Assembly (NCBI GenBank): GCA_937141935.1
Contig: CAKZQS010000016.1
Location: forward strand, 17,201-81,200
DNA from: an uncultured Ectothiorhodospiraceae bacterium
GTDB lineage: Bacteria > Pseudomonadota > Gammaproteobacteria > Nevskiales > Oceanococcaceae
DNA length: 64,000 nt
Direction: 5' to 3'
Shown one piece after another: positions 1 to 64,000 of this stretch (positions within the stretch are counted from its first letter, which is position 1; each line of letters starts with the position of its first letter). The notes beneath the pieces were generated by a model, which made no database searches, was not told the DNA's origin, and saw nothing but the letters and a program-made list of their open reading frames with translations. The position numbers and the translations under genes are program-made.

Positions 1-462
1 CACAGCCTGCTGGCCACCGGCAACGACCACGAGCGCTACCGCCGCAGCGGCAAGCCGCGCTCGCTGAACCGCCACCAGTGGTCGGCCCCCGCCCTGCGCG
101 CCGCGCTGGACGATGCCGAGTCGGATCAGGCGCAGGTGCTGGCCCGTCTGGGCGAGCTGATCCGCATCCGCCGCGCGCAGCCGGCCTTCCACCCCAATGC
201 CACGCAGTACACGCTGCACCTCGAGGAGCAGTTGCTGGGGTTCTGGCGCCAGAGCATGGATCGGCGGCAGAGCATTTTTTGCATCAGCAATGTCGGGCGC
301 ACGCCGGCGCGGCTGCGGCTGGATCGCCTCAACCTCAGTCTCATGGATGAATGGCACAATCTGATCGGGGGCCGCCGCTACCAATCGATTGCCGATGTGA
401 TCGAGCTGGCCCCCTACGAGACGGTCTGGATCAGCAACCGCCCGACCGCGCCCAGCCCATAG
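1..462 (+). CDS. GH13 sucrose-phosphorylase-family glycosidase, C-terminal part (cut by window start)
   Basis: The reading frame is open from base 1 to the stop at 460-462, so only the last 153 residues are visible. The start reads SLLATGNDHERYRRSGKPRS followed by LNR, which matches the end of the catalytic barrel in GH13 sucrose phosphorylase and glucosylglycerate phosphorylase-like enzymes (ND followed by a G-x-x-R-x-x-NR segment). The rest looks like the C-terminal beta domain. Family members cleave sucrose or glucosylglycerate with phosphate in the cytoplasm, giving glucose-1-phosphate. The exact substrate cannot be read from this fragment. The next gene starts 46 bases downstream on the same strand. 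Confidence 0.7.
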   Translation, partial: HSLLATGNDHERYRRSGKPRSLNRHQWSAPALRAALDDAESDQAQVLARLGELIRIRRAQPAFHPNATQYTLHLEEQLLGFWRQSMDRRQSIFCISNVGRTPARLRLDRLNLSLMDEWHNLIGGRRYQSIADVIELAPYETVWISNRPTAPSP

Positions 463-508
463 GACGGCCCGGCCCTGCGCCCGCGGGGCCGCATCGCGAG
501 GAGACACG

Positions 509-1978
509 ATGTCCGCCAGCCCGGAAGCAGCCGACGTCGAAGACGTTGACGTATTGATCATTGGCGCCGGCCTGTCCGGCATTGGCGCCGCCTGCATGCT
601 CAGCCGCCGCGCGCCGCAGGAGCGCTACGTGGTGCTGGAGGCGCGGCCGCGCATCGGCGGCACCTGGGATCTGTTCCGCTACCCCGGCATCCGCTCCGAC
701 TCGGACATGTACACGCTGGGCTACATCTTCAAGCCCTGGAAGGACGGCAAGGCGCTGGCCGACGGCCCGGCCATCAAGCGCTATATCGAGGAGGCGGCGC
801 GCGAGCACGGCGTGGACCGGCACATCCGCTTCGAGCACAAGGTGGTGCATGCCGAATGGTCCAGCGCCCAGGCGCGCTGGGTGATCACCGCCGAACTGCC
901 CGATGGTTCGACGCGGCGCTTTTCCTGCCGCTTTTTGCAGTGCTGCTCGGGCTATTACAACTACGAGCAGGGCTACCAGCCCGACTTTGCCGGCGCGCAG
1001 GATTACCAGGGGCAGCTGATCCACCCGCAGCACTGGCCCGAGGATCTGGACTACGCCGGCAAGCGCGTGGTGGTGATCGGCAGCGGCGCCACGGCGGTCA
1101 CCCTGGTGCCGGCGATGGCCGAGCAGGCCGCCCATGTGACGATGCTGCAGCGCTCGCCCAGCTACATCCTGTCGCTGCCCAATACCGACCCCATCGCCCG
1201 CGGCCTGGCCCGCGTGCTGCCCGAGCGCTGGGCCTACAGCCTGACGCGCTGGAAGAACGTGCTGCTGTCGATGCTGCTGTTCAACCTGTCGCGGCGCCGG
1301 CCGCGCTTCATGCGCAAGCTGCTGCGCAAGGGCGTGGTGGCCGCGCTGGGCGAGAACTACCCGGTGGATGTGCACTTCAACCCGCGCTACGACCCCTGGG
1401 ACCAGCGGCTGTGCATGATTCCCAACGGCGATCTGTTTCGCGCGCTGCGCGCGGGCCGCGCCGAGATCGTCACCGACAGCATCGAGCGCTTCACCACCGG
1501 CGGCATCCGCCTGCAGTCCGGCCAGGAGCTGCCGGCCGACATCGTGGTCAGCGCGACCGGCCTGGACCTGAAGATTCTTGGCGGCGTGACGCTGGTGGTC
1601 GACGGCGAGGAGCGCGCGCCGCGCGATGTGTTCGTCTACCGCGGGATGATGGTGCAGGACGTGCCCAATTTCGCCTTCACGGTCGGCTACACCAATGCCT
1701 CCTGGACGCTCAAGGCCGACCTGACCGCGGCCTTTGTCTGCCGCCTGCTGAACCACATGCGCAAGCAGGGCTACCGCCAGGCCACGCCGCGGCTGCACGA
1801 TACGGCGATGAGCGAGGAGCCGATCATCGACTTCAGCTCCGGCTACGTGACCCGCGCGCTGGACCGCCTGCCGCGGCAGGGCTCCAGGGCGCCGTGGAAG
1901 CTGTACCAGAACTACATCCGCGACCGCCTGCTGCTGGGCCGCGGCCGGCTCGAGGACGGCGCGATGGAGTTTCGCTAG
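509..1978 (+). CDS. Flavin-containing (Baeyer-Villiger type) monooxygenase
   Basis: 489 residues. An N-terminal FAD Rossmann motif GAGLSG lies at 19-24, a second nucleotide-binding motif VVVIGSGATA at about 188-197, and the ATG motif (SATGLD) near 349. At about 165 the sequence YQGQLIHPQHWP matches the Baeyer-Villiger fingerprint FxGxxxHxxxWP except that the first aromatic is Tyr. Known family members use NADPH, FAD and O2 to insert oxygen into ketones or hydroxylate hydrophobic substrates in the cytosol. The substrate is unknown; steroid, cyclic ketone or alkane-derived ketones are possible. The start follows a GAGGAGA ribosome site. Its C-terminal tail is echoed by a remnant at 6608-6641. 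Confidence 0.85.
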   Translation: MSASPEAADVEDVDVLIIGAGLSGIGAACMLSRRAPQERYVVLEARPRIGGTWDLFRYPGIRSDSDMYTLGYIFKPWKDGKALADGPAIKRYIEEAAREHGVDRHIRFEHKVVHAEWSSAQARWVITAELPDGSTRRFSCRFLQCCSGYYNYEQGYQPDFAGAQDYQGQLIHPQHWPEDLDYAGKRVVVIGSGATAVTLVPAMAEQAAHVTMLQRSPSYILSLPNTDPIARGLARVLPERWAYSLTRWKNVLLSMLLFNLSRRRPRFMRKLLRKGVVAALGENYPVDVHFNPRYDPWDQRLCMIPNGDLFRALRAGRAEIVTDSIERFTTGGIRLQSGQELPADIVVSATGLDLKILGGVTLVVDGEERAPRDVFVYRGMMVQDVPNFAFTVGYTNASWTLKADLTAAFVCRLLNHMRKQGYRQATPRLHDTAMSEEPIIDFSSGYVTRALDRLPRQGSRAPWKLYQNYIRDRLLLGRGRLEDGAMEFR

Positions 1979-2043
1979 CGCGCGCCGCCCCCCGGGGGAC
2001 GCCGGTCGCGGCCCGGGTCTGACCGCCACCGGCGAGTACAGCC

Positions 2044-2226
2044 TCAGGCGGCGCCCTCCTGCAGCACCTCAGGCGTGGCGAGGGGGCCGATGTCTTTGTG
2101 CACCCAGGCGCGCAGCTCGTCGCGCAGTGCATCGCTGGCCTCGCCGCTGGCCTTGAGCGTCACATAGACATCGATGCCCTGGCCCTTCGCATCGTGCGGG
2201 TCGCCGACGCACGGAAGGCTCGGCAA
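2044..2226 (-). pseudogene. Acetyl-CoA synthetase fragment (acs remnant)
   Basis: About 60 codons on the minus strand match the C-terminal domain of the intact Acs encoded at 6708-8663, for example [20 protein letters not shown] against [20 protein letters not shown]. The fragment lacks everything upstream and, at its own end, about 53 codons that carry the catalytic lysine motif PKTRSGK. The noncoding bases beyond its stop (1979-2043) also align with 6642-6707 beyond the intact acs stop. It is therefore the remains of a second acs gene that once lay convergent to the monooxygenase. It is not expected to make a functional enzyme. Confidence 0.8.
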
Positions 2227-2237
2227 TGGGGCGAGTC

Positions 2238-5200
2238 TTAACTCGTGCGGCCCGCCAAGTCGGCAAACAGGCTGCGCAACTCGGCAGGTTCGGCGGGTTT
2301 GACCAGGTGGTGATCGAAGCCGGCCTTCTGGGTTCGCTGCCGGTCCTCCTCCTGACCCCAGCCGGTCAGTGCGACCAACACCATGTGCTTTCCCCAGTGC
2401 TGCATGCGAATGCTGTTTGCGGCCTCGTAGCCATTCATCCTGGGCATGCCCAGGTCCATCAGCACCACGTCAGGTTTGAAGGCCTCCGCCGCCTCGACGC
2501 CCTGCACGCCGTCATACGCTGTGCGGACCTCGTTGCCCAGCATCTCGATGACCATCGCCAGCGTGTCCGCCGCCGCCTTGTTGTCGTCGACGACGAGAAC
2601 GCGCAGGCGAGACGTGGGCTCTGCGGACTCGCCGCTTCCCGGTTCTTGCGAATCCGGGGCAGACTCAGCCAACACGAGGGGCAATATGACGATGAACTCG
2701 CTGCCCTGGCCCTCGCCGTCGCTGCGGACCTCGACCTTGCCGCCGTGCAGTTCCACCAAGCGCTTGACCAGCGTCAGGCCGATTCCCAGCCCTTTGTAGC
2801 CCCTCTCGTGGGGCCGATCAATCTGGCTGAACATCTCGAAAATGCTCGCTTTCTTCCCCTCGGGAATCCCGATGCCTGTGTCTCCGACCGTGACCACGAC
2901 CTCCCGCTGCTGCCGCTCGGCGGAGAGCCAGATGCGACCGCCCTGGGGGGTGTATTTGGCGGCATTGTTCAGCAGGTTCGAGAAAACCTGAGCCAGCCGG
3001 TTCGGGTCCGCATCCAGATAGAGCGGTTGCGAGGGCAGGGTGACCCTGAGCTCGTGGCTGGCTTCGTCTATGCATGGGCGCGCCGCATCGACAGCGCTCT
3101 GCATGACCTCAGCCAGCTCGAGGCGCACCGTCCGCAGTTGCAGTTTGCCCTGCGTGATGCGGGACACATCCAGCAGGTCGTCGATGAGACGCGCCAACTG
3201 CTGAGTTTGGCGCTCCATCATGCTGCGGGTCACTTCCATCCGCACCGGATCGTCGGCGATCATGCTCATCAGCTCCAGCCCCGTGCGGATGGGGGCGAGC
3301 GGGTTGCGCAGTTCGTGACCCAGGATCGCCAGAAACTCCGATTTGCGGCGGTTGGCCTCAGACAACTCCGCGGCGATCCCGCGCAATTCGTCCTGCAGCT
3401 TCTTGGCATCCTGAATGTCGGTGTTGGAGCCGATCCACATCAGGGTCTGACCGGCGTCGTCCCGCATGGGCAGGGCCCGGGTGATGTGCCAGCGATACTC
3501 GCCGTCGGCACGGCGAAAGCGATGCTCGAACTGGTAAGGCTCACCGGTTTCCACCGAATGCCGCCAAACGCGCACGTTCTCATCCACATCATCGGGGTGA
3601 ATGAACTGCGTCCAGCCCCAATTCAAGATGTCTTCTATGGGCAACCCGGTGTATTCACTCCAAATCGGGTTCATGTATTGCACATCGCCACGGGGTGTGG
3701 CGGTGAAGATTTTCTGCGGCATCGAGTCCATGATGAAGCGCAGGCGCTCTTCACTTTCCCTTAAGGCGGCGGTGGCTCGTTTTTCTTCGGTGATATCCCG
3801 AACGACGGCGAGCAGTGCCGAGCGACCGCCGAACACGAAGGACGTGCCGGTGACCTGGATCGAGATGGGTTGACCGTCCTTGCGGACGTGCTGCGCTTCC
3901 ACATGGAAGGTTTCGCCCGCTCTCACCTGACGGACGAAATCATCAAACTTGTGGTGATCCTGGGGGTGAACGAACTGCGTGCCGTGTATCCCGAGAAATT
4001 CTTCGTAGGAATAGCCGTGCATGCGGCACCCGGCAGGATTCACTTCGATCAGACGACCATCGAAATCGAAGATGAGGATGGCGTCGCTGGTGGACTGGAA
4101 GATGCTGCGATATTGCGCCTCCTGCACGCGCAATTTCTCTTCGGCCTCGATCCGCTCCGTCAGGTCGAACATCGAGCCGACCATGCGGATGGGCTTGCCA
4201 CTGTCGGTGCGCAGGATTCGACCTCGATCCAGCACGTGGATATAGGAGCCATCGCTACGCCGGAAGCGGTATTGGTGCTGCCACTGCTCCGCGTCACCAT
4301 CAATTGCGGCGTGGATGCTGTCGACGACCTGTTCCCGGTCCTCGGGGTGGATGTGTTCGACCCACCATGAAGCGTCGGGTCCGACTTGCTCGGTCGTGTA
4401 GCCGAAGCGGGTCCGGACTCCCTCATTCCACGTCACTTCATCGCTAATCAGGTTCCAATCCCAAATGGCGTCATTGGCGGCATCGCCAACGAGCCGATAG
4501 CGAAGCTCGCTCTGCTGTAAGCGCTGTTCCGCCTGACGCCGATCGGATACATCGCGAAACACCAGTACACAGCCGATGATCCTGTCATTGGCGCCACGAA
4601 TCGGAGCCGCACTGTCGTCTATAGGCAGCTCGGTACCATCCTTGGCGATGAGGATGGTGTGGTTCGCCAGTCCCACGATGACGCCGTCCCTGAGCGCCCT
4701 GGCGGCCGGGCTTTCCACGGTTTGACGCGTCTGCTCGTTGACGATGCGAAACACGTTTTCCAGGGGCTGTCCCGCGGCCTCAGCGCTCGTCCAGCCTGTC
4801 AGCGACTCCGCCACAAAATTCAGGTTTGTGATCACCCCCGCGGTATCCGTGGTGATCACGGCATCCCCGATGCTGGAGAGCGTCACGCTGAGCAAGTCCC
4901 GCTCCCTCTGCAGCTGCTCCTCGGCGCGCTTGCGCTCGGTGATGTCCTCTATCACCAGGATGATGCGTTCCGCCCCCCCGTGCTCGACCTCCATGCGCCG
5001 CGCATTCAGAAGCATCACCCGTGGGCCGATATGCTCGAAGTCGTGCTCGACTTCATAGTCGTCGAACGACGAATGCGTGCGCAGGATGTCGTCCAGCAAA
5101 TCGCGAAGGCCGGGGATATTCCACTGGCCACTGCCCAGTGCGTAAATGAGCTCGCCTTCCGTCTCCGCGGCATTGACCTGGAAGCGGGCATAGAACGCCT

Positions 5201-6392
5201 CATTGGCCGTGACCACCCGCAGGTTTTTTTCCAGCACCAATAGCGGCACCGGGCTTGTGCGCAGAGTGGCCTCCGCATACATGCGAGCGCGGCTGGCTTC
5301 GGCCCGCAAGCGCTCGTCCCGCCACAGCAGCGTCGTCAAGATCAAGGTCAATATCGCGCCGATGATCGCGACGGCCGGAATGAGGTTGCCCTGCAAAGAC
5401 GAGAAGAACTCGGGCGTGGAATCGATGACGATGGTCCACGGTCGGCCGGCGATCTCGATTGTGCGCACGCTGCGGAAACGCGCATCGCCGTTGGCAGCCT
5501 GGTTCTCGTCGGATTGGAACAGCCGACGGTCGGGATCGACACCGGACCCGTCGTAAACCGCCATGGTCACCGATGGCTGATTCGTGTCCTGCTCGATGCT
5601 GCGGAAAAAATCCCACGCCCGGATCGGGCTGTAGGCATAACCGCGAAGCGCCCGCCGTCGCTCTTCGCGCGTCGCGGTCGCGGGGCGGTCATAGACCGGC
5701 AGGTAAATCAGAAACCCGGGTTGCTTCTCTTCGTCGATTTCCTGAACCAGCGTCACCTTGCCGGACGTTGCCGAGGTGCCTTCATCCCGCGCCCGCTGCA
5801 TGGCTTCGCGGCGGATTGCTTCAGTGTACATGTCGAAGCCGACCGCGGCCCGGTTGCGCACATCGAGCGGCTCCAGATACCGGATCGTCGTGCGTTCCGC
5901 CTGGCTCGTCTCGGGCCAGATGCGAAAATCGGCAAAGCCCTGGGCCTGCATGTCTGCAACGACGGCCTGCTCATCATCCGGCGAGACCCGCTGCGAGAAC
6001 CCGATCCCCAGCAGGCCGGGATACCGATCACGAAGCTGCAGTTCGTCGACGTAAGCCCGAAACGTGGCCGCCGTGACCTCAGCCGAATCGCTGACCAACA
6101 GGCCGGCGGTGCCGTGCAGCAGCGCGGTGTAGGTTTCCGTGCGGCTCAGGATGGCGTTGTGCTCGCGCTGAACATGGCGATCAAACGCCGCCCGATCCCG
6201 TTGCTTTGCGACAGACGCCAACTGATATGACACCAGCACCGTGGCGCACAGCCCCACCACCAGCACTGCCAGCGGTATCAGGGTGGTGGGGAGCGGCCGT
6301 GTGCCATCACTCGACCCTTCACGGCTTGCCGACAAGAAATTTCGCATGGCCCCGACAAAGGTTTGAGGAAACACGAATGATCCGGTGGGCAT
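2238..6392 (-). CDS. CHASE and multi-PAS hybrid sensor histidine kinase with receiver domain
   Basis: 1384 residues. The order is: transmembrane segment (about 38-60), extracytoplasmic CHASE ligand-sensing domain (about 85-275), second transmembrane segment (about 345-365), about five PAS/PAC units (375-1000), HisKA with phospho-accepting His1026 in GHELRNPL, an HATPase_c domain with N box (NLLNNAAKY) and G boxes ([14 protein letters not shown]), and a C-terminal receiver with acidic pocket VVDDN and phospho-acceptor Asp1313 in LMDLGMP. It is a membrane-bound hybrid kinase, so it needs a separate phosphotransfer partner or acts through its receiver. No partner regulator lies beside it. The start may also be the in-frame ATG 15 codons later (6347). 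It sits between remnants of acs and a monooxygenase gene, as if inserted into a duplicated segment. Confidence 0.9.
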
Positions 6393-6607
6393 GGTCGCCC
6401 GGTGGGCTTTGGCGTCCTGGAGCTATCCCACCTCCATGCTCCGCCTCGATGAGCTCTTCGTCGCCGTGTCTTCGCCGCGAGTTTAATGACGTGCCGCGGC
6501 GGCCGCCAGCCGCGGCGGACAGGCCCGGTGTCGCGAATATGGTCGCCGCGGCGATGGGCAGGTGGCGTCGGACGCAACGGGCTCGGCGTAGGCTCGCCGT
6601 TTGGTGG
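6393..6607. other. Gene-free stretch upstream of the hybrid kinase
   Basis: No coding frame with family features was recognised here. The part next to 6392 must hold the promoter of the kinase gene, but no clear -35/-10 pair or shared operator was seen. The rest leads into the monooxygenase tail remnant. Confidence 0.4.
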
Positions 6608-6641
6608 CCGACTGGAAGGCGGCGCGATGGCGTTGCGCTAG
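6608..6641 (+). pseudogene. Monooxygenase C-terminal tail remnant
   Basis: In frame to a stop at 6639-6641 this reads GRLEGGAMALR-stop, against GRLEDGAMEFR-stop at the end of the monooxygenase at 509-1978. About 36 bases align closely, and the similarity continues through the next 65 bases on both sides of the window (1979-2043 against 6642-6707). Upstream of 6608 the similarity fades. It is the stump of a second monooxygenase gene convergent with the intact acs. Confidence 0.7.
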
Positions 6642-6707
6642 CGGGCGCCGCCACTTGGCGGCACGCCGGTCGCGGCCCGGGTCTGACCGCAACCGGCGAT
6701 TACAGCC

Positions 6708-8663
<1,956 letters not shown>

Positions 8664-8721
8664 GAGTGCAGTTCGTCTGTCGCGAAGGGTTGGCCACTGT
8701 ACGACCGGCCGTGGGGGACGC

Positions 8722-8741
8722 CCATTCGACGATGGTCGGCC
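8722..8741 (-). promoter_or_regulatory. Shared 20-bp promoter element, acs1 copy
   Basis: On the minus strand the bases are GGCCGACCATCGTCGAATGG. They match most positions of the consensus CTMCNMCSAANGKCKAATRG derived from the other copies, and closely resemble the copy upstream of the response regulator at 13158. It lies 58 bases before the acs1 start and directly abuts the porin-facing copy at 8742. Function as a CrbR/AgmR-type binding site is inference. Confidence 0.5.
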
Positions 8742-8761
8742 CTACGACCAAGGGCTAATAG
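8742..8761 (+). promoter_or_regulatory. Shared 20-bp promoter element, porin-symporter operon copy
   Basis: The bases CTACGACCAAGGGCTAATAG fit the consensus at nearly every position. It points toward the porin start 54 bases downstream. It is placed back to back with the acs1 copy, so one regulator could serve both directions. Confidence 0.6.
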
Positions 8762-8815
8762 ACCCGCTCCGCGAGAAGCCCGAGGCTAGCCCTCAGTTCA
8801 TTGGGGAGAGAATCC

Positions 8816-9952
8816 ATGTTTCGGGCCCAGCACCTTGCTGCATGCACCGCTATGACCGTTCTATTCGCGCCGGCCGCTCACGCGGTGCGCCTGGATGTCG
8901 GGAATACGGCACTGACCATTGGCGGCTATATCAAAATCGACGCCCTCGTTACGAATTACGACGCCCGCCCCAGCGCCTCGCTTGAGCCGTTGGGACGCGA
9001 CTATTACGCCGGCCCGCGCAGCGTGCCTTTGAGTGACGGCGGTGACAGCATCACGCTGCTGGATGTGCATGCGAAGCAGACCCGAACCTGGCTACGCACC
9101 GAAACCACGCTGGAAAACGGGGAGACGCTCGGCGCCTACGTCGAGATGGATTTCCAAAACAGTGCGCAGGGCAACGAGACCATCAGCAACTCCTATGTGC
9201 CGCGGATGCGTCAGGCCTACCTGACCTATGGCGACTGGCTGGTCGGGCAGACCTGGTCCACCTTCCAGAACGTTTCGGCCCTGCCGGAGACGCTGGACTT
9301 CATCGGTCCCACCGAAAGCACGGTTTTCATTCGTCAGCCCATGCTGCGATACACCAGTGGTCCCCTGCAGTTCGCGCTGGAGAATCCCGAGACCCGAATC
9401 GCCGGCGACGCGACCACGGACGACAACGCGATCCCAGACGTGGCGCTGCGTTACACGCTCAAGATGGACTCCATGGATTTCGTTGCCGCCGGTCTGTTGC
9501 GGGCCCTGGAATCCCAGGATCGTGGCGAAGACGGCGTGGACGACACCATCGTTGGTGGCGGCATCAGTCTGTCCGGGCGGATTCCCTTCGGTCGCGACGA
9601 CCTCAAGTTCATGCTGACGGCAGGCTCGGGCCTGGGGCGTTATCTGGGTGTGCTGGCGAACTTCGATGCCGTTGTGGATGACCAGGGCGACCTGGACGCG
9701 GTCGACGTTCTGGCCGGCTATGTGTCCTACCGCCATTTCTGGTCGGACCGCGTACGCAGCACCGTGGTCTACGGCATGTTCTCGGGTGACGGGGACATCG
9801 ACAGCGCTTCGAGTGCGCACGTCAACCTGCTGTATTCGCCCGTACGCAACCTGACGCTTGGCGTTGAACTTATGCAGGCCAGCCGGGAGAACGCCGGCGG
9901 TGCCGAGGGCGATTTCCAGCGACTGCAACTGGCGGCCAAGCTGGCGTTTTAA
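8816..9952 (+). CDS. DcaP-like outer-membrane porin
   Basis: 378 residues. A signal peptide ends near AAHA, followed by a beta-rich barrel with GGYIKIDAL at the start, TLENGETLGAYVEMDF, a WLVGQTWSTF strand and a C-terminal aromatic ending (LAAKLAF), typical of outer-membrane barrels. It resembles the DcaP family of trimeric porins, which pass small carboxylates and other anions. The ATG at 8816 is chosen because GGGGAGAG lies just upstream; an earlier in-frame TTG at 8801 lacks support. It is the first gene of an operon with a DUF4212 subunit and a sodium/solute symporter, which suggests a route for acetate or similar acids across both membranes. Confidence 0.75.
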   Translation: MFRAQHLAACTAMTVLFAPAAHAVRLDVGNTALTIGGYIKIDALVTNYDARPSASLEPLGRDYYAGPRSVPLSDGGDSITLLDVHAKQTRTWLRTETTLENGETLGAYVEMDFQNSAQGNETISNSYVPRMRQAYLTYGDWLVGQTWSTFQNVSALPETLDFIGPTESTVFIRQPMLRYTSGPLQFALENPETRIAGDATTDDNAIPDVALRYTLKMDSMDFVAAGLLRALESQDRGEDGVDDTIVGGGISLSGRIPFGRDDLKFMLTAGSGLGRYLGVLANFDAVVDDQGDLDAVDVLAGYVSYRHFWSDRVRSTVVYGMFSGDGDIDSASSAHVNLLYSPVRNLTLGVELMQASRENAGGAEGDFQRLQLAAKLAF

Positions 9953-9967
9953 GACTTGGGAGGGACC

Positions 9968-9990
9968 GCCGGCAGCGGAGCGCTGCCGGC
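9968..9990 (+). other. Perfect hairpin between porin and DUF4212 genes
   Basis: A 10-bp perfect stem (GCCGGCAGCG and CGCTGCCGGC) with a 3-base loop and no following T run. It could protect the upstream porin mRNA from 3' exonucleases or partly attenuate transcription, giving more porin than symporter. Confidence 0.5.
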
Positions 9991-10027
9991 CGACGACCCT
10001 CCTCCAGGCGTTATTGAGGAGACGATG

Positions 10028-10288
10028 ATGTCGACAAAGCACGACGCAGCCGGCTACTGGGCTGCCAACCTGAAACTGCTGGGCAAACTACTCGCCGTAT
10101 GGCTCCTGGTGTCCTACGGCTTCGGAATCTGGTTTGTGGATTTGCTCAACGAGGTGTCCATCGGCGGCATCAAGCTGGGCTTTTTCTTTGCCCAGCAAGG
10201 GGCGATTTATGTGTTTGTGGCGCTGATCTTTATCTACGTGCGGCAGATGAACAAGCTGGATCGCCAGTTCGGCGTGGACGAGGAGTAA
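10028..10288 (+). CDS. DUF4212 small subunit of sodium/solute symporter
   Basis: 86 residues with two hydrophobic segments (about 18-38 and 48-70) separated by a short loop. This is the usual layout of DUF4212 proteins, which are found directly upstream of SSS-family symporters and are thought to be accessory subunits. GAGGAG lies just before two consecutive ATG codons (10025 and 10028); the second gives better spacing. Only 3 bases separate it from the symporter gene, so the two are co-translated. Confidence 0.85.
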   Translation: MSTKHDAAGYWAANLKLLGKLLAVWLLVSYGFGIWFVDLLNEVSIGGIKLGFFFAQQGAIYVFVALIFIYVRQMNKLDRQFGVDEE

Positions 10289-10291
10289 GGC

Positions 10292-12073
10292 ATGGATCTG
10301 CAAACCTGGATTTACATTGCCGTCGGCGGCACTTTCGCGCTCTACATGGGGATCGCGATCTGGTCCCGTGCCGGGTCCACCAAGGAGTTCTACGTCGCGG
10401 GCGGGGGGGTGCACCCGGTCGCCAACGGCATGGCAACGGCCGCTGACTGGATGAGCGCAGCCAGCTTTATTTCGATGGCGGGGCTGATTGCCTTTCTGGG
10501 CTACAACGCATCGCCCTACCTTATGGGCTGGACCGGGGGCTACGTCCTGCTTGCCCTGCTGCTTGCGCCGTACCTGCGCAAGTTCGGCAAATTTACCGTG
10601 CCCGAGTTCATCGGTGACCGCTTCTACTCACGCCCGGCGCGGCTGGTCGCGGTGCTGTGTTTGATCGTCGCTTCGATCACCTACGTGATCGGGCAGATGA
10701 AGGGTGTGGGGGTTGCCTTCGGCCGCTTTCTGGAAGTGGACTTTGAAACCGGCGTTCTGATCGGCATGGGCATCGTGTTTTTCTACGCGGTGCTTGGTGG
10801 CATGAAGGGCATCACCTACACGCAGATCGCGCAGTATTGCGTGCTGATCTTCGCGTATACGGTCCCGGCGATCTTCATCTCCTTGCAACTGACGGGGAAC
10901 CCGCTGCCACAGCTAGGCCTGGGCAGCACCTTGAGTGACGGTTCCGGCATGTATCTGCTGGAAAAGCTGGATCAGATCGTCACCGAGCTGGGCTTTGCCC
11001 CTTATACCGAGCCGGCGGGCAGCAAGCTCAACCTGACCTTGCTTACCGCAACGCTGATGGTGGGGACGGCGGGCCTGCCGCACGTGATCATTCGCTTCTT
11101 TACCGTGCCGAAGGTCTCCGACGCCCGTCGTTCCGCGGGTTGGGCCCTGGTCTTCATCGCCATCCTGTACACCACTGCGCCCGCCGTGGGTGCGATGGCA
11201 CGCATGAACCTGATGGATACGGTTCAGATCGGCGAGGTGGGCAGCGCCGAGGGCAACCTGCTGCATGAGCAGCGCCCGGAGTGGATGAAGACCTGGGAGA
11301 AGACCGGTCTGCTCGCCTATGAGGACAAGAACGGCGACGGTCGCATCCAGTACTACAACGAAGCCAACCCGGAGTTCGCGGCTCAAGCGCAAGCCTTTGG
11401 CTGGGCCGGCAACGAAATGGTGACCGTGGACCGCGACATCATGGTGCTGGCCAACCCGGAGATCGCGAAGCTGCCGAACTGGGTCATTGCCCTCGTCGCG
11501 GCGGGGGGGTTGGCCGCCGCCCTGTCGACCGCGGCGGGCCTCCTGTTGGCCATCTCGTCCGCCATCTCCCACGATCTGCTCAAGAGCACGTTCATGCCGA
11601 GCATCAGTGAGAAGGGTGAGCTGATGGCCGGGCGCATCGCCATGGCCGGGGCGATCCTGGTGGCCGGCTACCTGGGGATGAATCCACCAGGCTTCGCGGC
11701 ACAGGTGGTGGCACTCGCCTTTGGCTTGGCGGCGTCGTCCATATTCCCGGCGTTGATGATGGGCATTTTCTCCAAGCGGGTGAACAACGTCGGCGCGCTG
11801 TGCGGCATGTTGGCCGGCCTGGGGTCGACGCTGCTGTACATCGCCGCCTACAAGGGCTTTTTCTTCATCCCGGGCACCAATCTGCTGCCCAATAGCCCGG
11901 AAGCCTGGCTGCTGGGCATCCAGCCCGAGTCGTTCGGTGCGATCGGCGCTGCGATCAACTTCGCCGTCGCCTGGTCGGTATCGCGGGTAACCGCGGAACC
12001 GCCGCCGGAGATTCAGGCCCTGGTCGAGGATGTGCGCGTACCCCGGGGCGCTGGACTTGCGCAGGGTCACTAG
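10292..12073 (+). CDS. Sodium/solute symporter (SSS family, acetate-type)
   Basis: 593 residues with about 13 hydrophobic helices. The N-terminal part (FYVAGGGVHPVANGMATAAD, then WMSAASFISMAG) is typical of SSS symporters that pair with DUF4212 and move acetate, pyruvate or other short carboxylates with sodium. A polar insertion at about 320-380 carries a calcium-loop-like DKNGDG stretch, common in this subfamily. The operon position behind a porin and the divergence from acs point to acetate, but the substrate is inference. A strong terminator follows directly. Confidence 0.85.
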   Translation: MDLQTWIYIAVGGTFALYMGIAIWSRAGSTKEFYVAGGGVHPVANGMATAADWMSAASFISMAGLIAFLGYNASPYLMGWTGGYVLLALLLAPYLRKFGKFTVPEFIGDRFYSRPARLVAVLCLIVASITYVIGQMKGVGVAFGRFLEVDFETGVLIGMGIVFFYAVLGGMKGITYTQIAQYCVLIFAYTVPAIFISLQLTGNPLPQLGLGSTLSDGSGMYLLEKLDQIVTELGFAPYTEPAGSKLNLTLLTATLMVGTAGLPHVIIRFFTVPKVSDARRSAGWALVFIAILYTTAPAVGAMARMNLMDTVQIGEVGSAEGNLLHEQRPEWMKTWEKTGLLAYEDKNGDGRIQYYNEANPEFAAQAQAFGWAGNEMVTVDRDIMVLANPEIAKLPNWVIALVAAGGLAAALSTAAGLLLAISSAISHDLLKSTFMPSISEKGELMAGRIAMAGAILVAGYLGMNPPGFAAQVVALAFGLAASSIFPALMMGIFSKRVNNVGALCGMLAGLGSTLLYIAAYKGFFFIPGTNLLPNSPEAWLLGIQPESFGAIGAAINFAVAWSVSRVTAEPPPEIQALVEDVRVPRGAGLAQGH

Positions 12074-12095
12074 TCCTCATTGGACGCTGCGCAAG

Positions 12096-12123
12096 AAAGA
12101 CCCCCGTTCGGGGGTCTTTTTTT
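12096..12123 (+). terminator. Rho-independent terminator of the porin-symporter operon
   Basis: The stem AAAGACCCCC / GGGGGTCTTT with a short TTCG-type loop is followed by a T run. It begins 22 bases after the symporter stop. Confidence 0.9.
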
Positions 12124-12128
12124 CTGCG

Positions 12129-12527
12129 TTGCGTGCGGCGTGGCTGCCCGTGGCATGCAGTGTCGCGCTGCTCGGTTGTGCTTCGAGCACACCGCCGCTC
12201 CCACCCGAGGCTTCGACTTTGCAGCTTTGCAGCAAGTCCTCGCGCGCCAGCTGCGCACAGCCGGAGCCACTGCCGGCGCTGACCTGCGCCTACCGTGTGC
12301 GTCGCTACGCCGCCCAGGTCATAGACGCCAACGAGGATGTCGTGAACCGCGCCGTGGCGATCTACGTTCCGGACTTGCGCCGACGTTTCGACGTTTCGCT
12401 TGACGGGCCTGGCGTTCGCCGCGGCATCACGCCACAGGGTTTTGGCCTGGCTGCCGCCGCCTACGTCGCGGTCTCGCAGGATGAGGGCTGCGCGCCGTAC
12501 ATTAACGACATCGAGTTCTTGGAGTAG
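12129..12527 (+). CDS. Small lipoprotein, function unknown
   Basis: 132 residues if translation starts at the TTG at 12129, which gives a short signal peptide with lipobox LLGC (Cys at about residue 17). Five further cysteines follow. No family was recognised. An ATG at 12030 in the same frame would overlap the symporter gene and run through the terminator, so it is not preferred. No clear ribosome site precedes the TTG, and the start remains open. The next gene starts 11 bases downstream. Confidence 0.55.
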   Translation: MRAAWLPVACSVALLGCASSTPPLPPEASTLQLCSKSSRASCAQPEPLPALTCAYRVRRYAAQVIDANEDVVNRAVAIYVPDLRRRFDVSLDGPGVRRGITPQGFGLAAAAYVAVSQDEGCAPYINDIEFLE

Positions 12528-12538
12528 GAGCAACCCCT

Positions 12539-13045
12539 ATGCCTGCCATGCTCCGCCGCCGGGCCCGCGGGTGCCGACCGCTGTGTGCGGCCGTGTTCGC
12601 GCTGGGTGTCTGCGGCGCGTCCGGCGTTCAGGCGGAGGCGGGTGAACTCAGCTTGCGTCGCGTAGAGGCCGGCTGTGCGCCCCTGTGGCAGTTGCGGGCC
12701 GAGCAGGTGCCGCTGAGCCAGGCGCTGGCACGGCTCGGGGAGGCCATGGGTTTCAGTGTTGCCTATCGCCGGGAGGACGACCCCCTGCGGTCACTGCAGG
12801 CCGAGCTGCCCGCGACCGCCCTGGTGGAGCAGCTCGCTGGGGCCGGGAACCTGGTGATGGCCACCGAGGCTCGGGTCGATTGTCCCGGCTTTCCCCAAAT
12901 ACGCCGTGTGGTGATCCTGCCGGCCGGGCAGGCGGGACCCTTGCCGGAGCGGCACTACGTCCCCGAGGGCATGCAGCGCTATCGCAGGGCCCATGGCCTG
13001 GACCCGCTGACCGGGGAGGTTCTGCCGCCCGAAGAACGGCGCTAG
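12539..13045 (+). CDS. Secreted protein with STN-like domain
   Basis: 168 residues. A signal peptide ends near VQAEA. Residues about 50-110 (PLSQALARLGEAMGFSVAYR and onward) resemble the secretin/TonB short N-terminal (STN) fold found in the periplasmic part of TonB receptors and secretins and in some signalling proteins. Two cysteines in the mature part may form a disulfide. TAGGAG precedes the ATG. It may form an operon with the small lipoprotein upstream. Its partner is unknown. Confidence 0.6.
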   Translation: MPAMLRRRARGCRPLCAAVFALGVCGASGVQAEAGELSLRRVEAGCAPLWQLRAEQVPLSQALARLGEAMGFSVAYRREDDPLRSLQAELPATALVEQLAGAGNLVMATEARVDCPGFPQIRRVVILPAGQAGPLPERHYVPEGMQRYRRAHGLDPLTGEVLPPEERR

Positions 13046-13055
13046 GCGCCGACGC

Positions 13056-13075
13056 CTACGACCAATGGTGAATGG
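13056..13075 (+). promoter_or_regulatory. Shared 20-bp promoter element, response-regulator copy
   Basis: The bases CTACGACCAATGGTGAATGG lie 82 bases before the start of the LuxR-type regulator gene, in the same orientation. The position suggests that this regulator is itself in the regulon. Confidence 0.55.
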
Positions 13076-13157
13076 GCGAAGCGCAAGGCTTCGGATAGCG
13101 TGAACGCTGCCATATTCAAAGTGCGGGGGGAGCACGATTGGGCCCCCCTCCACAGCC

Positions 13158-13817
13158 ATGCGGGTTGCCTTGGACGCGAGAACTGTCATCGTCGTTGCCG
13201 ACGACCACCCCTTGTTCCGGGGGGCGCTGGCGCGCGCGGTTCGTGACTGCTTCCCGCGCAGCGTGCTTCACGAAACCGGCACGCTGGAGGGGGTGCGGCA
13301 ACTGCTGCGCGGACATGCCCCGGTTGACCTGCTGATCATGGAGCTCAACCTGCCGGATGCCCATGGCATGCAGTCGCTGCAGGCGCTGCGGCAGGCCCAC
13401 CCCGAACTGTCCATCATGGTCGTTTCCGGCGCTGGAGAGCCTGGCGCCCAGGCGGCGGTGCTGCGCGCCGGCGCGGCGGCCTACGTGCCCAAAACCTGTC
13501 CCCCCGCGCTGCTGCGTGAGGCCTTGCGCGCTGTGGGGTCTGGCGAAGTGTGGGCCCGTGCGGACGCCGCCCCAAGTAGCGCCGACAGGGCGCCTACGCA
13601 GTCCGGCCTCGCCCAGCTCACTCCACAGCAGCGCCGCGTGCTGGAGCTGCTGTCGCGCGGCCTGCTGAACAAGCAGATCGCCGCGGAACTCGAGGTGGCC
13701 GAGGCCACCGTGAAGTCGCATGTCACCGCCATCATGCGCAAGCTCGGCGCTCATAACCGCACCCAGGCCGTCGTGATCGCCAGAACCCTGGCGGACGCGC
13801 CTCAGCCCGGTGAATGA
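13158..13817 (+). CDS. LuxR/NarL-type response regulator with Glu at the phosphorylation site
   Basis: 219 residues: receiver domain (1-125) and LuxR-type helix-turn-helix (about 150-200, LTPQQRRVLELLSRGLLNKQ). It is a clear paralogue of CrbR at 43063-43722 and resembles AgmR/ErbR-type regulators. The acidic pair Asp15-Asp16 and the conserved Lys in YVPKTCPP are kept, but the phospho-acceptor position reads IMELNLP with Glu62 (codon GAG at 13341) where CrbR has LLDLKMP. Glu often mimics phospho-Asp, so this regulator may be active without a kinase. No kinase gene is adjacent. Confidence 0.85.
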   Translation: MRVALDARTVIVVADDHPLFRGALARAVRDCFPRSVLHETGTLEGVRQLLRGHAPVDLLIMELNLPDAHGMQSLQALRQAHPELSIMVVSGAGEPGAQAAVLRAGAAAYVPKTCPPALLREALRAVGSGEVWARADAAPSSADRAPTQSGLAQLTPQQRRVLELLSRGLLNKQIAAELEVAEATVKSHVTAIMRKLGAHNRTQAVVIARTLADAPQPGE

Positions 13818-13848
13818 GCCGGCGTTCAGACCCTACGGAGAAGCCCTG

Positions 13849-14337
13849 ATGACCTTGCTACGTCCCCTCACGCCGCTGCTGACGGCCCTGGCGACCGCAG
13901 CCCCCCTGGCGGTGGACGCGGAACCGGCCGTGGCGCAGGACCACGCCCATTCGCATCACCACTCGGCCCCGGCGGCCGGCCCGTCGCGTGCACATGGCGG
14001 CACGCACGCGCATGGGATGCACGAGGCGCAGTCGCCGGCGCCTGAAGTGCGCGTGCAGATTGAGCGAGATGCGATGGGGGGGTGGAATCTACGCCTGGCC
14101 ACGCGCCACTTTCGTTTTAGTCCGGAGCGCGTGAACGAGCCGCACGAGCCCGGCACCGGCCATGCGCACATCTATGTCAACGGCACCAAGTTCGCGCGCC
14201 TGTACGGACCCTGGTTCCACCTCCCGGCCCTGGGGGCGGGGCGGCACACCCTGCGGGTCAGCCTGAACACCAACGACCACCGCGAGTACGCCCACCAGGG
14301 ACGTCCGATCGAATGGAGCGCCGTGGTCGAGGAGTAG
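13849..14337 (+). CDS. Secreted His-rich protein, probable metal binding
   Basis: 162 residues. A signal peptide (about 1-24) is followed by a His-rich segment with DHAHSHHH and HGGTHAHGMH, then a beta-type domain with GHAHIYVNG and a final SLNTNDHREYAHQG. The histidines suggest copper or zinc binding in the periplasm; the family is not one I can name. The ATG at 13849 has GGAG upstream. An in-frame GTG at 13810 overlaps the regulator stop and would put the signal peptide too far inside. Confidence 0.6.
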   Translation: MTLLRPLTPLLTALATAAPLAVDAEPAVAQDHAHSHHHSAPAAGPSRAHGGTHAHGMHEAQSPAPEVRVQIERDAMGGWNLRLATRHFRFSPERVNEPHEPGTGHAHIYVNGTKFARLYGPWFHLPALGAGRHTLRVSLNTNDHREYAHQGRPIEWSAVVEE

Positions 14338-14343
14338 CCACGA

Positions 14344-16530
14344 TCAAGGGGCGCGCAATTCGGACTCCCCCTCGATCAGGCGATAGGCCCGATCCATGGT
14401 GACCGGCCCGGGGATGCGCGTCTGGTTGCCGCTGCCGGCCCAATCCACTTCAATGGCATCAATGCCGGTTGCGGCTCCAAGGCCGATTTCCTGCTGCACG
14501 CTGGAGGCGCCGAAGCTGCCCCCACGCCCGACCAGCGCATGAATCACCCGCCCACCCCGCAGGTGCACCCGAATGCGCGAGCCCAGAGCCTCCCGATTGG
14601 CCTGGCGCCCCTCGAGCCGCAGCGTGATCCAGCGATGGCCGTGGCCGGGGTTCTCGTACAGGGCATTCCAGAATCCATCACCTTCGAAAGCCCCGCCGAT
14701 CACGGCGTAGATGTCTTGGTCGCCGTCCCCGTCAAGGTCGCCGAAGGCGACGCCGTGGCCCTTTTGCAAATGGCCCAGGCCGCTGCTGGTCGTGATGTCC
14801 TCAAAGCGTTGACCGCCGGAATTGCGCCAGGCCCGATTCGGCGTCAGCGTGTGCAGGGGCGGTGCGCCCGTACCCAGCAGCACATCGAGCCAGCCATCGT
14901 TGTCGAAGTCGCCGTAGTTGGAGCCCATCGGCAGGGTCAGTGCATCCAGGGCGGCGCCCGGTGCAACATCGACAAAGCCCCTGCCCGCCAGGTTGCGGTA
15001 CAGCCTGGGGCGGGCGCCGGCGGATGGGCGGCCTTGATAGTCCAGAGCGACCGCGCCCAGCGTGGCGGAATATCCCGCCACGAACAGGTCCAGCCAGCCG
15101 TCGTTATCGAAGTCCCAGAACCAGGTCGGAAAGCTGGCATGCGGATCTCCGACCCCCATCCGCTCGGTCACGTCCTCGAAGCGCAGCCCGCCGTCGGTGA
15201 CCCCCAGGTTGCGATACAGGCGGTTGGGTCGGCCCCAGATCGAAATGTAGATATCGGTCCAGCCGTCATTGTCGTAATCGCCGGCGGTGACCCCCTTGGC
15301 CATACCGTCGAATTCCATGCCGGAGGCGGCGCCGACATCCTGAAACCGGCCGGCCGGGTGATTCCGGTACAGCTCGAAGGGCCGCGCCTCGGACGGCCAA
15401 GGAACCCGGGCCCGATCCACCTCGTTGGTGACCATCAGATCCAGGGTGCCGTTGTTGTCGAAATCGGCCCAGACCGCGCTTTGGGTCGGGTAGCGGCTGT
15501 ACACGCCGGCCGCGTGCGTGACATCGACGAAACGCCCCTGGTCATTGCGGAGCAGGGTATTCGGATGCCGCCCCTTGTCGTGCAGCCAGGCGCCGCGCAA
15601 CACCAGGACGTCCGTGTCACCGTCATTGTCGTAGTCGGCCGGGACCAGATTGAGTCCGCCGCGAATGTCCTCAAGTCCCGCCTGCACGCTGACGTCCTCG
15701 AAGCGCATGTCACCTCGGTTGCGCAGCAGTATCAGCGCATCCCCCAGCCCCCAGGACGAGGCCATCAGGTCGAGGCGGCCGTCCCCATCAAAGTCGTCCA
15801 TCGCGACCCCGCCGGACAGTCCGAAGACGTCGGCGCCCGCGCGCGCCGCTATGTCGCGAAAGCGGCCGATGTCGCTCGCCGACGCCAGATGGGCGGGTGC
15901 GATTCGCCACGCCTCCGGCACCCCCTCGGGATAGCGACCCAGCGCCATGGCCGCGAGGTTGAGCAGCCACGACCACTGGGCCCGCTGCTCCGGGCTGGCT
16001 GCGGGTGCCCGCAGCAGCTCGGTGTACAGGGCATAGGCGCGATCGGCGCCCAGCCGCCGCTGGTGCAGGGCATCGCCGGCCAGCGGGAACACGCAGCGCT
16101 CGGCGGCCGGGTTGTCCAGGCAGTTCTGTTGTTCGCCGAGGCGCAACCAGGCCAGGGCTAGCTGCTCCTTAAGGGCCAGCTGGTAGGCGGGTGGGAGGCG
16201 CGGCTCCTTGAGCAGCGCTTGGAGCTCGGACGCGGCCAGTTCCGCCTGACCGGCATAGAGGTACTGCTCCGCCTGGCGTCTACGCAATTCGATCCGCGCA
16301 TCCGCATGTGGCGTCGCGGCAAGCTCCCGGCCCAATGCGCGGGCCTTTTCACTGTGCCGGTTCCAGCGGTTGTCCCAAAGACCTTCGTTCTGCGCGATAC
16401 GGCGCATTTCGGTTGCGGTTGGCGCGCGGGTCTCAGGCGGCGCGAGTGCCATCCACAGGCCCGCAAGCCCGAGCGCGGTGCCCAGAACGCACAGGCCCCA
16501 GAAGCGGCGCGTGCGCGCATCACGGGGCAT
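14344..16530 (-). CDS. CRTAC1-like FG-GAP/VCBS repeat protein with UnbV domain
   Basis: 728 residues. One N-terminal hydrophobic segment (about 10-30), an alpha-helical TPR-like region (about 50-230), then FG-GAP/VCBS repeats with the calcium loop pattern D-x-D-x-D-G-x-x-D (for example DDFDGDGRLDL, DYDNDGWTDIY, DFDNDGWLDLF) forming a predicted beta-propeller, and an ASPIC/UnbV domain at the end. Such proteins face the periplasm or cell surface. The ATG at 16530 overlaps the upstream gene end by 11 bases, so the two are translationally coupled. The two encoded proteins share their propeller and UnbV domains, suggesting old duplication. Confidence 0.85.
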   Translation of the reverse strand: MPRDARTRRFWGLCVLGTALGLAGLWMALAPPETRAPTATEMRRIAQNEGLWDNRWNRHSEKARALGRELAATPHADARIELRRRQAEQYLYAGQAELAASELQALLKEPRLPPAYQLALKEQLALAWLRLGEQQNCLDNPAAERCVFPLAGDALHQRRLGADRAYALYTELLRAPAASPEQRAQWSWLLNLAAMALGRYPEGVPEAWRIAPAHLASASDIGRFRDIAARAGADVFGLSGGVAMDDFDGDGRLDLMASSWGLGDALILLRNRGDMRFEDVSVQAGLEDIRGGLNLVPADYDNDGDTDVLVLRGAWLHDKGRHPNTLLRNDQGRFVDVTHAAGVYSRYPTQSAVWADFDNNGTLDLMVTNEVDRARVPWPSEARPFELYRNHPAGRFQDVGAASGMEFDGMAKGVTAGDYDNDGWTDIYISIWGRPNRLYRNLGVTDGGLRFEDVTERMGVGDPHASFPTWFWDFDNDGWLDLFVAGYSATLGAVALDYQGRPSAGARPRLYRNLAGRGFVDVAPGAALDALTLPMGSNYGDFDNDGWLDVLLGTGAPPLHTLTPNRAWRNSGGQRFEDITTSSGLGHLQKGHGVAFGDLDGDGDQDIYAVIGGAFEGDGFWNALYENPGHGHRWITLRLEGRQANREALGSRIRVHLRGGRVIHALVGRGGSFGASSVQQEIGLGAATGIDAIEVDWAGSGNQTRIPGPVTMDRAYRLIEGESELRAP

Positions 16531-19500
16531 GGCGCTGCAGGCGGTAGAGTCCGGGGGGGAGGGGACCGTCGATGCGCAGGTGCTGGCCGTCCGGCCAGTG
16601 CACCTCCAGCGCCTTGGCTGCGCTGGCCTCGCCCAGGCCGAAGTGGGCCTCCACGGATCGGTGCGACTGATAGCCGCCGCTGGCCTTAAGCACACGGGTC
16701 TGTGGAGGACCGGCTTCGCGGTGCAGCGTAATTCTGGCGCCGATGGCCTCGGCGTTAGCGGCCGTTCGATCCTCGAGCCGAATGCTCAGCCCCTTGCCGC
16801 CACCGTGATTTCGCCACAGCACGGGGCTGAGCAAGAAGGGGTAGCTGAGCAGGTCCAGATCGCCGTCGCGGTCGAAATCCATGTACAGATAGGCACCGGT
16901 GGGGCGATGGTCTTCGAGGCCCCAGGCGCGGGTCACATCGGCAAAGCCCCGGCCGGATTGATTGTGATACACGGGCGAATAAGGGCTGCTGGCCCGCAGA
17001 CGCGAGCCCTGGGCAATGTAGAGATCCAGCCAGCCGTCGTTGTCGAGGTCGCCAAATTGGGCATTCCAGCTCCAGCCGCCAAAGCCCGAGCGCCACTGCG
17101 CCGTGACATCTCGGTACTGCCCCTGCTGCGGGCTGAACAAGAGATTGGTGCGGGCGACCTGGGGCAGCTCCTGGGGGAAGTTGCGAGCCGCCTGGTTGTA
17201 GTCGAGTTCGCTGGCCGCGAGCGCCGCGCACAGGTCCTGCATGGTTTCAAAATCCGCGGGAATCCGCGCGCAGTCGCGCATGATCTCGGCGTGGCTGGCG
17301 CCCAGGGAGGGCTGACGCACAATGATTCGGTTCCAGTGATAGGCCGTGACGGCGCAGTCGCGAACCTGTTGCGGGTCGTCGAGTTCACGGCATAGCTGCA
17401 CCCGCTCGACATTGCGCGCCCGGACGACGGCAGTCTGGAAGCCCACGATCTTGTCGCAGCGCGCACGATCCGCCACATCCTCGTAGATTCCGCAGCTGCG
17501 CCAGGGGTCGGCGAGCTTCCCCGGCAGCTCATTCATCCGCCCCATCGCGATCTGCGAAATGTAAAGCTCCATGGCGCCGTCGTTGTTCAGATCGCCGGCG
17601 TCGAAGGACATCGTGGTGGTGGTTGACCACGGCAAGGGGCTGTCGGCGACCGTGGCCGCGTGCAGGTTGCCCTCCCGGTTGAGGAAGACACGATCCGGTT
17701 CGTCGAAGTCGTTGCCGACGAGCAGGTCCTCCCAACCGTCCCCGTCGAGGTCGTGGAAGAGCAGGCTGAGCGTGTCGCCCTCCGGCCCGGGCAGTGCCTC
17801 GCGACGAAACTGGCCCGCGCCCTGGTTGCGCCAGACAAAGTTGCGCGCCAACTCCGGGTAGTAGAACCAGGCCGCGAAAGTGCTGCCGCCGGTGACGATG
17901 TCGAGGTCGCCGTCGCGGTCAAAATCCGCGAAAGCCACGGCGGTGACGACGGTCTCCGAGTCGCGCTCCAGCGCGACATGCGCGCTTTCACTGAAGCGCC
18001 CCTCGCGATTGAACAGGATATGGCTGCCGTGCATCCACGTGCCGAAGAACAGGTCGAGCGCGCCATCCCCGTCCAGGTCGACCAGCGCGACGTCACCGAT
18101 GATCCAGTCGCGCATGGCCGGGAAATCGATCTGCTGCTGTTCGAACCGCCCGCCCAGGTTGCGGTACAGAAAGACGCCGAAGTAGGAGCCCACGGCCAGG
18201 TCGGGCCAGCCATCCTGGTCGACATCGCCCCCCGCCAGCGCACCCAGGTGCATAACGGTGGGTTCCATCCCCTGGTAAGGGCGTGGCAGCGGCAGGCGCG
18301 TCAGGCCCAGTTGCGGGCCATCAATACGCTCGAAGCGGGCCGACGCGACAGGCGTGGCCGGCGCCTGAAAGGCCTGGTGCTGCAGCTGCCAATCCGGCCC
18401 CTGGCGCAGGAGCTCGGGTGCCTGCAGGGGGGGCGCCAGGCCTTGCAGGTCGCCTGCCGGGTGGCCCTCCGGCAGGGCCCGCGTGGGCTCGGGTACGGCG
18501 GCGTATTGGTTCAGTATCGCCTGGGCGGCATGTGCCTGGTCGATCTCGTGCCAGCGCTGCAGCAGTGCCGCCCCCGCGCCGCTGATCAGGCCTGCGAGTA
18601 TCACGCAAAGGCCGGCGACGCTTGCCAGTTTCCACGACAGCGTCGTGCCCAGTATCGCCCAGGGGTAAACGCTGTATATGCCCAGCGTCACCAGCAGCGG
18701 GGCAAGCACCCAGGCCGGCACGCCGGCGCTCCAGAGCACCGAACAAATGACGATATCGAAGGCGATGGGCACCGGCAGGAGCGTCCCGAAGGCGCTGGCC
18801 AACACCACGACGCCCAGCATCTGCCACCAGGCGTCCAGGTGCGCCAGAGCGGTGAGCCGGTCCCATGGCAGCAGTTCGACAAGAATGGCGCCCAGCAGCC
18901 CCGCCAACAGCATGAGCGGCAAGGCCAAAACGACGATCCGGAGCAGGTTGCGCGGGTAGGTCATTGCCACCCAGCCCAGCGCCTGCAGAAAGCCGCCGCC
19001 GAAGGCTTTGTCGGTTGCTTGGGGGCCCTCGCCGGCGCGCGCGATCAGCGCGTCCAGCCAGCGAAACAGGCCCATGCCCGGCAGCCGGGGCTCCCGCCGG
19101 GGCGGTCTGCGCCAACCCGGGCGTTCCCCAAGCTTGGCCAGCAACGGTACCGCCAGCAGTACGACCAGCGCGCTGGCGCCCAGCTTGAGCGCGACGAGGT
19201 GCCAGGGGAACAAGGTGAACAGCATGCTGACGACGATGACGTTGAAGCTGGGGGAGCTAAACAACGTCGCTAACGCCACCTCCAGCCGGCTGCCACTGAC
19301 CAGCATGCCCTGGGCGATTGGGGCCGCGCAGTTCACGCAAACGCCCAAAGGCGCGCCGACGATCGCGCCCTGCATGGCCCCGGCGAAGCGCCCGCCGCGC
19401 GGCCGAGGCAACAGCGGCAGCAAGGTCAGCATGCCGGCGGCGAGGAGCAAACCGAAGGTCATGCCCTGCCGGTTGGTGATGGCCCACTCGAGCGCGGTCC

Positions 19501-19798
19501 ACAGGGCGTGGGCGAGAAAATCCGAGGGCGGTGGCTCGGGGAAGTGCGCCTCAAAACCCAGCGGTGTCGACAAGGCTTGGTTGGGGTCGGCGCTGGCCTT
19601 GCCTTGCAAGGAGGGGTAGCGCGAGCCCAGCCAGAAGTTGGCGCAGATGGCGGCGATGACGGCCGACGTCAGGGGGATGCGCGGGTCCAGGCGACGCAGC
19701 TTGCTCAGCACGGGAAAAACAATCGGAACAGCATGTCGCGTTCTACGCCGCCACCTAGTCCGGCGCAACCCGACTTTGGTATAGCGGTCGATGCCCAT
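16520..19798 (-). CDS. Permease fused to FG-GAP beta-propeller and UnbV domain
   Basis: 1092 residues. The first 420 residues are a polytopic permease with about eight to ten membrane helices and a motif GVCVNCAAPIAQG (Cys154, Cys157) typical of the predicted permease family PF03773 (ArsP/DUF318-like). From about 500 to 1000 there are repeated calcium-loop motifs (DVDQDGWPDLA, DLDGDGALDLF, DFDRDGDLDIV, DLDNDGWLDLY) of FG-GAP repeats, and the last 80 residues resemble ASPIC/UnbV. The fusion puts a large propeller on the outer face of a transporter. The substrate is unknown. The start is uncertain because the N terminus is basic and the divergent gene begins only 21 bases away. Confidence 0.8.
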   Translation of the reverse strand: MGIDRYTKVGLRRTRWRRRTRHAVPIVFPVLSKLRRLDPRIPLTSAVIAAICANFWLGSRYPSLQGKASADPNQALSTPLGFEAHFPEPPPSDFLAHALWTALEWAITNRQGMTFGLLLAAGMLTLLPLLPRPRGGRFAGAMQGAIVGAPLGVCVNCAAPIAQGMLVSGSRLEVALATLFSSPSFNVIVVSMLFTLFPWHLVALKLGASALVVLLAVPLLAKLGERPGWRRPPRREPRLPGMGLFRWLDALIARAGEGPQATDKAFGGGFLQALGWVAMTYPRNLLRIVVLALPLMLLAGLLGAILVELLPWDRLTALAHLDAWWQMLGVVVLASAFGTLLPVPIAFDIVICSVLWSAGVPAWVLAPLLVTLGIYSVYPWAILGTTLSWKLASVAGLCVILAGLISGAGAALLQRWHEIDQAHAAQAILNQYAAVPEPTRALPEGHPAGDLQGLAPPLQAPELLRQGPDWQLQHQAFQAPATPVASARFERIDGPQLGLTRLPLPRPYQGMEPTVMHLGALAGGDVDQDGWPDLAVGSYFGVFLYRNLGGRFEQQQIDFPAMRDWIIGDVALVDLDGDGALDLFFGTWMHGSHILFNREGRFSESAHVALERDSETVVTAVAFADFDRDGDLDIVTGGSTFAAWFYYPELARNFVWRNQGAGQFRREALPGPEGDTLSLLFHDLDGDGWEDLLVGNDFDEPDRVFLNREGNLHAATVADSPLPWSTTTTMSFDAGDLNNDGAMELYISQIAMGRMNELPGKLADPWRSCGIYEDVADRARCDKIVGFQTAVVRARNVERVQLCRELDDPQQVRDCAVTAYHWNRIIVRQPSLGASHAEIMRDCARIPADFETMQDLCAALAASELDYNQAARNFPQELPQVARTNLLFSPQQGQYRDVTAQWRSGFGGWSWNAQFGDLDNDGWLDLYIAQGSRLRASSPYSPVYHNQSGRGFADVTRAWGLEDHRPTGAYLYMDFDRDGDLDLLSYPFLLSPVLWRNHGGGKGLSIRLEDRTAANAEAIGARITLHREAGPPQTRVLKASGGYQSHRSVEAHFGLGEASAAKALEVHWPDGQHLRIDGPLPPGLYRLQRHAP

Positions 19799-19819
19799 GC
19801 GCTGTTTTAGGATGGACGG

Positions 19820-21520
19820 GTGAATGCCATCGGGCGATCAATACGGCGGTTCCGGCACCCTCCCCGGCGGCGGGCTGCTGAGGCGCCAGTACGGCGCATC
19901 CTGCTTGCGGGCGGCCTGTTGGCAGCCGCGGCGCTCATGGCGTTCGGGGTCTACGCGCTGTACCAACCCGGCAGTGCCGTGAGTCGCGTCCTCGCTGACC
20001 ATCATCACAAGCAGGCGATGCATGCGCTGGGTCGCGGGGAATGGTTGCGGGCGCGCAGTCGGTATCGGGCGGCCTTGCAGCGCGACCCCTGGCACCGGGC
20101 CGCGCGTTGGTCGTTGTTCGAAGGCGAGCTGGCGCGCGGTCACGCCGATCAGGCCTTTTTGCACCTGCAGGCTTACGTGGAGCTGTTCCCCGAGGATGCG
20201 CGTGGCTGGGCCGCGCTGGCCCGGGCACTGAGCGCGGGCGGCGCCGCGGCGGAGTCGGAAGCGGCCGCCGACCGCGCCGTGGCGCAGGCCCCGGACGCAC
20301 TCGCATACCGGTTGCTGCGGGCCGAACTGCGCTGGCGCAACAGCCGACTGGCCGGTGCGCTGGCCGACCTGGACCATGTGCTTGCGCATGAACCGGCGCA
20401 CCCGCGTGCTACCGGGTTGCGCCAAGAGGTCGTGCGCAGCCGCGACGCTGAGGCTGCTCAGCAGGGGGCGGGGGCGCCTGTGCGCCGGGGGCGTGGACAG
20501 TACTGGCCGCGGCAACTCGCGGACGCCGTTGCCGCCGTGCTCCAGGCTGTTCGTGCGCAGGACTGGGAGGCCGCCGAGGCCCGCGCGCTCCAGGCGCAGG
20601 CCGACTACCCCGCGACGATGTTCGGACCCTGGCTGCAAGGGGTGGTGGCCGTGAACGAGGGGCATATGGATGAGGCGGAAGCGCACTTCCTGCGCGCGCT
20701 GGAGCGCGCGCCGCGCTCCCACCGCGTGCTGACCCTGCTGACCCGCTTGTGGGCGCGGCGCGACGGCGCCGCCGCAGCTGGTGACCGCCTCATGGCGCTG
20801 GCACGGCGCGACCCCGGTTTCGCACTGCCCTGGGAGATCGCCCTGCAGGCCTATGTCGAGGCGCGCCTGCCGACGCGGGCGGAGGCGGCGATGCGGCGCG
20901 GGCTGGATATGCCCGCCGCCGGGGCGATCCCCTACCGGCGGCTGGCGGATCTGTACCAGCAGCTGGATCAGCCCCAGCAAGCGCTGCAGATCGCCCAGGC
21001 CGGCCTGGCCCACACGCCCGGAGACCACGAGCTCAGCCGCAGCCTGCCAGGCCTGTTACATCGTGCGGGGCAGGGGGACGAGGCGCTGCGTGCTTACCGT
21101 CGCCACCTCGAACAGTGGCCCAGCGACAGACGGATCGCGGCCGAGATGATCCACCACCTGCTGCAGGAGCCGACGGCCGCGGCGCTGGCAGAGGCCGAAG
21201 GGCTGGCGGAGCGCTTGGTCGGGGATCACGCCACCGAGGCCTATGCCCTGGACGCGCTGGGCCGCCTGGCGCTGGCGCAGCGGGATCCGGTACGCGGGCA
21301 GGCCTATGCCCAAGCCGCGGTTGCGGCAGACCCCGACGAGCCCCGCTACATCTACCGTCTGGGTGCCGCCCGGGCCGCTATGGGGGATCGGGCCGGCGCG
21401 CTGCGCGCCCTGGAGCGCGCCCTGCAGACGCCGCAGGGCTTCCCCGAGCGACTCGAGGCGCTGCGATTGCGCAACAGGCTCAATGCCGACTCAGCCAGCA
21501 CCGCGACTGATGGGCAATGA
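19820..21520 (+). CDS. Membrane-anchored tetratricopeptide repeat protein
   Basis: 566 residues from a GTG start preceded by AGGATGG. A basic N terminus and one membrane helix (about 25-48) are followed by about ten TPR-like helical pairs (for example AEAHFLRALERAPRSHRVLT, LYQQLDQPQQALQIAQAGLA). It is likely a periplasm-facing scaffold. It is divergent from the permease-propeller gene and overlaps the convergent membrane-protein gene by 30 bases at its end. A function in the same system is suggested only by position. Confidence 0.75.
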   Translation: MNAIGRSIRRFRHPPRRRAAEAPVRRILLAGGLLAAAALMAFGVYALYQPGSAVSRVLADHHHKQAMHALGRGEWLRARSRYRAALQRDPWHRAARWSLFEGELARGHADQAFLHLQAYVELFPEDARGWAALARALSAGGAAAESEAAADRAVAQAPDALAYRLLRAELRWRNSRLAGALADLDHVLAHEPAHPRATGLRQEVVRSRDAEAAQQGAGAPVRRGRGQYWPRQLADAVAAVLQAVRAQDWEAAEARALQAQADYPATMFGPWLQGVVAVNEGHMDEAEAHFLRALERAPRSHRVLTLLTRLWARRDGAAAAGDRLMALARRDPGFALPWEIALQAYVEARLPTRAEAAMRRGLDMPAAGAIPYRRLADLYQQLDQPQQALQIAQAGLAHTPGDHELSRSLPGLLHRAGQGDEALRAYRRHLEQWPSDRRIAAEMIHHLLQEPTAAALAEAEGLAERLVGDHATEAYALDALGRLALAQRDPVRGQAYAQAAVAADPDEPRYIYRLGAARAAMGDRAGALRALERALQTPQGFPERLEALRLRNRLNADSASTATDGQ

Positions 21521-23020
21521 CAGAATCCAGAGGCCGACGGTGGTCAAAACCACCATCAACAGCAACATGGGAAGCTGACTGAGCGCGGCGCGCCGACTGT
21601 CGGAGAAGATGCGCAGCGCCTCCAGGTGGGCCAGGTACACGCTGACGATGTGGCCGAACAGGATCAGCCACACCTGCGTATGCCAGACCGTGCCTGCCTG
21701 CACCACGATGTTCCACTTCAAGTCCGCCGTGCCCAGGAGGTTCCAGCCCCAGCCGAAGGGGTCGGACAACAGCTTGACCACTTGGGTCCCCTGCGAGAGC
21801 AGCAGTCCGTAGTAGTGCGTGACGTGATACACGAACGCAATGGGGACCAGGCTCATCGTGAAGCGCAGCGCCAGTTCGCGAACGCTGAGCTCGCAGCGGC
21901 TCACCAGCTTCGTCAGCCAAATGAAGAACAGGTAAACCGCGAGGTACAGGAAGGGCGAGAGCACCAACACACCGACCTGCCACCAGGTGTAGATGGCTTT
22001 GAGCAGCGGAAAGCTTTGCACGATGTCGTCACCGACCAGCGGCTTCAGCCAGCCGGCGACATGTACCCAGTAAATGCGCACATAGGGCACCGTCGACTTC
22101 ACGCCATCGAAAGCCGTCGAGGACAGCATGAACAGCACGAAGACGAGCAGGCTGACCTGCGTGACACGGGTCGCGGTCAGTCCGATGAAGGGTTGGCGCA
22201 GGTGCAGCTCCCGGCGGCCGCTGTCCTCGTTCCGTCGTGTGTACAGCGGCGCCATCATCCCGACAATGCGCAGGAACACGGCAAAAAACTCGGCATGCCG
22301 GAACCACGCCTGGCGGCCGAAGAGGAGGGCGCCCCCGAGCGTGACCCCGGTGTATACGCACAGCGCTACCGCGGTCGAATAGGGCCTCGCCTCGCCAAAA
22401 AGCTCAAACCAGATGAAGGCCATGTACAGGGCCAGGGCCGGCCAGTAGGCCCAGCGCTCGGGGTAGCTCCAGATGCCGGAAAACAGGCCCGGTCGCAGCT
22501 TCTCCGCCCACAGGCAAAGCACCTTCCAGGGGTTGATCGCGGCATAGCTATTTCCGGCGAGGGCCGTCAGGTAGGTGTAGCCAAGCACGAACACGATCCA
22601 GAAAAAGGTCATGTTGAAGTTGCGGTAGGCATCCGCCGTGCCGAGCAGCCCGGTCAGGATGGTCAGCAGCAAGCCCGCTACGCTGAGCAGCTGCGCGATG
22701 CAAACCGCGCTGGGGTGCACCAGGGCCTGCAGCAGCCCCACGTGGGAGATATTGCGCGTGCGCTGGTTCAGGTCGACGCTGCGTGCGTTGACGAAGTAGC
22801 CGACCACGAGAAAGGACAGGATCAGCGCCGCCGCGGCGCCATAGAGGTAGAGCCAGACCGGAACCGGCAGCGTGTAGATCTTGCCAAAGCTGTGCGCGTG
22901 CGCCAGCGTCGGCGCCGCCAGCAAGCCCACGCTGAGAGCAAGGCGGCCGGGCTGCGCGGGAGCGGGAGGGTCACGGCGAAGTGAGCGCATGGCGGGCATA
23001 TCGGCAAGAGCAGCGCTCAT
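21491..23020 (-). CDS. Polytopic membrane protein of the 'fenitrothion hydrolase'-labelled family
   Basis: 509 residues from the ATG at 23020; other ATGs at 22999 and 22990 are possible. A signal-like segment ends at LAHAHSFGKIYTLPVPVWLY, followed by about eleven membrane helices. The HSFG-x-x-Y-x-LPVPxWLY start recalls polytopic proteins that databases often label fenitrothion hydrolase; this link is from memory and the biochemical role here is doubtful. Several conserved His and Trp residues lie in or near helices (VYHVTHYYG, TVWHTQVWL). It may handle metal or redox substrates together with its neighbours, which is speculative. Confidence 0.5.
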   Translation of the reverse strand: MSAALADMPAMRSLRRDPPAPAQPGRLALSVGLLAAPTLAHAHSFGKIYTLPVPVWLYLYGAAAALILSFLVVGYFVNARSVDLNQRTRNISHVGLLQALVHPSAVCIAQLLSVAGLLLTILTGLLGTADAYRNFNMTFFWIVFVLGYTYLTALAGNSYAAINPWKVLCLWAEKLRPGLFSGIWSYPERWAYWPALALYMAFIWFELFGEARPYSTAVALCVYTGVTLGGALLFGRQAWFRHAEFFAVFLRIVGMMAPLYTRRNEDSGRRELHLRQPFIGLTATRVTQVSLLVFVLFMLSSTAFDGVKSTVPYVRIYWVHVAGWLKPLVGDDIVQSFPLLKAIYTWWQVGVLVLSPFLYLAVYLFFIWLTKLVSRCELSVRELALRFTMSLVPIAFVYHVTHYYGLLLSQGTQVVKLLSDPFGWGWNLLGTADLKWNIVVQAGTVWHTQVWLILFGHIVSVYLAHLEALRIFSDSRRAALSQLPMLLLMVVLTTVGLWILSLPISRGAG

Positions 23021-23121
23021 CCTAGTCGCCCCATCTCCGGTGCCGGCCGGGTTTCGACGAAAGTCGCAGGGGGCGCGGCAGGCGGCTGCAGGCACCCATG
23101 CGGCGTCGCCCGGGGTCTGCT

Positions 23122-23141
23122 GTCCCACTTAGGTCTAATTG
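23122..23141 (+). promoter_or_regulatory. Possible weak copy of the shared promoter element
   Basis: The bases GTCCCACTTAGGTCTAATTG keep the GTCTAAT core and most of the left half of the consensus, with four mismatches. It lies 138 bases before the AbiTii-like gene in the same orientation. Weak on its own. Confidence 0.3.
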
Positions 23142-23279
23142 CCCCGGGCCAGGCGCTAACGCAGCATCGATTCACGGGCCGCCGCGGCGGTCGCCACCAC
23201 CCAGCCCGATGCGCCTTGCCATGTGCCTGCCGGATAGCCGCCTCCCATCACGCCAGAACCGCCGCGCGGTGCCTGGCGC

Positions 23280-23939
23280 ATGAGCGCGACCCTGCCCATG
23301 CTCCGTCGACGCCTGGGCGACGCGTCCGCGTCGGTGTCACAGCAGTTGGCCGAGGCGCGGATCCTGGCCGTTCGCGCGCGCTGTCGCGCGATCAAAAACT
23401 GGCTTGGCGACGAGATTCATGGCTATGCCGAGGGCGCCTGCCTGCCGGCATGGCGCCAAGGGCTTGCAGGCCAGGTGGTGATTCGCTCGCCGCATTATGG
23501 CTGGGTGTTGGCGCCCCTCGAGGCCCATGAGCACCGGCGTCTGAGCCTTAGCAACCTGTATGCGCCCGTGCATGAAATCGAGGCCCGGCTCGCCGACGCT
23601 TACCGTCGGGATACCGTCCGCCACCCCTTGCCGCCCGCGCGCTTGGCGGCGATTCGGCAGGCCGGAAATCTTTCGGTCGAAGCCGCAGTGACGGTGCCGG
23701 CGCAGGCTTACTACCACGTGCTCCAGCAGTTGCGCGCCTCGCTGGCCGCCTGGCTGGATGCGGTGCACGCCGCCGCGCCGGGGGTCTGGCAAGCATCCGG
23801 CCCCGAGTCTGGGACCGTCGACGAGCCTGCGCGCTACTGGCAGGCACCCGCGCAGGACGTGCTTGAGTCGCTGCAGACCGAGTCCCGCGGCGAGCCGCGG
23901 CGGCGGCCACTGTTCCCGCGGCTGCGCCCCAGCGCCTGA
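23280..23939 (+). CDS. AbiTii-domain-like protein
   Basis: 219 residues, no signal peptide, no membrane segment. The pattern WLGDEIHGYAEGACLPAWR, followed by a beta segment with GWVLAPLE and then a helix (APVHEIEARLA), matches the layout of the AbiTii domain, which is found in abortive-infection-like and other defence-associated proteins. The C-terminal half has no recognised fold. An internal ATG at 23298 is also possible. It stands alone between the polytopic membrane protein and the LVIVD array, so no defence partner is visible. Confidence 0.5.
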   Translation: MSATLPMLRRRLGDASASVSQQLAEARILAVRARCRAIKNWLGDEIHGYAEGACLPAWRQGLAGQVVIRSPHYGWVLAPLEAHEHRRLSLSNLYAPVHEIEARLADAYRRDTVRHPLPPARLAAIRQAGNLSVEAAVTVPAQAYYHVLQQLRASLAAWLDAVHAAAPGVWQASGPESGTVDEPARYWQAPAQDVLESLQTESRGEPRRRPLFPRLRPSA

Positions 23940-23967
23940 GGGCGCCGGGGCCAACGCCGTTCCCCCC

Positions 23968-24000
23968 AAAAAAAAGCGGCGCCGCCCCATCCGGGGCGGC
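23968..24000 (-). terminator. Rho-independent terminator after LVIVD gene 1
   Basis: Read on the minus strand, the stem GCCGCCCC / GGGGCGGC is followed by GCCGC and eight T. It begins 35 bases beyond the LVIVD1 stop. Confidence 0.85.
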
Positions 24001-24035
24001 ACCGCGACGGTGCACGAACGGAGACCCGTACACAA

Positions 24036-25493
24036 TCAGTCGAAGGGCCACACCCCATTGGTGAAGCGCAGCACCATGAAGCCGTTGTCCTGGCAGGTGG
24101 TCCACAGCTCGCCGCGCTCGGGGATCAGGCGGACTTGGGCGGTGCACCAGTCGCTCGTCAGGTTCACGTCCACGTTGCCGCTGTCTGCCAGGTTGGTCGT
24201 CCGCTCAAGGAGGCCGTTGACATGTTCCGAGCTGGTCAGCTCGGCATTGCGGCCCACCTGGGCGGGCGGGTTGTAGTACGCAATTTCGCGGGGCGCGTGT
24301 GGGTCGCGGATGTCGAAGACCCGCACGCCCGACTGGAAGTAGCCGCAAGCCAGGGCGGTGGGGTTCTCGAAGCGATCAACGTTGCAGTAGTGCGCCTGGT
24401 AGCCAAAGATGCCGTTGCCTTGCGTGTCGGACATCTGAATGTCGGCATGCTCAGGCATGTGCACCTCCAGCTTGAGCTTGGAGATCACGCGCGGCTGCGT
24501 TTCGTCGGAAATATCGATGATCCGTGCCGCACCCGCCGGCCCGCGCAGACCGCCGACGCCGCCCTCGTCGACAAACACGATGTAGGGCTTGCCGTCGTAG
24601 TAAACCGGGATCGTGTGTTGGGCGGTGCTGCCGTCCTCCCAGCAAACTTCGCCCAGCACTGGCATCGCCGGGTCGGGCTCGCGGGCCTGCACAGCGGAGG
24701 TATCAAAGATCACCAGCCCGTTGCCGCAGCTGGCGCCCACGCCATACATGCGGTTGCCGTCCTCGCGCACCGACAAGCCGTGCCCGGAGCCCTGGGTCTG
24801 GGTCTGCAGGATGGGTTGCGGCAGCACGGTATTGCTGGTGTCAATCGCGCTGTGGACCAGGCCCACGTAGTAGGTGTTGCCGTCAGGCGCCCATTCGCCC
24901 TCGTGCCCGATGGGCGCCTGCGAGGGCGTACTGGAGGCCAATTGCGGCCGTTCGCAGCCAGCGGTGAGATCGTAGATGTCAAAGTACACCGGGCCGCCAA
25001 CGTTCCAGCCGGCGTCGGCGCCAAGCAGGCCGCGCCGCTCGTTGACCTTCAGCGACTCCCAGGGGTCCAGCATCGCCGGGGTTTGCAGCGCCGTGCTGCG
25101 TACCGGATTGGTGGGGTCGGAGGCATCGATGACCTGCACGCCGGCCGCACCGGCGAATGCAGTGCCGTAGTAGGCGCAATCGTCATACCAGGCCATTTGC
25201 CAGCTCGCGCCCTGGCCCTGGTGCTGGCCTACAAGTTCCAGGTTGCAGGCATAGCCCTGCTGGGAGCGGCCGCTCATGCGGTCCTCAAGCGACACGCGAC
25301 CCTGGATGTCCGTCTCGGGCGAGGAGCCGGGGCCGCAGTCTGCACGTGCGACCGGCCCTTCGAAGACGCCGTCGACCGTGTTGCGACTGCCGGCGGAGGC
25401 GGCCGCCGCAAGATTGGCGTCCCGGCCTCCGCTGCAGGCCGTCAGGGCGCCGCCCAACAGCACCAGGCCCGTGCAAAGAAGTGTGTGTCGCAT
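24036..25493 (-). CDS. LVIVD-repeat lipoprotein 1
   Basis: 485 residues. Lipoprotein signal with lipobox LTAC (Cys near 20). The mature part carries LVIVD-type beta-propeller blades: GVQVIDASDPTNP, GLVIFDTS, ARIIDISDETQPRV, GVRVFDIRDPHAPREI. Eight or more cysteines are conserved among the five paralogues (DCGPGS, CNLELVGQ, DDCAYYGT, VCWEDGS, HYCNVDR, LACGYFQSG, DWCTAQVR, TTCQDNGF). The protein likely sits on the outer membrane or in the periplasm. The ATG at 25493 has GGGGAGA upstream; an in-frame TTG at 25505 overlaps that site and is rejected. Function of the family is not established. Confidence 0.9.
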   Translation of the reverse strand: MRHTLLCTGLVLLGGALTACSGGRDANLAAAASAGSRNTVDGVFEGPVARADCGPGSSPETDIQGRVSLEDRMSGRSQQGYACNLELVGQHQGQGASWQMAWYDDCAYYGTAFAGAAGVQVIDASDPTNPVRSTALQTPAMLDPWESLKVNERRGLLGADAGWNVGGPVYFDIYDLTAGCERPQLASSTPSQAPIGHEGEWAPDGNTYYVGLVHSAIDTSNTVLPQPILQTQTQGSGHGLSVREDGNRMYGVGASCGNGLVIFDTSAVQAREPDPAMPVLGEVCWEDGSTAQHTIPVYYDGKPYIVFVDEGGVGGLRGPAGAARIIDISDETQPRVISKLKLEVHMPEHADIQMSDTQGNGIFGYQAHYCNVDRFENPTALACGYFQSGVRVFDIRDPHAPREIAYYNPPAQVGRNAELTSSEHVNGLLERTTNLADSGNVDVNLTSDWCTAQVRLIPERGELWTTCQDNGFMVLRFTNGVWPFD

Positions 25494-25569
25494 GTGTCTC
25501 CCCAAGGTGCATGCCGCGCCACCGACATGGGGCGCCCGAACTTACGGTATGCCGGTACCGGGGGTCTGC

Positions 25570-25589
25570 CTATTAGACATTCGGGGGAG
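25570..25589 (-). promoter_or_regulatory. Shared 20-bp promoter element, LVIVD1 copy
   Basis: Minus-strand bases CTCCCCCGAATGTCTAATAG, 76 bases before the LVIVD1 start. It differs from the LVIVD4 copy by a single base. Confidence 0.6.
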
Positions 25590-25595
25590 GGCGGC

Positions 25596-27095
25596 TCAAT
25601 TGAGCGGCCACACGCCGTTGGTGAAGCGCAGCACCATGAAGCCGTTGTCCTGGCAGGTGGTCCACAGCTCGCCGCGCTCGGGAATCAGGCGCACCTGGGC
25701 GGTGCACCAGTCGGCGGTGAGGTTGTTTTCGACGCCGGCCGGACCGTCGCCGTTGGAGCGTGCCGCCGTGCCGTTGGCGTGTTCGGAACTGCTCAGTTCG
25801 GCGTTGCGGCCCACCTGGGCTGGCGGGTTGTAATAAGCGATTTCGGCCGGGCGCAGCGGGTCGCGAATGTCGAACACGCGAATCCCCGACTGGAAAAAAC
25901 CGCAGGCCAATGCCGTGGGATTGTCCTGCCGGTCGACGCTGCAGTAGTGCGCTTGGTAGCCGAAAATCCCGTTGCCTTGAACATCGCTGGCCTGGATGTC
26001 GGCGTGCTCGGGCATATGGATTTCCAGCTTGATCTTGGAGACAACACGGGGCTGGGTTTCGTCGCTGATGTCGATAATGCGCGCTGAGCCCGCCGGAGCG
26101 ACGGGGTCGATGCTGCCAAGACCGGTGCCATCGCCGCCACCTTCATCGACGAAGACGACGTAGGGCTTCCCATCGTAGTGGACCAGAATGGTGTGCTGCG
26201 CCGTGCTGCCGTCTGCCCAGCAGACGCTGCCGATCACAGGCATCGCGGGGTTGAGTTCCCTGTTCTGTACCGCGGTGGTGTCGTAAATCACCAGGCCATT
26301 CAGGGCCTCTGCGGAGCATGCGTACATGTTCACCGCATACATGCGGCTCCCATCGGCATTCAGCGACAGCCCGTGCAAGGAGCCGATGGCTTCCACCTGC
26401 GCGATGAGCTGGGGATTGTTGGGGTCGGAGACGTCAATGGCACTCTGGGTGGTGCCGCCGACGTAGTAGGTCTTGCCGTCGGGCGCCCAGTCGCCTTCAT
26501 GGCCGGCAGGAAATGCCGTCGGCGTGCTGGACAGCAGATTCGGCTGCGCGCAATCACCGTTCAGATCGTAAATATCGAAAAACAGCGGCCCGGAGCCATT
26601 CCAGCCGGCTCCGCCGCTCAGCAGACCGCGTTTTTCGTGCACTTTCAGCGATTCCCACGGATCGAGCATGGCCGGCGAGCGCAGGGCGCCGGCATGCCGC
26701 GGGTTGGTCGGGTCCGATACATCGATGACTTGCACGCCGGCTTGCCCGGGAAAGCTGGTGCCGTAGTAGGCGCAGTCCTCATGCCAGGCGTGCTGCCAAC
26801 TGGCGCCCCGCCCCTGATGCTGGCCGACCAGCTCCAGGTTGCAGGAATAGCCCTGCTGCGAGCGGCCGCTGGTGCGGTCCTCGAGCGAGACCCGGCCCTG
26901 GATGTCGGTTTCGGGCATGGAGCCGGGGCCGCAGTCGGCGCGAGGAACCGGGCCTTCAAATACGGTATCCGGGTTGTCTAGTTCGCTGCGCGAGGGCGCG
27001 TTGGTGTCCATACGACCGCTCTGGCAAGCGTTCAGGAACAGAGCAGTGCTTGCCACCAGCAGCAGCACCTCCTTTTCGTACATTTTCATTAGCAT
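25596..27095 (-). CDS. LVIVD-repeat lipoprotein 2
   Basis: 499 residues from the ATG at 27095; in-frame ATGs at 27089 and 27083 are equally plausible. Lipobox LNAC. Same domain layout and cysteine set as LVIVD1, with blades GVQVIDVSDPTNP, ARIIDISDETQPRV and GIRVFDIRDPLRP, and the C-terminal TTCQDNGFMVLRFTNGVWP. Only 8 bases separate it from the LVIVD3 stop, so it is the second gene of a two-gene transcript. It lacks a promoter element of its own. Confidence 0.88.
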   Translation of the reverse strand: MLMKMYEKEVLLLVASTALFLNACQSGRMDTNAPSRSELDNPDTVFEGPVPRADCGPGSMPETDIQGRVSLEDRTSGRSQQGYSCNLELVGQHQGRGASWQHAWHEDCAYYGTSFPGQAGVQVIDVSDPTNPRHAGALRSPAMLDPWESLKVHEKRGLLSGGAGWNGSGPLFFDIYDLNGDCAQPNLLSSTPTAFPAGHEGDWAPDGKTYYVGGTTQSAIDVSDPNNPQLIAQVEAIGSLHGLSLNADGSRMYAVNMYACSAEALNGLVIYDTTAVQNRELNPAMPVIGSVCWADGSTAQHTILVHYDGKPYVVFVDEGGGDGTGLGSIDPVAPAGSARIIDISDETQPRVVSKIKLEIHMPEHADIQASDVQGNGIFGYQAHYCSVDRQDNPTALACGFFQSGIRVFDIRDPLRPAEIAYYNPPAQVGRNAELSSSEHANGTAARSNGDGPAGVENNLTADWCTAQVRLIPERGELWTTCQDNGFMVLRFTNGVWPLN

Positions 27096-27103
27096 TTCGC
27101 GGT

Positions 27104-28531
27104 TTATTCGAGCGGCCACACGCCGTTGGTGAAGCGCAGCACCATGAAGCCGTTGTCCTGGCAGGTGGTCCAGATCTCGCCGCGTTCGCGCACGAAGCGG
27201 ACCTGAGCGCTGCACCAGTCGGCGGTGAGGTCGTTGCCGCCGCCGACCTGCTGCGCGGCGCCGTTGGCGTGCTCGGAGCTGGGCAGTTCGGCGGCTCGGC
27301 CCACTTGCGCCGGCGGGTTGTAATAGGCGATCTCGCGGGGGGCGAGCGGGTTGCGAATGTCGAAGACGCGGATGCCGGACTGAAAATACCCGCAGGCCAG
27401 CGCGGTGGGGTTCTGCTTGCGGTCGACGCCGCAGTAGTGCCCCTCGTAGCCGAAGCTGCCGTTGTTGGCGGTGTCGACGCTGCGGGCGTCGGCCTGGTCG
27501 GGCATGTGGATCTCGAGCTTGAGCTTGGAGACCACGCGCGGCTGCGTCTCGTCGCTGATGTCGATCAGACGGGCCGCCCCGGTGCCGCCCTCGTCGACGA
27601 ACACGATGAAAGGCTTGCCGTCGTAGAACACGGGAATCGTGTGCTGCGCCAGCGTGCCATCGTCCCAGCACACGCGGCCGATCTCGGGCATCGAGGGCAG
27701 GGGTATACGGTTCTGGATTTCGGTGGTGTCGAAGATCACCAGGCCATTGCAGGTGCCGGCGCCGGTACCGATCGACACGGCATACATGCGCGTGCCCGCC
27801 TCGTTCAGGGACAGGCCGTGCAGCGACCCGACGACGTCGGCTTGCGGGATCAGGCGCGGTTGGTTGGGGTCGGTCACGTCGATGGCGCTGTGCGCCACGC
27901 CGACGTAGTAGGTCTTGCCGTCGGGTGCCCACTCGCCTTCGTGGCCAACGGGGACCGCCGATGGCGTACTCGCCAGCAGGTCGGGCTGGGCGCAGTCGCC
28001 GTTCAGGTCATAAACATCGAAGAACGCGGGGCCGGCGCCGTTCCAGGCCGTATCGGCCCCCAGCAGCCCGCGCCGCTCGTTGACCTTCAGCGACTCCCAG
28101 GGGTCGAGCATCGCGGGCGAGCGCAAAGCGCCGACGCCCTGAGGATTCGTCGGGTCGGACACATCGACCACCTGCGTGCCGGCCTGGCCGGGGAAGGCGG
28201 TGCCGTAGTAGGCGCAGTCCTCGTACCAGGCCATCTGCCAGCTGGCGCCCTGGCCCTGGTGCTGGCCTACGAGTTCCAGGTTGCACCAGTAGCCTTCCTG
28301 CGAGCGGCCGCTGGTGCGGTCCTCGATGGAAACACGGCCCTGGATATCGGTTTCGGGCTGCGCGCCGGGGCCGCACTGCGCGCGTGCGACCGGGCCCTCG
28401 AAAACGCGGGAGTCATCGCTACGCGGCGTGCTGATGGTGCCGCCGCCGGCGTCGCCTTCCCGCCCGCCGCTGCAGGCGCCCAAGGCAAAGGTGAGCATCA
28501 GCATGCAGCCGGCTCGTTTGATTGCTCGCAT
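27104..28531 (-). CDS. LVIVD-repeat lipoprotein 3
   Basis: 475 residues. Lipobox LGAC. Blades include TQVVDVSDPTNPQG, GLVIFDTTEIQN, ARLIDISDETQPRV and GIRVFDIRNPLAPREI. The ATG at 28531 has AGGAGAACATC upstream. It is the first gene of the LVIVD3-LVIVD2 pair and carries the shared promoter element 77 bases before its start, almost the same distance as LVIVD1. It is shorter than its paralogues mainly in the linker after the lipobox and in the central loops. Confidence 0.9.
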   Translation of the reverse strand: MRAIKRAGCMLMLTFALGACSGGREGDAGGGTISTPRSDDSRVFEGPVARAQCGPGAQPETDIQGRVSIEDRTSGRSQEGYWCNLELVGQHQGQGASWQMAWYEDCAYYGTAFPGQAGTQVVDVSDPTNPQGVGALRSPAMLDPWESLKVNERRGLLGADTAWNGAGPAFFDVYDLNGDCAQPDLLASTPSAVPVGHEGEWAPDGKTYYVGVAHSAIDVTDPNQPRLIPQADVVGSLHGLSLNEAGTRMYAVSIGTGAGTCNGLVIFDTTEIQNRIPLPSMPEIGRVCWDDGTLAQHTIPVFYDGKPFIVFVDEGGTGAARLIDISDETQPRVVSKLKLEIHMPDQADARSVDTANNGSFGYEGHYCGVDRKQNPTALACGYFQSGIRVFDIRNPLAPREIAYYNPPAQVGRAAELPSSEHANGAAQQVGGGNDLTADWCSAQVRFVRERGEIWTTCQDNGFMVLRFTNGVWPLE

Positions 28532-28608
28532 GATGTTCTCCTATCCTCCCCGTCCGCCGGGTAACGGCGCCAGTGCAGGTCCACCCTACGCCGCTCTGTG
28601 AGGGTCGC

Positions 28609-28628
28609 CTATTAGACGATCGGAGGAG
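28609..28628 (-). promoter_or_regulatory. Shared 20-bp promoter element, LVIVD3-LVIVD2 copy
   Basis: Minus-strand bases CTCCTCCGATCGTCTAATAG, 77 bases before the LVIVD3 start. Confidence 0.6.
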
Positions 28629-28650
28629 GGCGGCAGGTGCGCTTAAGGCG

Positions 28651-30123
28651 TCAGTCGACGAAGGGCCACACGCCGTTGGTGAAGCGCAGCACCATGAAGC
28701 CGTTGTCTTGGCAGGTGGTCCACAGTTCGCCGCGCTCGGGGATCAGACGCACTTGGGCCGAGCACCAGTCGGCCGTCAGGCTGGTGGTGCCGCCGGCCGA
28801 GCCGACGAGTCCGTTGGCGTGCTGGGAGCCGGGGATGGCGGTACGGTTGCCTTCCTGCGCGGGCGGGTTGAAGTAGGCGATTTCACGCGGGGCGTAGGGG
28901 TCGCGCACGTCGAAGACGCGAATGCCCGATTGGAAGTAGCCGCAGGCCACGGTGGTCGTATTGGTCACGCGATCGACGCCGCAGTAATGACCCTCGTAGC
29001 CGAAAACGCCCGTATTGAACAAGTCTGCGGTGCGCAGCTCCTCACGCTCGGGCATGTGGATTTCGAGTTTCAGCTTCGAGGCGACAACCGGCTGCGTTTC
29101 ATCGCGGATGTCGATGAGCCGGGCGGCGCCCAGTCCTGCTTCGTCAACGAACAGGATGAAGGGATTGCCACCGATGGTGATCGGAACGGTGTGCTGAGCG
29201 GCGCTGCCGTCGGTCCAGCACACCTCACCCAATACTTCGGCACCCGCCAGCGTCTCGCGATCTTGGACGTGGGAGGTATCAACGATGCGCAGGCCGTTGC
29301 CGACACCGTCGCACTCCCGGTTTGAAGCCAGGTAGGCGCGGGTGCCGTCCTCGCTCATGCTTAGCCCATGGGTCTGGCGATTGATGTTGCTGATTGGCGT
29401 CGGGGCGCTCGGCTCCGTCACGTCTATGGCTACGGTGATTGGAGTTCTGGTGGAAGACCCGTAGTAGATCGTACCGTCCGGTGCCCAGTTGCCCTCGTGT
29501 CCGACGGGCAATTGAACCGGGGTGCTTGCCATCAACTCAGGTTGCGTGCAGTCGCTCGCGACGTCGTACACATCAAAGTACACGGGGCCCTGGCCGTTCC
29601 ACCCCGCGACGGCGCCGAGCAGGCCACGCCGCTCGTTAACCTTCAAGGACTCCCATGGGTCGAGCATCGCACCGGTCGTCAAATTGACGGTTCTGACGGG
29701 ATTTGTCGGATCGCTGACGTCGATGACCTGCGTACCGGGAACGGTATGCGCAGCGATGCCGCCCAACTGGGTGTCGTAGTAGGCGCAATCGTCATACCAG
29801 GCCATTTGCCAGCTCGCCCCCTCACCCTGGAACTGCCCGGTGAGTTCCAGATTGCACCAGTAACCCTGCTGCGAACGGCCGCTGGTGCGGTCCTCGATGG
29901 CCACACGACCCTGGATGTCGGTTTCCGGTTGCGAGCCGGGCCCGCACTGGGCACGCGGCACGGGGCCTTCGAATACAGTCGCTGCGCCACCGCTGTCATC
30001 CGCGGTTCGCAGGTCCGGTGTACCGCGCTCGGTGATGTCAGCGCGACCGCCGCCGCAGGCGGCCAGCAGCAAGGTCAGGCTTGTGGCTGCCAGTATCGGC
30101 AGCGGGGGTGCATGGCTAGGCAT
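28651..30123 (-). CDS. LVIVD-repeat lipoprotein 4
   Basis: 490 residues. Lipobox LAAC followed by GGGR. Blades include TQVIDVSDPTNPVR, GLRIVDTSHVQD, ARLIDIRDETQPVV and GIRVFDVRDPYAPREI. The ATG at 30123 has AGAGGAGAG at good spacing; a longer frame up to 30234 is rejected. It shares the cysteine pattern and C terminus of the other four. Its promoter element lies farther away (142 bases) than in LVIVD1 and LVIVD3, leaving room for a longer leader. Confidence 0.9.
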   Translation of the reverse strand: MPSHAPPLPILAATSLTLLLAACGGGRADITERGTPDLRTADDSGGAATVFEGPVPRAQCGPGSQPETDIQGRVAIEDRTSGRSQQGYWCNLELTGQFQGEGASWQMAWYDDCAYYDTQLGGIAAHTVPGTQVIDVSDPTNPVRTVNLTTGAMLDPWESLKVNERRGLLGAVAGWNGQGPVYFDVYDVASDCTQPELMASTPVQLPVGHEGNWAPDGTIYYGSSTRTPITVAIDVTEPSAPTPISNINRQTHGLSMSEDGTRAYLASNRECDGVGNGLRIVDTSHVQDRETLAGAEVLGEVCWTDGSAAQHTVPITIGGNPFILFVDEAGLGAARLIDIRDETQPVVASKLKLEIHMPEREELRTADLFNTGVFGYEGHYCGVDRVTNTTTVACGYFQSGIRVFDVRDPYAPREIAYFNPPAQEGNRTAIPGSQHANGLVGSAGGTTSLTADWCSAQVRLIPERGELWTTCQDNGFMVLRFTNGVWPFVD

Positions 30124-30265
30124 CGGGCTCTCCTCTATCTTCTCGGCCGGAGACGGTCGCGGCATGCCGCTGAACCGTGCGGGCGCGGCTGCGGCTCGGC
30201 CGCATGGCCGGACCACTGGCGCTGCTACGCCCAAGTTTCACGCTACGGGATGCCCGGCCCCCGCA

Positions 30266-30285
30266 CCATTAGACATTCGGGGGAG
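30266..30285 (-). promoter_or_regulatory. Shared 20-bp promoter element, LVIVD4 copy
   Basis: Minus-strand bases CTCCCCCGAATGTCTAATGG, 142 bases before the LVIVD4 start, and just beyond the end of the SGNH hydrolase gene. Confidence 0.6.
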
Positions 30286-30299
30286 CTTCGGCGAATCGC

Positions 30300-32822
30300 T
30301 TAGCGGCAGATCAGGCTCAGGTCCACGGCATCAGCCATTGCGGCGTAGCCGGCGTCGTTCGGGTGCAGGCCGTCACCGCTGTCGTACTGCGCGTCCATTT
30401 GTTCGGCGTCGTCCGGCGCCGCCACGGCCTGCTCGAAATCGATGAAGCCATCGAACTGCGGGGAATTTTCGCGTGTCCAGCAGTTGATGGCGTTGCGAGC
30501 CGCCACGTTGTCGGGTGACCCGTGCAGGCCGGGGTTACTGGCCGGTGTCTGGGGGCTGACCAGCAGCCGCATCCCTTGGGCATGCACGCGGTTGCGCAGC
30601 AACTCCAGGCCTTGGACGACGGCATCCGCGCTCGCGCTGTTGAAGCCGAGATCGTTGGTGCCCTCCAGCAGGATCACGTCGCGCACCTGCGGCCACAGGA
30701 ACACGTCGCCATCAATGCGTCGCTGGGCCGAATCGCTGGGAAAGAACTCGCGCGTATCGGTCAGAATTTTGTTCGCGCCAATGCCGGCGTTCAGCACCAC
30801 GACGTGTTCGCAGCCCGGCGTCTGTGCCAGCCGGCGCTGCAGGATATCCGGCCAGCGCTGGTTAGCATTGACGGTCGAGGACGAACCGTCGGTAATCGAA
30901 TCGCCTAGCGCCACCACGGTCCGAACCGGCTGCGGGCTGATGACGTCGATGCCCTGCAGGTAGAACCAGCTTGTGGTCGGCACGGCGAAGGGCAGTCCTT
31001 GCGTGTCGCCGGTGTGGTCGCCACCCGGGGCGATGAAAGAACGCTGGTGCGCCTCGACATGCCCGGTCACGGCGGGCACGGCGGCCGGCACATGGATGCT
31101 GACAGCCAGGTCGGTGAAGGCGTCGACCTCGAAGTCCGCCACCGCGTCGCTGATGGCATCGGCGCCGGGCGGCAGGGTGATCTGCGTATCCCCGCCGTTG
31201 AAGGTGACCGGCCGCAGGCTGTCGGCATCCACGGCCGCGCCATCGGCCGCCCGCGCAATGGTGATGGGGCCCAGAGTCAGGTCCGCGCTGCCGTAGCGGT
31301 TCGACAGCCGCACGCGCGGCGCGCTGCCGCTGGCGTGCGGGTGCACGATCATGCGCAGTGTCTGCTGACCACTGACGGCGCCGGGCGCGGGCATCATGCT
31401 GGTGCTCCAGGCGGTAGCCGGCACGGGGCCCGCGTTGACAGGCTGTGCGTCTTCCTTTGGTGCCGTGCGGCCGCGCAGCCATTGCAGGTCGATGGCCGCG
31501 GCCATCGCGGCGTAGCCGGCATCGTTCGGGTGCAGGCCGTCGCCGCTGTCGAAATCGGGATTCAGCACACCGGGCCGGGCGGGGTCTTCCATCACCCGAT
31601 CCCAGTCCACGAGCTGGTCATAGATGCCGCTGCTGCGGATGTATGCGTTGATCTGCTGCCGCTTGGCCTCCTGTTCGGCCAATGCACCGTAGCTTGGGAT
31701 AAAGAATGTGGTGGCCGGCATGAGGGTGCTGCCGATCAGGTGGATGCCTGCCGCGCGGATGCGCGTAGCCACCTGCGTGATGCCAGCGATGATTTCCTCG
31801 GCGCTGCGGTACGGGGACAGCCCCAGGTCGTTAATGCCCTCCATGAAGATCACGTCGGTGACACCGCGGCGGGCGAGTACGTCCCAGTTCATGCGCGCCA
31901 AGGCGTTGCGGCCTTGGCCCGGCAGCGCACCGTCCGTCAGCACGCGGTTGCCGGAGATGCCCTTGTTAACGACGATCATCTGCTCGGCGGCAGGCAGTTC
32001 AGCGCGGATTCGCCGTTGCAACACGTCCGGGTAGCGGCGGTTGGCATCGGTGGTCGAGTTCAGCCCTTCGGTGATCGAGTCGCCGAAGGCCACGACGACG
32101 TTGCGCTGCTGCGGGGCGAAGCCGTCGATGCCCGCCACGAAGTGCCAGCGCTCGGTGGTCTGCGTGTAGGCCGCGCCGGCTTCATCGGCTGCGTGATCAC
32201 CCGATTCGGTGATGAACGACGTGGCCTGGGCAAAATCATGCCCGGTCGGCAGGCCCGTCGCCTGTGGCAGATGCAGGCTGACGGCCAGTGCCTCGAAGGC
32301 CTGCACCGGAAACTCCACAACGTCGCTGACCACCTGCGTGCCCGGCGCCAGCGTGATCTGCCCCTGCCCACCGAAGAGCAGCGGTACGTTGCTCCCCGGC
32401 TGCAGAGCCGCGCCCTCGGCTTGGCGTCCGAGCCAAGCGCTGCTGACAACCAGCGGGCGCTCACCAAAGCGGTTGCTCAGGTGCACGCGCAGCCGCTCAC
32501 CCTCCCAGTGCGTAGTGACGATGTTGCGAATGGTCTGGTCGTCGAAGCCTGTGCCGTCAAGCGGGGCGATACCGCTGCTCCAGATAGGCGCCCAGTGGGC
32601 CAGCCGGTTGCGCTCGCTGTCCGCACCTTGCGGTGGCACCGCGCAGGCTGCGGCTCCGACCGGTGGTGTCGGCACCGGGGCCTGCGTTGGGGCGCCGGAG
32701 GGGGACGGCTGGGGTGACTCGGGGGCGTCGCCGCCCGCCGCAGGGCGGCCGCCCGAACCGCAGGCGGCAAGCAGCGCACTGAACAGCAGAGGCGACAGGA
32801 AGGCGAGGGCACGTTGGGGCAT
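30300..32822 (-). CDS. Lipoprotein with two tandem SGNH/GDSL hydrolase domains
   Basis: 840 residues. Lipobox LAAC, a Pro-rich linker, then two copies of a beta-rich accessory domain plus an SGNH catalytic domain. Copy 1 has GDSITEG (Ser249), EGINDLG and DGLHPNDAGYAAM; copy 2 has GDSITDG (Ser642), EGTNDLG and the same DGLHPNDAGYAAM. All SGNH catalytic residues (Ser, Asn, Asp, His) appear intact in both, so both sites could be active. SGNH lipoproteins of this kind are esterases or deacetylases acting on lipids or polysaccharides outside the cytoplasm. It lies inside the LVIVD array in the same orientation and has no promoter element of the shared type. Confidence 0.85.
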   Translation of the reverse strand: MPQRALAFLSPLLFSALLAACGSGGRPAAGGDAPESPQPSPSGAPTQAPVPTPPVGAAACAVPPQGADSERNRLAHWAPIWSSGIAPLDGTGFDDQTIRNIVTTHWEGERLRVHLSNRFGERPLVVSSAWLGRQAEGAALQPGSNVPLLFGGQGQITLAPGTQVVSDVVEFPVQAFEALAVSLHLPQATGLPTGHDFAQATSFITESGDHAADEAGAAYTQTTERWHFVAGIDGFAPQQRNVVVAFGDSITEGLNSTTDANRRYPDVLQRRIRAELPAAEQMIVVNKGISGNRVLTDGALPGQGRNALARMNWDVLARRGVTDVIFMEGINDLGLSPYRSAEEIIAGITQVATRIRAAGIHLIGSTLMPATTFFIPSYGALAEQEAKRQQINAYIRSSGIYDQLVDWDRVMEDPARPGVLNPDFDSGDGLHPNDAGYAAMAAAIDLQWLRGRTAPKEDAQPVNAGPVPATAWSTSMMPAPGAVSGQQTLRMIVHPHASGSAPRVRLSNRYGSADLTLGPITIARAADGAAVDADSLRPVTFNGGDTQITLPPGADAISDAVADFEVDAFTDLAVSIHVPAAVPAVTGHVEAHQRSFIAPGGDHTGDTQGLPFAVPTTSWFYLQGIDVISPQPVRTVVALGDSITDGSSSTVNANQRWPDILQRRLAQTPGCEHVVVLNAGIGANKILTDTREFFPSDSAQRRIDGDVFLWPQVRDVILLEGTNDLGFNSASADAVVQGLELLRNRVHAQGMRLLVSPQTPASNPGLHGSPDNVAARNAINCWTRENSPQFDGFIDFEQAVAAPDDAEQMDAQYDSGDGLHPNDAGYAAMADAVDLSLICR

Positions 32823-32846
32823 GAGAGATCAGTACGCGGACGGGTC

Positions 32847-32871
32847 AAAAAAAGGCGCCCCACGGGGCGCC
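32847..32871 (-). terminator. Rho-independent terminator after LVIVD gene 5
   Basis: Read on the minus strand, the stem GGCGCCCC / GGGGCGCC is followed by seven T. It separates LVIVD5 from the SGNH gene downstream, so the SGNH gene needs its own promoter or read-through. Confidence 0.9.
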
Positions 32872-32918
32872 TGCGGACAATAGCGGCCGTGCCCGCCGGA
32901 GCGGGCGCGCGAGCGGCG

Positions 32919-34415
32919 TTAGTCGCTGTCGTTAAACGGCCAGACGTTGTCTGCGAACTGGAGAATCATGAAACCGTTGTCCTGGCAGGTTCCCCAAAGT
33001 TCGCCCCGTTCACGGACGAAGCGAATTTGCGCGCTGCACCAGTCGGCGGTCATTTGCACACCCTGGCCGAGGCCACCCAGATCGCCCGCTGCATGCTGCG
33101 AGCCGGACAGCTGGTCCTGCTTGCCCACCTGCGCCGGCGGGTTGTAATAGGCGATCTCGCGCGGGAAGTAGGGGTCACGAATATCGAAGACGCGAATCCC
33201 GGAGTTGAAGTAGCCGCAGGCCAGCGCCTGGGCGTTCTCCGGGTCATCTGCCGTGCAGTAATGGCTGTCGTAGCCGAACAGAACCTGGCCGGGGTAATCC
33301 GCCAGCACGGTGGCGCAGTTTGCCGGGTCATGGGTTTCGAGCATCAGCTTGGCTGTGAGCTGGGGGTTGGCCTCATCCGAAATGTCGAAGATGCGCGCAA
33401 AGGCGAAGGGCGAAAGCCCCGACGCACAGTTCTTGCCGGATATGCCGGCTTCATCCACGAACACGATGTGCGGCACGCCGTTGATCTTGATCGGTAGCGT
33501 GTGCTGTGCCGTTTCCGAGCCGTCGAGCCAGTAGGTCTCGCTGATGATCGGGACTTCGGGGTTCTCGGCGCGGTTCTGGATATCCGTGGTGTCGTAGATC
33601 ACCAGTCCGTTGTCGGTGGAGCCAGAAGCCCCCGATGCGAGACCCAGCGAGACGACATAGGCCCGGGTCCCGTCCTCGTTGGTCGACAGCCCATGCGTGC
33701 TGGCCGCAGGCGTCGTCCAGGTCAGCATGTATTCGGGGTTGGTGGGGTCGCTGATGTCGAAGGCACTGTAATCGCCGGTGGACGAGCTGTAATAGGTGAG
33801 GCCGTCCTGGGAAAAGTTGCCCTCGTGGCCCGAGGTGTCCGCCATCTCCGCGTTGGCGAGCAATTCCGGATGCGTGCACCCGCCGGAGAGGTCATACAGG
33901 TCGAACTGATTGCCACCACCGCCTTCCTGGCCATCCACGGCGCCGAGCATCGCGCGCTTCTCGTTCACCTTGAGCGACTCCCAGGGGTCGAGCATCGGCG
34001 TGGTGGTCAGGTAAGCGCTGGGGCGCGGGTTGGTGCGGTTGGAGGCGTCGATCACGACGACGCCCGGCCGCTCGCGCGCGTCGTTGCGCTTGGTGCCGTA
34101 GTAGGCACAGTCGTCGTACCAGGCCATTTGCCAACTGGCGCCGTCCCCCTGCCATTGGCCTACCAGGTCCAGGTTGCAGTTATAGCCTTGCTGCGATCGA
34201 CCGCTGACCCGGTCCACAAGGGGGACCTGGCCCTGCAAACCGGTTTCCACCCGGTCCTCGGCGCGACAGATGGCCTTGCGGACGGGTTTCTCCCAGGGCA
34301 CCTGAACATGATCGTCAAGCGACCGGCTCGGTGCGGTCGGCGTGCTGCCAAGCTCGCGCCCGCCACCGCAGGCCACGGTCAGCACGCACGCAGCGGCGAT
34401 GAAGGGAATTCGCAT
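32919..34415 (-). CDS. LVIVD-repeat lipoprotein 5 (most divergent)
   Basis: 498 residues. Lipobox TVAC followed by GGGRE. Blades include VVVIDASNRTNPRP, GLVIYDTTDIQN, ARIFDISDEANPQL and GIRVFDIRDPYFPREI. It differs more from the other four (CQDNGFMILQFADNVWP at the end, CRAEDRVETGLQG near the start), so it may be the oldest branch. The ATG at 34415 has GGAGA upstream; an in-frame TTG at 34433 is rejected. It ends with its own terminator and carries a shared promoter element 101 bases upstream. Confidence 0.9.
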   Translation of the reverse strand: MRIPFIAAACVLTVACGGGRELGSTPTAPSRSLDDHVQVPWEKPVRKAICRAEDRVETGLQGQVPLVDRVSGRSQQGYNCNLDLVGQWQGDGASWQMAWYDDCAYYGTKRNDARERPGVVVIDASNRTNPRPSAYLTTTPMLDPWESLKVNEKRAMLGAVDGQEGGGGNQFDLYDLSGGCTHPELLANAEMADTSGHEGNFSQDGLTYYSSSTGDYSAFDISDPTNPEYMLTWTTPAASTHGLSTNEDGTRAYVVSLGLASGASGSTDNGLVIYDTTDIQNRAENPEVPIISETYWLDGSETAQHTLPIKINGVPHIVFVDEAGISGKNCASGLSPFAFARIFDISDEANPQLTAKLMLETHDPANCATVLADYPGQVLFGYDSHYCTADDPENAQALACGYFNSGIRVFDIRDPYFPREIAYYNPPAQVGKQDQLSGSQHAAGDLGGLGQGVQMTADWCSAQIRFVRERGELWGTCQDNGFMILQFADNVWPFNDSD

Positions 34416-34516
34416 GTGGGGTCTCCAATCCAAGGTTTTCCGGTCTCCTGCCCCGCAGTCGCCATGGCCTGCGCCGAGGGTGCACAGGCGGTTATAGCAC
34501 CGGGCCGGTGCCCCGC

Positions 34517-34536
34517 CTATACGACTTTTGGTGGAG
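34517..34536 (-). promoter_or_regulatory. Shared 20-bp promoter element, LVIVD5 copy
   Basis: Minus-strand bases CTCCACCAAAAGTCGTATAG, 101 bases before the LVIVD5 start and just after the stop of the DUF4340 gene. Confidence 0.5.
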
Positions 34537-34544
34537 TCTGCGGC

Positions 34545-35534
34545 CTAGGGGGCATCCGCCGGCGCAAGGGGCCACGCGGCGCGCATGTTCTCAAGCAGCT
34601 TGCGTGCCGCCACGGGGTGCAATTCCGCAGCCCAGGGTCCGCTGCGCAGCCACCATGTGCCGGAATCGGGCCCATGGTGCAAAGAGACGGCGAGCTGCGG
34701 CCGGCGCTCCAGGTCAATCCGCACTCGCAACTCCGCCTCGGCCGGGATGTCCCCGGAATCGACATAGGCTCGCGAGTACAGCTCTTGCAAATGGCCGAGC
34801 ATCGTCTCGCCGGACGCGACCCGCCGGTCAGCATGATCGCTGTCGACGAAGTGCCGCAGCCGCGCCTGTCCGGCGTGGCGCTGCCGCAAGCGGAGCGTGC
34901 GGCCGCCAAGTTCCACCTCAAAGGCTCGGACCTCGGGGAGTGCGACGGGCACCAGCTGGGCCTCGCTCAGCCGGGTGGGCGGCCCCTCGAAGCTGCGGGC
35001 CAGTCGGGCATCCACCAGGTAGATCTCCGGCTGTCCCGTCACGCGGATATAGCGGCCGTCGCCGCCAAACGTTTCCAGCCCGAACTCGATCTGCAGCGTG
35101 CGTTCGTCGGTTTCGATGCGCAGGCGGCGTTCGACCTGCTCAAAGCCCAGGCGGCTGCGCTGCGCGGCGTCCGGCGCGGGGTACACCCGGCGGGCACGCA
35201 GCGGCGAAAGGAGCGCGAGGCCGCGTTGGACGACGTGACTCGGTGGGGCCAGCAGCGGGGGCGGCGGCGTTGGGGGCGCGGTGCCGGGTACCGCAGCGGG
35301 CGGCTCCGGTAGCAGCTCCATCCGGAACGGTCGCAGGACGGCAGCCGGCTGTGGCTCGAGGCGAGTCAGGCCGCCCGGCCAGTCGTGCTCCAGCCGCCGG
35401 ATGTCGGCAGGGTCGATATGCAGGACGACGGTCCGCGCCTTGATGTCCTGCGGGTCGACGTTGCGCCAGCCCCACAGTGCAATGAGCACGCCCAAGGCGA
35501 GCAGCAGCAGGTGAAATGCCAGGATTCGCGTCAT
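34545..35534 (-). CDS. DUF4340-like protein of the Gld-type ABC operon
   Basis: 329 residues. One N-terminal membrane helix (about 5-22), a Pro-rich stretch (PPTPPPPLLAPP, about 87-100), then a beta-rich domain. DUF4340 proteins commonly close operons made of an ABC ATPase, an ABC-2 permease and a GldG-like protein, as here. The start codon overlaps the stop of the preceding gene (TGATG). It is probably an extracytoplasmic part of that complex. No enzyme motif was seen. Confidence 0.65.
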   Translation of the reverse strand: MTRILAFHLLLLALGVLIALWGWRNVDPQDIKARTVVLHIDPADIRRLEHDWPGGLTRLEPQPAAVLRPFRMELLPEPPAAVPGTAPPTPPPPLLAPPSHVVQRGLALLSPLRARRVYPAPDAAQRSRLGFEQVERRLRIETDERTLQIEFGLETFGGDGRYIRVTGQPEIYLVDARLARSFEGPPTRLSEAQLVPVALPEVRAFEVELGGRTLRLRQRHAGQARLRHFVDSDHADRRVASGETMLGHLQELYSRAYVDSGDIPAEAELRVRIDLERRPQLAVSLHHGPDSGTWWLRSGPWAAELHPVAARKLLENMRAAWPLAPADAP

Positions 35535-37339
35535 CAGGATGGCTTGCGACGACGTTGCCAGCGGGTCATGCCCAGGCCGAGCAGCAGTACGCTGAGCGGG
35601 GCCAGGAAGGTGGAGCCGTAGAACCACAGCAGGTCCCGGTCGCGGGTGTGCCGAATCGGGACATGCTCCGGGGCGGCGACCTCAGCCGCACCCTGCTGCT
35701 CGTCGCGCAATAACCACAACAGGGCGTCCAGGGCGAACTGCAGGTTGGGCTCGCTGGTCAGCAGCTTGTCGTCGAGCACATCCGAGTCGGCGACGACCAG
35801 CGCGCGTGTTGCCGGCGCGTCGCTCTGGGCCAGCTCCACCGCGGCGGCGATATTGAACAGCCCGCTGCGCTCGTGTTCGTCGTGCGCCCAGTCCTGATCG
35901 GTGTCGAGAAAGGTGCGCGCTCGCGTGCGTGCGACAAAGGTGGTTTTTGCGCGCGTGTCCGGCAGCCGCTCCAGCGCCCCGGCGCGGCGAAACATCAGCG
36001 CCGCACGCCGGCGTACGTCGTTGAGCGTGCGCACGCTGGGGTGGGTTGTGAAGTCGGTCGAGAAAATGAAGCCGCGGTCGGCCAGCGTTTGCGTGTCGCG
36101 GAAAAACTCGCGCTCATGCGCAAGTACGCCCGGGAGCGGCGCCAGGCCGAGCGTTGCCAGAAGAGGCTCGAGGCCATGGTCGGCGTCGGGGTCCAGCAGC
36201 AGCAGCAGCGCCCCGCCGCCACTGACATAGGCGCGCAGCGAGGCGACCTCATGTGGCAGGAACCGCTGCGACGGCCCGTGGATCACGACCAGGTCGGCGT
36301 CGCGGGGCACTTCGCGGCCGAGCCTGGCCGGGCTGAGGTAGAGCACCTTGTTGTTGAGCGAACGGATGATCTGGCCAAATTGCGCTGCGGCGTCGGGTTC
36401 GCCGTCGCGCGCGGCGCGATCCGGGCGCTCACCATGCTCGTGGGTCAGGTAGACGGTGCGCTGTTCGCGGGTCAGCTGCGCCAGGCGTTCGCGCACCGCG
36501 GTGTCCAGATTCACCAGGCGTCTGCGCGCAAGCTCGAAATCTTCGCCAATGCTCCACGACTCATGCCGTTCGCCGCCGATCAGGCTGACGGTGCCGTTGC
36601 GGTTCACATCCAGCCGCTTGGCGAGGTCGAACTCCAGCGCCTGATCGGCCACGTACAGCGACGCCCCCGCCGCCTCGAGGGCCTCGAAGTAGTCGCGCAA
36701 CTGCGCAAGGACCGGGCTCTGCTTCTCGAAGAACAGTACGAATTCGATCGGGCGTGCTGAACTGCGCAGCAGCGCGAGTGTCGCCTCGCTCGGTGCCGTG
36801 GGCGCCGCGTAGGACATGTCGACCCGCCGGTCCAGGCGGTTGGCACCAAAGTTGATGAGCACCAGGGCCACCAGCCCCAGGCTCAGGGTAAAACCGAGGC
36901 CACTGGCCTGCAGGGTGCGCTGCGCGTCCACCTGTGGGGCATGGCGCTGCTGCCGCACAGAGAGTTCCAGCGCCAGCGCCGTAACAGCCCCACAGAAGGA
37001 GGCGCCGATCGCCGCCGCGAGCAACAGAGCGCGCGTGTCCGCCGCGCGTAGCTCGTGCGCCCAGCCAGCCGCGATAAAAAGGCCGACGCCGGCGCCAACC
37101 AAGGCCAGCGCGCCCACCCGCACCCCCTGCGCCTGTCGCCGCCCCCGGGGCGCATGGCGCAGTTGGACACCGGCCATTGCCAGCGCAAGCACCGCCGTCC
37201 CGCCGGCGACAATCAGATTGATCTGCGCAAGCGCGCCGCGCGGCAGCAGGCGCTCGGCCAGCAGTACGCCACCCAGCGCCACGAAGGCCAGGGCCGTCGG
37301 CAGCCAGGGCGCGACTACGCGGCCGCGGGAGGCGCTCAT
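35534..37339 (-). CDS. GldG-like ABC transporter auxiliary protein
   Basis: 601 residues from the ATG at 37339. Four to five membrane helices near the N terminus, a large periplasmic domain of the ABC-type auxiliary family (the stretch YLTHEHGERPD, then LVVIHGPSQRFLPHEVASLR and GGALLLLLDPDAD), and a final membrane helix (about 580-597). Homologues include GldG of gliding bacteria. It starts within an ATGA overlap with the permease gene, so the two are translationally coupled. The exported substrate of these systems is not known outside Bacteroidetes gliding. Confidence 0.8.
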   Translation of the reverse strand: MSASRGRVVAPWLPTALAFVALGGVLLAERLLPRGALAQINLIVAGGTAVLALAMAGVQLRHAPRGRRQAQGVRVGALALVGAGVGLFIAAGWAHELRAADTRALLLAAAIGASFCGAVTALALELSVRQQRHAPQVDAQRTLQASGLGFTLSLGLVALVLINFGANRLDRRVDMSYAAPTAPSEATLALLRSSARPIEFVLFFEKQSPVLAQLRDYFEALEAAGASLYVADQALEFDLAKRLDVNRNGTVSLIGGERHESWSIGEDFELARRRLVNLDTAVRERLAQLTREQRTVYLTHEHGERPDRAARDGEPDAAAQFGQIIRSLNNKVLYLSPARLGREVPRDADLVVIHGPSQRFLPHEVASLRAYVSGGGALLLLLDPDADHGLEPLLATLGLAPLPGVLAHEREFFRDTQTLADRGFIFSTDFTTHPSVRTLNDVRRRAALMFRRAGALERLPDTRAKTTFVARTRARTFLDTDQDWAHDEHERSGLFNIAAAVELAQSDAPATRALVVADSDVLDDKLLTSEPNLQFALDALLWLLRDEQQGAAEVAAPEHVPIRHTRDRDLLWFYGSTFLAPLSVLLLGLGMTRWQRRRKPS

Positions 37340-38061
37340 GCGCCCCACCGCCGCAGCCGCAGAGCCACGCTGGCGGCCAGCAACGCGAGGTAGACCAGTG
37401 AGGCGTAGTACACCAGGGTCGAGAGCTTGATTACGCCCCGTGAGAAAGACAGATAATGCGAAAGCATCAGGTCCAGGTAGGCAATCGCCTCGCCCAGCAC
37501 CCCTTGGACGGCGCCAGCGACAACCCAGCAGGCAAATAGCAAGGCGACGATCGAGGCGGCGAGGACTGCGGCCAGCAGTTGGCTATTGCTGAGCGCCGAG
37601 GTCAGCGTGCCGATCGCGGTTACCACGGCGCCAAGCGCCAGCAGGCCAACGTAGCCCGCGACCAGATGACCTGGTGTGACTGCGCCGTTCACCATGATCA
37701 GCAGCGGCATGTACGCCGAGAGTGCGATGTAAACGCACAGAAACCCGAAGGCACCGAGAAACTTGCCCAGAACCAGCTGCCACTCCGGCAGCGGGGCGGT
37801 CAGGAGCAACATGGCGGTGCCCGTCTGCCGTTCCTCGGCGAAGGCCCGCATGGTGACAAGCACGGCGACGGCGGCGACGAAGCCTGACGACTGGAAGAAA
37901 TAGCCCTGCACGACTTCGTAGCTGCTGTGTTCCCCCTGGAGCAGCGTGACGTTGAAATACAGCCCGTGCAAACACAGCAGCGCGGCAACCAGACCATAGC
38001 CGAGCGGCGTCAGGAAGTACGCCCGGAACTCTCGCGCGCAGATCAACCATGTGGGTCTCAC
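37336..38061 (-). CDS. ABC-2 type permease (GldF-like)
   Basis: 241 residues with six hydrophobic helices and the N-terminal signature ICAREFRAYFLTPLGYG of ABC-2 permeases, followed by MRAFAEERQTGTAMLLLTAP, a typical cytoplasmic loop sequence of the GldF group. It overlaps the ATPase gene upstream and the GldG-like gene downstream by 4 bases each. It should form the membrane pore of the complex. Confidence 0.88.
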   Translation of the reverse strand: MRPTWLICAREFRAYFLTPLGYGLVAALLCLHGLYFNVTLLQGEHSSYEVVQGYFFQSSGFVAAVAVLVTMRAFAEERQTGTAMLLLTAPLPEWQLVLGKFLGAFGFLCVYIALSAYMPLLIMVNGAVTPGHLVAGYVGLLALGAVVTAIGTLTSALSNSQLLAAVLAASIVALLFACWVVAGAVQGVLGEAIAYLDLMLSHYLSFSRGVIKLSTLVYYASLVYLALLAASVALRLRRWGA

Positions 38062-39008
38062 GACTCCCCCGGTCCGGTCGAAGGGGGCACTTCGGTCAGC
38101 CCCAAAAACAGTGCCTCCAGATCACCCCCCTGCCGTGGGGCCAACTGCTCCACGCCCAGATTGTGCTGCACGAGGGCAGTGACCAGAGTGGAGCGGGCGG
38201 CCAAGCTGCCACAGGCGAGCAGCTCGAAACGGGCGGAGTCCAGCGCGCGGACCTGCACGTCGCGCAGGCCGGGAAGCGACTGGGCCACGATGGCCGCCTG
38301 CTCTACACCACCCTGGCCCCGCAGCGTAAAGCCATCGGGTCGCAGTTGCTGCCGCAGGTTGGCTTCGCGCCCCTGGGCCACGAGCCGTCCACGGTTCAGG
38401 ATCAGCAAACGATCGCAGGTGTGTTCCACCTCAGCGAGGATGTGGCTGGAGAGCAGCACGGTGTGCTCCTGCGCCAGCGTTCTAATCAGCTCGCGCATCT
38501 GCCGGATCTGCTGTGGGTCCAGCCCGTTGATGGGCTCGTCGAGTATCAGCAGGGCAGGGGCGTGCACGATGGCCATCGCGATGCCAACGCGCTGCCGGTA
38601 GCCATGGCTCAGCCAGCGGACCAGGTCCTCCTGCACCTCGCTCAGACCACATTGCTGCACGACTTTAGCCACGCGCTCGGTTACCGCAGTCCCTTGCAGC
38701 CCGCGCAACTCCGCCGCAAAACGCAACATGGCGCCGACCCGCATGTCGTCATAGAGGGGCGGTCGGTCGGGGAGAAAACCCACTCTGCGGCGGACCTCCA
38801 GCGGCTGCCGTCGGCTGCTGTAGCCGTCGATGCAAAAGTCGCCCGCATGGCTCATCGAGACACCGCTGAGCAGCTTGAGCAGCGTGGTCTTGCCGGCCCC
38901 GTTGGGGCCGAGAAAGCCCACCACCTCGCCCCGGCCGATGCGAAATGACACATCGTCGAGCGCTCGGCGTTGGCCGTAATACTTGCTGAGGGACTCGGCG
39001 GCGATCAT
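38058..39008 (-). CDS. ABC transporter ATP-binding protein (GldA-like)
   Basis: 316 residues from the ATG at 39008. Walker A GPNGAGKTT, signature LSHGYRQRVGIAMA (LSxGxxQR), Walker B LLILDEPINGLD and switch His in LLSSHILAEVE are all present. The C-terminal 100 residues are the extension typical of ABC-2 exporters. It is the first gene of a four-gene operon with permease, GldG-like and DUF4340 genes. A weak copy of the shared promoter element lies about 34 bases upstream. Confidence 0.9.
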   Translation of the reverse strand: MIAAESLSKYYGQRRALDDVSFRIGRGEVVGFLGPNGAGKTTLLKLLSGVSMSHAGDFCIDGYSSRRQPLEVRRRVGFLPDRPPLYDDMRVGAMLRFAAELRGLQGTAVTERVAKVVQQCGLSEVQEDLVRWLSHGYRQRVGIAMAIVHAPALLILDEPINGLDPQQIRQMRELIRTLAQEHTVLLSSHILAEVEHTCDRLLILNRGRLVAQGREANLRQQLRPDGFTLRGQGGVEQAAIVAQSLPGLRDVQVRALDSARFELLACGSLAARSTLVTALVQHNLGVEQLAPRQGGDLEALFLGLTEVPPSTGPGES

Positions 39009-39042
39009 CAGGGCGGATTGTAGGTCCGGGCGGCGTGCAGCT

Positions 39043-39080
39043 GGAGTAGACGATGGTCGACTACGACCCCCGCGGATCAT
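39043..39080. promoter_or_regulatory. Possible divergent pair of weak shared elements
   Basis: Minus-strand 39062-39043 reads AGTCGACCATCGTCTACTCC and plus-strand 39061-39080 starts CTACGACC. The layout mimics the acs1/porin divergent pair, including the shared 11-mer GACGATGGTCG on the plus strand, but each copy has many mismatches in one half. Confidence 0.25.
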
Positions 39081-39126
39081 TTTGCGATGATGGCCGTATC
39101 ACCCCTTTGCCGTTGGTCCTGCCGCC

Positions 39127-39627
39127 ATGCGCCCCTTGCTGTTTGTGACCCTTGCCTTGGGCGTTCTGATCGCCCTGTTCTACGCCTTGGCGCCGTCGCG
39201 GGACATGCCTCTCAACCTGACACCTGCGGCGACGCTGGCGGTGCTGCCGGCTCCCAGTCCGGGCACGCAGGCGCCGCGCGAGGCGGCCGGCGAGGCGCCG
39301 GCCGCGGCCCCAACACCGGTAGCGAGCGCCGCGGTTTCGCGTGATGCGGAGCCGCCTGGCGTCAAGGTCTTCCGCTTGGAGGTGTCTGCCGAGGGCCTGG
39401 CTTCGGGGCCGGCCGTGATTCGCGTGCGGCAGGGCGAGCGCATTGCGCTGAGTATCGCCTCGAGCATCGCGGATGAACTGCACCTGCATGGCTACGACCG
39501 GCATCTTCCGTTGCGGGCCGGCGAGACGGCCCGCCTGGACCTGGTCACCGAGCTCTCCGGCCGCTTCAGCTATGAGCTGCATCAGCAGCATCGTGAGATT
39601 GGCGTGCTGGAAGTCCTGCCGCGCTAA
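39127..39627 (+). CDS. Membrane-anchored cupredoxin-like protein
   Basis: 166 residues. One N-terminal helix (about 3-20), a Pro/Ala-rich linker (28-75), then a beta domain of about 85 residues with DELHLHGYD and ELSGRFSYELH, which resembles single-domain cupredoxins of the EfeO/NosZ-like type. The domain has His residues but no Cys, so a classic type-1 copper site is absent. It likely sits in the periplasm. The gene lies between the divergent ABC operon and crbS. Confidence 0.6.
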   Translation: MRPLLFVTLALGVLIALFYALAPSRDMPLNLTPAATLAVLPAPSPGTQAPREAAGEAPAAAPTPVASAAVSRDAEPPGVKVFRLEVSAEGLASGPAVIRVRQGERIALSIASSIADELHLHGYDRHLPLRAGETARLDLVTELSGRFSYELHQQHREIGVLEVLPR

Positions 39628-39672
39628 GTGGTTTCTGCTTGCACGGCGTGATGACCTGAGGCCGCGGCCCTC

Positions 39673-42600
39673 GTGAACCCCGTACTTCTGTTCCTGATTG
39701 CCAGTGGCTACCTGCTGCTGCTCTTCGGAATCGCGTACGCCGGCGACCGGCAGGCGGCGACGCGACGCTTTGTCCGCAAGCCTGTCTCCTGGAGCCTCGC
39801 ACTCGCCGTCTATTGCACCTCGTGGACCTACTACGGCGCGGTTGGTCGCGCCGCCGAGTCGAGCTGGTCCTATCTGCCGATTTACCTGGGCCCGATGCTG
39901 GTCTTCGTGTTTGGTCACCGCCTGCTGGCGCGGATGATCGAGTTGGCGAAGAGCAACAGCCTGACCTCGCTGCCGGATTTCGTCGCGGCTCGCTTCGGCA
40001 AGAAACAGCACATCGCGGTGGTGTGCACCACGCTCAGCGTGATCGCCGTATTGCCCTATATCGCACTCCAGCTCAAGGGGATTGCGGTCAGCTTTGCCGT
40101 GGTCGCGCCATTTGCCACGGCGCACGCCCCCGATGTGGCGCTGCTGACGGCCCTGGGCCTGGGCTTGTTTGCGGTGCTGTTCGGCACCCGGCACATCAGC
40201 TCCAGCGAGAGCCACCATGGCCTGCTGGTTGCCGTCGCGTTCGAGTCTGTCGTCAAGCTCGGCGCCTTCCTGCTCGTGGCCTATGTGGTGCTGCGCTGGG
40301 CGCCCGAGGCCAGCGTCCCGGTTGCGGAGGCGGCGCCCATGCCGCCGCAGCAAGGTGCGCTTCTGGAGTTCCTGGTGCAGACCTTACTCGCGGCCCTGGC
40401 GATCCTGTGCCTGCCGCGTCAGTTCCACGTGACGGTGGTGGAGAACGCAAGCCTGCGGGATTTGCAGGTGGCTCGCGTGGTGTTCCCGCTGTACTTCGTT
40501 CTGATCAGCCTGCCGGTGGTGCCGTTGGCACAGCAAGGCCTTGCCACCTTCGGTTCAGGGGCCAACCCCGATACCTACATGCTCTTGCTGCCGCTGGCTG
40601 CCGGCAGTGAATGGTTGGCGGTCGTGGCCTTCCTCGGTGGTTTCTCCGCAGCCACCGCGATGGTCGTGGTGTCCAGCATCGCGTTGAGCACGATGGTCAG
40701 CAACGAAATCGTCATGCCCTGGCTGCTGCATCGCGGCCATTTGCGCGAACGCGAAGATTGGGGGTCAGTACTCAAGCGGGTTCGCCGCTACACGATCACC
40801 GTCATTATCACGGCGGCCTACTTCGTCTACCGTTTCATCGCACCGGAGGCCTCGCTGGCCTCACTGGGGCTGATCGCCTTCGTTGGAATCGCGCAGCTCG
40901 CGCCGTCATTGCTGGGCGCAATGTATTGGTCCCGGGCGACGGGGCGCGCGGCCTTGTGGGGGCTGATCGCCGGTGGGGTGGTGTGGGCCTATACCTTGCT
41001 GTTGCCGGCCTTCGTGCCGAATCAGGCTTGGTTGCACATTGGGCCCTTCGGCTTGCAGTGGCTCGCGCCCTACGGGCTGTTTGGGTTGACCGGGCTAGAC
41101 GAGGTGGTCCACGCCACCCTGTTCAGCCTGGGCGCTAACGCCGCGCTTTTTGTTGGCGTATCGCTCGGCGTCCGACCGACTTTGCAGGAGCGCCTGGACG
41201 CGTCGCGCTTCCTGGAGCCCTTTCAACGTTCCGGGCAGCAAACCGTTCGCGTGGGGGACCTGGCGGTGGTGCTGGAGCGCTTCTTCGGCGCCGAGCGCAG
41301 CCGCAGTATCCTCGAGGACTTCGCGGCGCAGCGCGGAGAGGCCGTGCCACAGGCCCAGATGCCCGCGTCCCCTGTGCTGGAAGCCCATGTCGAAAGCCTG
41401 CTGGCGTCGACGATGGGCGGGGCAACCGCCCGTGCGTTGCTGGCGTCGGTTTTGGGTGGCGGGCAGGCGCACCTGGCGGAGCCCATCGATGAGCTCGCGC
41501 GCACGTCGGACATCGTGCGTTTTAATCGCGAACTGTTGCAGGCAACGCTGGATAACCTGACGCAAGGCGTGGCGGTGGTCGACAGTGACCTGCGGTTGGT
41601 CGGCTGGAACCGGCGCTACAAGGATCTGTTCGACTTGCCCGAGAGCATGTTGCGCATTGGCGAGCCGGTCGAGACGGTGCTGCGCTTCAACGCCAGCCGC
41701 AATGTGGGCATCGGTGCCGACGAGGCCGCGGAGTGGATCGAACGTCGCCTGGCGCATCTGCGTGCCAAGTCGAGCCATCGGGCCGAGCGCCGTCTGCCGG
41801 ACGGGCGCTACCTGGAGATTCGCGGCGAGCCGATGCCCGGCGGCGGCTTTGTCACGACCTTTACCGACATCTCGGACTTCAAGACCGCGCAGGAGGAGCT
41901 GGCGCGCGCAAATGTCGAGCTGGAGGCCCGCGTCGCCTTCCGCACCCGCGAATTGCAGGCGGCGCGCGCGGAGGCCGAGTCCGCAAACCTGTCGAAAACG
42001 CGCTTCCTCGCCGCCGCGAGCCACGACCTTATGCAGCCGCTCAACGCGGCGCGACTGTTCCTGTCCGCGGTTGCGCCGCAGGTCCGGGGTGATGAGCCGG
42101 CGGAACTGCTGGTGGGAATCGAGCAATCGCTCACGTCCATGGAGGACCTGCTGGCGAGCCTGCTGGACATCTCCAAGTTGGACGCCGGCGTGTTGCCGGT
42201 CGAGGCGCGCCGCTTTGCCTTGCAGGAGATTTTTGCCGCATTGGAGACGCAGTTCGGTGTTATTGCCCGTGAGAGGGGCCTGCGCCTGTGTGTGCACCGC
42301 ACCAGCCTGTGGCTGAATTCGGACCCTGCGCTGGTGCGGCGCATCCTGCTCAACCTGTTGAGCAACGCCTTACGCTATACGTCGACCGGGCGTGTGGTCT
42401 TGGGGGCGCGCCGAGCGGGGGGGCGCGTGCGCATTGAGGTGCTCGATAGCGGCCCGGGCATTCCCGAACGCGACCGGGCGCGCATCTTCCAGGAGTTTCA
42501 GCGCCTCGCCGGACACGACGCCCGCGGCGAGCGAGGTTTTGGCTTGGGCCTTGCGATTTGCCAGCGCATTGCCAGCCTGCTCGATGCCCCCTTGCTGGTT

Positions 42601-43077
42601 CGCTCCGTTGTCGGGCGGGGCAGCGCTTTCAGCCTGACCCTCCCACGGGCGGAGCCGGGTCAGCGGGCGGTCGCTCGCCCCGCAGGGCGGCGCGCAAGCG
42701 GTGACCTGGATGGCCTTCGCGTGCTGTGCATCGATAACGACCTGCCGGTGTTGCAGGGGATGCGGGCGCTGCTGCACACCTGGGGCTGTGAGGTGGAGCT
42801 GGCGAGTGGCAGCGAGGAGGCCTGGGCCGTGGTCGAGCGCGAGGCCCCGGACGTGGTGATCGCCGACTACCACCTCGACAACGGGCTGACCGGCGTCGAG
42901 CTGCTCCAGGAGCTGCGCGCGCAATGTCCCAAGGGCTTCGAAGCCTTGGTGGTCACGGCAGATCACGGGGGTGAAGCCGATGCGGCGGCCCAGGCGGCAG
43001 GCTATCGGGTGCTGAAGAAGCCCGTGCGCCCGGGGGCCCTGCGCGCGTTGCTCGCGCGCCTGTCAGCCCTCGGGTGA
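39673..43077 (+). CDS. crbS: CrbS-type sensor: SSS transporter-like domain fused to hybrid histidine kinase
   Basis: 1134 residues from a GTG start. A sodium/solute symporter-like membrane part (about 1-500, 12-13 helices), a PAS domain (about 625-740), HisKA with His783 in AASHDLMQPLNAAR, HATPase_c (NLLSNALRY near 890; DSGPGIPERD; GFGLGLAI), and a receiver (about 1010-1130) with Asp1065 in IADYHLDNG. CrbS in Vibrio and Pseudomonas senses acetate-related signals and, with CrbR, turns on acs. The gene converges on crbR with a 15-base tail overlap. It is the likely kinase for CrbR. Confidence 0.9.
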   Translation: MNPVLLFLIASGYLLLLFGIAYAGDRQAATRRFVRKPVSWSLALAVYCTSWTYYGAVGRAAESSWSYLPIYLGPMLVFVFGHRLLARMIELAKSNSLTSLPDFVAARFGKKQHIAVVCTTLSVIAVLPYIALQLKGIAVSFAVVAPFATAHAPDVALLTALGLGLFAVLFGTRHISSSESHHGLLVAVAFESVVKLGAFLLVAYVVLRWAPEASVPVAEAAPMPPQQGALLEFLVQTLLAALAILCLPRQFHVTVVENASLRDLQVARVVFPLYFVLISLPVVPLAQQGLATFGSGANPDTYMLLLPLAAGSEWLAVVAFLGGFSAATAMVVVSSIALSTMVSNEIVMPWLLHRGHLREREDWGSVLKRVRRYTITVIITAAYFVYRFIAPEASLASLGLIAFVGIAQLAPSLLGAMYWSRATGRAALWGLIAGGVVWAYTLLLPAFVPNQAWLHIGPFGLQWLAPYGLFGLTGLDEVVHATLFSLGANAALFVGVSLGVRPTLQERLDASRFLEPFQRSGQQTVRVGDLAVVLERFFGAERSRSILEDFAAQRGEAVPQAQMPASPVLEAHVESLLASTMGGATARALLASVLGGGQAHLAEPIDELARTSDIVRFNRELLQATLDNLTQGVAVVDSDLRLVGWNRRYKDLFDLPESMLRIGEPVETVLRFNASRNVGIGADEAAEWIERRLAHLRAKSSHRAERRLPDGRYLEIRGEPMPGGGFVTTFTDISDFKTAQEELARANVELEARVAFRTRELQAARAEAESANLSKTRFLAAASHDLMQPLNAARLFLSAVAPQVRGDEPAELLVGIEQSLTSMEDLLASLLDISKLDAGVLPVEARRFALQEIFAALETQFGVIARERGLRLCVHRTSLWLNSDPALVRRILLNLLSNALRYTSTGRVVLGARRAGGRVRIEVLDSGPGIPERDRARIFQEFQRLAGHDARGERGFGLGLAICQRIASLLDAPLLVRSVVGRGSAFSLTLPRAEPGQRAVARPAGRRASGDLDGLRVLCIDNDLPVLQGMRALLHTWGCEVELASGSEEAWAVVEREAPDVVIADYHLDNGLTGVELLQELRAQCPKGFEALVVTADHGGEADAAAQAAGYRVLKKPVRPGALRALLARLSALG

Positions 43078-43718
43078 GACGCCCTCGATGCGGATCTCCG
43101 CCACATCCAGGCTCTGGGCGATCAGTGCAGCCTGCGTCCGGCTGTAGATGCGCAGCTTGCGCATGATCGCCGTCATATGCGCCTTGACCGTGGCTTCCGA
43201 GACTTCCAGCTCATAGGCGATCTGCTTGTTGAGCAGCCCGTCGGCCACCATCATCAGCACACGAAATTGCTGTGGAGTCAGGCTGCCGATGCGCGAGGCG
43301 AGGTCGGCATCGTCCTGTGTCGCGGGGGGGTCCATGGGCGGGAAGGCAAGCGCACCCGCCATGACCTGCGCAATGGCATCCCGAATGGCTGCCAGCGGCG
43401 TCGACTTCGGCACGAAACCCGAGGCGCCGAAGTCCTTCGCACGCCGCATCGTTGAGGGGTCGTCCGCCGCCGAGACCACAATGACCGGCACCGAAGGATG
43501 CTGACCACGCAGGTACAGCAGCGAGGAAAAGCCCCGCGCGCCGGGCATTTTCAGGTCCAGAAGTACGAGGTCGATATCTGCATCCGCCACCGCGGATTCC
43601 AGCCCAGCCATGTCGTCGGCCTCGCGAATGACCGCCCCGCTGAGCGCCTGGTCCACAGCCTGCTTCAGGGCCGCGCGGAACAGCGGATGATCATCCGCGA
43701 TCAGTACGCAGGCCTCGC

Positions 43719-43722
<4 letters not shown>
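43063..43722 (-). CDS. crbR: CrbR-type LuxR/NarL response regulator
   Basis: 219 residues: receiver (1-120) with Asp10-Asp11, phospho-acceptor Asp56 in LLDLKMPG and Lys in FVPKSTP, and LuxR-type helix-turn-helix (about 150-200). Homologues CrbR, ErbR and AgmR activate acs and alcohol-oxidation genes. The ATG at 43722 forms an ATGA overlap with the stop of acs2, so the regulator is translated with the acetyl-CoA synthetase whose expression such regulators control. A longer frame upstream, to 43893, runs inside acs2 and is rejected. Confidence 0.9.
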
Positions 43723-45680
<1,958 letters not shown>

Positions 45681-45856
45681 CGACTGTCTCCTCATCGATT
45701 GCGGTGAATCGCGTCCATGGTAACCAGCAGGCGCGCCAGTGGCATGGACGATCGCGGTAGAGCTGGTGGTAGGGGCGCCTGGCGGATCTCGCGCGGGAGT
45801 GACAGCGGGCCGGCCGGGGTCGCACACTTGGGGGTCGAGCCCGACGGAATGACGCC

Positions 45857-47452
45857 ATGACTGCCGCTGCCCCCCCGACCACCCGCACGCCGGACCGCAT
45901 CGAAAGCGGCGCGGACTACATCGACAGCCTGCGCGGGCGCGCGCTGACGGTGTGGCTGTTTGGCGAGCGCGTTGCGGACATCGTCGAGCACCCGATGATC
46001 CGCCCCTCGATTAACGCGGTGGCCAAGACTTACGACCTGGCCGTGGCCAACCCGGAGCTGGCCTCGGTGGTCTCGCCCTTCACCGGCGAGCGGGTCAGCC
46101 GCTTTCTGCACGTGTGCACCTCGGTCGACGACCTGGTCAAGCAGAACAAGATGCAGCGCCGCCTGGGCCAGCTGACCGGCACCTGTTTCCAGCGCTGCGT
46201 GGGCATGGATGCCTTCAACGCTCTGTATTCGGTGACCTTTGAGATCGACGAGGCGCATGGCAGTGACTACCACGCCCGCCTGCGCGAGTTTTTGACCCTG
46301 ATGCACCGGCGCAACACCGTGGTGGGCGGGGCGATGACCGACGTCAAGGGGGACCGCGGCCTGCCGCCACACCAGCAGGCCGACCCGGACCTGTATCTGC
46401 GTGTCGTGCGCCGCAGCGAGGAGGGGGTGTGGGTCTCGGGCGCCAAGGCGCACCAGACCGGCTGCCTGAACTCGCACTACATGGTGGTGATGCCGACGCT
46501 GCGGCTGGGGCCGGAGGATCGCGATTACGCCATCGTCGGCGCGGTGCCGGTGGACGCCCAGGGCCTGACCTATATCTATGGCCGCCAGTCCTGCGATACC
46601 CGCAGCATGGAGCCGGGCGACATGGACGTGGGCAATGCCCGTTACGGCGGCCAGGAGGCGATGGTGATCTTTGACGAGGTCTTCATCCCGAAGGAATGGA
46701 TCTTCATGGATGGGCAGACCGAGTTCGCCGCCATGCTGGTCGAGCGCTTCACCAGCTACCACCGGCGCAGCTACGTCTGCAAAAGCGGTGTGGGTGATGT
46801 GCTGATTGGCGCCGCCGCGGAGGTCGCGGACTACAACGGCGTGGCGCGGGCCTCGCACGTGCGCGACAAGATCGTCGAGATGGCGCACCTGAACGAGACC
46901 ATCTACGGCACCGGCATCGCCGCCAGCTACCAGGGCCAGCCCACCCGCTCCGGGGCCTACATCTGCGACGACATGCTGGCCAATGTGTGCAAGCACCACG
47001 TCACCAAGATGCCCTACGAGATCGGCCGCCTGGCGCAGGACCTGGCCGGGGGGCTTGTGGCCACGATGCCCTCACAGCAGGACCTGGACAGCGAGCAGAT
47101 CGGCGGCTTGCTGCAAAAGTACCTGCGTGGCCGCGCGGAGGTGGATACCCAGGCGCGCATGCGCATCCTGCGGCTGATCGAAAACCTGACGCTGGGGCGC
47201 AATGCCGTCGGCTATCTGACCGAATCCATGCACGGCGCGGGCTCACCGCAGGCGCAGCGCATCCAGATCGCGCGGGGCATGCAGGTGGAATACCGGCAAC
47301 GCCTGGCGCGCATCCTGGCCGGTATCGAGCCCGAGCTGGGCGACGCGCAGGCCCAGGCCGTGCTGGACGAGATTGGCGGTTATTTCGCCGAGGTCTTCCG
47401 CCTGCCGGAAGCACAGCGCGGCGAGGGGCAGGCGGCGGCGCCGCAGGGCTAG
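45857..47452 (+). CDS. 4-hydroxybutyryl-CoA dehydratase / 4-hydroxyphenylacetate 3-monooxygenase family enzyme
   Basis: 531 residues. The fold is the acyl-CoA-dehydrogenase-like flavin family (N-terminal [13 protein letters not shown], central [13 protein letters not shown]). Cys110 and Cys114 (GTCFQRCVG) and His302 and Cys308 ([11 protein letters not shown]) match the [4Fe-4S] ligands Cys99, Cys103, His292 and Cys299 of clostridial 4-hydroxybutyryl-CoA dehydratase, except that the His-Cys spacing is one residue shorter. The enzyme would turn 4-hydroxybutyryl-CoA into crotonyl-CoA or isomerise vinylacetyl-CoA. It is divergent from acs2, which fits short-chain acid use. It is not a flavin hydroxylase if the cluster ligands are real. 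Confidence 0.75.
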
Positions 47453-47494
47453 AGCGCCCGGTGCCGGGCGCGGCCGCGCCAGCGGCGGCCGCGC

Positions 47495-47522
47495 AAAAAA
47501 AAGGCCCGGCAGTGCCGGGCCT
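47495..47522 (-). terminator. Rho-independent terminator of the Gly/Leu-rich lipoprotein gene
   Basis: Read on the minus strand, the stem GGCCCGGCA / TGCCGGGCC is followed by eight T. It lies 20 bases beyond the stop of the lipoprotein gene and may serve the facing gene from the other side too. Confidence 0.85.
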
Positions 47523-47542
47523 CGGGCGGGAAGGGCGGAGCC

Positions 47543-48940
47543 TCAGCCCTGGTTGCCGCCAAGCAGGCCGCCGCCGAGCAGATTGCCCGTGCCGAGCAGG
47601 CCATTGAGGACGTTGACCAGTTCGCCAACCAGCGGGATCGGGCCCGTCAGCGCCTGCAGCTGGCCGAGCAGGGCATCCAGGCCCAGGCCGTTGCCACCAC
47701 CCAGCAGGCCGGTCAGCTGGTCCAGCGGGCTGCCGCCTGCCGCGCCGCCGGTGGCCTGGCTGAGGACGTCGAGCGAGGCGCCGTCGGCACCGAAGGTCAG
47801 CAGCGCCAGCAGGCTGTCGAGCGGGGTGCCCGTGCCGTTGCCGGCGACGCCGCCCAGCAGGCCGGACAGCGGGTTGCCGGTGGCCGGCTCGCCGGTGGGC
47901 AGCGGCACGTTGCCGAGGATCTGCGCCAGCAGGCTCTCGATCGGGTTCAGCAGCGGCGAGGCGGCGCCGTTGAGCACGTCGTTGAACAGCGGCGTGATCA
48001 GCTGGCCGGTGAAGGGCGCCAGCGTGCCGGTGGCGGTGTCGATGCCGGCCTGGATCTGGCTGGAGAAGTCCTGGCCGGTCTGCTCGTCGATCAGGGCGAC
48101 GGGCACGACCTGCAGCAGCACATTGCTCAGCAGATTGTTCAGCAGCGTCTCGACGCCGGCGTTGGTGCCCAGCGCGTCATAGTTGCCGACCGCAGGCAGC
48201 GTGGCCGACAGGTCCGCGGTGGCCGTTTCCAGCGTGGACAGCAGGCCACCCAGAACCGGGGCGCTGCGGGCCTCGGCCGGCACCAGCGCGAAGCCGTCCG
48301 ACAACTGGGCCAGCAGCGGCGCCACGGTGCTGGTCACGCTGGTCAGGTTCGGGTCTTCGCCGTCGCCGTCATTATTGGAGAAGCCGCTCAGCGCCGCGAC
48401 CAGCGGCTCCAGGGCATCGCCAATCGGGGCCAGCGGGGTGCCGGCCAGCGGGTTGCCGCTGAGCGGGTTGCCGTCGCTGCGGCCCCCGGCCACGGTCACG
48501 CAACCTTCGCCGCCGGCCAGGGCCGTCAGCGTGCTCTGCAGCTCGGCCGCGAAGCGCTCCAGCGAGCCGACGACCTGATCGGCCGCGCCCTGCAGCGCCG
48601 CCGCCGGGTCACCGCCGCCAGGCACCGCCGTCAGGGCCGCCAGAATCGCGTCGGGCGTATCCAGCAGCGAGTTCACGGTGTCGGCGGCGCATTGCACCGT
48701 CGGGCCCAGCGGCTCGGGCAGCGTGCCGCCGATCTGGTCGCCGAGGATGCCGCTGACCACCTGCTCCTGCAGCGGGTCCAGCGGGCCGGCAATGACCTGC
48801 GACTTGCCATTACTGCCAGCGGCCGCGTCGGGGCCGGCAGCCAGGCTCGCGCTGTCGCCGCTGGAATTGCAGGCGGCCAGCAGCAGCGTGCTGCCGAAGA
48901 TTGCGGCGCCGGATAGCGCCTTGCGGGTGAATTGGGTCAT
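47543..48940 (-). CDS. Gly/Leu-rich repeat lipoprotein, function unknown
   Basis: 465 residues. Lipobox LAAC (Cys near 24). The mature protein is low in charge and rich in Gly, Leu, Asn and Pro, with imperfect repeats such as NPLSGNPLAGTPLAP, LLGGVAGNGTG, GLLGGGNGLGLDALL and LLGTGNLLGGGLLGG. Three cysteines occur in the N-terminal half. No family was recognised. AAGGA precedes the ATG. It is divergent from the Ig-like domain protein with 278 bases between them, and may be a matrix or surface protein. Confidence 0.7.
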   Translation of the reverse strand: MTQFTRKALSGAAIFGSTLLLAACNSSGDSASLAAGPDAAAGSNGKSQVIAGPLDPLQEQVVSGILGDQIGGTLPEPLGPTVQCAADTVNSLLDTPDAILAALTAVPGGGDPAAALQGAADQVVGSLERFAAELQSTLTALAGGEGCVTVAGGRSDGNPLSGNPLAGTPLAPIGDALEPLVAALSGFSNNDGDGEDPNLTSVTSTVAPLLAQLSDGFALVPAEARSAPVLGGLLSTLETATADLSATLPAVGNYDALGTNAGVETLLNNLLSNVLLQVVPVALIDEQTGQDFSSQIQAGIDTATGTLAPFTGQLITPLFNDVLNGAASPLLNPIESLLAQILGNVPLPTGEPATGNPLSGLLGGVAGNGTGTPLDSLLALLTFGADGASLDVLSQATGGAAGGSPLDQLTGLLGGGNGLGLDALLGQLQALTGPIPLVGELVNVLNGLLGTGNLLGGGLLGGNQG

Positions 48941-49218
48941 GGGTCCTTGCCTCCAGAATGTTCGTGGGACCGCAACGGTGCGGTGAGACCATTCTCGATT
49001 CGGCAGGATTTGGCGCTGTCGCCGCGGAGCGCCTCTTGCAGTGCGGCCTTGGGCCCATTGCGTGTCGGATCAGACCGACGCTTGTCAGCTTCTGTACGAT
49101 ACGACGCGCACGGTTTCCCGACGCCCCAGGCGCTTGCCTTGTCAGGCCCGGACGCATTCCTTTATCTTGCCGACTTGGGGGAACTGATGCCCCGTCGGAC
49201 GACGGAGATAGCAGGCAC

Positions 49219-51633
49219 ATGCCGACCAAGAATGGATTGATCTTTCAACTGGCCGCGCTCGCGCTGGCCTCGCTCGGTGTGGCCTGCAGCGGTGGCGACG
49301 GCACGCTGTTCAATGACCAGGACCGTGGCGGCGGGGGGCTGTCGGGTGACGCGAGCGGCGTCAGCTCGCTGCAGGTCGTGGTCGAAGAGGGTTTCGGGGC
49401 GGGCACGGAGGTCACCTTGCGGGCCCGGCCACTCGGCGCCCTGAACCAGCCACTGGACAATGTGCCCATCCTGTTCTCGATTGCCGATGGCGCGGATTCG
49501 CAAGCCTCGCTGCGCGTGCCGCAGCCGGTGTCGATTGGCGACGCCGGCGCCCGGGCGATTCTGACCTTCCCGGAGGAAGAGATCCCGGCGGTTCTGGTCA
49601 ACGTCTCGGTCGCGGGTCGTGAAGATGAGCCCGCCCTGACGCGCTCGGTTCTGGTGCCTTCGCCGGTCATCCAGGAGGATGGCGAGCCGCGCAGCGCGGC
49701 GATTCGCCTGGTGGCCTCCGCCACCACGCTGCCCTCCGATGCCGACCTTGTTGGTGAGGGCATCACGTTGACGGCCATCGTGACGAATGCCCAGAACAAC
49801 CTGGTGCAGGGCGCCACGATCCTGTTTGGCAGCTGTGAACTGGGCAGTGACGGCGCCTGCCTGGACAACAGCACGGTGGTCGGCGGTTCCGGCGCCCTGC
49901 AGGCCACGCAACCGATTACCGACGCCACGGGCACCGCCCAGGCCATCCTGACCACCGGCGGGGATATCCGTAATCGGCGTGTCCGCGTGTTCGCAACGGC
50001 CCGCGCCAACCCTCAAGTGCAGGCGGAGTTCGACATCAGCATTGTCGGCACCTCGCTCTCGCTCATTGGCCCGGCCCGCCTGTCAATCAGTTCGCTGGGC
50101 AACTTCACGGCCCGGCTGCGCAATGCGGGGGACTTCGCGATCCCGGCCGAGCCCGTGAGCTTCTACGTGCTTGCCGCCGGTACGGACCCGCTCACGGTAT
50201 CCGCCGAGAGCTGCGCCACCGCGGGCGAGCCGCGTGCGACCGCGGTCACCGACGTGAATGGCGAGGCGGACTTCACGCTGGATCGCCCCAGCGAAGACGT
50301 CACCGTTCTGGCCTGCGCGCTGAGCAATACCGTGGTGGATGCCACGGCGGTGGATGTCGCCGAGACGGGTCTGACCGCGGCATATGCCGATGGCGGGATC
50401 TCGCGGCGGGACGTGAACTTCGGGGACTGTGTGCCCGTGAATCTCGTGTTCAGCGCCGTAGACACGAGTGTCATTGCCAATACGCCGATCTCCGTGGGCA
50501 TCACCCGCGGCGCCGTCTATGACGATGCGGCCTGCACCAACCCGGTCGAGTCCGTGGCAACCAACGGCGCCGGCGAAGCCACCGTCTACATCGCCTCGGG
50601 CGGGCCGAACGGTGCCGGCGTCGCGCTATTGAAGGCCGAGCATGCCTCCGGCGCGGCGGCGAACATTGAGGCCGAGTTTGTCGCGATTGATCCCACGCGT
50701 ATCGACGTTGTCGCCGAGCCGGCAACGGTGGAGCCGGGGGGCACCGCGACCGTTCGTGCCGTGCTGCGGGATGACGACAACAACTTCGTCAAGAACCAGG
50801 TCGTGCGCTTCAATCTGCAGGACTCCAGCGGCGGCACGCTGAGCAGCCCCACGCAAACGACGGACAGCCAGGGCCGGGCACAGGTGACCTACACCGCATC
50901 CTCGGTGGCCAGCGAGCGCGATTCGGTGCAGATCACGGCCAGCGTCGAGGGCGAGCCAGCCGTCACGCCGGCAACGGCTTCGCTGACCGTGGGCGGCAAT
51001 GCGCTGCGGATCTCCCTGGGTACCGGCAATACGATCTTCGAGCCCTCCGCCACGCGTTATGACGCGCCCTTTGTGGCCATCGTGACCGACGCCCTGGGCA
51101 ACCCGGCACCGCCAGAGACGCAGTTCCGCCTGAGCGTCAAGGTGCTGGAGTACCGCGAAGGGATTCGGATTTTCGACACCGGTTTCTGGCGGATCCAGAC
51201 CCAGTTGCCGAGTTACGCCGAGTGCGTGAACGAGGATCTTGATGACGACGGCATCCTGGACCCCGCCGAGGACCGTAATGACGACGGCATCCTTGATCCG
51301 GGTGAGGACACCAATGGCAATGGCGTGCTGGACCCGAGCGAGGACAACAACAACGACGGCATCCTGACGCCGGGCAATGTTGTCAGCCTGCCGGCTACCG
51401 CCGAGCTGGACGATCGCGGCATTGGCGAGTTCCTGCTGACCTACGCGCAGGAGGACACTGGCTGGATTCTGGTCGAGCTGCGCGCCGTCGCCTCGGTGAC
51501 GGGGTCCGAGTTCGCGGAAACCCAGATCTTCGCCTTGCCAGGGCTGGCGGACGACTTCAACCAGCAGAACGTCCCGCCGCCGGGTCAGGTCAGTCCCTAC
51601 GGCCAGGACGGCGATTGCACGACGACGGACTGA
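49219..51633 (+). CDS. Ig-like (bacterial invasin type) lipoprotein with calcium-type repeats
   Basis: 804 residues from the ATG at 49219. Signal peptide with lipobox VAC (ASLGVACSGG). The body is built of about six Ig-like units of the Big_1/invasin type, recognised by strands such as TLTAIVTNAQNNLVQGATIL, TVRAVLRDDDNNFVKNQVV and DSQGRAQVTYTA. Near 685-720 a run of D-x-D-D-G-I-L-D-P repeats (DLDDDGILDPAED, DRNDDGILDPGED, DTNGNGVLDPSED) resembles thrombospondin type-3 calcium loops. It is likely a surface adhesin or structural rod. An open frame reaching 48958 lacks a start site. Confidence 0.8.
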   Translation: MPTKNGLIFQLAALALASLGVACSGGDGTLFNDQDRGGGGLSGDASGVSSLQVVVEEGFGAGTEVTLRARPLGALNQPLDNVPILFSIADGADSQASLRVPQPVSIGDAGARAILTFPEEEIPAVLVNVSVAGREDEPALTRSVLVPSPVIQEDGEPRSAAIRLVASATTLPSDADLVGEGITLTAIVTNAQNNLVQGATILFGSCELGSDGACLDNSTVVGGSGALQATQPITDATGTAQAILTTGGDIRNRRVRVFATARANPQVQAEFDISIVGTSLSLIGPARLSISSLGNFTARLRNAGDFAIPAEPVSFYVLAAGTDPLTVSAESCATAGEPRATAVTDVNGEADFTLDRPSEDVTVLACALSNTVVDATAVDVAETGLTAAYADGGISRRDVNFGDCVPVNLVFSAVDTSVIANTPISVGITRGAVYDDAACTNPVESVATNGAGEATVYIASGGPNGAGVALLKAEHASGAAANIEAEFVAIDPTRIDVVAEPATVEPGGTATVRAVLRDDDNNFVKNQVVRFNLQDSSGGTLSSPTQTTDSQGRAQVTYTASSVASERDSVQITASVEGEPAVTPATASLTVGGNALRISLGTGNTIFEPSATRYDAPFVAIVTDALGNPAPPETQFRLSVKVLEYREGIRIFDTGFWRIQTQLPSYAECVNEDLDDDGILDPAEDRNDDGILDPGEDTNGNGVLDPSEDNNNDGILTPGNVVSLPATAELDDRGIGEFLLTYAQEDTGWILVELRAVASVTGSEFAETQIFALPGLADDFNQQNVPPPGQVSPYGQDGDCTTTD

Positions 51634-51653
51634 GCCTCAGCAGAGACTGGACA

Positions 51654-51681
51654 GGCCGGCGCTTGCGCCGGCCTTTTTTTT
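51654..51681 (+). terminator. Rho-independent terminator of the Ig-like protein gene
   Basis: The stem GGCCGGCGC / GCGCCGGCC with a short loop is followed by eight T, 20 bases after the stop. Confidence 0.92.
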
Positions 51682-51731
51682 GCTGACGGCGGCCGGAGCC
51701 GCCCGGCGCCTACGCCGCCCACGCAGCCCGG

Positions 51732-54305
51732 CTAGGCGAAGCGCAACGTCAGGGCGTCGCCCTCAGCATCAATGTGCGCCGTGTCGCCCTGGCGCTCGCC
51801 GCCCAGTAGCGCCTGTGCCAGCGGGTTCTCGATGCGGGTCTGGATCGCCCGTTTCAGCGGCCGGGCGCCGTAGACCGGGTCGAAGCCGGCCGCGGCCAGC
51901 TGATCCAGCGCGGCCTCGCTGATGTCCAGTGCCAGGTCCTGTTCGGCCAGGCGGGCCTCCAGTCGCGCCAGCTGAATCCGCGCGATCTGCCGGATCTGGT
52001 CCTGCTCCAGCCCGTGAAAGACCACCGCGTCGTCGATGCGGTTGATGAACTCCGGGCGGAAGTGCTGGCCCACCACGGCCATCACGGCGTCTTTCATCGC
52101 CTCGTAACCCTGCTGACCGGCCATCTCCTGGATCGCCTGCGAGCCGAGGTTGGAGGTCATGACGATGACGCTGTTGCGGAAGTCGACGGTGCGCCCCTGG
52201 CCATCGGTCAGGCGCCCGTCGTCGAGCACCTGCAGCAGCACGTTGAAGACGTCGCCGTGTGCCTTTTCGACCTCATCGAGCAGGATCACGGAGTAGGGGC
52301 GGCGGCGCACGGCCTCGGTCAGGTAGCCGCCTTGCTCATAGCCGACATAGCCGGGCGGGGCGCCGATCAAGCGGGCGACCGAATGCTTCTCCATGAACTC
52401 GCTCATGTCGATGCGCAGCATGGCCTCCTCGCTGTCGAAGAGAAACTGCGCCAGCGCCTTGCTCAGCTCGGTCTTGCCCACGCCGGTAGGGCCCAGGAAC
52501 AGAAAACTGCCGATCGGCCGTGCCGGGTCGGACAGCCCGGCGCGCGAGCGGCGGATGGCGTTGGCCACGCTGCGCACGGCCTCGTCCTGGCCCACCACGC
52601 GCTGGTGCAGCGCCTCCTCCATGCGCAGCAGCTTGTCGCGTTCGGTCTCACGCAGCTTGGAGACGGGGATGCCGGTCCACTTGGACACGACCTCGGCGAT
52701 CTCCTCGTCGCTGACGCGCGAGCGCAGCAGCCGGTTCTGTGTCGGGTCGGCGCGCTGGGTGTCGGCCAGCCGCTTCTCCAGCTCGGGGATGCGGCCGTAC
52801 TGCAGCTCGCTCATGCGGTTCAGGTCACCGGCGCGTTGCGCCCGCTCCATGTCCAGCCGCGCCTGCTCCAGTTCCTCCTTGACCGTCTGCGTACCCTGCA
52901 CGCCGGCCTTCTCGCTGCGCCAGACCTCTTCGAGGTCGGCCGCCTCGCGCTCCAGCTCGGCGATGTCGCGATCCAGCTGCTCGCGGCGCGCCTTGGCCGC
53001 GGCGTCGGTCTCCTTCTTCATCGCCTCGCGCTCGATCTTGAGCTGGATCAGGCGCCGGTCCAGGCGATCCAGCGCCTCGGGCTTGGAGTCCATCTCGATG
53101 CGGATCCGCGAGGCGGCCTCGTCGACCAGGTCGATGGCCTTGTCGGGGAGCTGGCGGTCGGCGATGTAGCGCTGCGACATGCGCGCGGCGGCGATGATCG
53201 CGTCGTCGCTGATCTCCACGCCGTGGTGCAGCTCATAGCGCTCCTTCAGGCCGCGCAGGATGGCCACCGTGTCCTCGACACTGGGCTCGGCCACCAGCAC
53301 CTTCTGGAAGCGGCGCTCCAGCGCCGCGTCCTTCTCGATGTGCTGGCGGTACTCGTCCAGCGTCGTCGCGCCCACGCAGTGCAGCTCACCGCGCGCCAGG
53401 GCGGGCTTGAGCATGTTGCCGGCGTCCATGGCGCCTTCCGCCTTGCCGGCGCCGACCATCGTGTGGATTTCGTCGATGAACAGGATGATGCGGCCTTCCT
53501 GCTTGGCCAGCTCGCTGAGGACCGCCTTGAGACGCTCCTCGAACTCGCCGCGGTATTTGGCGCCGGCAATCAGCGCGCCCAGGTCCAGCGACAGCAGCCG
53601 CTTGTCGCGCAGGCTTTCGGGCACCTCGCCGTTGACGATGCGCTGGGCCAGGCCCTCGGCAATCGCGGTCTTGCCGACGCCGGGCTCGCCTATCAGCGCG
53701 GGGTTGTTCTTGGTCCGCCGCGACAGCACCTGCACGACGCGGCGGATCTCCTCGTCGCGGCCGATCACCGGGTCCAGCTTGCCGGCCTCCGCGCGGGCGG
53801 TCAGGTCCACGGTGTACTTCTGCAGCGCCTGCTGGGCCTCTTCGGCGTTGGGGTCGGTCACCGCCTCGCCGCCCCGCAGCTGGTCCACGGCGGCCTGCAC
53901 GGCCTCCGGGGTGGCGCCGTGCTTGCGCAGAAGTTCGCCCGTCGGCGTGTCGCTCTGCGCGGCGGCCAGCACCAGCAGTTCGCTGGCAATGAACTGGTCG
54001 CCCCGCTTTTGCGCCAGGCGGTCGGCCAGGTTCAGCAGCTTGGCCAGCTCCCGGCCCAGGCCCACCTCGCCGCTGTGCTGGCTCAGCGTCGGCAGTTTCT
54101 CCAGCGCCTCGCCCAGCCCGCGCTGCAGGCCGGCGACATTGGCGCCCACCTTGGCCAGTAGCGGGCGCGTACTGCCGCCCTCCTGGCCCAGCAGGGCGGC
54201 CAGCAGGTGCAGGCCCTCGATCTGGGCGTGGTCGCGCCCCAGGGCCAGACTCTGGGCTTCGCCCAGGGCCAGTTGCAGCTTGGCGGTGAACTTGTCCGTG
54301 CGCAT
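51732..54305 (-). CDS. clpB: ClpB disaggregase chaperone
   Basis: 857 residues, the standard length. N-terminal Clp_N repeats (about 1-145), AAA+ module 1 with Walker [10 protein letters not shown] (near 205) and Walker B ILFIDEIH, the coiled-coil middle domain (about 405-525, many Glu/Arg), AAA+ module 2 with Walker [10 protein letters not shown] (near 605) and Walker [11 protein letters not shown], and the small C-terminal domain. With DnaK it pulls apart protein aggregates in the cytosol after heat stress. The ATG at 54305 has CAGGAGAG upstream. A sigma32-like promoter lies about 50-80 bases upstream. Confidence 0.97.
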
Positions 54306-54354
54306 CGCACTCTCCTGATCCGACTCCGGGGCGCGGTTGCGCCGATGCGCTTTT

Positions 54355-54384
54355 TTTGGGGGCGAAGTGGCCACGGATCAAGCC
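54355..54384 (-). promoter_or_regulatory. Candidate sigma32 promoter of clpB
   Basis: On the minus strand, CTTGAT (54382-54377) and CCCCCAAA (54362-54355) are separated by 14 bases, matching the CTTGAAA / CCCCATNT layout in part. clpB is a classic sigma32 target. It starts about 50 bases before the ATG. Confidence 0.4.
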
Positions 54385-54403
54385 GGATGGCGCCGCGTCG
54401 ACT

Positions 54404-54425
54404 TGCCCACAGTTCCTGTGGATAA
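54404..54425. other. DnaA-box pair
   Basis: TGTGGATAA at 54417-54425 is the perfect complement of the DnaA box TTATCCACA. TTGCCCACA at 54404-54412 is a near match in the opposite sense, 4 bases away. No AT-rich unwinding region is present, so this is not an origin by itself. Confidence 0.45.
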
Positions 54426-54739
54426 GTCTGTGTACCTTGCGGGAATGTTGCTCTGCACCCCGCAACAGCGCGGCATCCGGCCGTGGCTGGTCAGTTTGTA
54501 ACCGTTTCGAGACCTTCGCCTGAAAACAAGCACTTAGGGCCGCGTCGCCGCCGTGGCCCAATTCTTGACAGCATCCGCGGGAGCTGTTCTAGGGCCACGG
54601 GCCGATGTGAATAAGCCGGCTACGTAGAAACAAGGGTTTGCGCCCCTGCGGGCAACATGTGCCGGCGCGACGGCGGTGCGCCCGCCGGGGTGGCGGTTTG
54701 TCGGCGCGCGTCTATCACCCGCAGGAAAAACCCGCGCGC

Positions 54740-54769
54740 AAAAAAAAGCCCCGGCAGAGGCCGGGGCTC
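54740..54769 (-). terminator. Rho-independent terminator of the GlyGly-CTERM gene
   Basis: Read on the minus strand, the stem AGCCCCGGC / GCCGGGGCT is followed by eight T, just 14 bases after the stop. Confidence 0.9.
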
Positions 54770-54783
54770 TTCGTTGGGCGGAA

Positions 54784-55488
54784 TCAGCGCCGGCGACGCG
54801 TGGCGCCCAGCGCCGTCGCCAGGGCCAGCAGCAGCAGGCCGCCGCCAAAGCTGCCGCCGCCGGAGCGGGCGGAGCGCGCTTCGGCTTCCACCGGGTCCTG
54901 GTCGGCCGGGATGAAGAAGCCCAGCAGGCCCTCGGGCGGCGGGTTGGCCTCGAAGAAGGCATCCACGTCGGCGTCTTCGGACGGCGGGCCCAGGTCGAGC
55001 GTCACGGTGTTGGTGTAGGTCGAACCGATGGTCAGGAAGTAGATCATGTCGATCCGCACTTCCGACTGGCCGCCCAGCGCCGCCAGCGTGATGGACTCGC
55101 GCGGGTTGACGACGGTGGTGTTGTCGTCCGCCGAGTCGCCGATCAGGTTGCCGTCGCCATCATAGGCGTACATGTCGTAGTCCTCGCCGACCTCGGGCAC
55201 CATGTTTTCCCAGGTCAGGTTGATGCGCAGCAGCGCCGAGGGGAAGACGTCGGTCAGGTTCTCCGGCAGATCCAGCGTCAGGGCGAAGCGGTCGCAATCC
55301 ACGCCCGGGTTCTGGCATTGCACGCCGGTGAAGTCCGAGGTCGCGGGCGTGGGATTCACGCCGACATTGGGGCCTTCGGTGAAGATGATCTCGGTGTCGT
55401 AAAGGGTGATCGTGCCGCTGTCGGGGGTCGCCGCATGCGCCGCCGACGCGCAGGCCGCCAAGGCCAGCACGGTTGCGTGTTTCATCAT
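54784..55488 (-). CDS. Exported protein with GlyGly-CTERM sorting signal
   Basis: 234 residues. Signal peptide ending AAHA-A, then a beta-rich domain with two cysteines close together (QCQNPGVDC) and several Asp/Asn-rich loops. The C terminus reads GGGSFGGG, a hydrophobic helix LLLLALATALGA and a basic tail TRRRR, which is the tripartite GlyGly-CTERM signal cleaved by rhombosortase in gammaproteobacteria with type II secretion. The mature protein should reach the cell surface. GGAG lies 8 bases before the first of two ATGs. The enzyme rhombosortase is not in this window. Confidence 0.75.
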   Translation of the reverse strand: MMKHATVLALAACASAAHAATPDSGTITLYDTEIIFTEGPNVGVNPTPATSDFTGVQCQNPGVDCDRFALTLDLPENLTDVFPSALLRINLTWENMVPEVGEDYDMYAYDGDGNLIGDSADDNTTVVNPRESITLAALGGQSEVRIDMIYFLTIGSTYTNTVTLDLGPPSEDADVDAFFEANPPPEGLLGFFIPADQDPVEAEARSARSGGGSFGGGLLLLALATALGATRRRR

Positions 55489-55701
55489 TGAAAGTTCTCC
55501 AGTTGTTATGCGGCGGCAGCCGAGCCGCTGCGCCACGCCCATCATTGCCGAGCCGCGCCCGCCTCGCAAGCACGGCGTGCGCATAGCCGCGCCGCGCGGC
55601 CACCGCACGGCCCGCTCTTGCGGCGGCCAAACGCTCCCCCATAGGGCCGGCGCCGGGAATTTCAAGATATCCCAAAGCACTGACAGCAAACAAAAAAACC
55701 T

Positions 55702-55730
55702 CTTGAAAGGCCCCACGCGACCCCCAGATT
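55702..55730 (+). promoter_or_regulatory. Sigma32 heat-shock promoter of the hsp20 gene
   Basis: CTTGAAA at 55702-55708 and CCCCCAGATT at 55721-55730 are separated by 12 bases, an almost perfect sigma32 pair. It lies 57 bases before the hsp20 start. Confidence 0.85.
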
Positions 55731-55787
55731 TGCTGCACGGCGCGACGAGGCGCCCTGTAGACCAACAGATCGTTACAAGGAGTCGCT

Positions 55788-56210
55788 ATGAGCCTTATTC
55801 ACTACAACCCCTGGCCGATGATTGACACGCTGCGGCGGGATTTTGAGCAGGCCTATGCCGCACAGCGCGGCGAGTCGCAAACCTGGCAGCCGCAGGTGGA
55901 CGTGCTCGAATTCAAGGATCGCTACGAGCTGCATGCCGATCTGCCCGGCGTGGCGCCGGAGCAGGTCGACCTGGACCTGACCGATGGCGTGCTGACGCTC
56001 TCCGGCCAGCGCGAGCGCCGCGTGGACGCCGAGGGCGACGCGCCCGAGCGTGTGCGTCAGGAGCTGCTGACGGGGCGCTTTGAGCGTCGCTTCCAGCTGC
56101 CGCGCACCGTGGATGCCGGCGCCGTCAGCGCCCGCGCCGAAAATGGCGTGCTGCGCATCACCATCCCCAAGCAGGCCGAGGCGCAGCCGCTGAAGATCAA
56201 GGTCTCCTGA
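55788..56210 (+). CDS. Small heat-shock protein (Hsp20/alpha-crystallin family)
   Basis: 140 residues. The alpha-crystallin domain spans about 35-130, with VDVLEFKDRYELHADLPGV near its start and FERRFQLPRTVDAGAVSARA followed by ENGVLRITIPK near its end. It binds unfolding proteins as oligomers without ATP and hands them to DnaK/ClpB. AAGGAG lies 6 bases before the ATG. With a sigma32 promoter, and clpB nearby, this is the heat-stress part of the window. Confidence 0.95.
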   Translation: MSLIHYNPWPMIDTLRRDFEQAYAAQRGESQTWQPQVDVLEFKDRYELHADLPGVAPEQVDLDLTDGVLTLSGQRERRVDAEGDAPERVRQELLTGRFERRFQLPRTVDAGAVSARAENGVLRITIPKQAEAQPLKIKVS

Positions 56211-56298
56211 GGCCAACCCAGCCAGCCGGCGCGGCCACGCGACCGGGAAACGCGCCCCGCGAAGTCGCCGCTCCCCCTGGCGGCTTCGCACCTCCCCG

Positions 56299-56323
56299 GG
56301 CCCCGCCATGGCGGGGCCTTTTT
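56299..56323 (+). terminator. Rho-independent terminator of the hsp20 gene
   Basis: The perfect palindrome GGCCCCGCC / GGCGGGGCC is followed by TTTTT. Confidence 0.85.
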
Positions 56324-56438
56324 CATGGCCGCCGCCCCGGGCGGGCGGCCGCGAAGCGTCGGCAGGGCCCCCGCGCGGGGTTTGCGCCGCACCGCGGCCG
56401 GCGGCAAACTGCCGCATGCCGATGAGCTGGACGAGACC

Positions 56439-57044
56439 TTGCTGATACCCCGCACCGCTGCGCTATGCGCCCTGGCCCTGAGCCTCGCGGCGCCCCCGGC
56501 GTGGGCCGCCTGCACGCGTGCCGATGTCGACCATTTCCTCAGTCGCGGCTTCAGCCAGGAGCAGGTCGTCCTGCTGTGTGGAGGCGATGCGGATGAGCAG
56601 GCCGCGCCGCGGGTGGATGCACGGGTGGAGGCCGAACGCGCCTTGCGCGATATGCTGCTGGCCACGCTGGATGGCCGCGCGGTCGAGGTCGAGTCCGAAT
56701 CGCTGAGCTGGACCGAGGAGGCCTGTGTCGAATACGCGCCCCCGGATCTGGCGCAGCGTCCGCGTGAGGTCTGCGGCGAGGTGCGGCGGCAGGTGCAGCG
56801 CAATGGGCTGGCCGTCGAGGGTGTGGCTCGGCGCATCCTCTTCTTTGGCGATCACGGCGTGCGCCTGCAGGGTCGGGTCGACCAGCAGTGGGCCATCGCC
56901 ACGGACAGCCTCAGCCAGGCCGATGCCCGCCGCGTCGCCGAACGCACGCCCGCGCGGGTGCGCGAGACCCTGTTGCCCCTGCGGCCGGGTGCGGACCCGA
57001 CCACCGTGGCGGCCGCCGTGCAGCGATGGGCCGGCCCGAACTAA
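56439..57044 (+). CDS. Secreted protein, function unknown (first gene of the cytochrome cluster)
   Basis: 201 residues from a TTG start, the only start that places the signal peptide (ALCALALSLAAPPAWA) at the N terminus; the frame is open farther upstream to 56325. Four cysteines in the mature part. A helical segment CTRADVDHFLSRGFSQEQVV, ending in a Leu-Leu-Cys, resembles a short helical-hairpin motif seen in other secreted proteins. No family was recognised. The stop overlaps the next gene by 19 bases, so it is probably co-translated with the diheme cytochrome. Confidence 0.6.
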   Translation: MLIPRTAALCALALSLAAPPAWAACTRADVDHFLSRGFSQEQVVLLCGGDADEQAAPRVDARVEAERALRDMLLATLDGRAVEVESESLSWTEEACVEYAPPDLAQRPREVCGEVRRQVQRNGLAVEGVARRILFFGDHGVRLQGRVDQQWAIATDSLSQADARRVAERTPARVRETLLPLRPGADPTTVAAAVQRWAGPN

Positions 57045-58783
57045 GCGGCCGCCGCTCGGCGCGGCCCACAGGTGTCGTGCTGCCGGTGCTGGCGCTGCTG
57101 CTGGGCCTTGCCGCTTGCGGCGACGCGCCAGCGCCGCGCGAGGGCGTGGCCGAGCTGGCCTCGGCGCGTCAGCAGTCGCGCGAGCAGCAGAGCACCGGTG
57201 GCCTGCATCAAAGGCTGATCGGCGACGCCGACCTGCCGCCTGAGGGCACCCGCTCGCTGCTGGACAAGTGGCTGGCGGAGCAGGGCGGTATTCCCTTTCC
57301 CTTCGCGCGCATGCTCGAGGCGCTGGCGGCCGAGGATGCCGACGGGGCCCGGCCACCGACGGTGCTGATTCCCGATGGCCGTTCGCTGTTGAAGGCGCAG
57401 GCGGATTTCGCGCAGCCGCGCATCGTGCTGGCCGCGGACATGCAGCCGCCGCCGGGTGCGCTGCTGGCACCGGATTTTCGCGGCCGGCTGTACATGGGCT
57501 TCACCGAGGCCGGCGACGAAATCGAGTTGATCTCCTATAACGAGGCGGCCGGGCGCTTCGAGTTCCAGCTGATCAAGGACTATTGCGAGGGCTGCGTACC
57601 CAAGCTGGTGTACGCGCAGCGCGGCGTCTGCCTGACCTGCCACCAGGGCGGGGTGCCGATCTTCTCGGTGCGCCCCTGGGAGGAGACCAACGCCGACCCC
57701 GATATCGCCCAGCGCATCGAGGCCGCCATCGGCGCGCAATACCACGGGCTGCCCACGCGCGTACCACTGGCGCTGCCCGAGGCGCTGGACAACCTGACCG
57801 ACCAGGCCGCCGTGCTGGTGGCCACCCAGCGCGCCTGGCTGGACGGCTGTGGCGAGGGCGGCGTCGGCGCCCAATGTCGGCGCGCCATGCTGGCCGACGC
57901 CCTGGCCTGGATCGCCGACCCCGGTGCCCTGCAGCCGGGTGACCCCCAACGCGCCGCGCAGCGGCCCCACTGGCCCGAGGCCGGCATCGCGATCCCTGAT
58001 AACGACTTGCGCAGCCGTGACCCGCTCAGCAGCGGTCTGTACGAGGATTCGCTGTGGGCGCAGCTGCGCCGCCTGGCGTTTGGTGAGCCCGAGCGGGCGC
58101 CGGTCGCGGACAAGTTGGCCGCCTTCGACGAGTTGCCGCCGCTGCCGGCCGAGTTCGACCCGCTGCTGCCGCGGGGCGCGCGCGCCTGGATCGAACCCGG
58201 CGACGCCGACGCGGCGCTGGGCCTGTCGCTGCTGCTGACGCCGGCCGACCGCGAGCGGCTGGACGCGGCCGCCAACTACGACCCGGCCCGGCTGCAGCAG
58301 GCGGTGGCCAGCCTGCCCGAGCAGGCCTTTGCGCCGGCCCCGCTGCGCCGCCGGGCCCTGCTCGCCATGCTGATGGACGCGCTCGGCGTGCCGCTGCCGG
58401 CGCACCGCTTTGACGACCTCGACGCGCTCTCGCCGCCGCTGCTCGACGGCGAGCCGCCGCTGGAGCTGGCCACCGACTCGCCGTTGCAGCCCTTCGCCCG
58501 CTATTGCTTTGGCTGCCACCGGGGCAACCCCTCGGCGCGGCTCAACTTCATGTCCGGCCCCGACCCCGAGACCGTGCTGGCGCGCATCCGCGAAACCGAT
58601 TCGATCCGCGACGCGCTGGACTGGGAGCGTTACCTGGGCACCGGCAAGGCCGGCCAGCTGATGCCGCCGGAGGATTCCTGGCAGCGCGATGAGCTGGAGG
58701 CCGCGCTGGCCGCGCACAGCGGCCCCGAGCCCGACCCGCTGGCCGCGATGCGCGATGAAGTGCCCTCGCTGTTCGGCTTCTAG
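57026..58783 (+). CDS. Diheme c-type cytochrome lipoprotein
   Basis: 585 residues. Lipoprotein signal with lipobox LAAC (about 30). Two haem-binding motifs: CLTCH (in GVCLTCHQGG, near 205) and CFGCH (in YCFGCHRGN, near 495), about 290 residues apart. A further Cys pair (YCEGCV) comes just before the first haem motif. The wide spacing and large non-haem segments are unlike ordinary diheme cytochrome c4 or peroxidases. It is likely an electron carrier or oxidoreductase on the periplasmic side of a membrane. It starts inside the preceding gene. Confidence 0.8.
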   Translation: MGRPELSGRRSARPTGVVLPVLALLLGLAACGDAPAPREGVAELASARQQSREQQSTGGLHQRLIGDADLPPEGTRSLLDKWLAEQGGIPFPFARMLEALAAEDADGARPPTVLIPDGRSLLKAQADFAQPRIVLAADMQPPPGALLAPDFRGRLYMGFTEAGDEIELISYNEAAGRFEFQLIKDYCEGCVPKLVYAQRGVCLTCHQGGVPIFSVRPWEETNADPDIAQRIEAAIGAQYHGLPTRVPLALPEALDNLTDQAAVLVATQRAWLDGCGEGGVGAQCRRAMLADALAWIADPGALQPGDPQRAAQRPHWPEAGIAIPDNDLRSRDPLSSGLYEDSLWAQLRRLAFGEPERAPVADKLAAFDELPPLPAEFDPLLPRGARAWIEPGDADAALGLSLLLTPADRERLDAAANYDPARLQQAVASLPEQAFAPAPLRRRALLAMLMDALGVPLPAHRFDDLDALSPPLLDGEPPLELATDSPLQPFARYCFGCHRGNPSARLNFMSGPDPETVLARIRETDSIRDALDWERYLGTGKAGQLMPPEDSWQRDELEAALAAHSGPEPDPLAAMRDEVPSLFGF

Positions 58784-58835
58784 CCGCCGGCGCCGCGGGC
58801 TTTTTGCCACAATGGCGGGGCCAGGGGAGACCACC

Positions 58836-59588
58836 ATGCACCGTTTGCTGCTGCTAGCCAGCCTGATCGCCACGACACTGCCGGCCGCGGCCGAGCCCAT
58901 CAACGCCCGCCTGTACAAGAGTACCTATGGCTATATGCCGGGCTGCCACGCCTGCCATGGCGACGGCGGCGGTTCGCCGCTGAACGCCTACGGTCGGGCC
59001 TTCGACGCAGCCGGCGCGGGGGCCGGCGCCTTCGCGGCCATCGCCGAGACCGACAGCGATGGCGACGGCTTCGCCAACGGCGCCGAGGCGAAAGCCAAGG
59101 CCAACCCCGGCGACGGCGATTCGATTCCCGGGGATGCCGGCGACTGGCTGGCGCTGAACAACCTGATACCCGCCGAGGTGCAGCAAGCCTTCCCCGAGGT
59201 GCGCCTGTACAAGCCCATCGATGCGCTGCTGACGCAAGCCGAGATCGAGCGCGCGGCGGCCTGGGGCGTCACGCTGGCCGCCCGCGACGAAAACACCATC
59301 TACGTGCCGGTGCAGGATCGCCGCCCCATCGGCACCGCGCTGATCGTCGCCGGCGGCGAGGGCGAGGAGCGCTTCTACCTGCTGCTGCTGACCGACCGCG
59401 CGCTGGCGCTGACCGGCGTGCAGCCCGTCAGCGGCCCGCTGCCGCCGGCCGGCGACGCGGCCTATGCCCGCTATGTGGGCGCGACGCCGGAAGCCTTTCC
59501 CGCCACCGAGGATGCGGCGGCGGCCGCGTTGGCCGCGGCAATCCAGCGCGGCTTGGCCCTGATTCACGTGCGGTTGAAGTCCTCATGA
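58836..59588 (+). CDS. Secreted monoheme cytochrome-like protein with calcium loop
   Basis: 250 residues. Signal peptide ending AAAEP. One haem motif CHACH (GCHACHGDGGG, about 37-41), then a D-x-D-x-D-G loop (DSDGDGFANGAEAKAKANP) of the type seen in thrombospondin-3 or EF-hand-like calcium sites. The C-terminal half (from IERAAAWGVTLAARD) is an alpha/beta domain that I cannot name. AGGGGAGA precedes the ATG. Its stop overlaps the start of the next gene by 4 bases. Confidence 0.75.
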   Translation: MHRLLLLASLIATTLPAAAEPINARLYKSTYGYMPGCHACHGDGGGSPLNAYGRAFDAAGAGAGAFAAIAETDSDGDGFANGAEAKAKANPGDGDSIPGDAGDWLALNNLIPAEVQQAFPEVRLYKPIDALLTQAEIERAAAWGVTLAARDENTIYVPVQDRRPIGTALIVAGGEGEERFYLLLLTDRALALTGVQPVSGPLPPAGDAAYARYVGATPEAFPATEDAAAAALAAAIQRGLALIHVRLKSS

Positions 59589-60361
59589 GGCCCGGCGTGC
59601 GCTGGGGCCTCCTGGCGGCCGCGCTCGCCGCCCTGTGCTTGCCGCTGGCCGGCTGGGCCCAGGACGGGCTGTCGGTGCTGGACGACCTAGCGCTGGATGA
59701 TCTGGTCGAGGTGCCCGAGCCCATCAGCCCCTGGCTGCGCATCGGCGGGCCCATCGCGCTGGGGATGTTCGCGCTGGCGCTGGTCGTGCTCGTCTGGTGG
59801 ACGGTGCCCTTTCGCAGTTCCAAGGTCTCGCTGAACCTGCACCACTACCCCACCGGGGTAAAGCGCGGCCTGGCCATGGCTATCACGCTTTACGCCATCG
59901 CCTTCGCCTTTGGCGCCTCGGAGATCGTCTACCAGCTGCAGTTTCACGGCAGCACCGAGGCCTATTTCGCCAACATGAGCCTGGGCAAGCTGATCGCCTT
60001 CACCCACGCCCACCTCTTCGGCTTTACGACCTCCTTTCTGGTCATAGGCGTGCCCTTCTCGATGCAGTTCAACCACCTCTGGCCCTATCAGTGGATCTTC
60101 CCGCTGGGGCTGGTGGCGGCGCTGATCGACGTGATGAGCTGGTGGGGCATCAAGTACGTGGCGCCCAGCTTCGAGAGCGTGTCGATGGTCTGCGGCATCG
60201 TTTTCTCGCTGACTTATCTGTACATGCTGGTGGGCCTGTTGCGGGTGCTGCTGTTCCCGCAGGTGGTCTGGGTGACGGACAAGGACGCCGAGGTGCGCCG
60301 CGCCGAGATGGCGCGCAAGCGCAAGGCGCAGGACGCGGAAGGCTGGGAGGACGCGCTCTGA
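59585..60361 (+). CDS. Membrane protein with conserved His residues, function unknown
   Basis: 258 residues. A signal-like N terminus ending GWAQ, then about five membrane helices. A stretch with SLGKLIAFTHAHLFGFTTSF and then MQFNHLWPYQW holds several His residues in or beside helices, which could bind haem or metal. The end is basic and cytoplasmic (RRAEMARKRKAQ). It overlaps the monoheme gene by 4 bases (ATGA), so it may anchor that cytochrome or pass electrons from the membrane. No family was recognised. Confidence 0.6.
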   Translation: MRPGVRWGLLAAALAALCLPLAGWAQDGLSVLDDLALDDLVEVPEPISPWLRIGGPIALGMFALALVVLVWWTVPFRSSKVSLNLHHYPTGVKRGLAMAITLYAIAFAFGASEIVYQLQFHGSTEAYFANMSLGKLIAFTHAHLFGFTTSFLVIGVPFSMQFNHLWPYQWIFPLGLVAALIDVMSWWGIKYVAPSFESVSMVCGIVFSLTYLYMLVGLLRVLLFPQVVWVTDKDAEVRRAEMARKRKAQDAEGWEDAL

Positions 60362-60404
60362 GCCGGGCCTGCCGCGCGCCGGGGGCCCATTCCTCGCCCC
60401 GCGC

Positions 60405-63065
60405 GTGAGGGGTCTGCCCGCGCGGGTGGCCGCCGCCGCGCTGGCCTCCGGCCTGGCGGCGCTGATCTACGAGCTGCTGTTGTTCGAGCGTGCCAGCTGG
60501 GTGCTGGGCAGCTCGCTGCGGGCCGGCGCGCTGGTGCTGGGCGCCTGGATGGGGGGCATGGCGCTGGGCGCGTTGCTCGGCCTGCCGGGCCGCTGGCGGG
60601 GCGCCCGCCCGCGCAGCTACCGCGTGCTGGAGGTCCTGATCGCGCTGCTGGGCGCCGTGCTGCTGCTGGGCCCGGAGCCGTCCGCGCCCTGGCTCGCCGC
60701 GGGTGGTGTGCTGATGGCGCTGGCCATCGGCCTGACGACACCGCTGCTCAGCGAGATCGCACTGCCCGCCGCGGCCCAGTTCCACCGGGGTCTGCGCCTG
60801 CTGTATGCGGCAAACACCGCCGGGGCGGTGCTCGGCGTGTTGCTGGGCCTGGCGCTGCTGCGGCTGGCGGGCTGGAATGCCGCGCTGGCCGTGGCGCTGG
60901 CCGGCAACCTGGCCAGCGCGTTGCTGGTGCGGGGCCCGGCGACGGCCGCGCCCGGCGCGGTTGTGTCGGCTGCGGCGCCGGCTTTGGGCTCGCCGCCCCC
61001 GCGCACCACCGGCCGCTGGCCGCCGGCCGCGCTGCTGGCGGCGGTGGCGCTGCTGGGCTTTGCGCTGCTGTGGCTGGAGATGCTGGCGCTGCGCAGCCTG
61101 CCCTTCTTCGCCCGTGCCACCGCGCTGAACTTCGCGCTGGTGGTGGCCGTCGTCATTGCCGGCTTGTCGCTCGGCGCCGCCTGGTCGGCAGGCCGCCGGC
61201 GGGCGCTGGCCTGGGCGCCGCTGGCCGTGCTCGCGGCGCCTTGGGCGCTGGCACCGCTGTTCGGGGGCGCGCCTGCGGCGGGGCTTGCGGAGTGGCTGCG
61301 CGCGCTGCTGGTCGCGCTGTTGCTGCTCGGCCCTGCCGCGCTGTTTTCTGGCGCGCTGTACACCGCGCTGGCCGAGCGGGTACGGCGCGACAGCACGCAT
61401 TCGGCGCGTGCGCTGGGGCTGCTGGCCGCCGCCAACGCGGCCGGCGCGGCGGGCGGGGCCTTGCTGGGCGGGCTGTGGCTGCTGCCGGCCTGGGGCCTGA
61501 CCACCTGCGGCCTCGTGGCGGGCCTGCTGCTGGCGCTGCTGGCGCCCTTGCTGCCGGCGGCCGATGACGCGTTGGGGTCGACTGGGTCGCAGCCCTCATC
61601 GCGCGCGCGGCGTTGGCGGCCGGCTCTGCCGGCCTTGCTGCTGGCCATGTCGCTTGCCGCGCTGACCCCACCACTCGAGACCTGGCGTGCCCGCACGCTG
61701 GCGCTGTACGGCGAATCCGAGATTGTGGCCAGCCGCCAGGCGGCCGATGCCGATCTGGTGCTGGCCCGGCGTCCTTTGGCCGGCGGCGTGCTGAGCCAGC
61801 GGCTGCTGACCGATGGCTATTCGATGGCCAACACCGCCTGGGATTCGCAGCGCTACATGCGCCTGTTCGCCGCGCTGCCGCAACGCCTGCACCCACAGCC
61901 CGAGCGGGCGTTGCTGATCTCCTACGGCCTGGGTACCACGGCCGACCAGCTGCTGGCCGACGCGCGGCTGCGGGCGCTGGACATCGTCGACACCTCGGCC
62001 GCCACGCTGGCGCTGGCGGCCGCCCACGTAGATGCGGCGCCGCTGCAGGACGCGCGCAGCGCCGTACATATCGAGGATGGTCGCCACTGGCTGCGACGCG
62101 CCGGGCCGGGCTATGACCTGATTACGGCCGAGCCGCCGCCACCGCGGCTGCGCGGCATCCAGCGGCTGTACAGCCGCGAGTACTTCGCCCTGGTGCATGC
62201 GCGGCTGCGGCCCGGCGGCTTGGCCAGCCACTGGCTGCCGGTGGACCAGCTCAGCCCCGCCAGCAGCCGCGCGGTCGTCGCCGCGTTTTGCCAGGTCTTT
62301 GCCGATTGCAGCCTGTGGGCGGGCAGCCATTACAACTGGATGCTGCTGGGCAGCCGCGGGCTGGATGTCGCCGCCAGCGGTCGGGCCGCCGCCGGCGCCA
62401 GCGCCCAGCCCGCCTGGCGCGGGCGGGTGGCCCGCATCGGCCTGGAGCAGCCCTGGCAGTGGCCGGCGCTGTTCCTGGCCGACGCTGCGCAGCTGCGCGC
62501 CTATGCCGGCGACCGCCCGCCGCTGGAGGATCGCCACCCCGGCCGCCTGGGTCAGGCGGCGGTGGGGGCGGCCGCCTTGCAGGGCTATGCCGATTTCGCG
62601 GCCCGGGCCGCGACGCGCTACCGCGCCTCGCCCTGGGCAAGGTCGCTGTGGGGGCTGGGCGCCGGCGAGCCTGCGGCCCTCGATCCGCGCGGCTGGCTCT
62701 GGCAGCCGCTGCTCAATGGCGATTCGCGGCCGCCGCTGGAGGCGCTGCCGGCCTTGCTGACGGTGAGCCTGCGCGATGGGTTGCGGCTGCCGGCGCTGCG
62801 CCTCTATGGGCTGTCGCCGCGGTCGCTGACGCTGTGGGCGCAGGCCTCGCCCCTCCCAGGGACCCAGGCCGCGCCTCCGGCCGCACCCCTGGCGACGAGC
62901 GCGGTGCGCCGGACGCTCGCCCTGGAGCTGCAAGGGCTGTTGCAGGGTGGGGCGGCCACGCTGCCGGCGGCGAACCCGGGCGACCCGCCCGCGCTCTACG
63001 CGCTGCGCGAGGCCGCGGCCTGCCTGCGCGAGGGGCGCGCCTGTCTGGAGGCCGGCCCGCCCTGA
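60405..63065 (+). CDS. Polytopic membrane protein with spermidine-synthase-like domain
   Basis: 886 residues from a GTG start. The first half has about 12-14 membrane helices (MFS-like); the second half (about 480-700) is a Rossmann-type methyltransferase-like domain of the spermidine-synthase group (LLISYGLGTT near 505, DLITAEPPPP near 570, then LYSREYFALVHARLRPGG). The catalytic DPPD-type residues of true aminopropyltransferases are not kept. The final 200 residues are helical. Such fusions are common in proteobacteria and their roles are unknown. Same orientation as the cytochrome genes, 43 bases after the membrane protein. Confidence 0.75.
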   Translation: MRGLPARVAAAALASGLAALIYELLLFERASWVLGSSLRAGALVLGAWMGGMALGALLGLPGRWRGARPRSYRVLEVLIALLGAVLLLGPEPSAPWLAAGGVLMALAIGLTTPLLSEIALPAAAQFHRGLRLLYAANTAGAVLGVLLGLALLRLAGWNAALAVALAGNLASALLVRGPATAAPGAVVSAAAPALGSPPPRTTGRWPPAALLAAVALLGFALLWLEMLALRSLPFFARATALNFALVVAVVIAGLSLGAAWSAGRRRALAWAPLAVLAAPWALAPLFGGAPAAGLAEWLRALLVALLLLGPAALFSGALYTALAERVRRDSTHSARALGLLAAANAAGAAGGALLGGLWLLPAWGLTTCGLVAGLLLALLAPLLPAADDALGSTGSQPSSRARRWRPALPALLLAMSLAALTPPLETWRARTLALYGESEIVASRQAADADLVLARRPLAGGVLSQRLLTDGYSMANTAWDSQRYMRLFAALPQRLHPQPERALLISYGLGTTADQLLADARLRALDIVDTSAATLALAAAHVDAAPLQDARSAVHIEDGRHWLRRAGPGYDLITAEPPPPRLRGIQRLYSREYFALVHARLRPGGLASHWLPVDQLSPASSRAVVAAFCQVFADCSLWAGSHYNWMLLGSRGLDVAASGRAAAGASAQPAWRGRVARIGLEQPWQWPALFLADAAQLRAYAGDRPPLEDRHPGRLGQAAVGAAALQGYADFAARAATRYRASPWARSLWGLGAGEPAALDPRGWLWQPLLNGDSRPPLEALPALLTVSLRDGLRLPALRLYGLSPRSLTLWAQASPLPGTQAAPPAAPLATSAVRRTLALELQGLLQGGAATLPAANPGDPPALYALREAAACLREGRACLEAGPP

Positions 63066-63116
63066 GCCCTTGCGGGCGCTTGCCAACGCGCCGGCGTCGT
63101 CGCGGCCCGGCCGGCC

Positions 63117-64000
63117 TCAGGCCGGGTTCAGATCCAGGAAGAGCTTGTTCAGGCGCTTGGGGGACACGGCATGCGGCACGCCGAGCTCCTGGGCGAAGAG
63201 CGAGACACGATAGTCCTGCAGCGCCCAGTGCAGCGCGCGCAGCGCGTGGGCCGGCGGCGGCCGCTGCTGCTGCAGCGTGGCCAGCAGGCGTTCCTCGAAG
63301 GGGCGCAGCTGGGCCTCGCGGTCGTGGTCGGGGCCCGGACTGCGGCGGCGCTTGTCGGCACGCGCGGCCAGCGCCTCGAGGTAACGCGGGAAGGCGGCCC
63401 AGTCGTCGACGCAGGCAACGAATTGCGGATGCATCAGCAGGCCCGCGGCGTGGCGCAGCGGTGAGTCCGCCGGCTGGGTCGCCAGGCTCAGGCGCAAGGC
63501 CTCCCACTGCGGCTCGGCCCGTTCCAGCCCGGCAACCGCGGCCTGCAGGCGCCGATCCACCTGTGGCCAGAGCGCGTCGACCGCCGCCTCGAAAGTGCCG
63601 CGATCGGAGGCCTGCGCCAGGGGCGCGGTGTCACCCAGCGCCTGCAGCCCCACGGCCTCGGTCAGGCTGGGCGCCTGCTGTGCGGGGCCGGCGATGAACG
63701 CCAGCAGCTCCGGCCAGGGCGCCGCCGGCGGCTCGACCGTGTGGCGCAGCGCCCGCAGCGATTTCAGCGGCTTCAGCCGCAGGGCGATGCGGCTCTTCAT
63801 CCGCAGCCAGGCCAGGCGGCGCAGGCCGGCCGCATGCTCGGCATCCGCGCTGACGGGGTCGCCGGCCACGGCCAGGTCCACATGCGGCCCGCGGTCGCGC
63901 AGGATCAGCCGCAGCGGGGTGCCGCGCGGGCTGCGCTGCTGCCATTGCGGCGCCGTTTCGGGAAAGCGCTGCAAAGCTGTGGGCAGCTCGGGCAGGTCCA
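63117..64000 (-). CDS. hrpA: ATP-dependent RNA helicase HrpA, C-terminal part (cut by window end)
   Basis: About 294 residues of the C-terminal DUF3418 region. The frame is open to the window end, reading DLPELPTALQRFPETA at the cut. The end RVSLFAQELGVPHAVSPKRL matches the close of HrpA, where the pattern is RVSxFAQxLGTPxPxSxKR. HrpA is a DEAH-box helicase that rescues stalled ribosomes and cuts some fimbrial mRNAs. The helicase motifs lie outside the window. Confidence 0.85.
   Translation of the reverse strand, partial: DLPELPTALQRFPETAPQWQQRSPRGTPLRLILRDRGPHVDLAVAGDPVSADAEHAAGLRRLAWLRMKSRIALRLKPLKSLRALRHTVEPPAAPWPELLAFIAGPAQQAPSLTEAVGLQALGDTAPLAQASDRGTFEAAVDALWPQVDRRLQAAVAGLERAEPQWEALRLSLATQPADSPLRHAAGLLMHPQFVACVDDWAAFPRYLEALAARADKRRRSPGPDHDREAQLRPFEERLLATLQQQRPPPAHALRALHWALQDYRVSLFAQELGVPHAVSPKRLNKLFLDLNPA

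What the first reader, a model, noticed from the sequence alone, without database searches (positions are those of the whole stretch)
8722..34536. A shared 20-bp promoter element links acs1, a porin-symporter operon, a LuxR regulator and four LVIVD promoters
Seven copies fit CTMCNMCSAANGKCKAATRG: 8722-8741(-), 8742-8761(+), 13056-13075(+), 25570-25589(-), 28609-28628(-), 30266-30285(-), 34517-34536(-). Each points at the gene it precedes, 54 to 142 bases before the start codon, and none was seen inside genes. CrbR/AgmR/ErbR regulators are known to control acs and alcohol or acetate genes in gammaproteobacteria, and two such regulators are encoded here. The inference is one regulon that joins acetate uptake and activation to LVIVD lipoproteins of unknown role. 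The element may be a regulator site or part of a core promoter.
Basis: partly seen in the sequence, partly recalled or inferred. Interest (0 to 1): 0.9.

Follow-up and report, generated by a model that had tools for sequence, protein, structure and literature searches.

The report
Acetate-regulator box driving propeller-hydrolase genes
The repeated 20-letter element matches a known DNA switch (the ACTU motif) with which Pseudomonas and related bacteria turn on acetate use, and here it also precedes genes for predicted metal-dependent lipoprotein hydrolases and for a second, likely always-on regulator, so one acetate switch would likely control them all.

The parts
8722..8741 (-). ACTU/CrbR box of acs1 (17-mer 8724-8740), TACAGT -10 exactly 20 nt after the 20-mer
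   Evidence: GCCGACCATCGTCGAAT against published P. fluorescens acs TACTACCATCGTCGAAT
8742..8761 (+). ACTU/CrbR box facing the porin (17-mer 8743-8759), abutting the acs1 box; highest box score in the window; no good -10 at the usual offset
   Evidence: the same GACCAAGGGCTAAT core precedes the porin in G002 and G003
13056..13075 (+). ACTU/CrbR box of the second CrbR-like regulator, TAGCGT -10 at 20 nt
25570..25589 (-). ACTU-like box of LVIVD gene 1, TACCGT -10 at 20 nt; weak left half (rank 139 with published sequences alone)
28609..28628 (-). ACTU/CrbR box of LVIVD genes 3 and 2, TAGGGT -10 at 20 nt
30266..30285 (-). ACTU-like box of LVIVD gene 4, TAGCGT -10 at 20 nt; weak left half (rank 139 with published sequences alone)
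34517..34536 (-). ACTU/CrbR box of LVIVD gene 5 and probably the GDSL gene behind it, TATAAC -10 at 20 nt
39045..39061 (-). further ACTU box, not in the finding: GTCGACCATCGTCTACT, 22 nt, TACAAT (39017-39022); precedes an ABC transporter unit whose ATG I place at 39008
19768..19784 (-). candidate ACTU box before a permease/FG-GAP/ASPIC gene (TAGAAC at 22 nt; gene start uncertain)
23052..23068 (-). candidate ACTU box before the membrane-protein gene 21491-23020; no good -10
23123..23139 (+). candidate ACTU box facing 23280-23939; no good -10
6708..8663 (-). acs1, acetyl-CoA synthetase (acs2 copy 99.58% identical over 1904 bp)
8816..9952 (+). DcaP-like outer-membrane porin
   Evidence: beside acs in L122, L123, L124 and L126
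10292..12073 (+). VC_2705-family sodium/solute symporter, 339 nt behind the porin
13158..13817 (+). CrbR/ErdR-like response regulator with Glu62 in place of the phospho-acceptor Asp
24036..25493 (-). LVIVD gene 1, lipoprotein-like, Sb-PTE-like propeller
25596..27095 (-). LVIVD gene 2, no box of its own, 8 nt behind gene 3
27104..28531 (-). LVIVD gene 3
28651..30123 (-). LVIVD gene 4
30300..32822 (-). lipoprotein-like protein with two GDSL/SGNH esterase stretches (acetylxylan-esterase model far below its cutoff)
32919..34415 (-). LVIVD gene 5
34545..39008 (-). ABC transporter unit: DUF4340, ABC_transp_aux, ABC-2 permease, ATPase
39673..43077 (+). CrbS-like hybrid kinase: SSF-like N-terminus, PAS, HisKA, HATPase, receiver
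43063..43722 (-). CrbR/ErdR-type regulator with the normal phospho-acceptor Asp; between acs2 and crbS as in relatives
43719..45683 (-). acs2; best combined score upstream only 1.5, so no box in front

Best explanation
The shared element matches the ACTU motif, the published CrbR/ErdR activator site, set against a likely sigma-70 promoter, and it likely puts acs1, the porin-symporter unit, a second CrbR-like regulator and the Sb-PTE-like LVIVD lipoprotein genes under one CrbS/CrbR acetate switch. Shown by sequence: the box, its orientation, its fixed distance to a -10-like hexamer at six of seven sites, the confinement of the strict pattern to this locus, and the homology of the LVIVD proteins to the Sphingobium TCM1 phosphotriesterase. 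Inferred: CrbS (39673-43077) phosphorylates CrbR (43063-43722), which binds at about -52 to -36 and recruits polymerase to promoters with poor -35s. The regulator at 13158-13817, made from its own box, would need no phosphate because Glu replaces the acceptor Asp, and its DNA-reading helix is nearly that of CrbR, so it would amplify or prolong the response. The five propeller lipoproteins and the double SGNH protein would hydrolyse esters outside the inner membrane; the porin, the symporter and Acs would take up and activate the acid released.
Against: No binding or expression data. Boxes 25570 and 30266 match ACTU well only in the right half: rank 139 with published sequences alone, combined ranks 15 and 19; 34517 ranks 34. 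The four LVIVD promoters may descend from one ancestor, so they are not four independent gains. None of 29 LVIVD loci from relatives scored 10 or more upstream (background 4% of 176 windows). 8742(+), 23052(-) and 23123(+) lack a good -10. acs2, in the ancestral place beside crbR, has no box; in P. putida, too, ErdR did not shift the acsA-I promoter, which lacks the motif (PMC8402216, passages). Outside this genome the compound pattern is not enriched (48 matches against 90 reversed in 99 relatives by my count of the table). Most of the 45 one-mismatch ACTU cores of the genome lie outside the window. Part of the -10 matrix was typed after seeing one site. The Sb-PTE ligands are recalled, not read. 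The substrate is unknown and a link of these hydrolases to acetate release is inference. A D-to-E change is not always activating (PMC12548384, passages); in Listeria DegU it did not change DNA binding (PMC9263151, passages).
Confidence: 0.7

Rival explanations
1. The LVIVD boxes belong to a different, related NarL/FixJ-type regulator (perhaps the Glu62 paralogue alone) whose site has drifted from ACTU in the left half; the acs1, porin and 13158 boxes are CrbR's.
For: LVIVD boxes share TCCnCC in the left half where the acs1, porin and 13158 boxes have CGACC; two score low on external matrices; a second regulator is encoded here.
Against: The recognition helices of the two regulators are nearly the same (EATVKxHxTAIMRKL); right half and -10 spacing are shared with acs1; the 28609 box scores 11.7 with the external matrix and ranks 13th with published sequences alone.
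Confidence: 0.16
2. The LVIVD boxes are relics of promoter copies that came along with tandem gene duplication and are no longer regulated by acetate.
For: Five tandem paralogues, four of them 53-72% identical to the first; no box at relatives' LVIVD loci by the score used.
Against: Flanks have diverged to 23-28% identity while the box stays at 79% and the -10 offset is kept; acs1 and 13158, not paralogues of LVIVD, share box and offset.
Confidence: 0.08
3. The element is only a core-promoter (-35/-10 or alternative sigma) signature of this organism.
For: It sits at a constant distance from a -10-like hexamer.
Against: A core promoter would occur genome-wide; the compound pattern has 4 matches, all here. 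The 17-mer equals a mutationally tested activator site.
Confidence: 0.03
4. Chance or reader selection of similar 20-mers.
For: The consensus was drawn from the sites; one copy has 3 mismatches; two rank only 139th with published sequences alone.
Against: A matrix built without the window's sites finds five of the seven in its top nine hits, all non-coding; 5 of 7 share one exact -10 offset.
Confidence: 0.03

Closest known systems
ACTU motif / CrbS-CrbR (MxtR-ErdR) acetate regulon of Pseudomonas fluorescens, P. putida and Vibrio
   Same: 17-bp imperfect inverted repeat just upstream of the -35 of a sigma-70 promoter, at acs and a transport gene; SSF-fused hybrid kinase and NarL/FixJ-type regulator encoded nearby.
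   Different: Box-bearing genes here include Sb-PTE-like lipoproteins, an ABC unit and a second CrbR-like regulator; the experimentally supported set in P. fluorescens is acs, actP, pflu0110 and pflu5625. The symporter is VC_2705 family rather than the ActP equivalog.
Sb-PTE / haloalkylphosphorus hydrolase of Sphingobium sp. TCM1 (PDB 5HRM, 5IOJ)
   Same: Propeller fold over 405 aligned residues; the residues aligned with E201, H258, H389, E407 and H475 (recalled ligands) are identical in all five paralogues.
   Different: About 25-30% identity; lipoprotein-like, in a tandem array behind acetate-type boxes; natural substrate unknown.
Aspartate-less receiver regulators with D-to-E (CmrT of C. 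difficile, AtvR)
   Same: Glu at the phospho-acceptor site with other key residues kept; such regulators are inferred to be constitutively active (PMC12548384, passages read).
   Different: A CrbR/ErdR-type NarL/FixJ protein that sits behind the family's own box, near a normal CrbR.

Membership tests
ACTU/CrbR site | 17-bp imperfect inverted repeat like TACTACCATCGTCGAAT | tested here: met
   clear for 8722, 8742, 13056, 28609 and 39045, middling for 34517, weak in the left half for 25570 and 30266
ACTU/CrbR site | lies immediately before the -35 of an RpoD promoter | tested here: met
   TANNNT at 20 nt in 5 of 7, TATAAC in a sixth; not met for 8742(+); no transcription start was mapped
ACTU/CrbR site | CrbR-dependent activation lost on mutation | not testable with these tools
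   needs promoter fusions
CrbS-CrbR two-component system | SLC5/SSF domain fused to PAS, kinase and receiver | tested here: met
   SSF E 9e-8, above gathering, in the N-terminal 526 aa, though SSF was not listed for the whole protein at 1e-3; PAS_7, HisKA, HATPase_c, Response_reg
CrbS-CrbR two-component system | response regulator of receiver plus LuxR-type HTH with phospho-acceptor Asp (43063-43722) | tested here: met
   Response_reg and GerE; Asp kept
CrbS-CrbR two-component system | regulator of ErdR type by NCBIfam NF041830 | tested here: inconclusive
   best family for both regulators, 252.8 and 157.2 bits, but below the curated cutoff of 390 of this exception-type model
CrbR proper (for 13158-13817) | phospho-acceptor Asp | tested here: not met
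   Glu62; the other 119 of 120 aligned proteins have Asp
Sb-PTE family | propeller fold of 5HRM | tested here: met
   model pLDDT 86.9
Sb-PTE family | binuclear-metal ligands E201, H258, H389, E407, H475 (recalled) | tested here: met
   align with E146, H197, H293, E310, H368; identical in 5 paralogues; in 43 homologues four invariant and H293 at 90% or more. That these are the ligands is recall, not a call
Sb-PTE family | phosphotriesterase activity | not testable with these tools
   no assay

The most novel reading that the evidence does not exclude
A two-stage acetate switch: phosphorylated CrbR turns on, through ACTU boxes, both a scavenging set (porin, symporter, Acs, five Sb-PTE-type metallohydrolases, a double SGNH esterase, an ABC unit) and a naturally phospho-mimetic CrbR paralogue behind the same box, which then holds the regulon on without the kinase. 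This would be a self-sustaining latch that couples acetate sensing to breakdown of external esters, and would give the Sb-PTE propeller family a natural physiological context.
Probability: 0.3. Interest if true: 0.7.

Novelty: new variant of a known kind. Interest (0 to 1): 0.5.

Why it matters
The natural role of the Sb-PTE/LVIVD propeller family, known to me mainly for flame-retardant breakdown, is open; a promoter link to acetate sensing offers a testable physiological setting. The Glu62 CrbR paralogue behind its own box would be a natural constitutive variant inside a well-studied two-component system. The case also shows how a published activator box can be used to assign function to lipoproteins called hypothetical.

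Tried and rejected
Core-promoter-only and chance readings were rejected. A conserved LVIVD-ACTU link was looked for and not found: 29 loci from relatives (of 46 match rows in relatives; 0 scored 10 or more; for L087 the stretch scanned lies inside the gene) and 17 named loci, where one, L049, has a good box 220 nt upstream but no good -10. The compound pattern in the own genome plus 99 relatives gave, outside G000, 48 matches against 90 for the reversed control by my count of the table, so that pattern alone does not track the regulon elsewhere. Genome-wide ACTU core with 1 mismatch: 45 matches, reversed control 18. Thirty of these loci, 7 of them in the window, were fetched and scanned, 15 were not; outside the window only L153 reached 16 or more, with a weak -10. 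An idea that 21491-23020 is a fenitrothion-hydrolase-like protein came from memory; among the 12 plasmid records listed its relatives are called hypothetical or are not annotated, Pfam gave nothing, and the 8 papers listed do not hold the term, so it is dropped. In one search gene starts were set by the longest frame, which is wrong for several loci (for example L120, whose box appears), so 12 of 29 is a lower bound. That a box-LVIVD or LVIVD-phosphotriesterase link was not found in print rests only (listings, open-licence library).
Full report
WHAT IS THERE. The seven sites are at the stated places and orientations. Three match the printed pattern exactly; the others have 1, 1, 2 and 3 mismatches. 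Distances to start codons are 54-142 nt. In the own genome (3.57 Mb, 52 contigs) 5 of 5 matches with up to one mismatch and 6 of 8 with up to two are in this window.

WHAT THE ELEMENT IS. The core is the ACTU motif, described in Pseudomonas fluorescens as the imperfect inverted repeat required for CrbR activation and lying at -52 to -36, immediately before the RpoD promoter (PMC5715377; passages and section 16 read). The published acs copy TACTACCATCGTCGAAT compares with GCCGACCATCGTCGAAT at acs1. In the window, TANNNT starts exactly 20 nt after the 20-mer at acs1, 13158 and LVIVD genes 1, 3 and 4 (5 of 7), and LVIVD gene 5 has TATAAC there; the window-wide frequency of TANNNT is 0.00094 per position, though promoter DNA may be richer in A and T. 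With a 17-bp spacer the -35 would be the last three bases of the 20-mer plus the next three, a poor match to TTGACA, as expected of an activated promoter (inference).

INDEPENDENT TESTS. (a) Published ACTU sequences alone rank the seven sites 1, 9, 13, 15, 34, 139 and 139 among all window positions. A matrix from 20 published sequences and 11 relatives' acs boxes, none from the window, joined to a -10 at 21-23 nt, gave 10 hits scoring 12 or more against a mean of 1.8 in 30 Markov-shuffled windows, and 4 scoring 18 or more against 0.1. All 10 hits (9 places) are non-coding in a stretch with 5.0% non-coding DNA by my gene list; for 19768 and 39045 the gene start was chosen after the box was seen. 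(b) GTCKAATRG-N19-21-TANNNT occurs 4 times in the genome, all here, reversed control 0. In the 99 relatives searched with it the matches are scattered and fewer than the reversed control; no other genome of the order has more than 2. (c) Twelve of 29 relatives' acs loci show an ACTU-like box near the start, six with TATGCT exactly 22 nt after the 17-mer (G017, G025, G027, G029, G031, G035). In the same-family genomes G002 and G003 boxes precede both acs and the porin. (d) Among the four LVIVD promoters the box is 79% identical while flanks are 23-28%, which is close to chance, so the box has been kept.

THE LOCUS. porin, acs, crbR and crbS genes keep company in relatives: acs-crbR-crbS in G001-G003, with the porin next to acs in L122, L123, L124 and L126 and the symporter (88% identical over 425 residues) beside the porin in G002. 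The window has acs2-crbR-crbS in that arrangement and a second block of acs1, porin, symporter and a second CrbR-like gene. acs1 and acs2 are 99.58% identical over 1904 bp. acs1 carries the box; in front of acs2 the best combined score is 1.5. Between the blocks, on one strand, lie the ABC unit, LVIVD gene 5, a GDSL lipoprotein and LVIVD genes 4, 3, 2 and 1, with boxes before the ABC unit and LVIVD genes 5, 4, 3 and 1; gene 2 starts 8 nt behind gene 3.

THE SECOND REGULATOR. 13158-13817 has ErdR as its best family (157 bits, curated cutoff 390, not reached; the normal CrbR at 43063 also stays below it with 253) and is 43% identical to that CrbR. It has Glu at the phospho-acceptor position; of the 120 best-listed proteins (of 7758 found) 119 have Asp and it alone has Glu, while the two acidic residues, Ser and Lys of the receiver are 120 of 120. 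Such receivers are known: about 4% of receivers lack the Asp, 26% of those changes are to Glu, and D-to-E often, not always, gives constitutive activity (PMC12548384, passages). Its recognition helix nearly equals that of CrbR. A box sits 82 nt before its start. Hence the likely amplifier or latch, which is inference.

WHAT SPEAKS AGAINST. None of 29 relatives' LVIVD loci has the box by this score. Boxes 25570 and 30266 are poor ACTU sites in the left half. The porin box lacks a -10 at the usual offset, as it does in G002 and G003. Most one-mismatch ACTU cores in the genome lie elsewhere (38 of 45), though of the 23 outside ones scanned only one reached a combined score of 16. Nothing here shows binding, expression or substrate.

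VERDICT. New variant of a known kind.

Noticed in passing
6723-8626 and 43740-45643: Two direct copies of acs, 99.58% identical over 1904 bp, flank about 35 kb; recent duplication or gene conversion, and recombination between them could remove or duplicate the segment.
   Followed up: partly
16520-19798: One frame joins an ArsP_1-type permease domain to FG-GAP repeats and a UnbV_ASPIC domain; a candidate ACTU box lies at its 5' end.
   Followed up: partly
21491-23020: Membrane protein without a Pfam match; relatives on plasmids of haloarchaea, rhizobia, mycobacteria and Variovorax; on a Variovorax plasmid it lies about 2.3 kb from a weak LVIVD-type match.
   Followed up: partly
23280-23939: Protein with a weak AbiTii-domain match, with a possible ACTU box facing it.
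   Followed up: no
L049, 220 nt upstream of the LVIVD match: A betaproteobacterial MAG has a strong ACTU-like site TTAGACCTTCGTCTACT upstream of an LVIVD gene, without a good -10.
   Followed up: partly
L180 5798 and 5919: In the same-genus genome G001 two further ACTU-like sites lie about 5 kb upstream of acs.
   Followed up: no
30300-32822: Lipoprotein-like protein with two tandem GDSL/SGNH esterase stretches between LVIVD genes.
   Followed up: no
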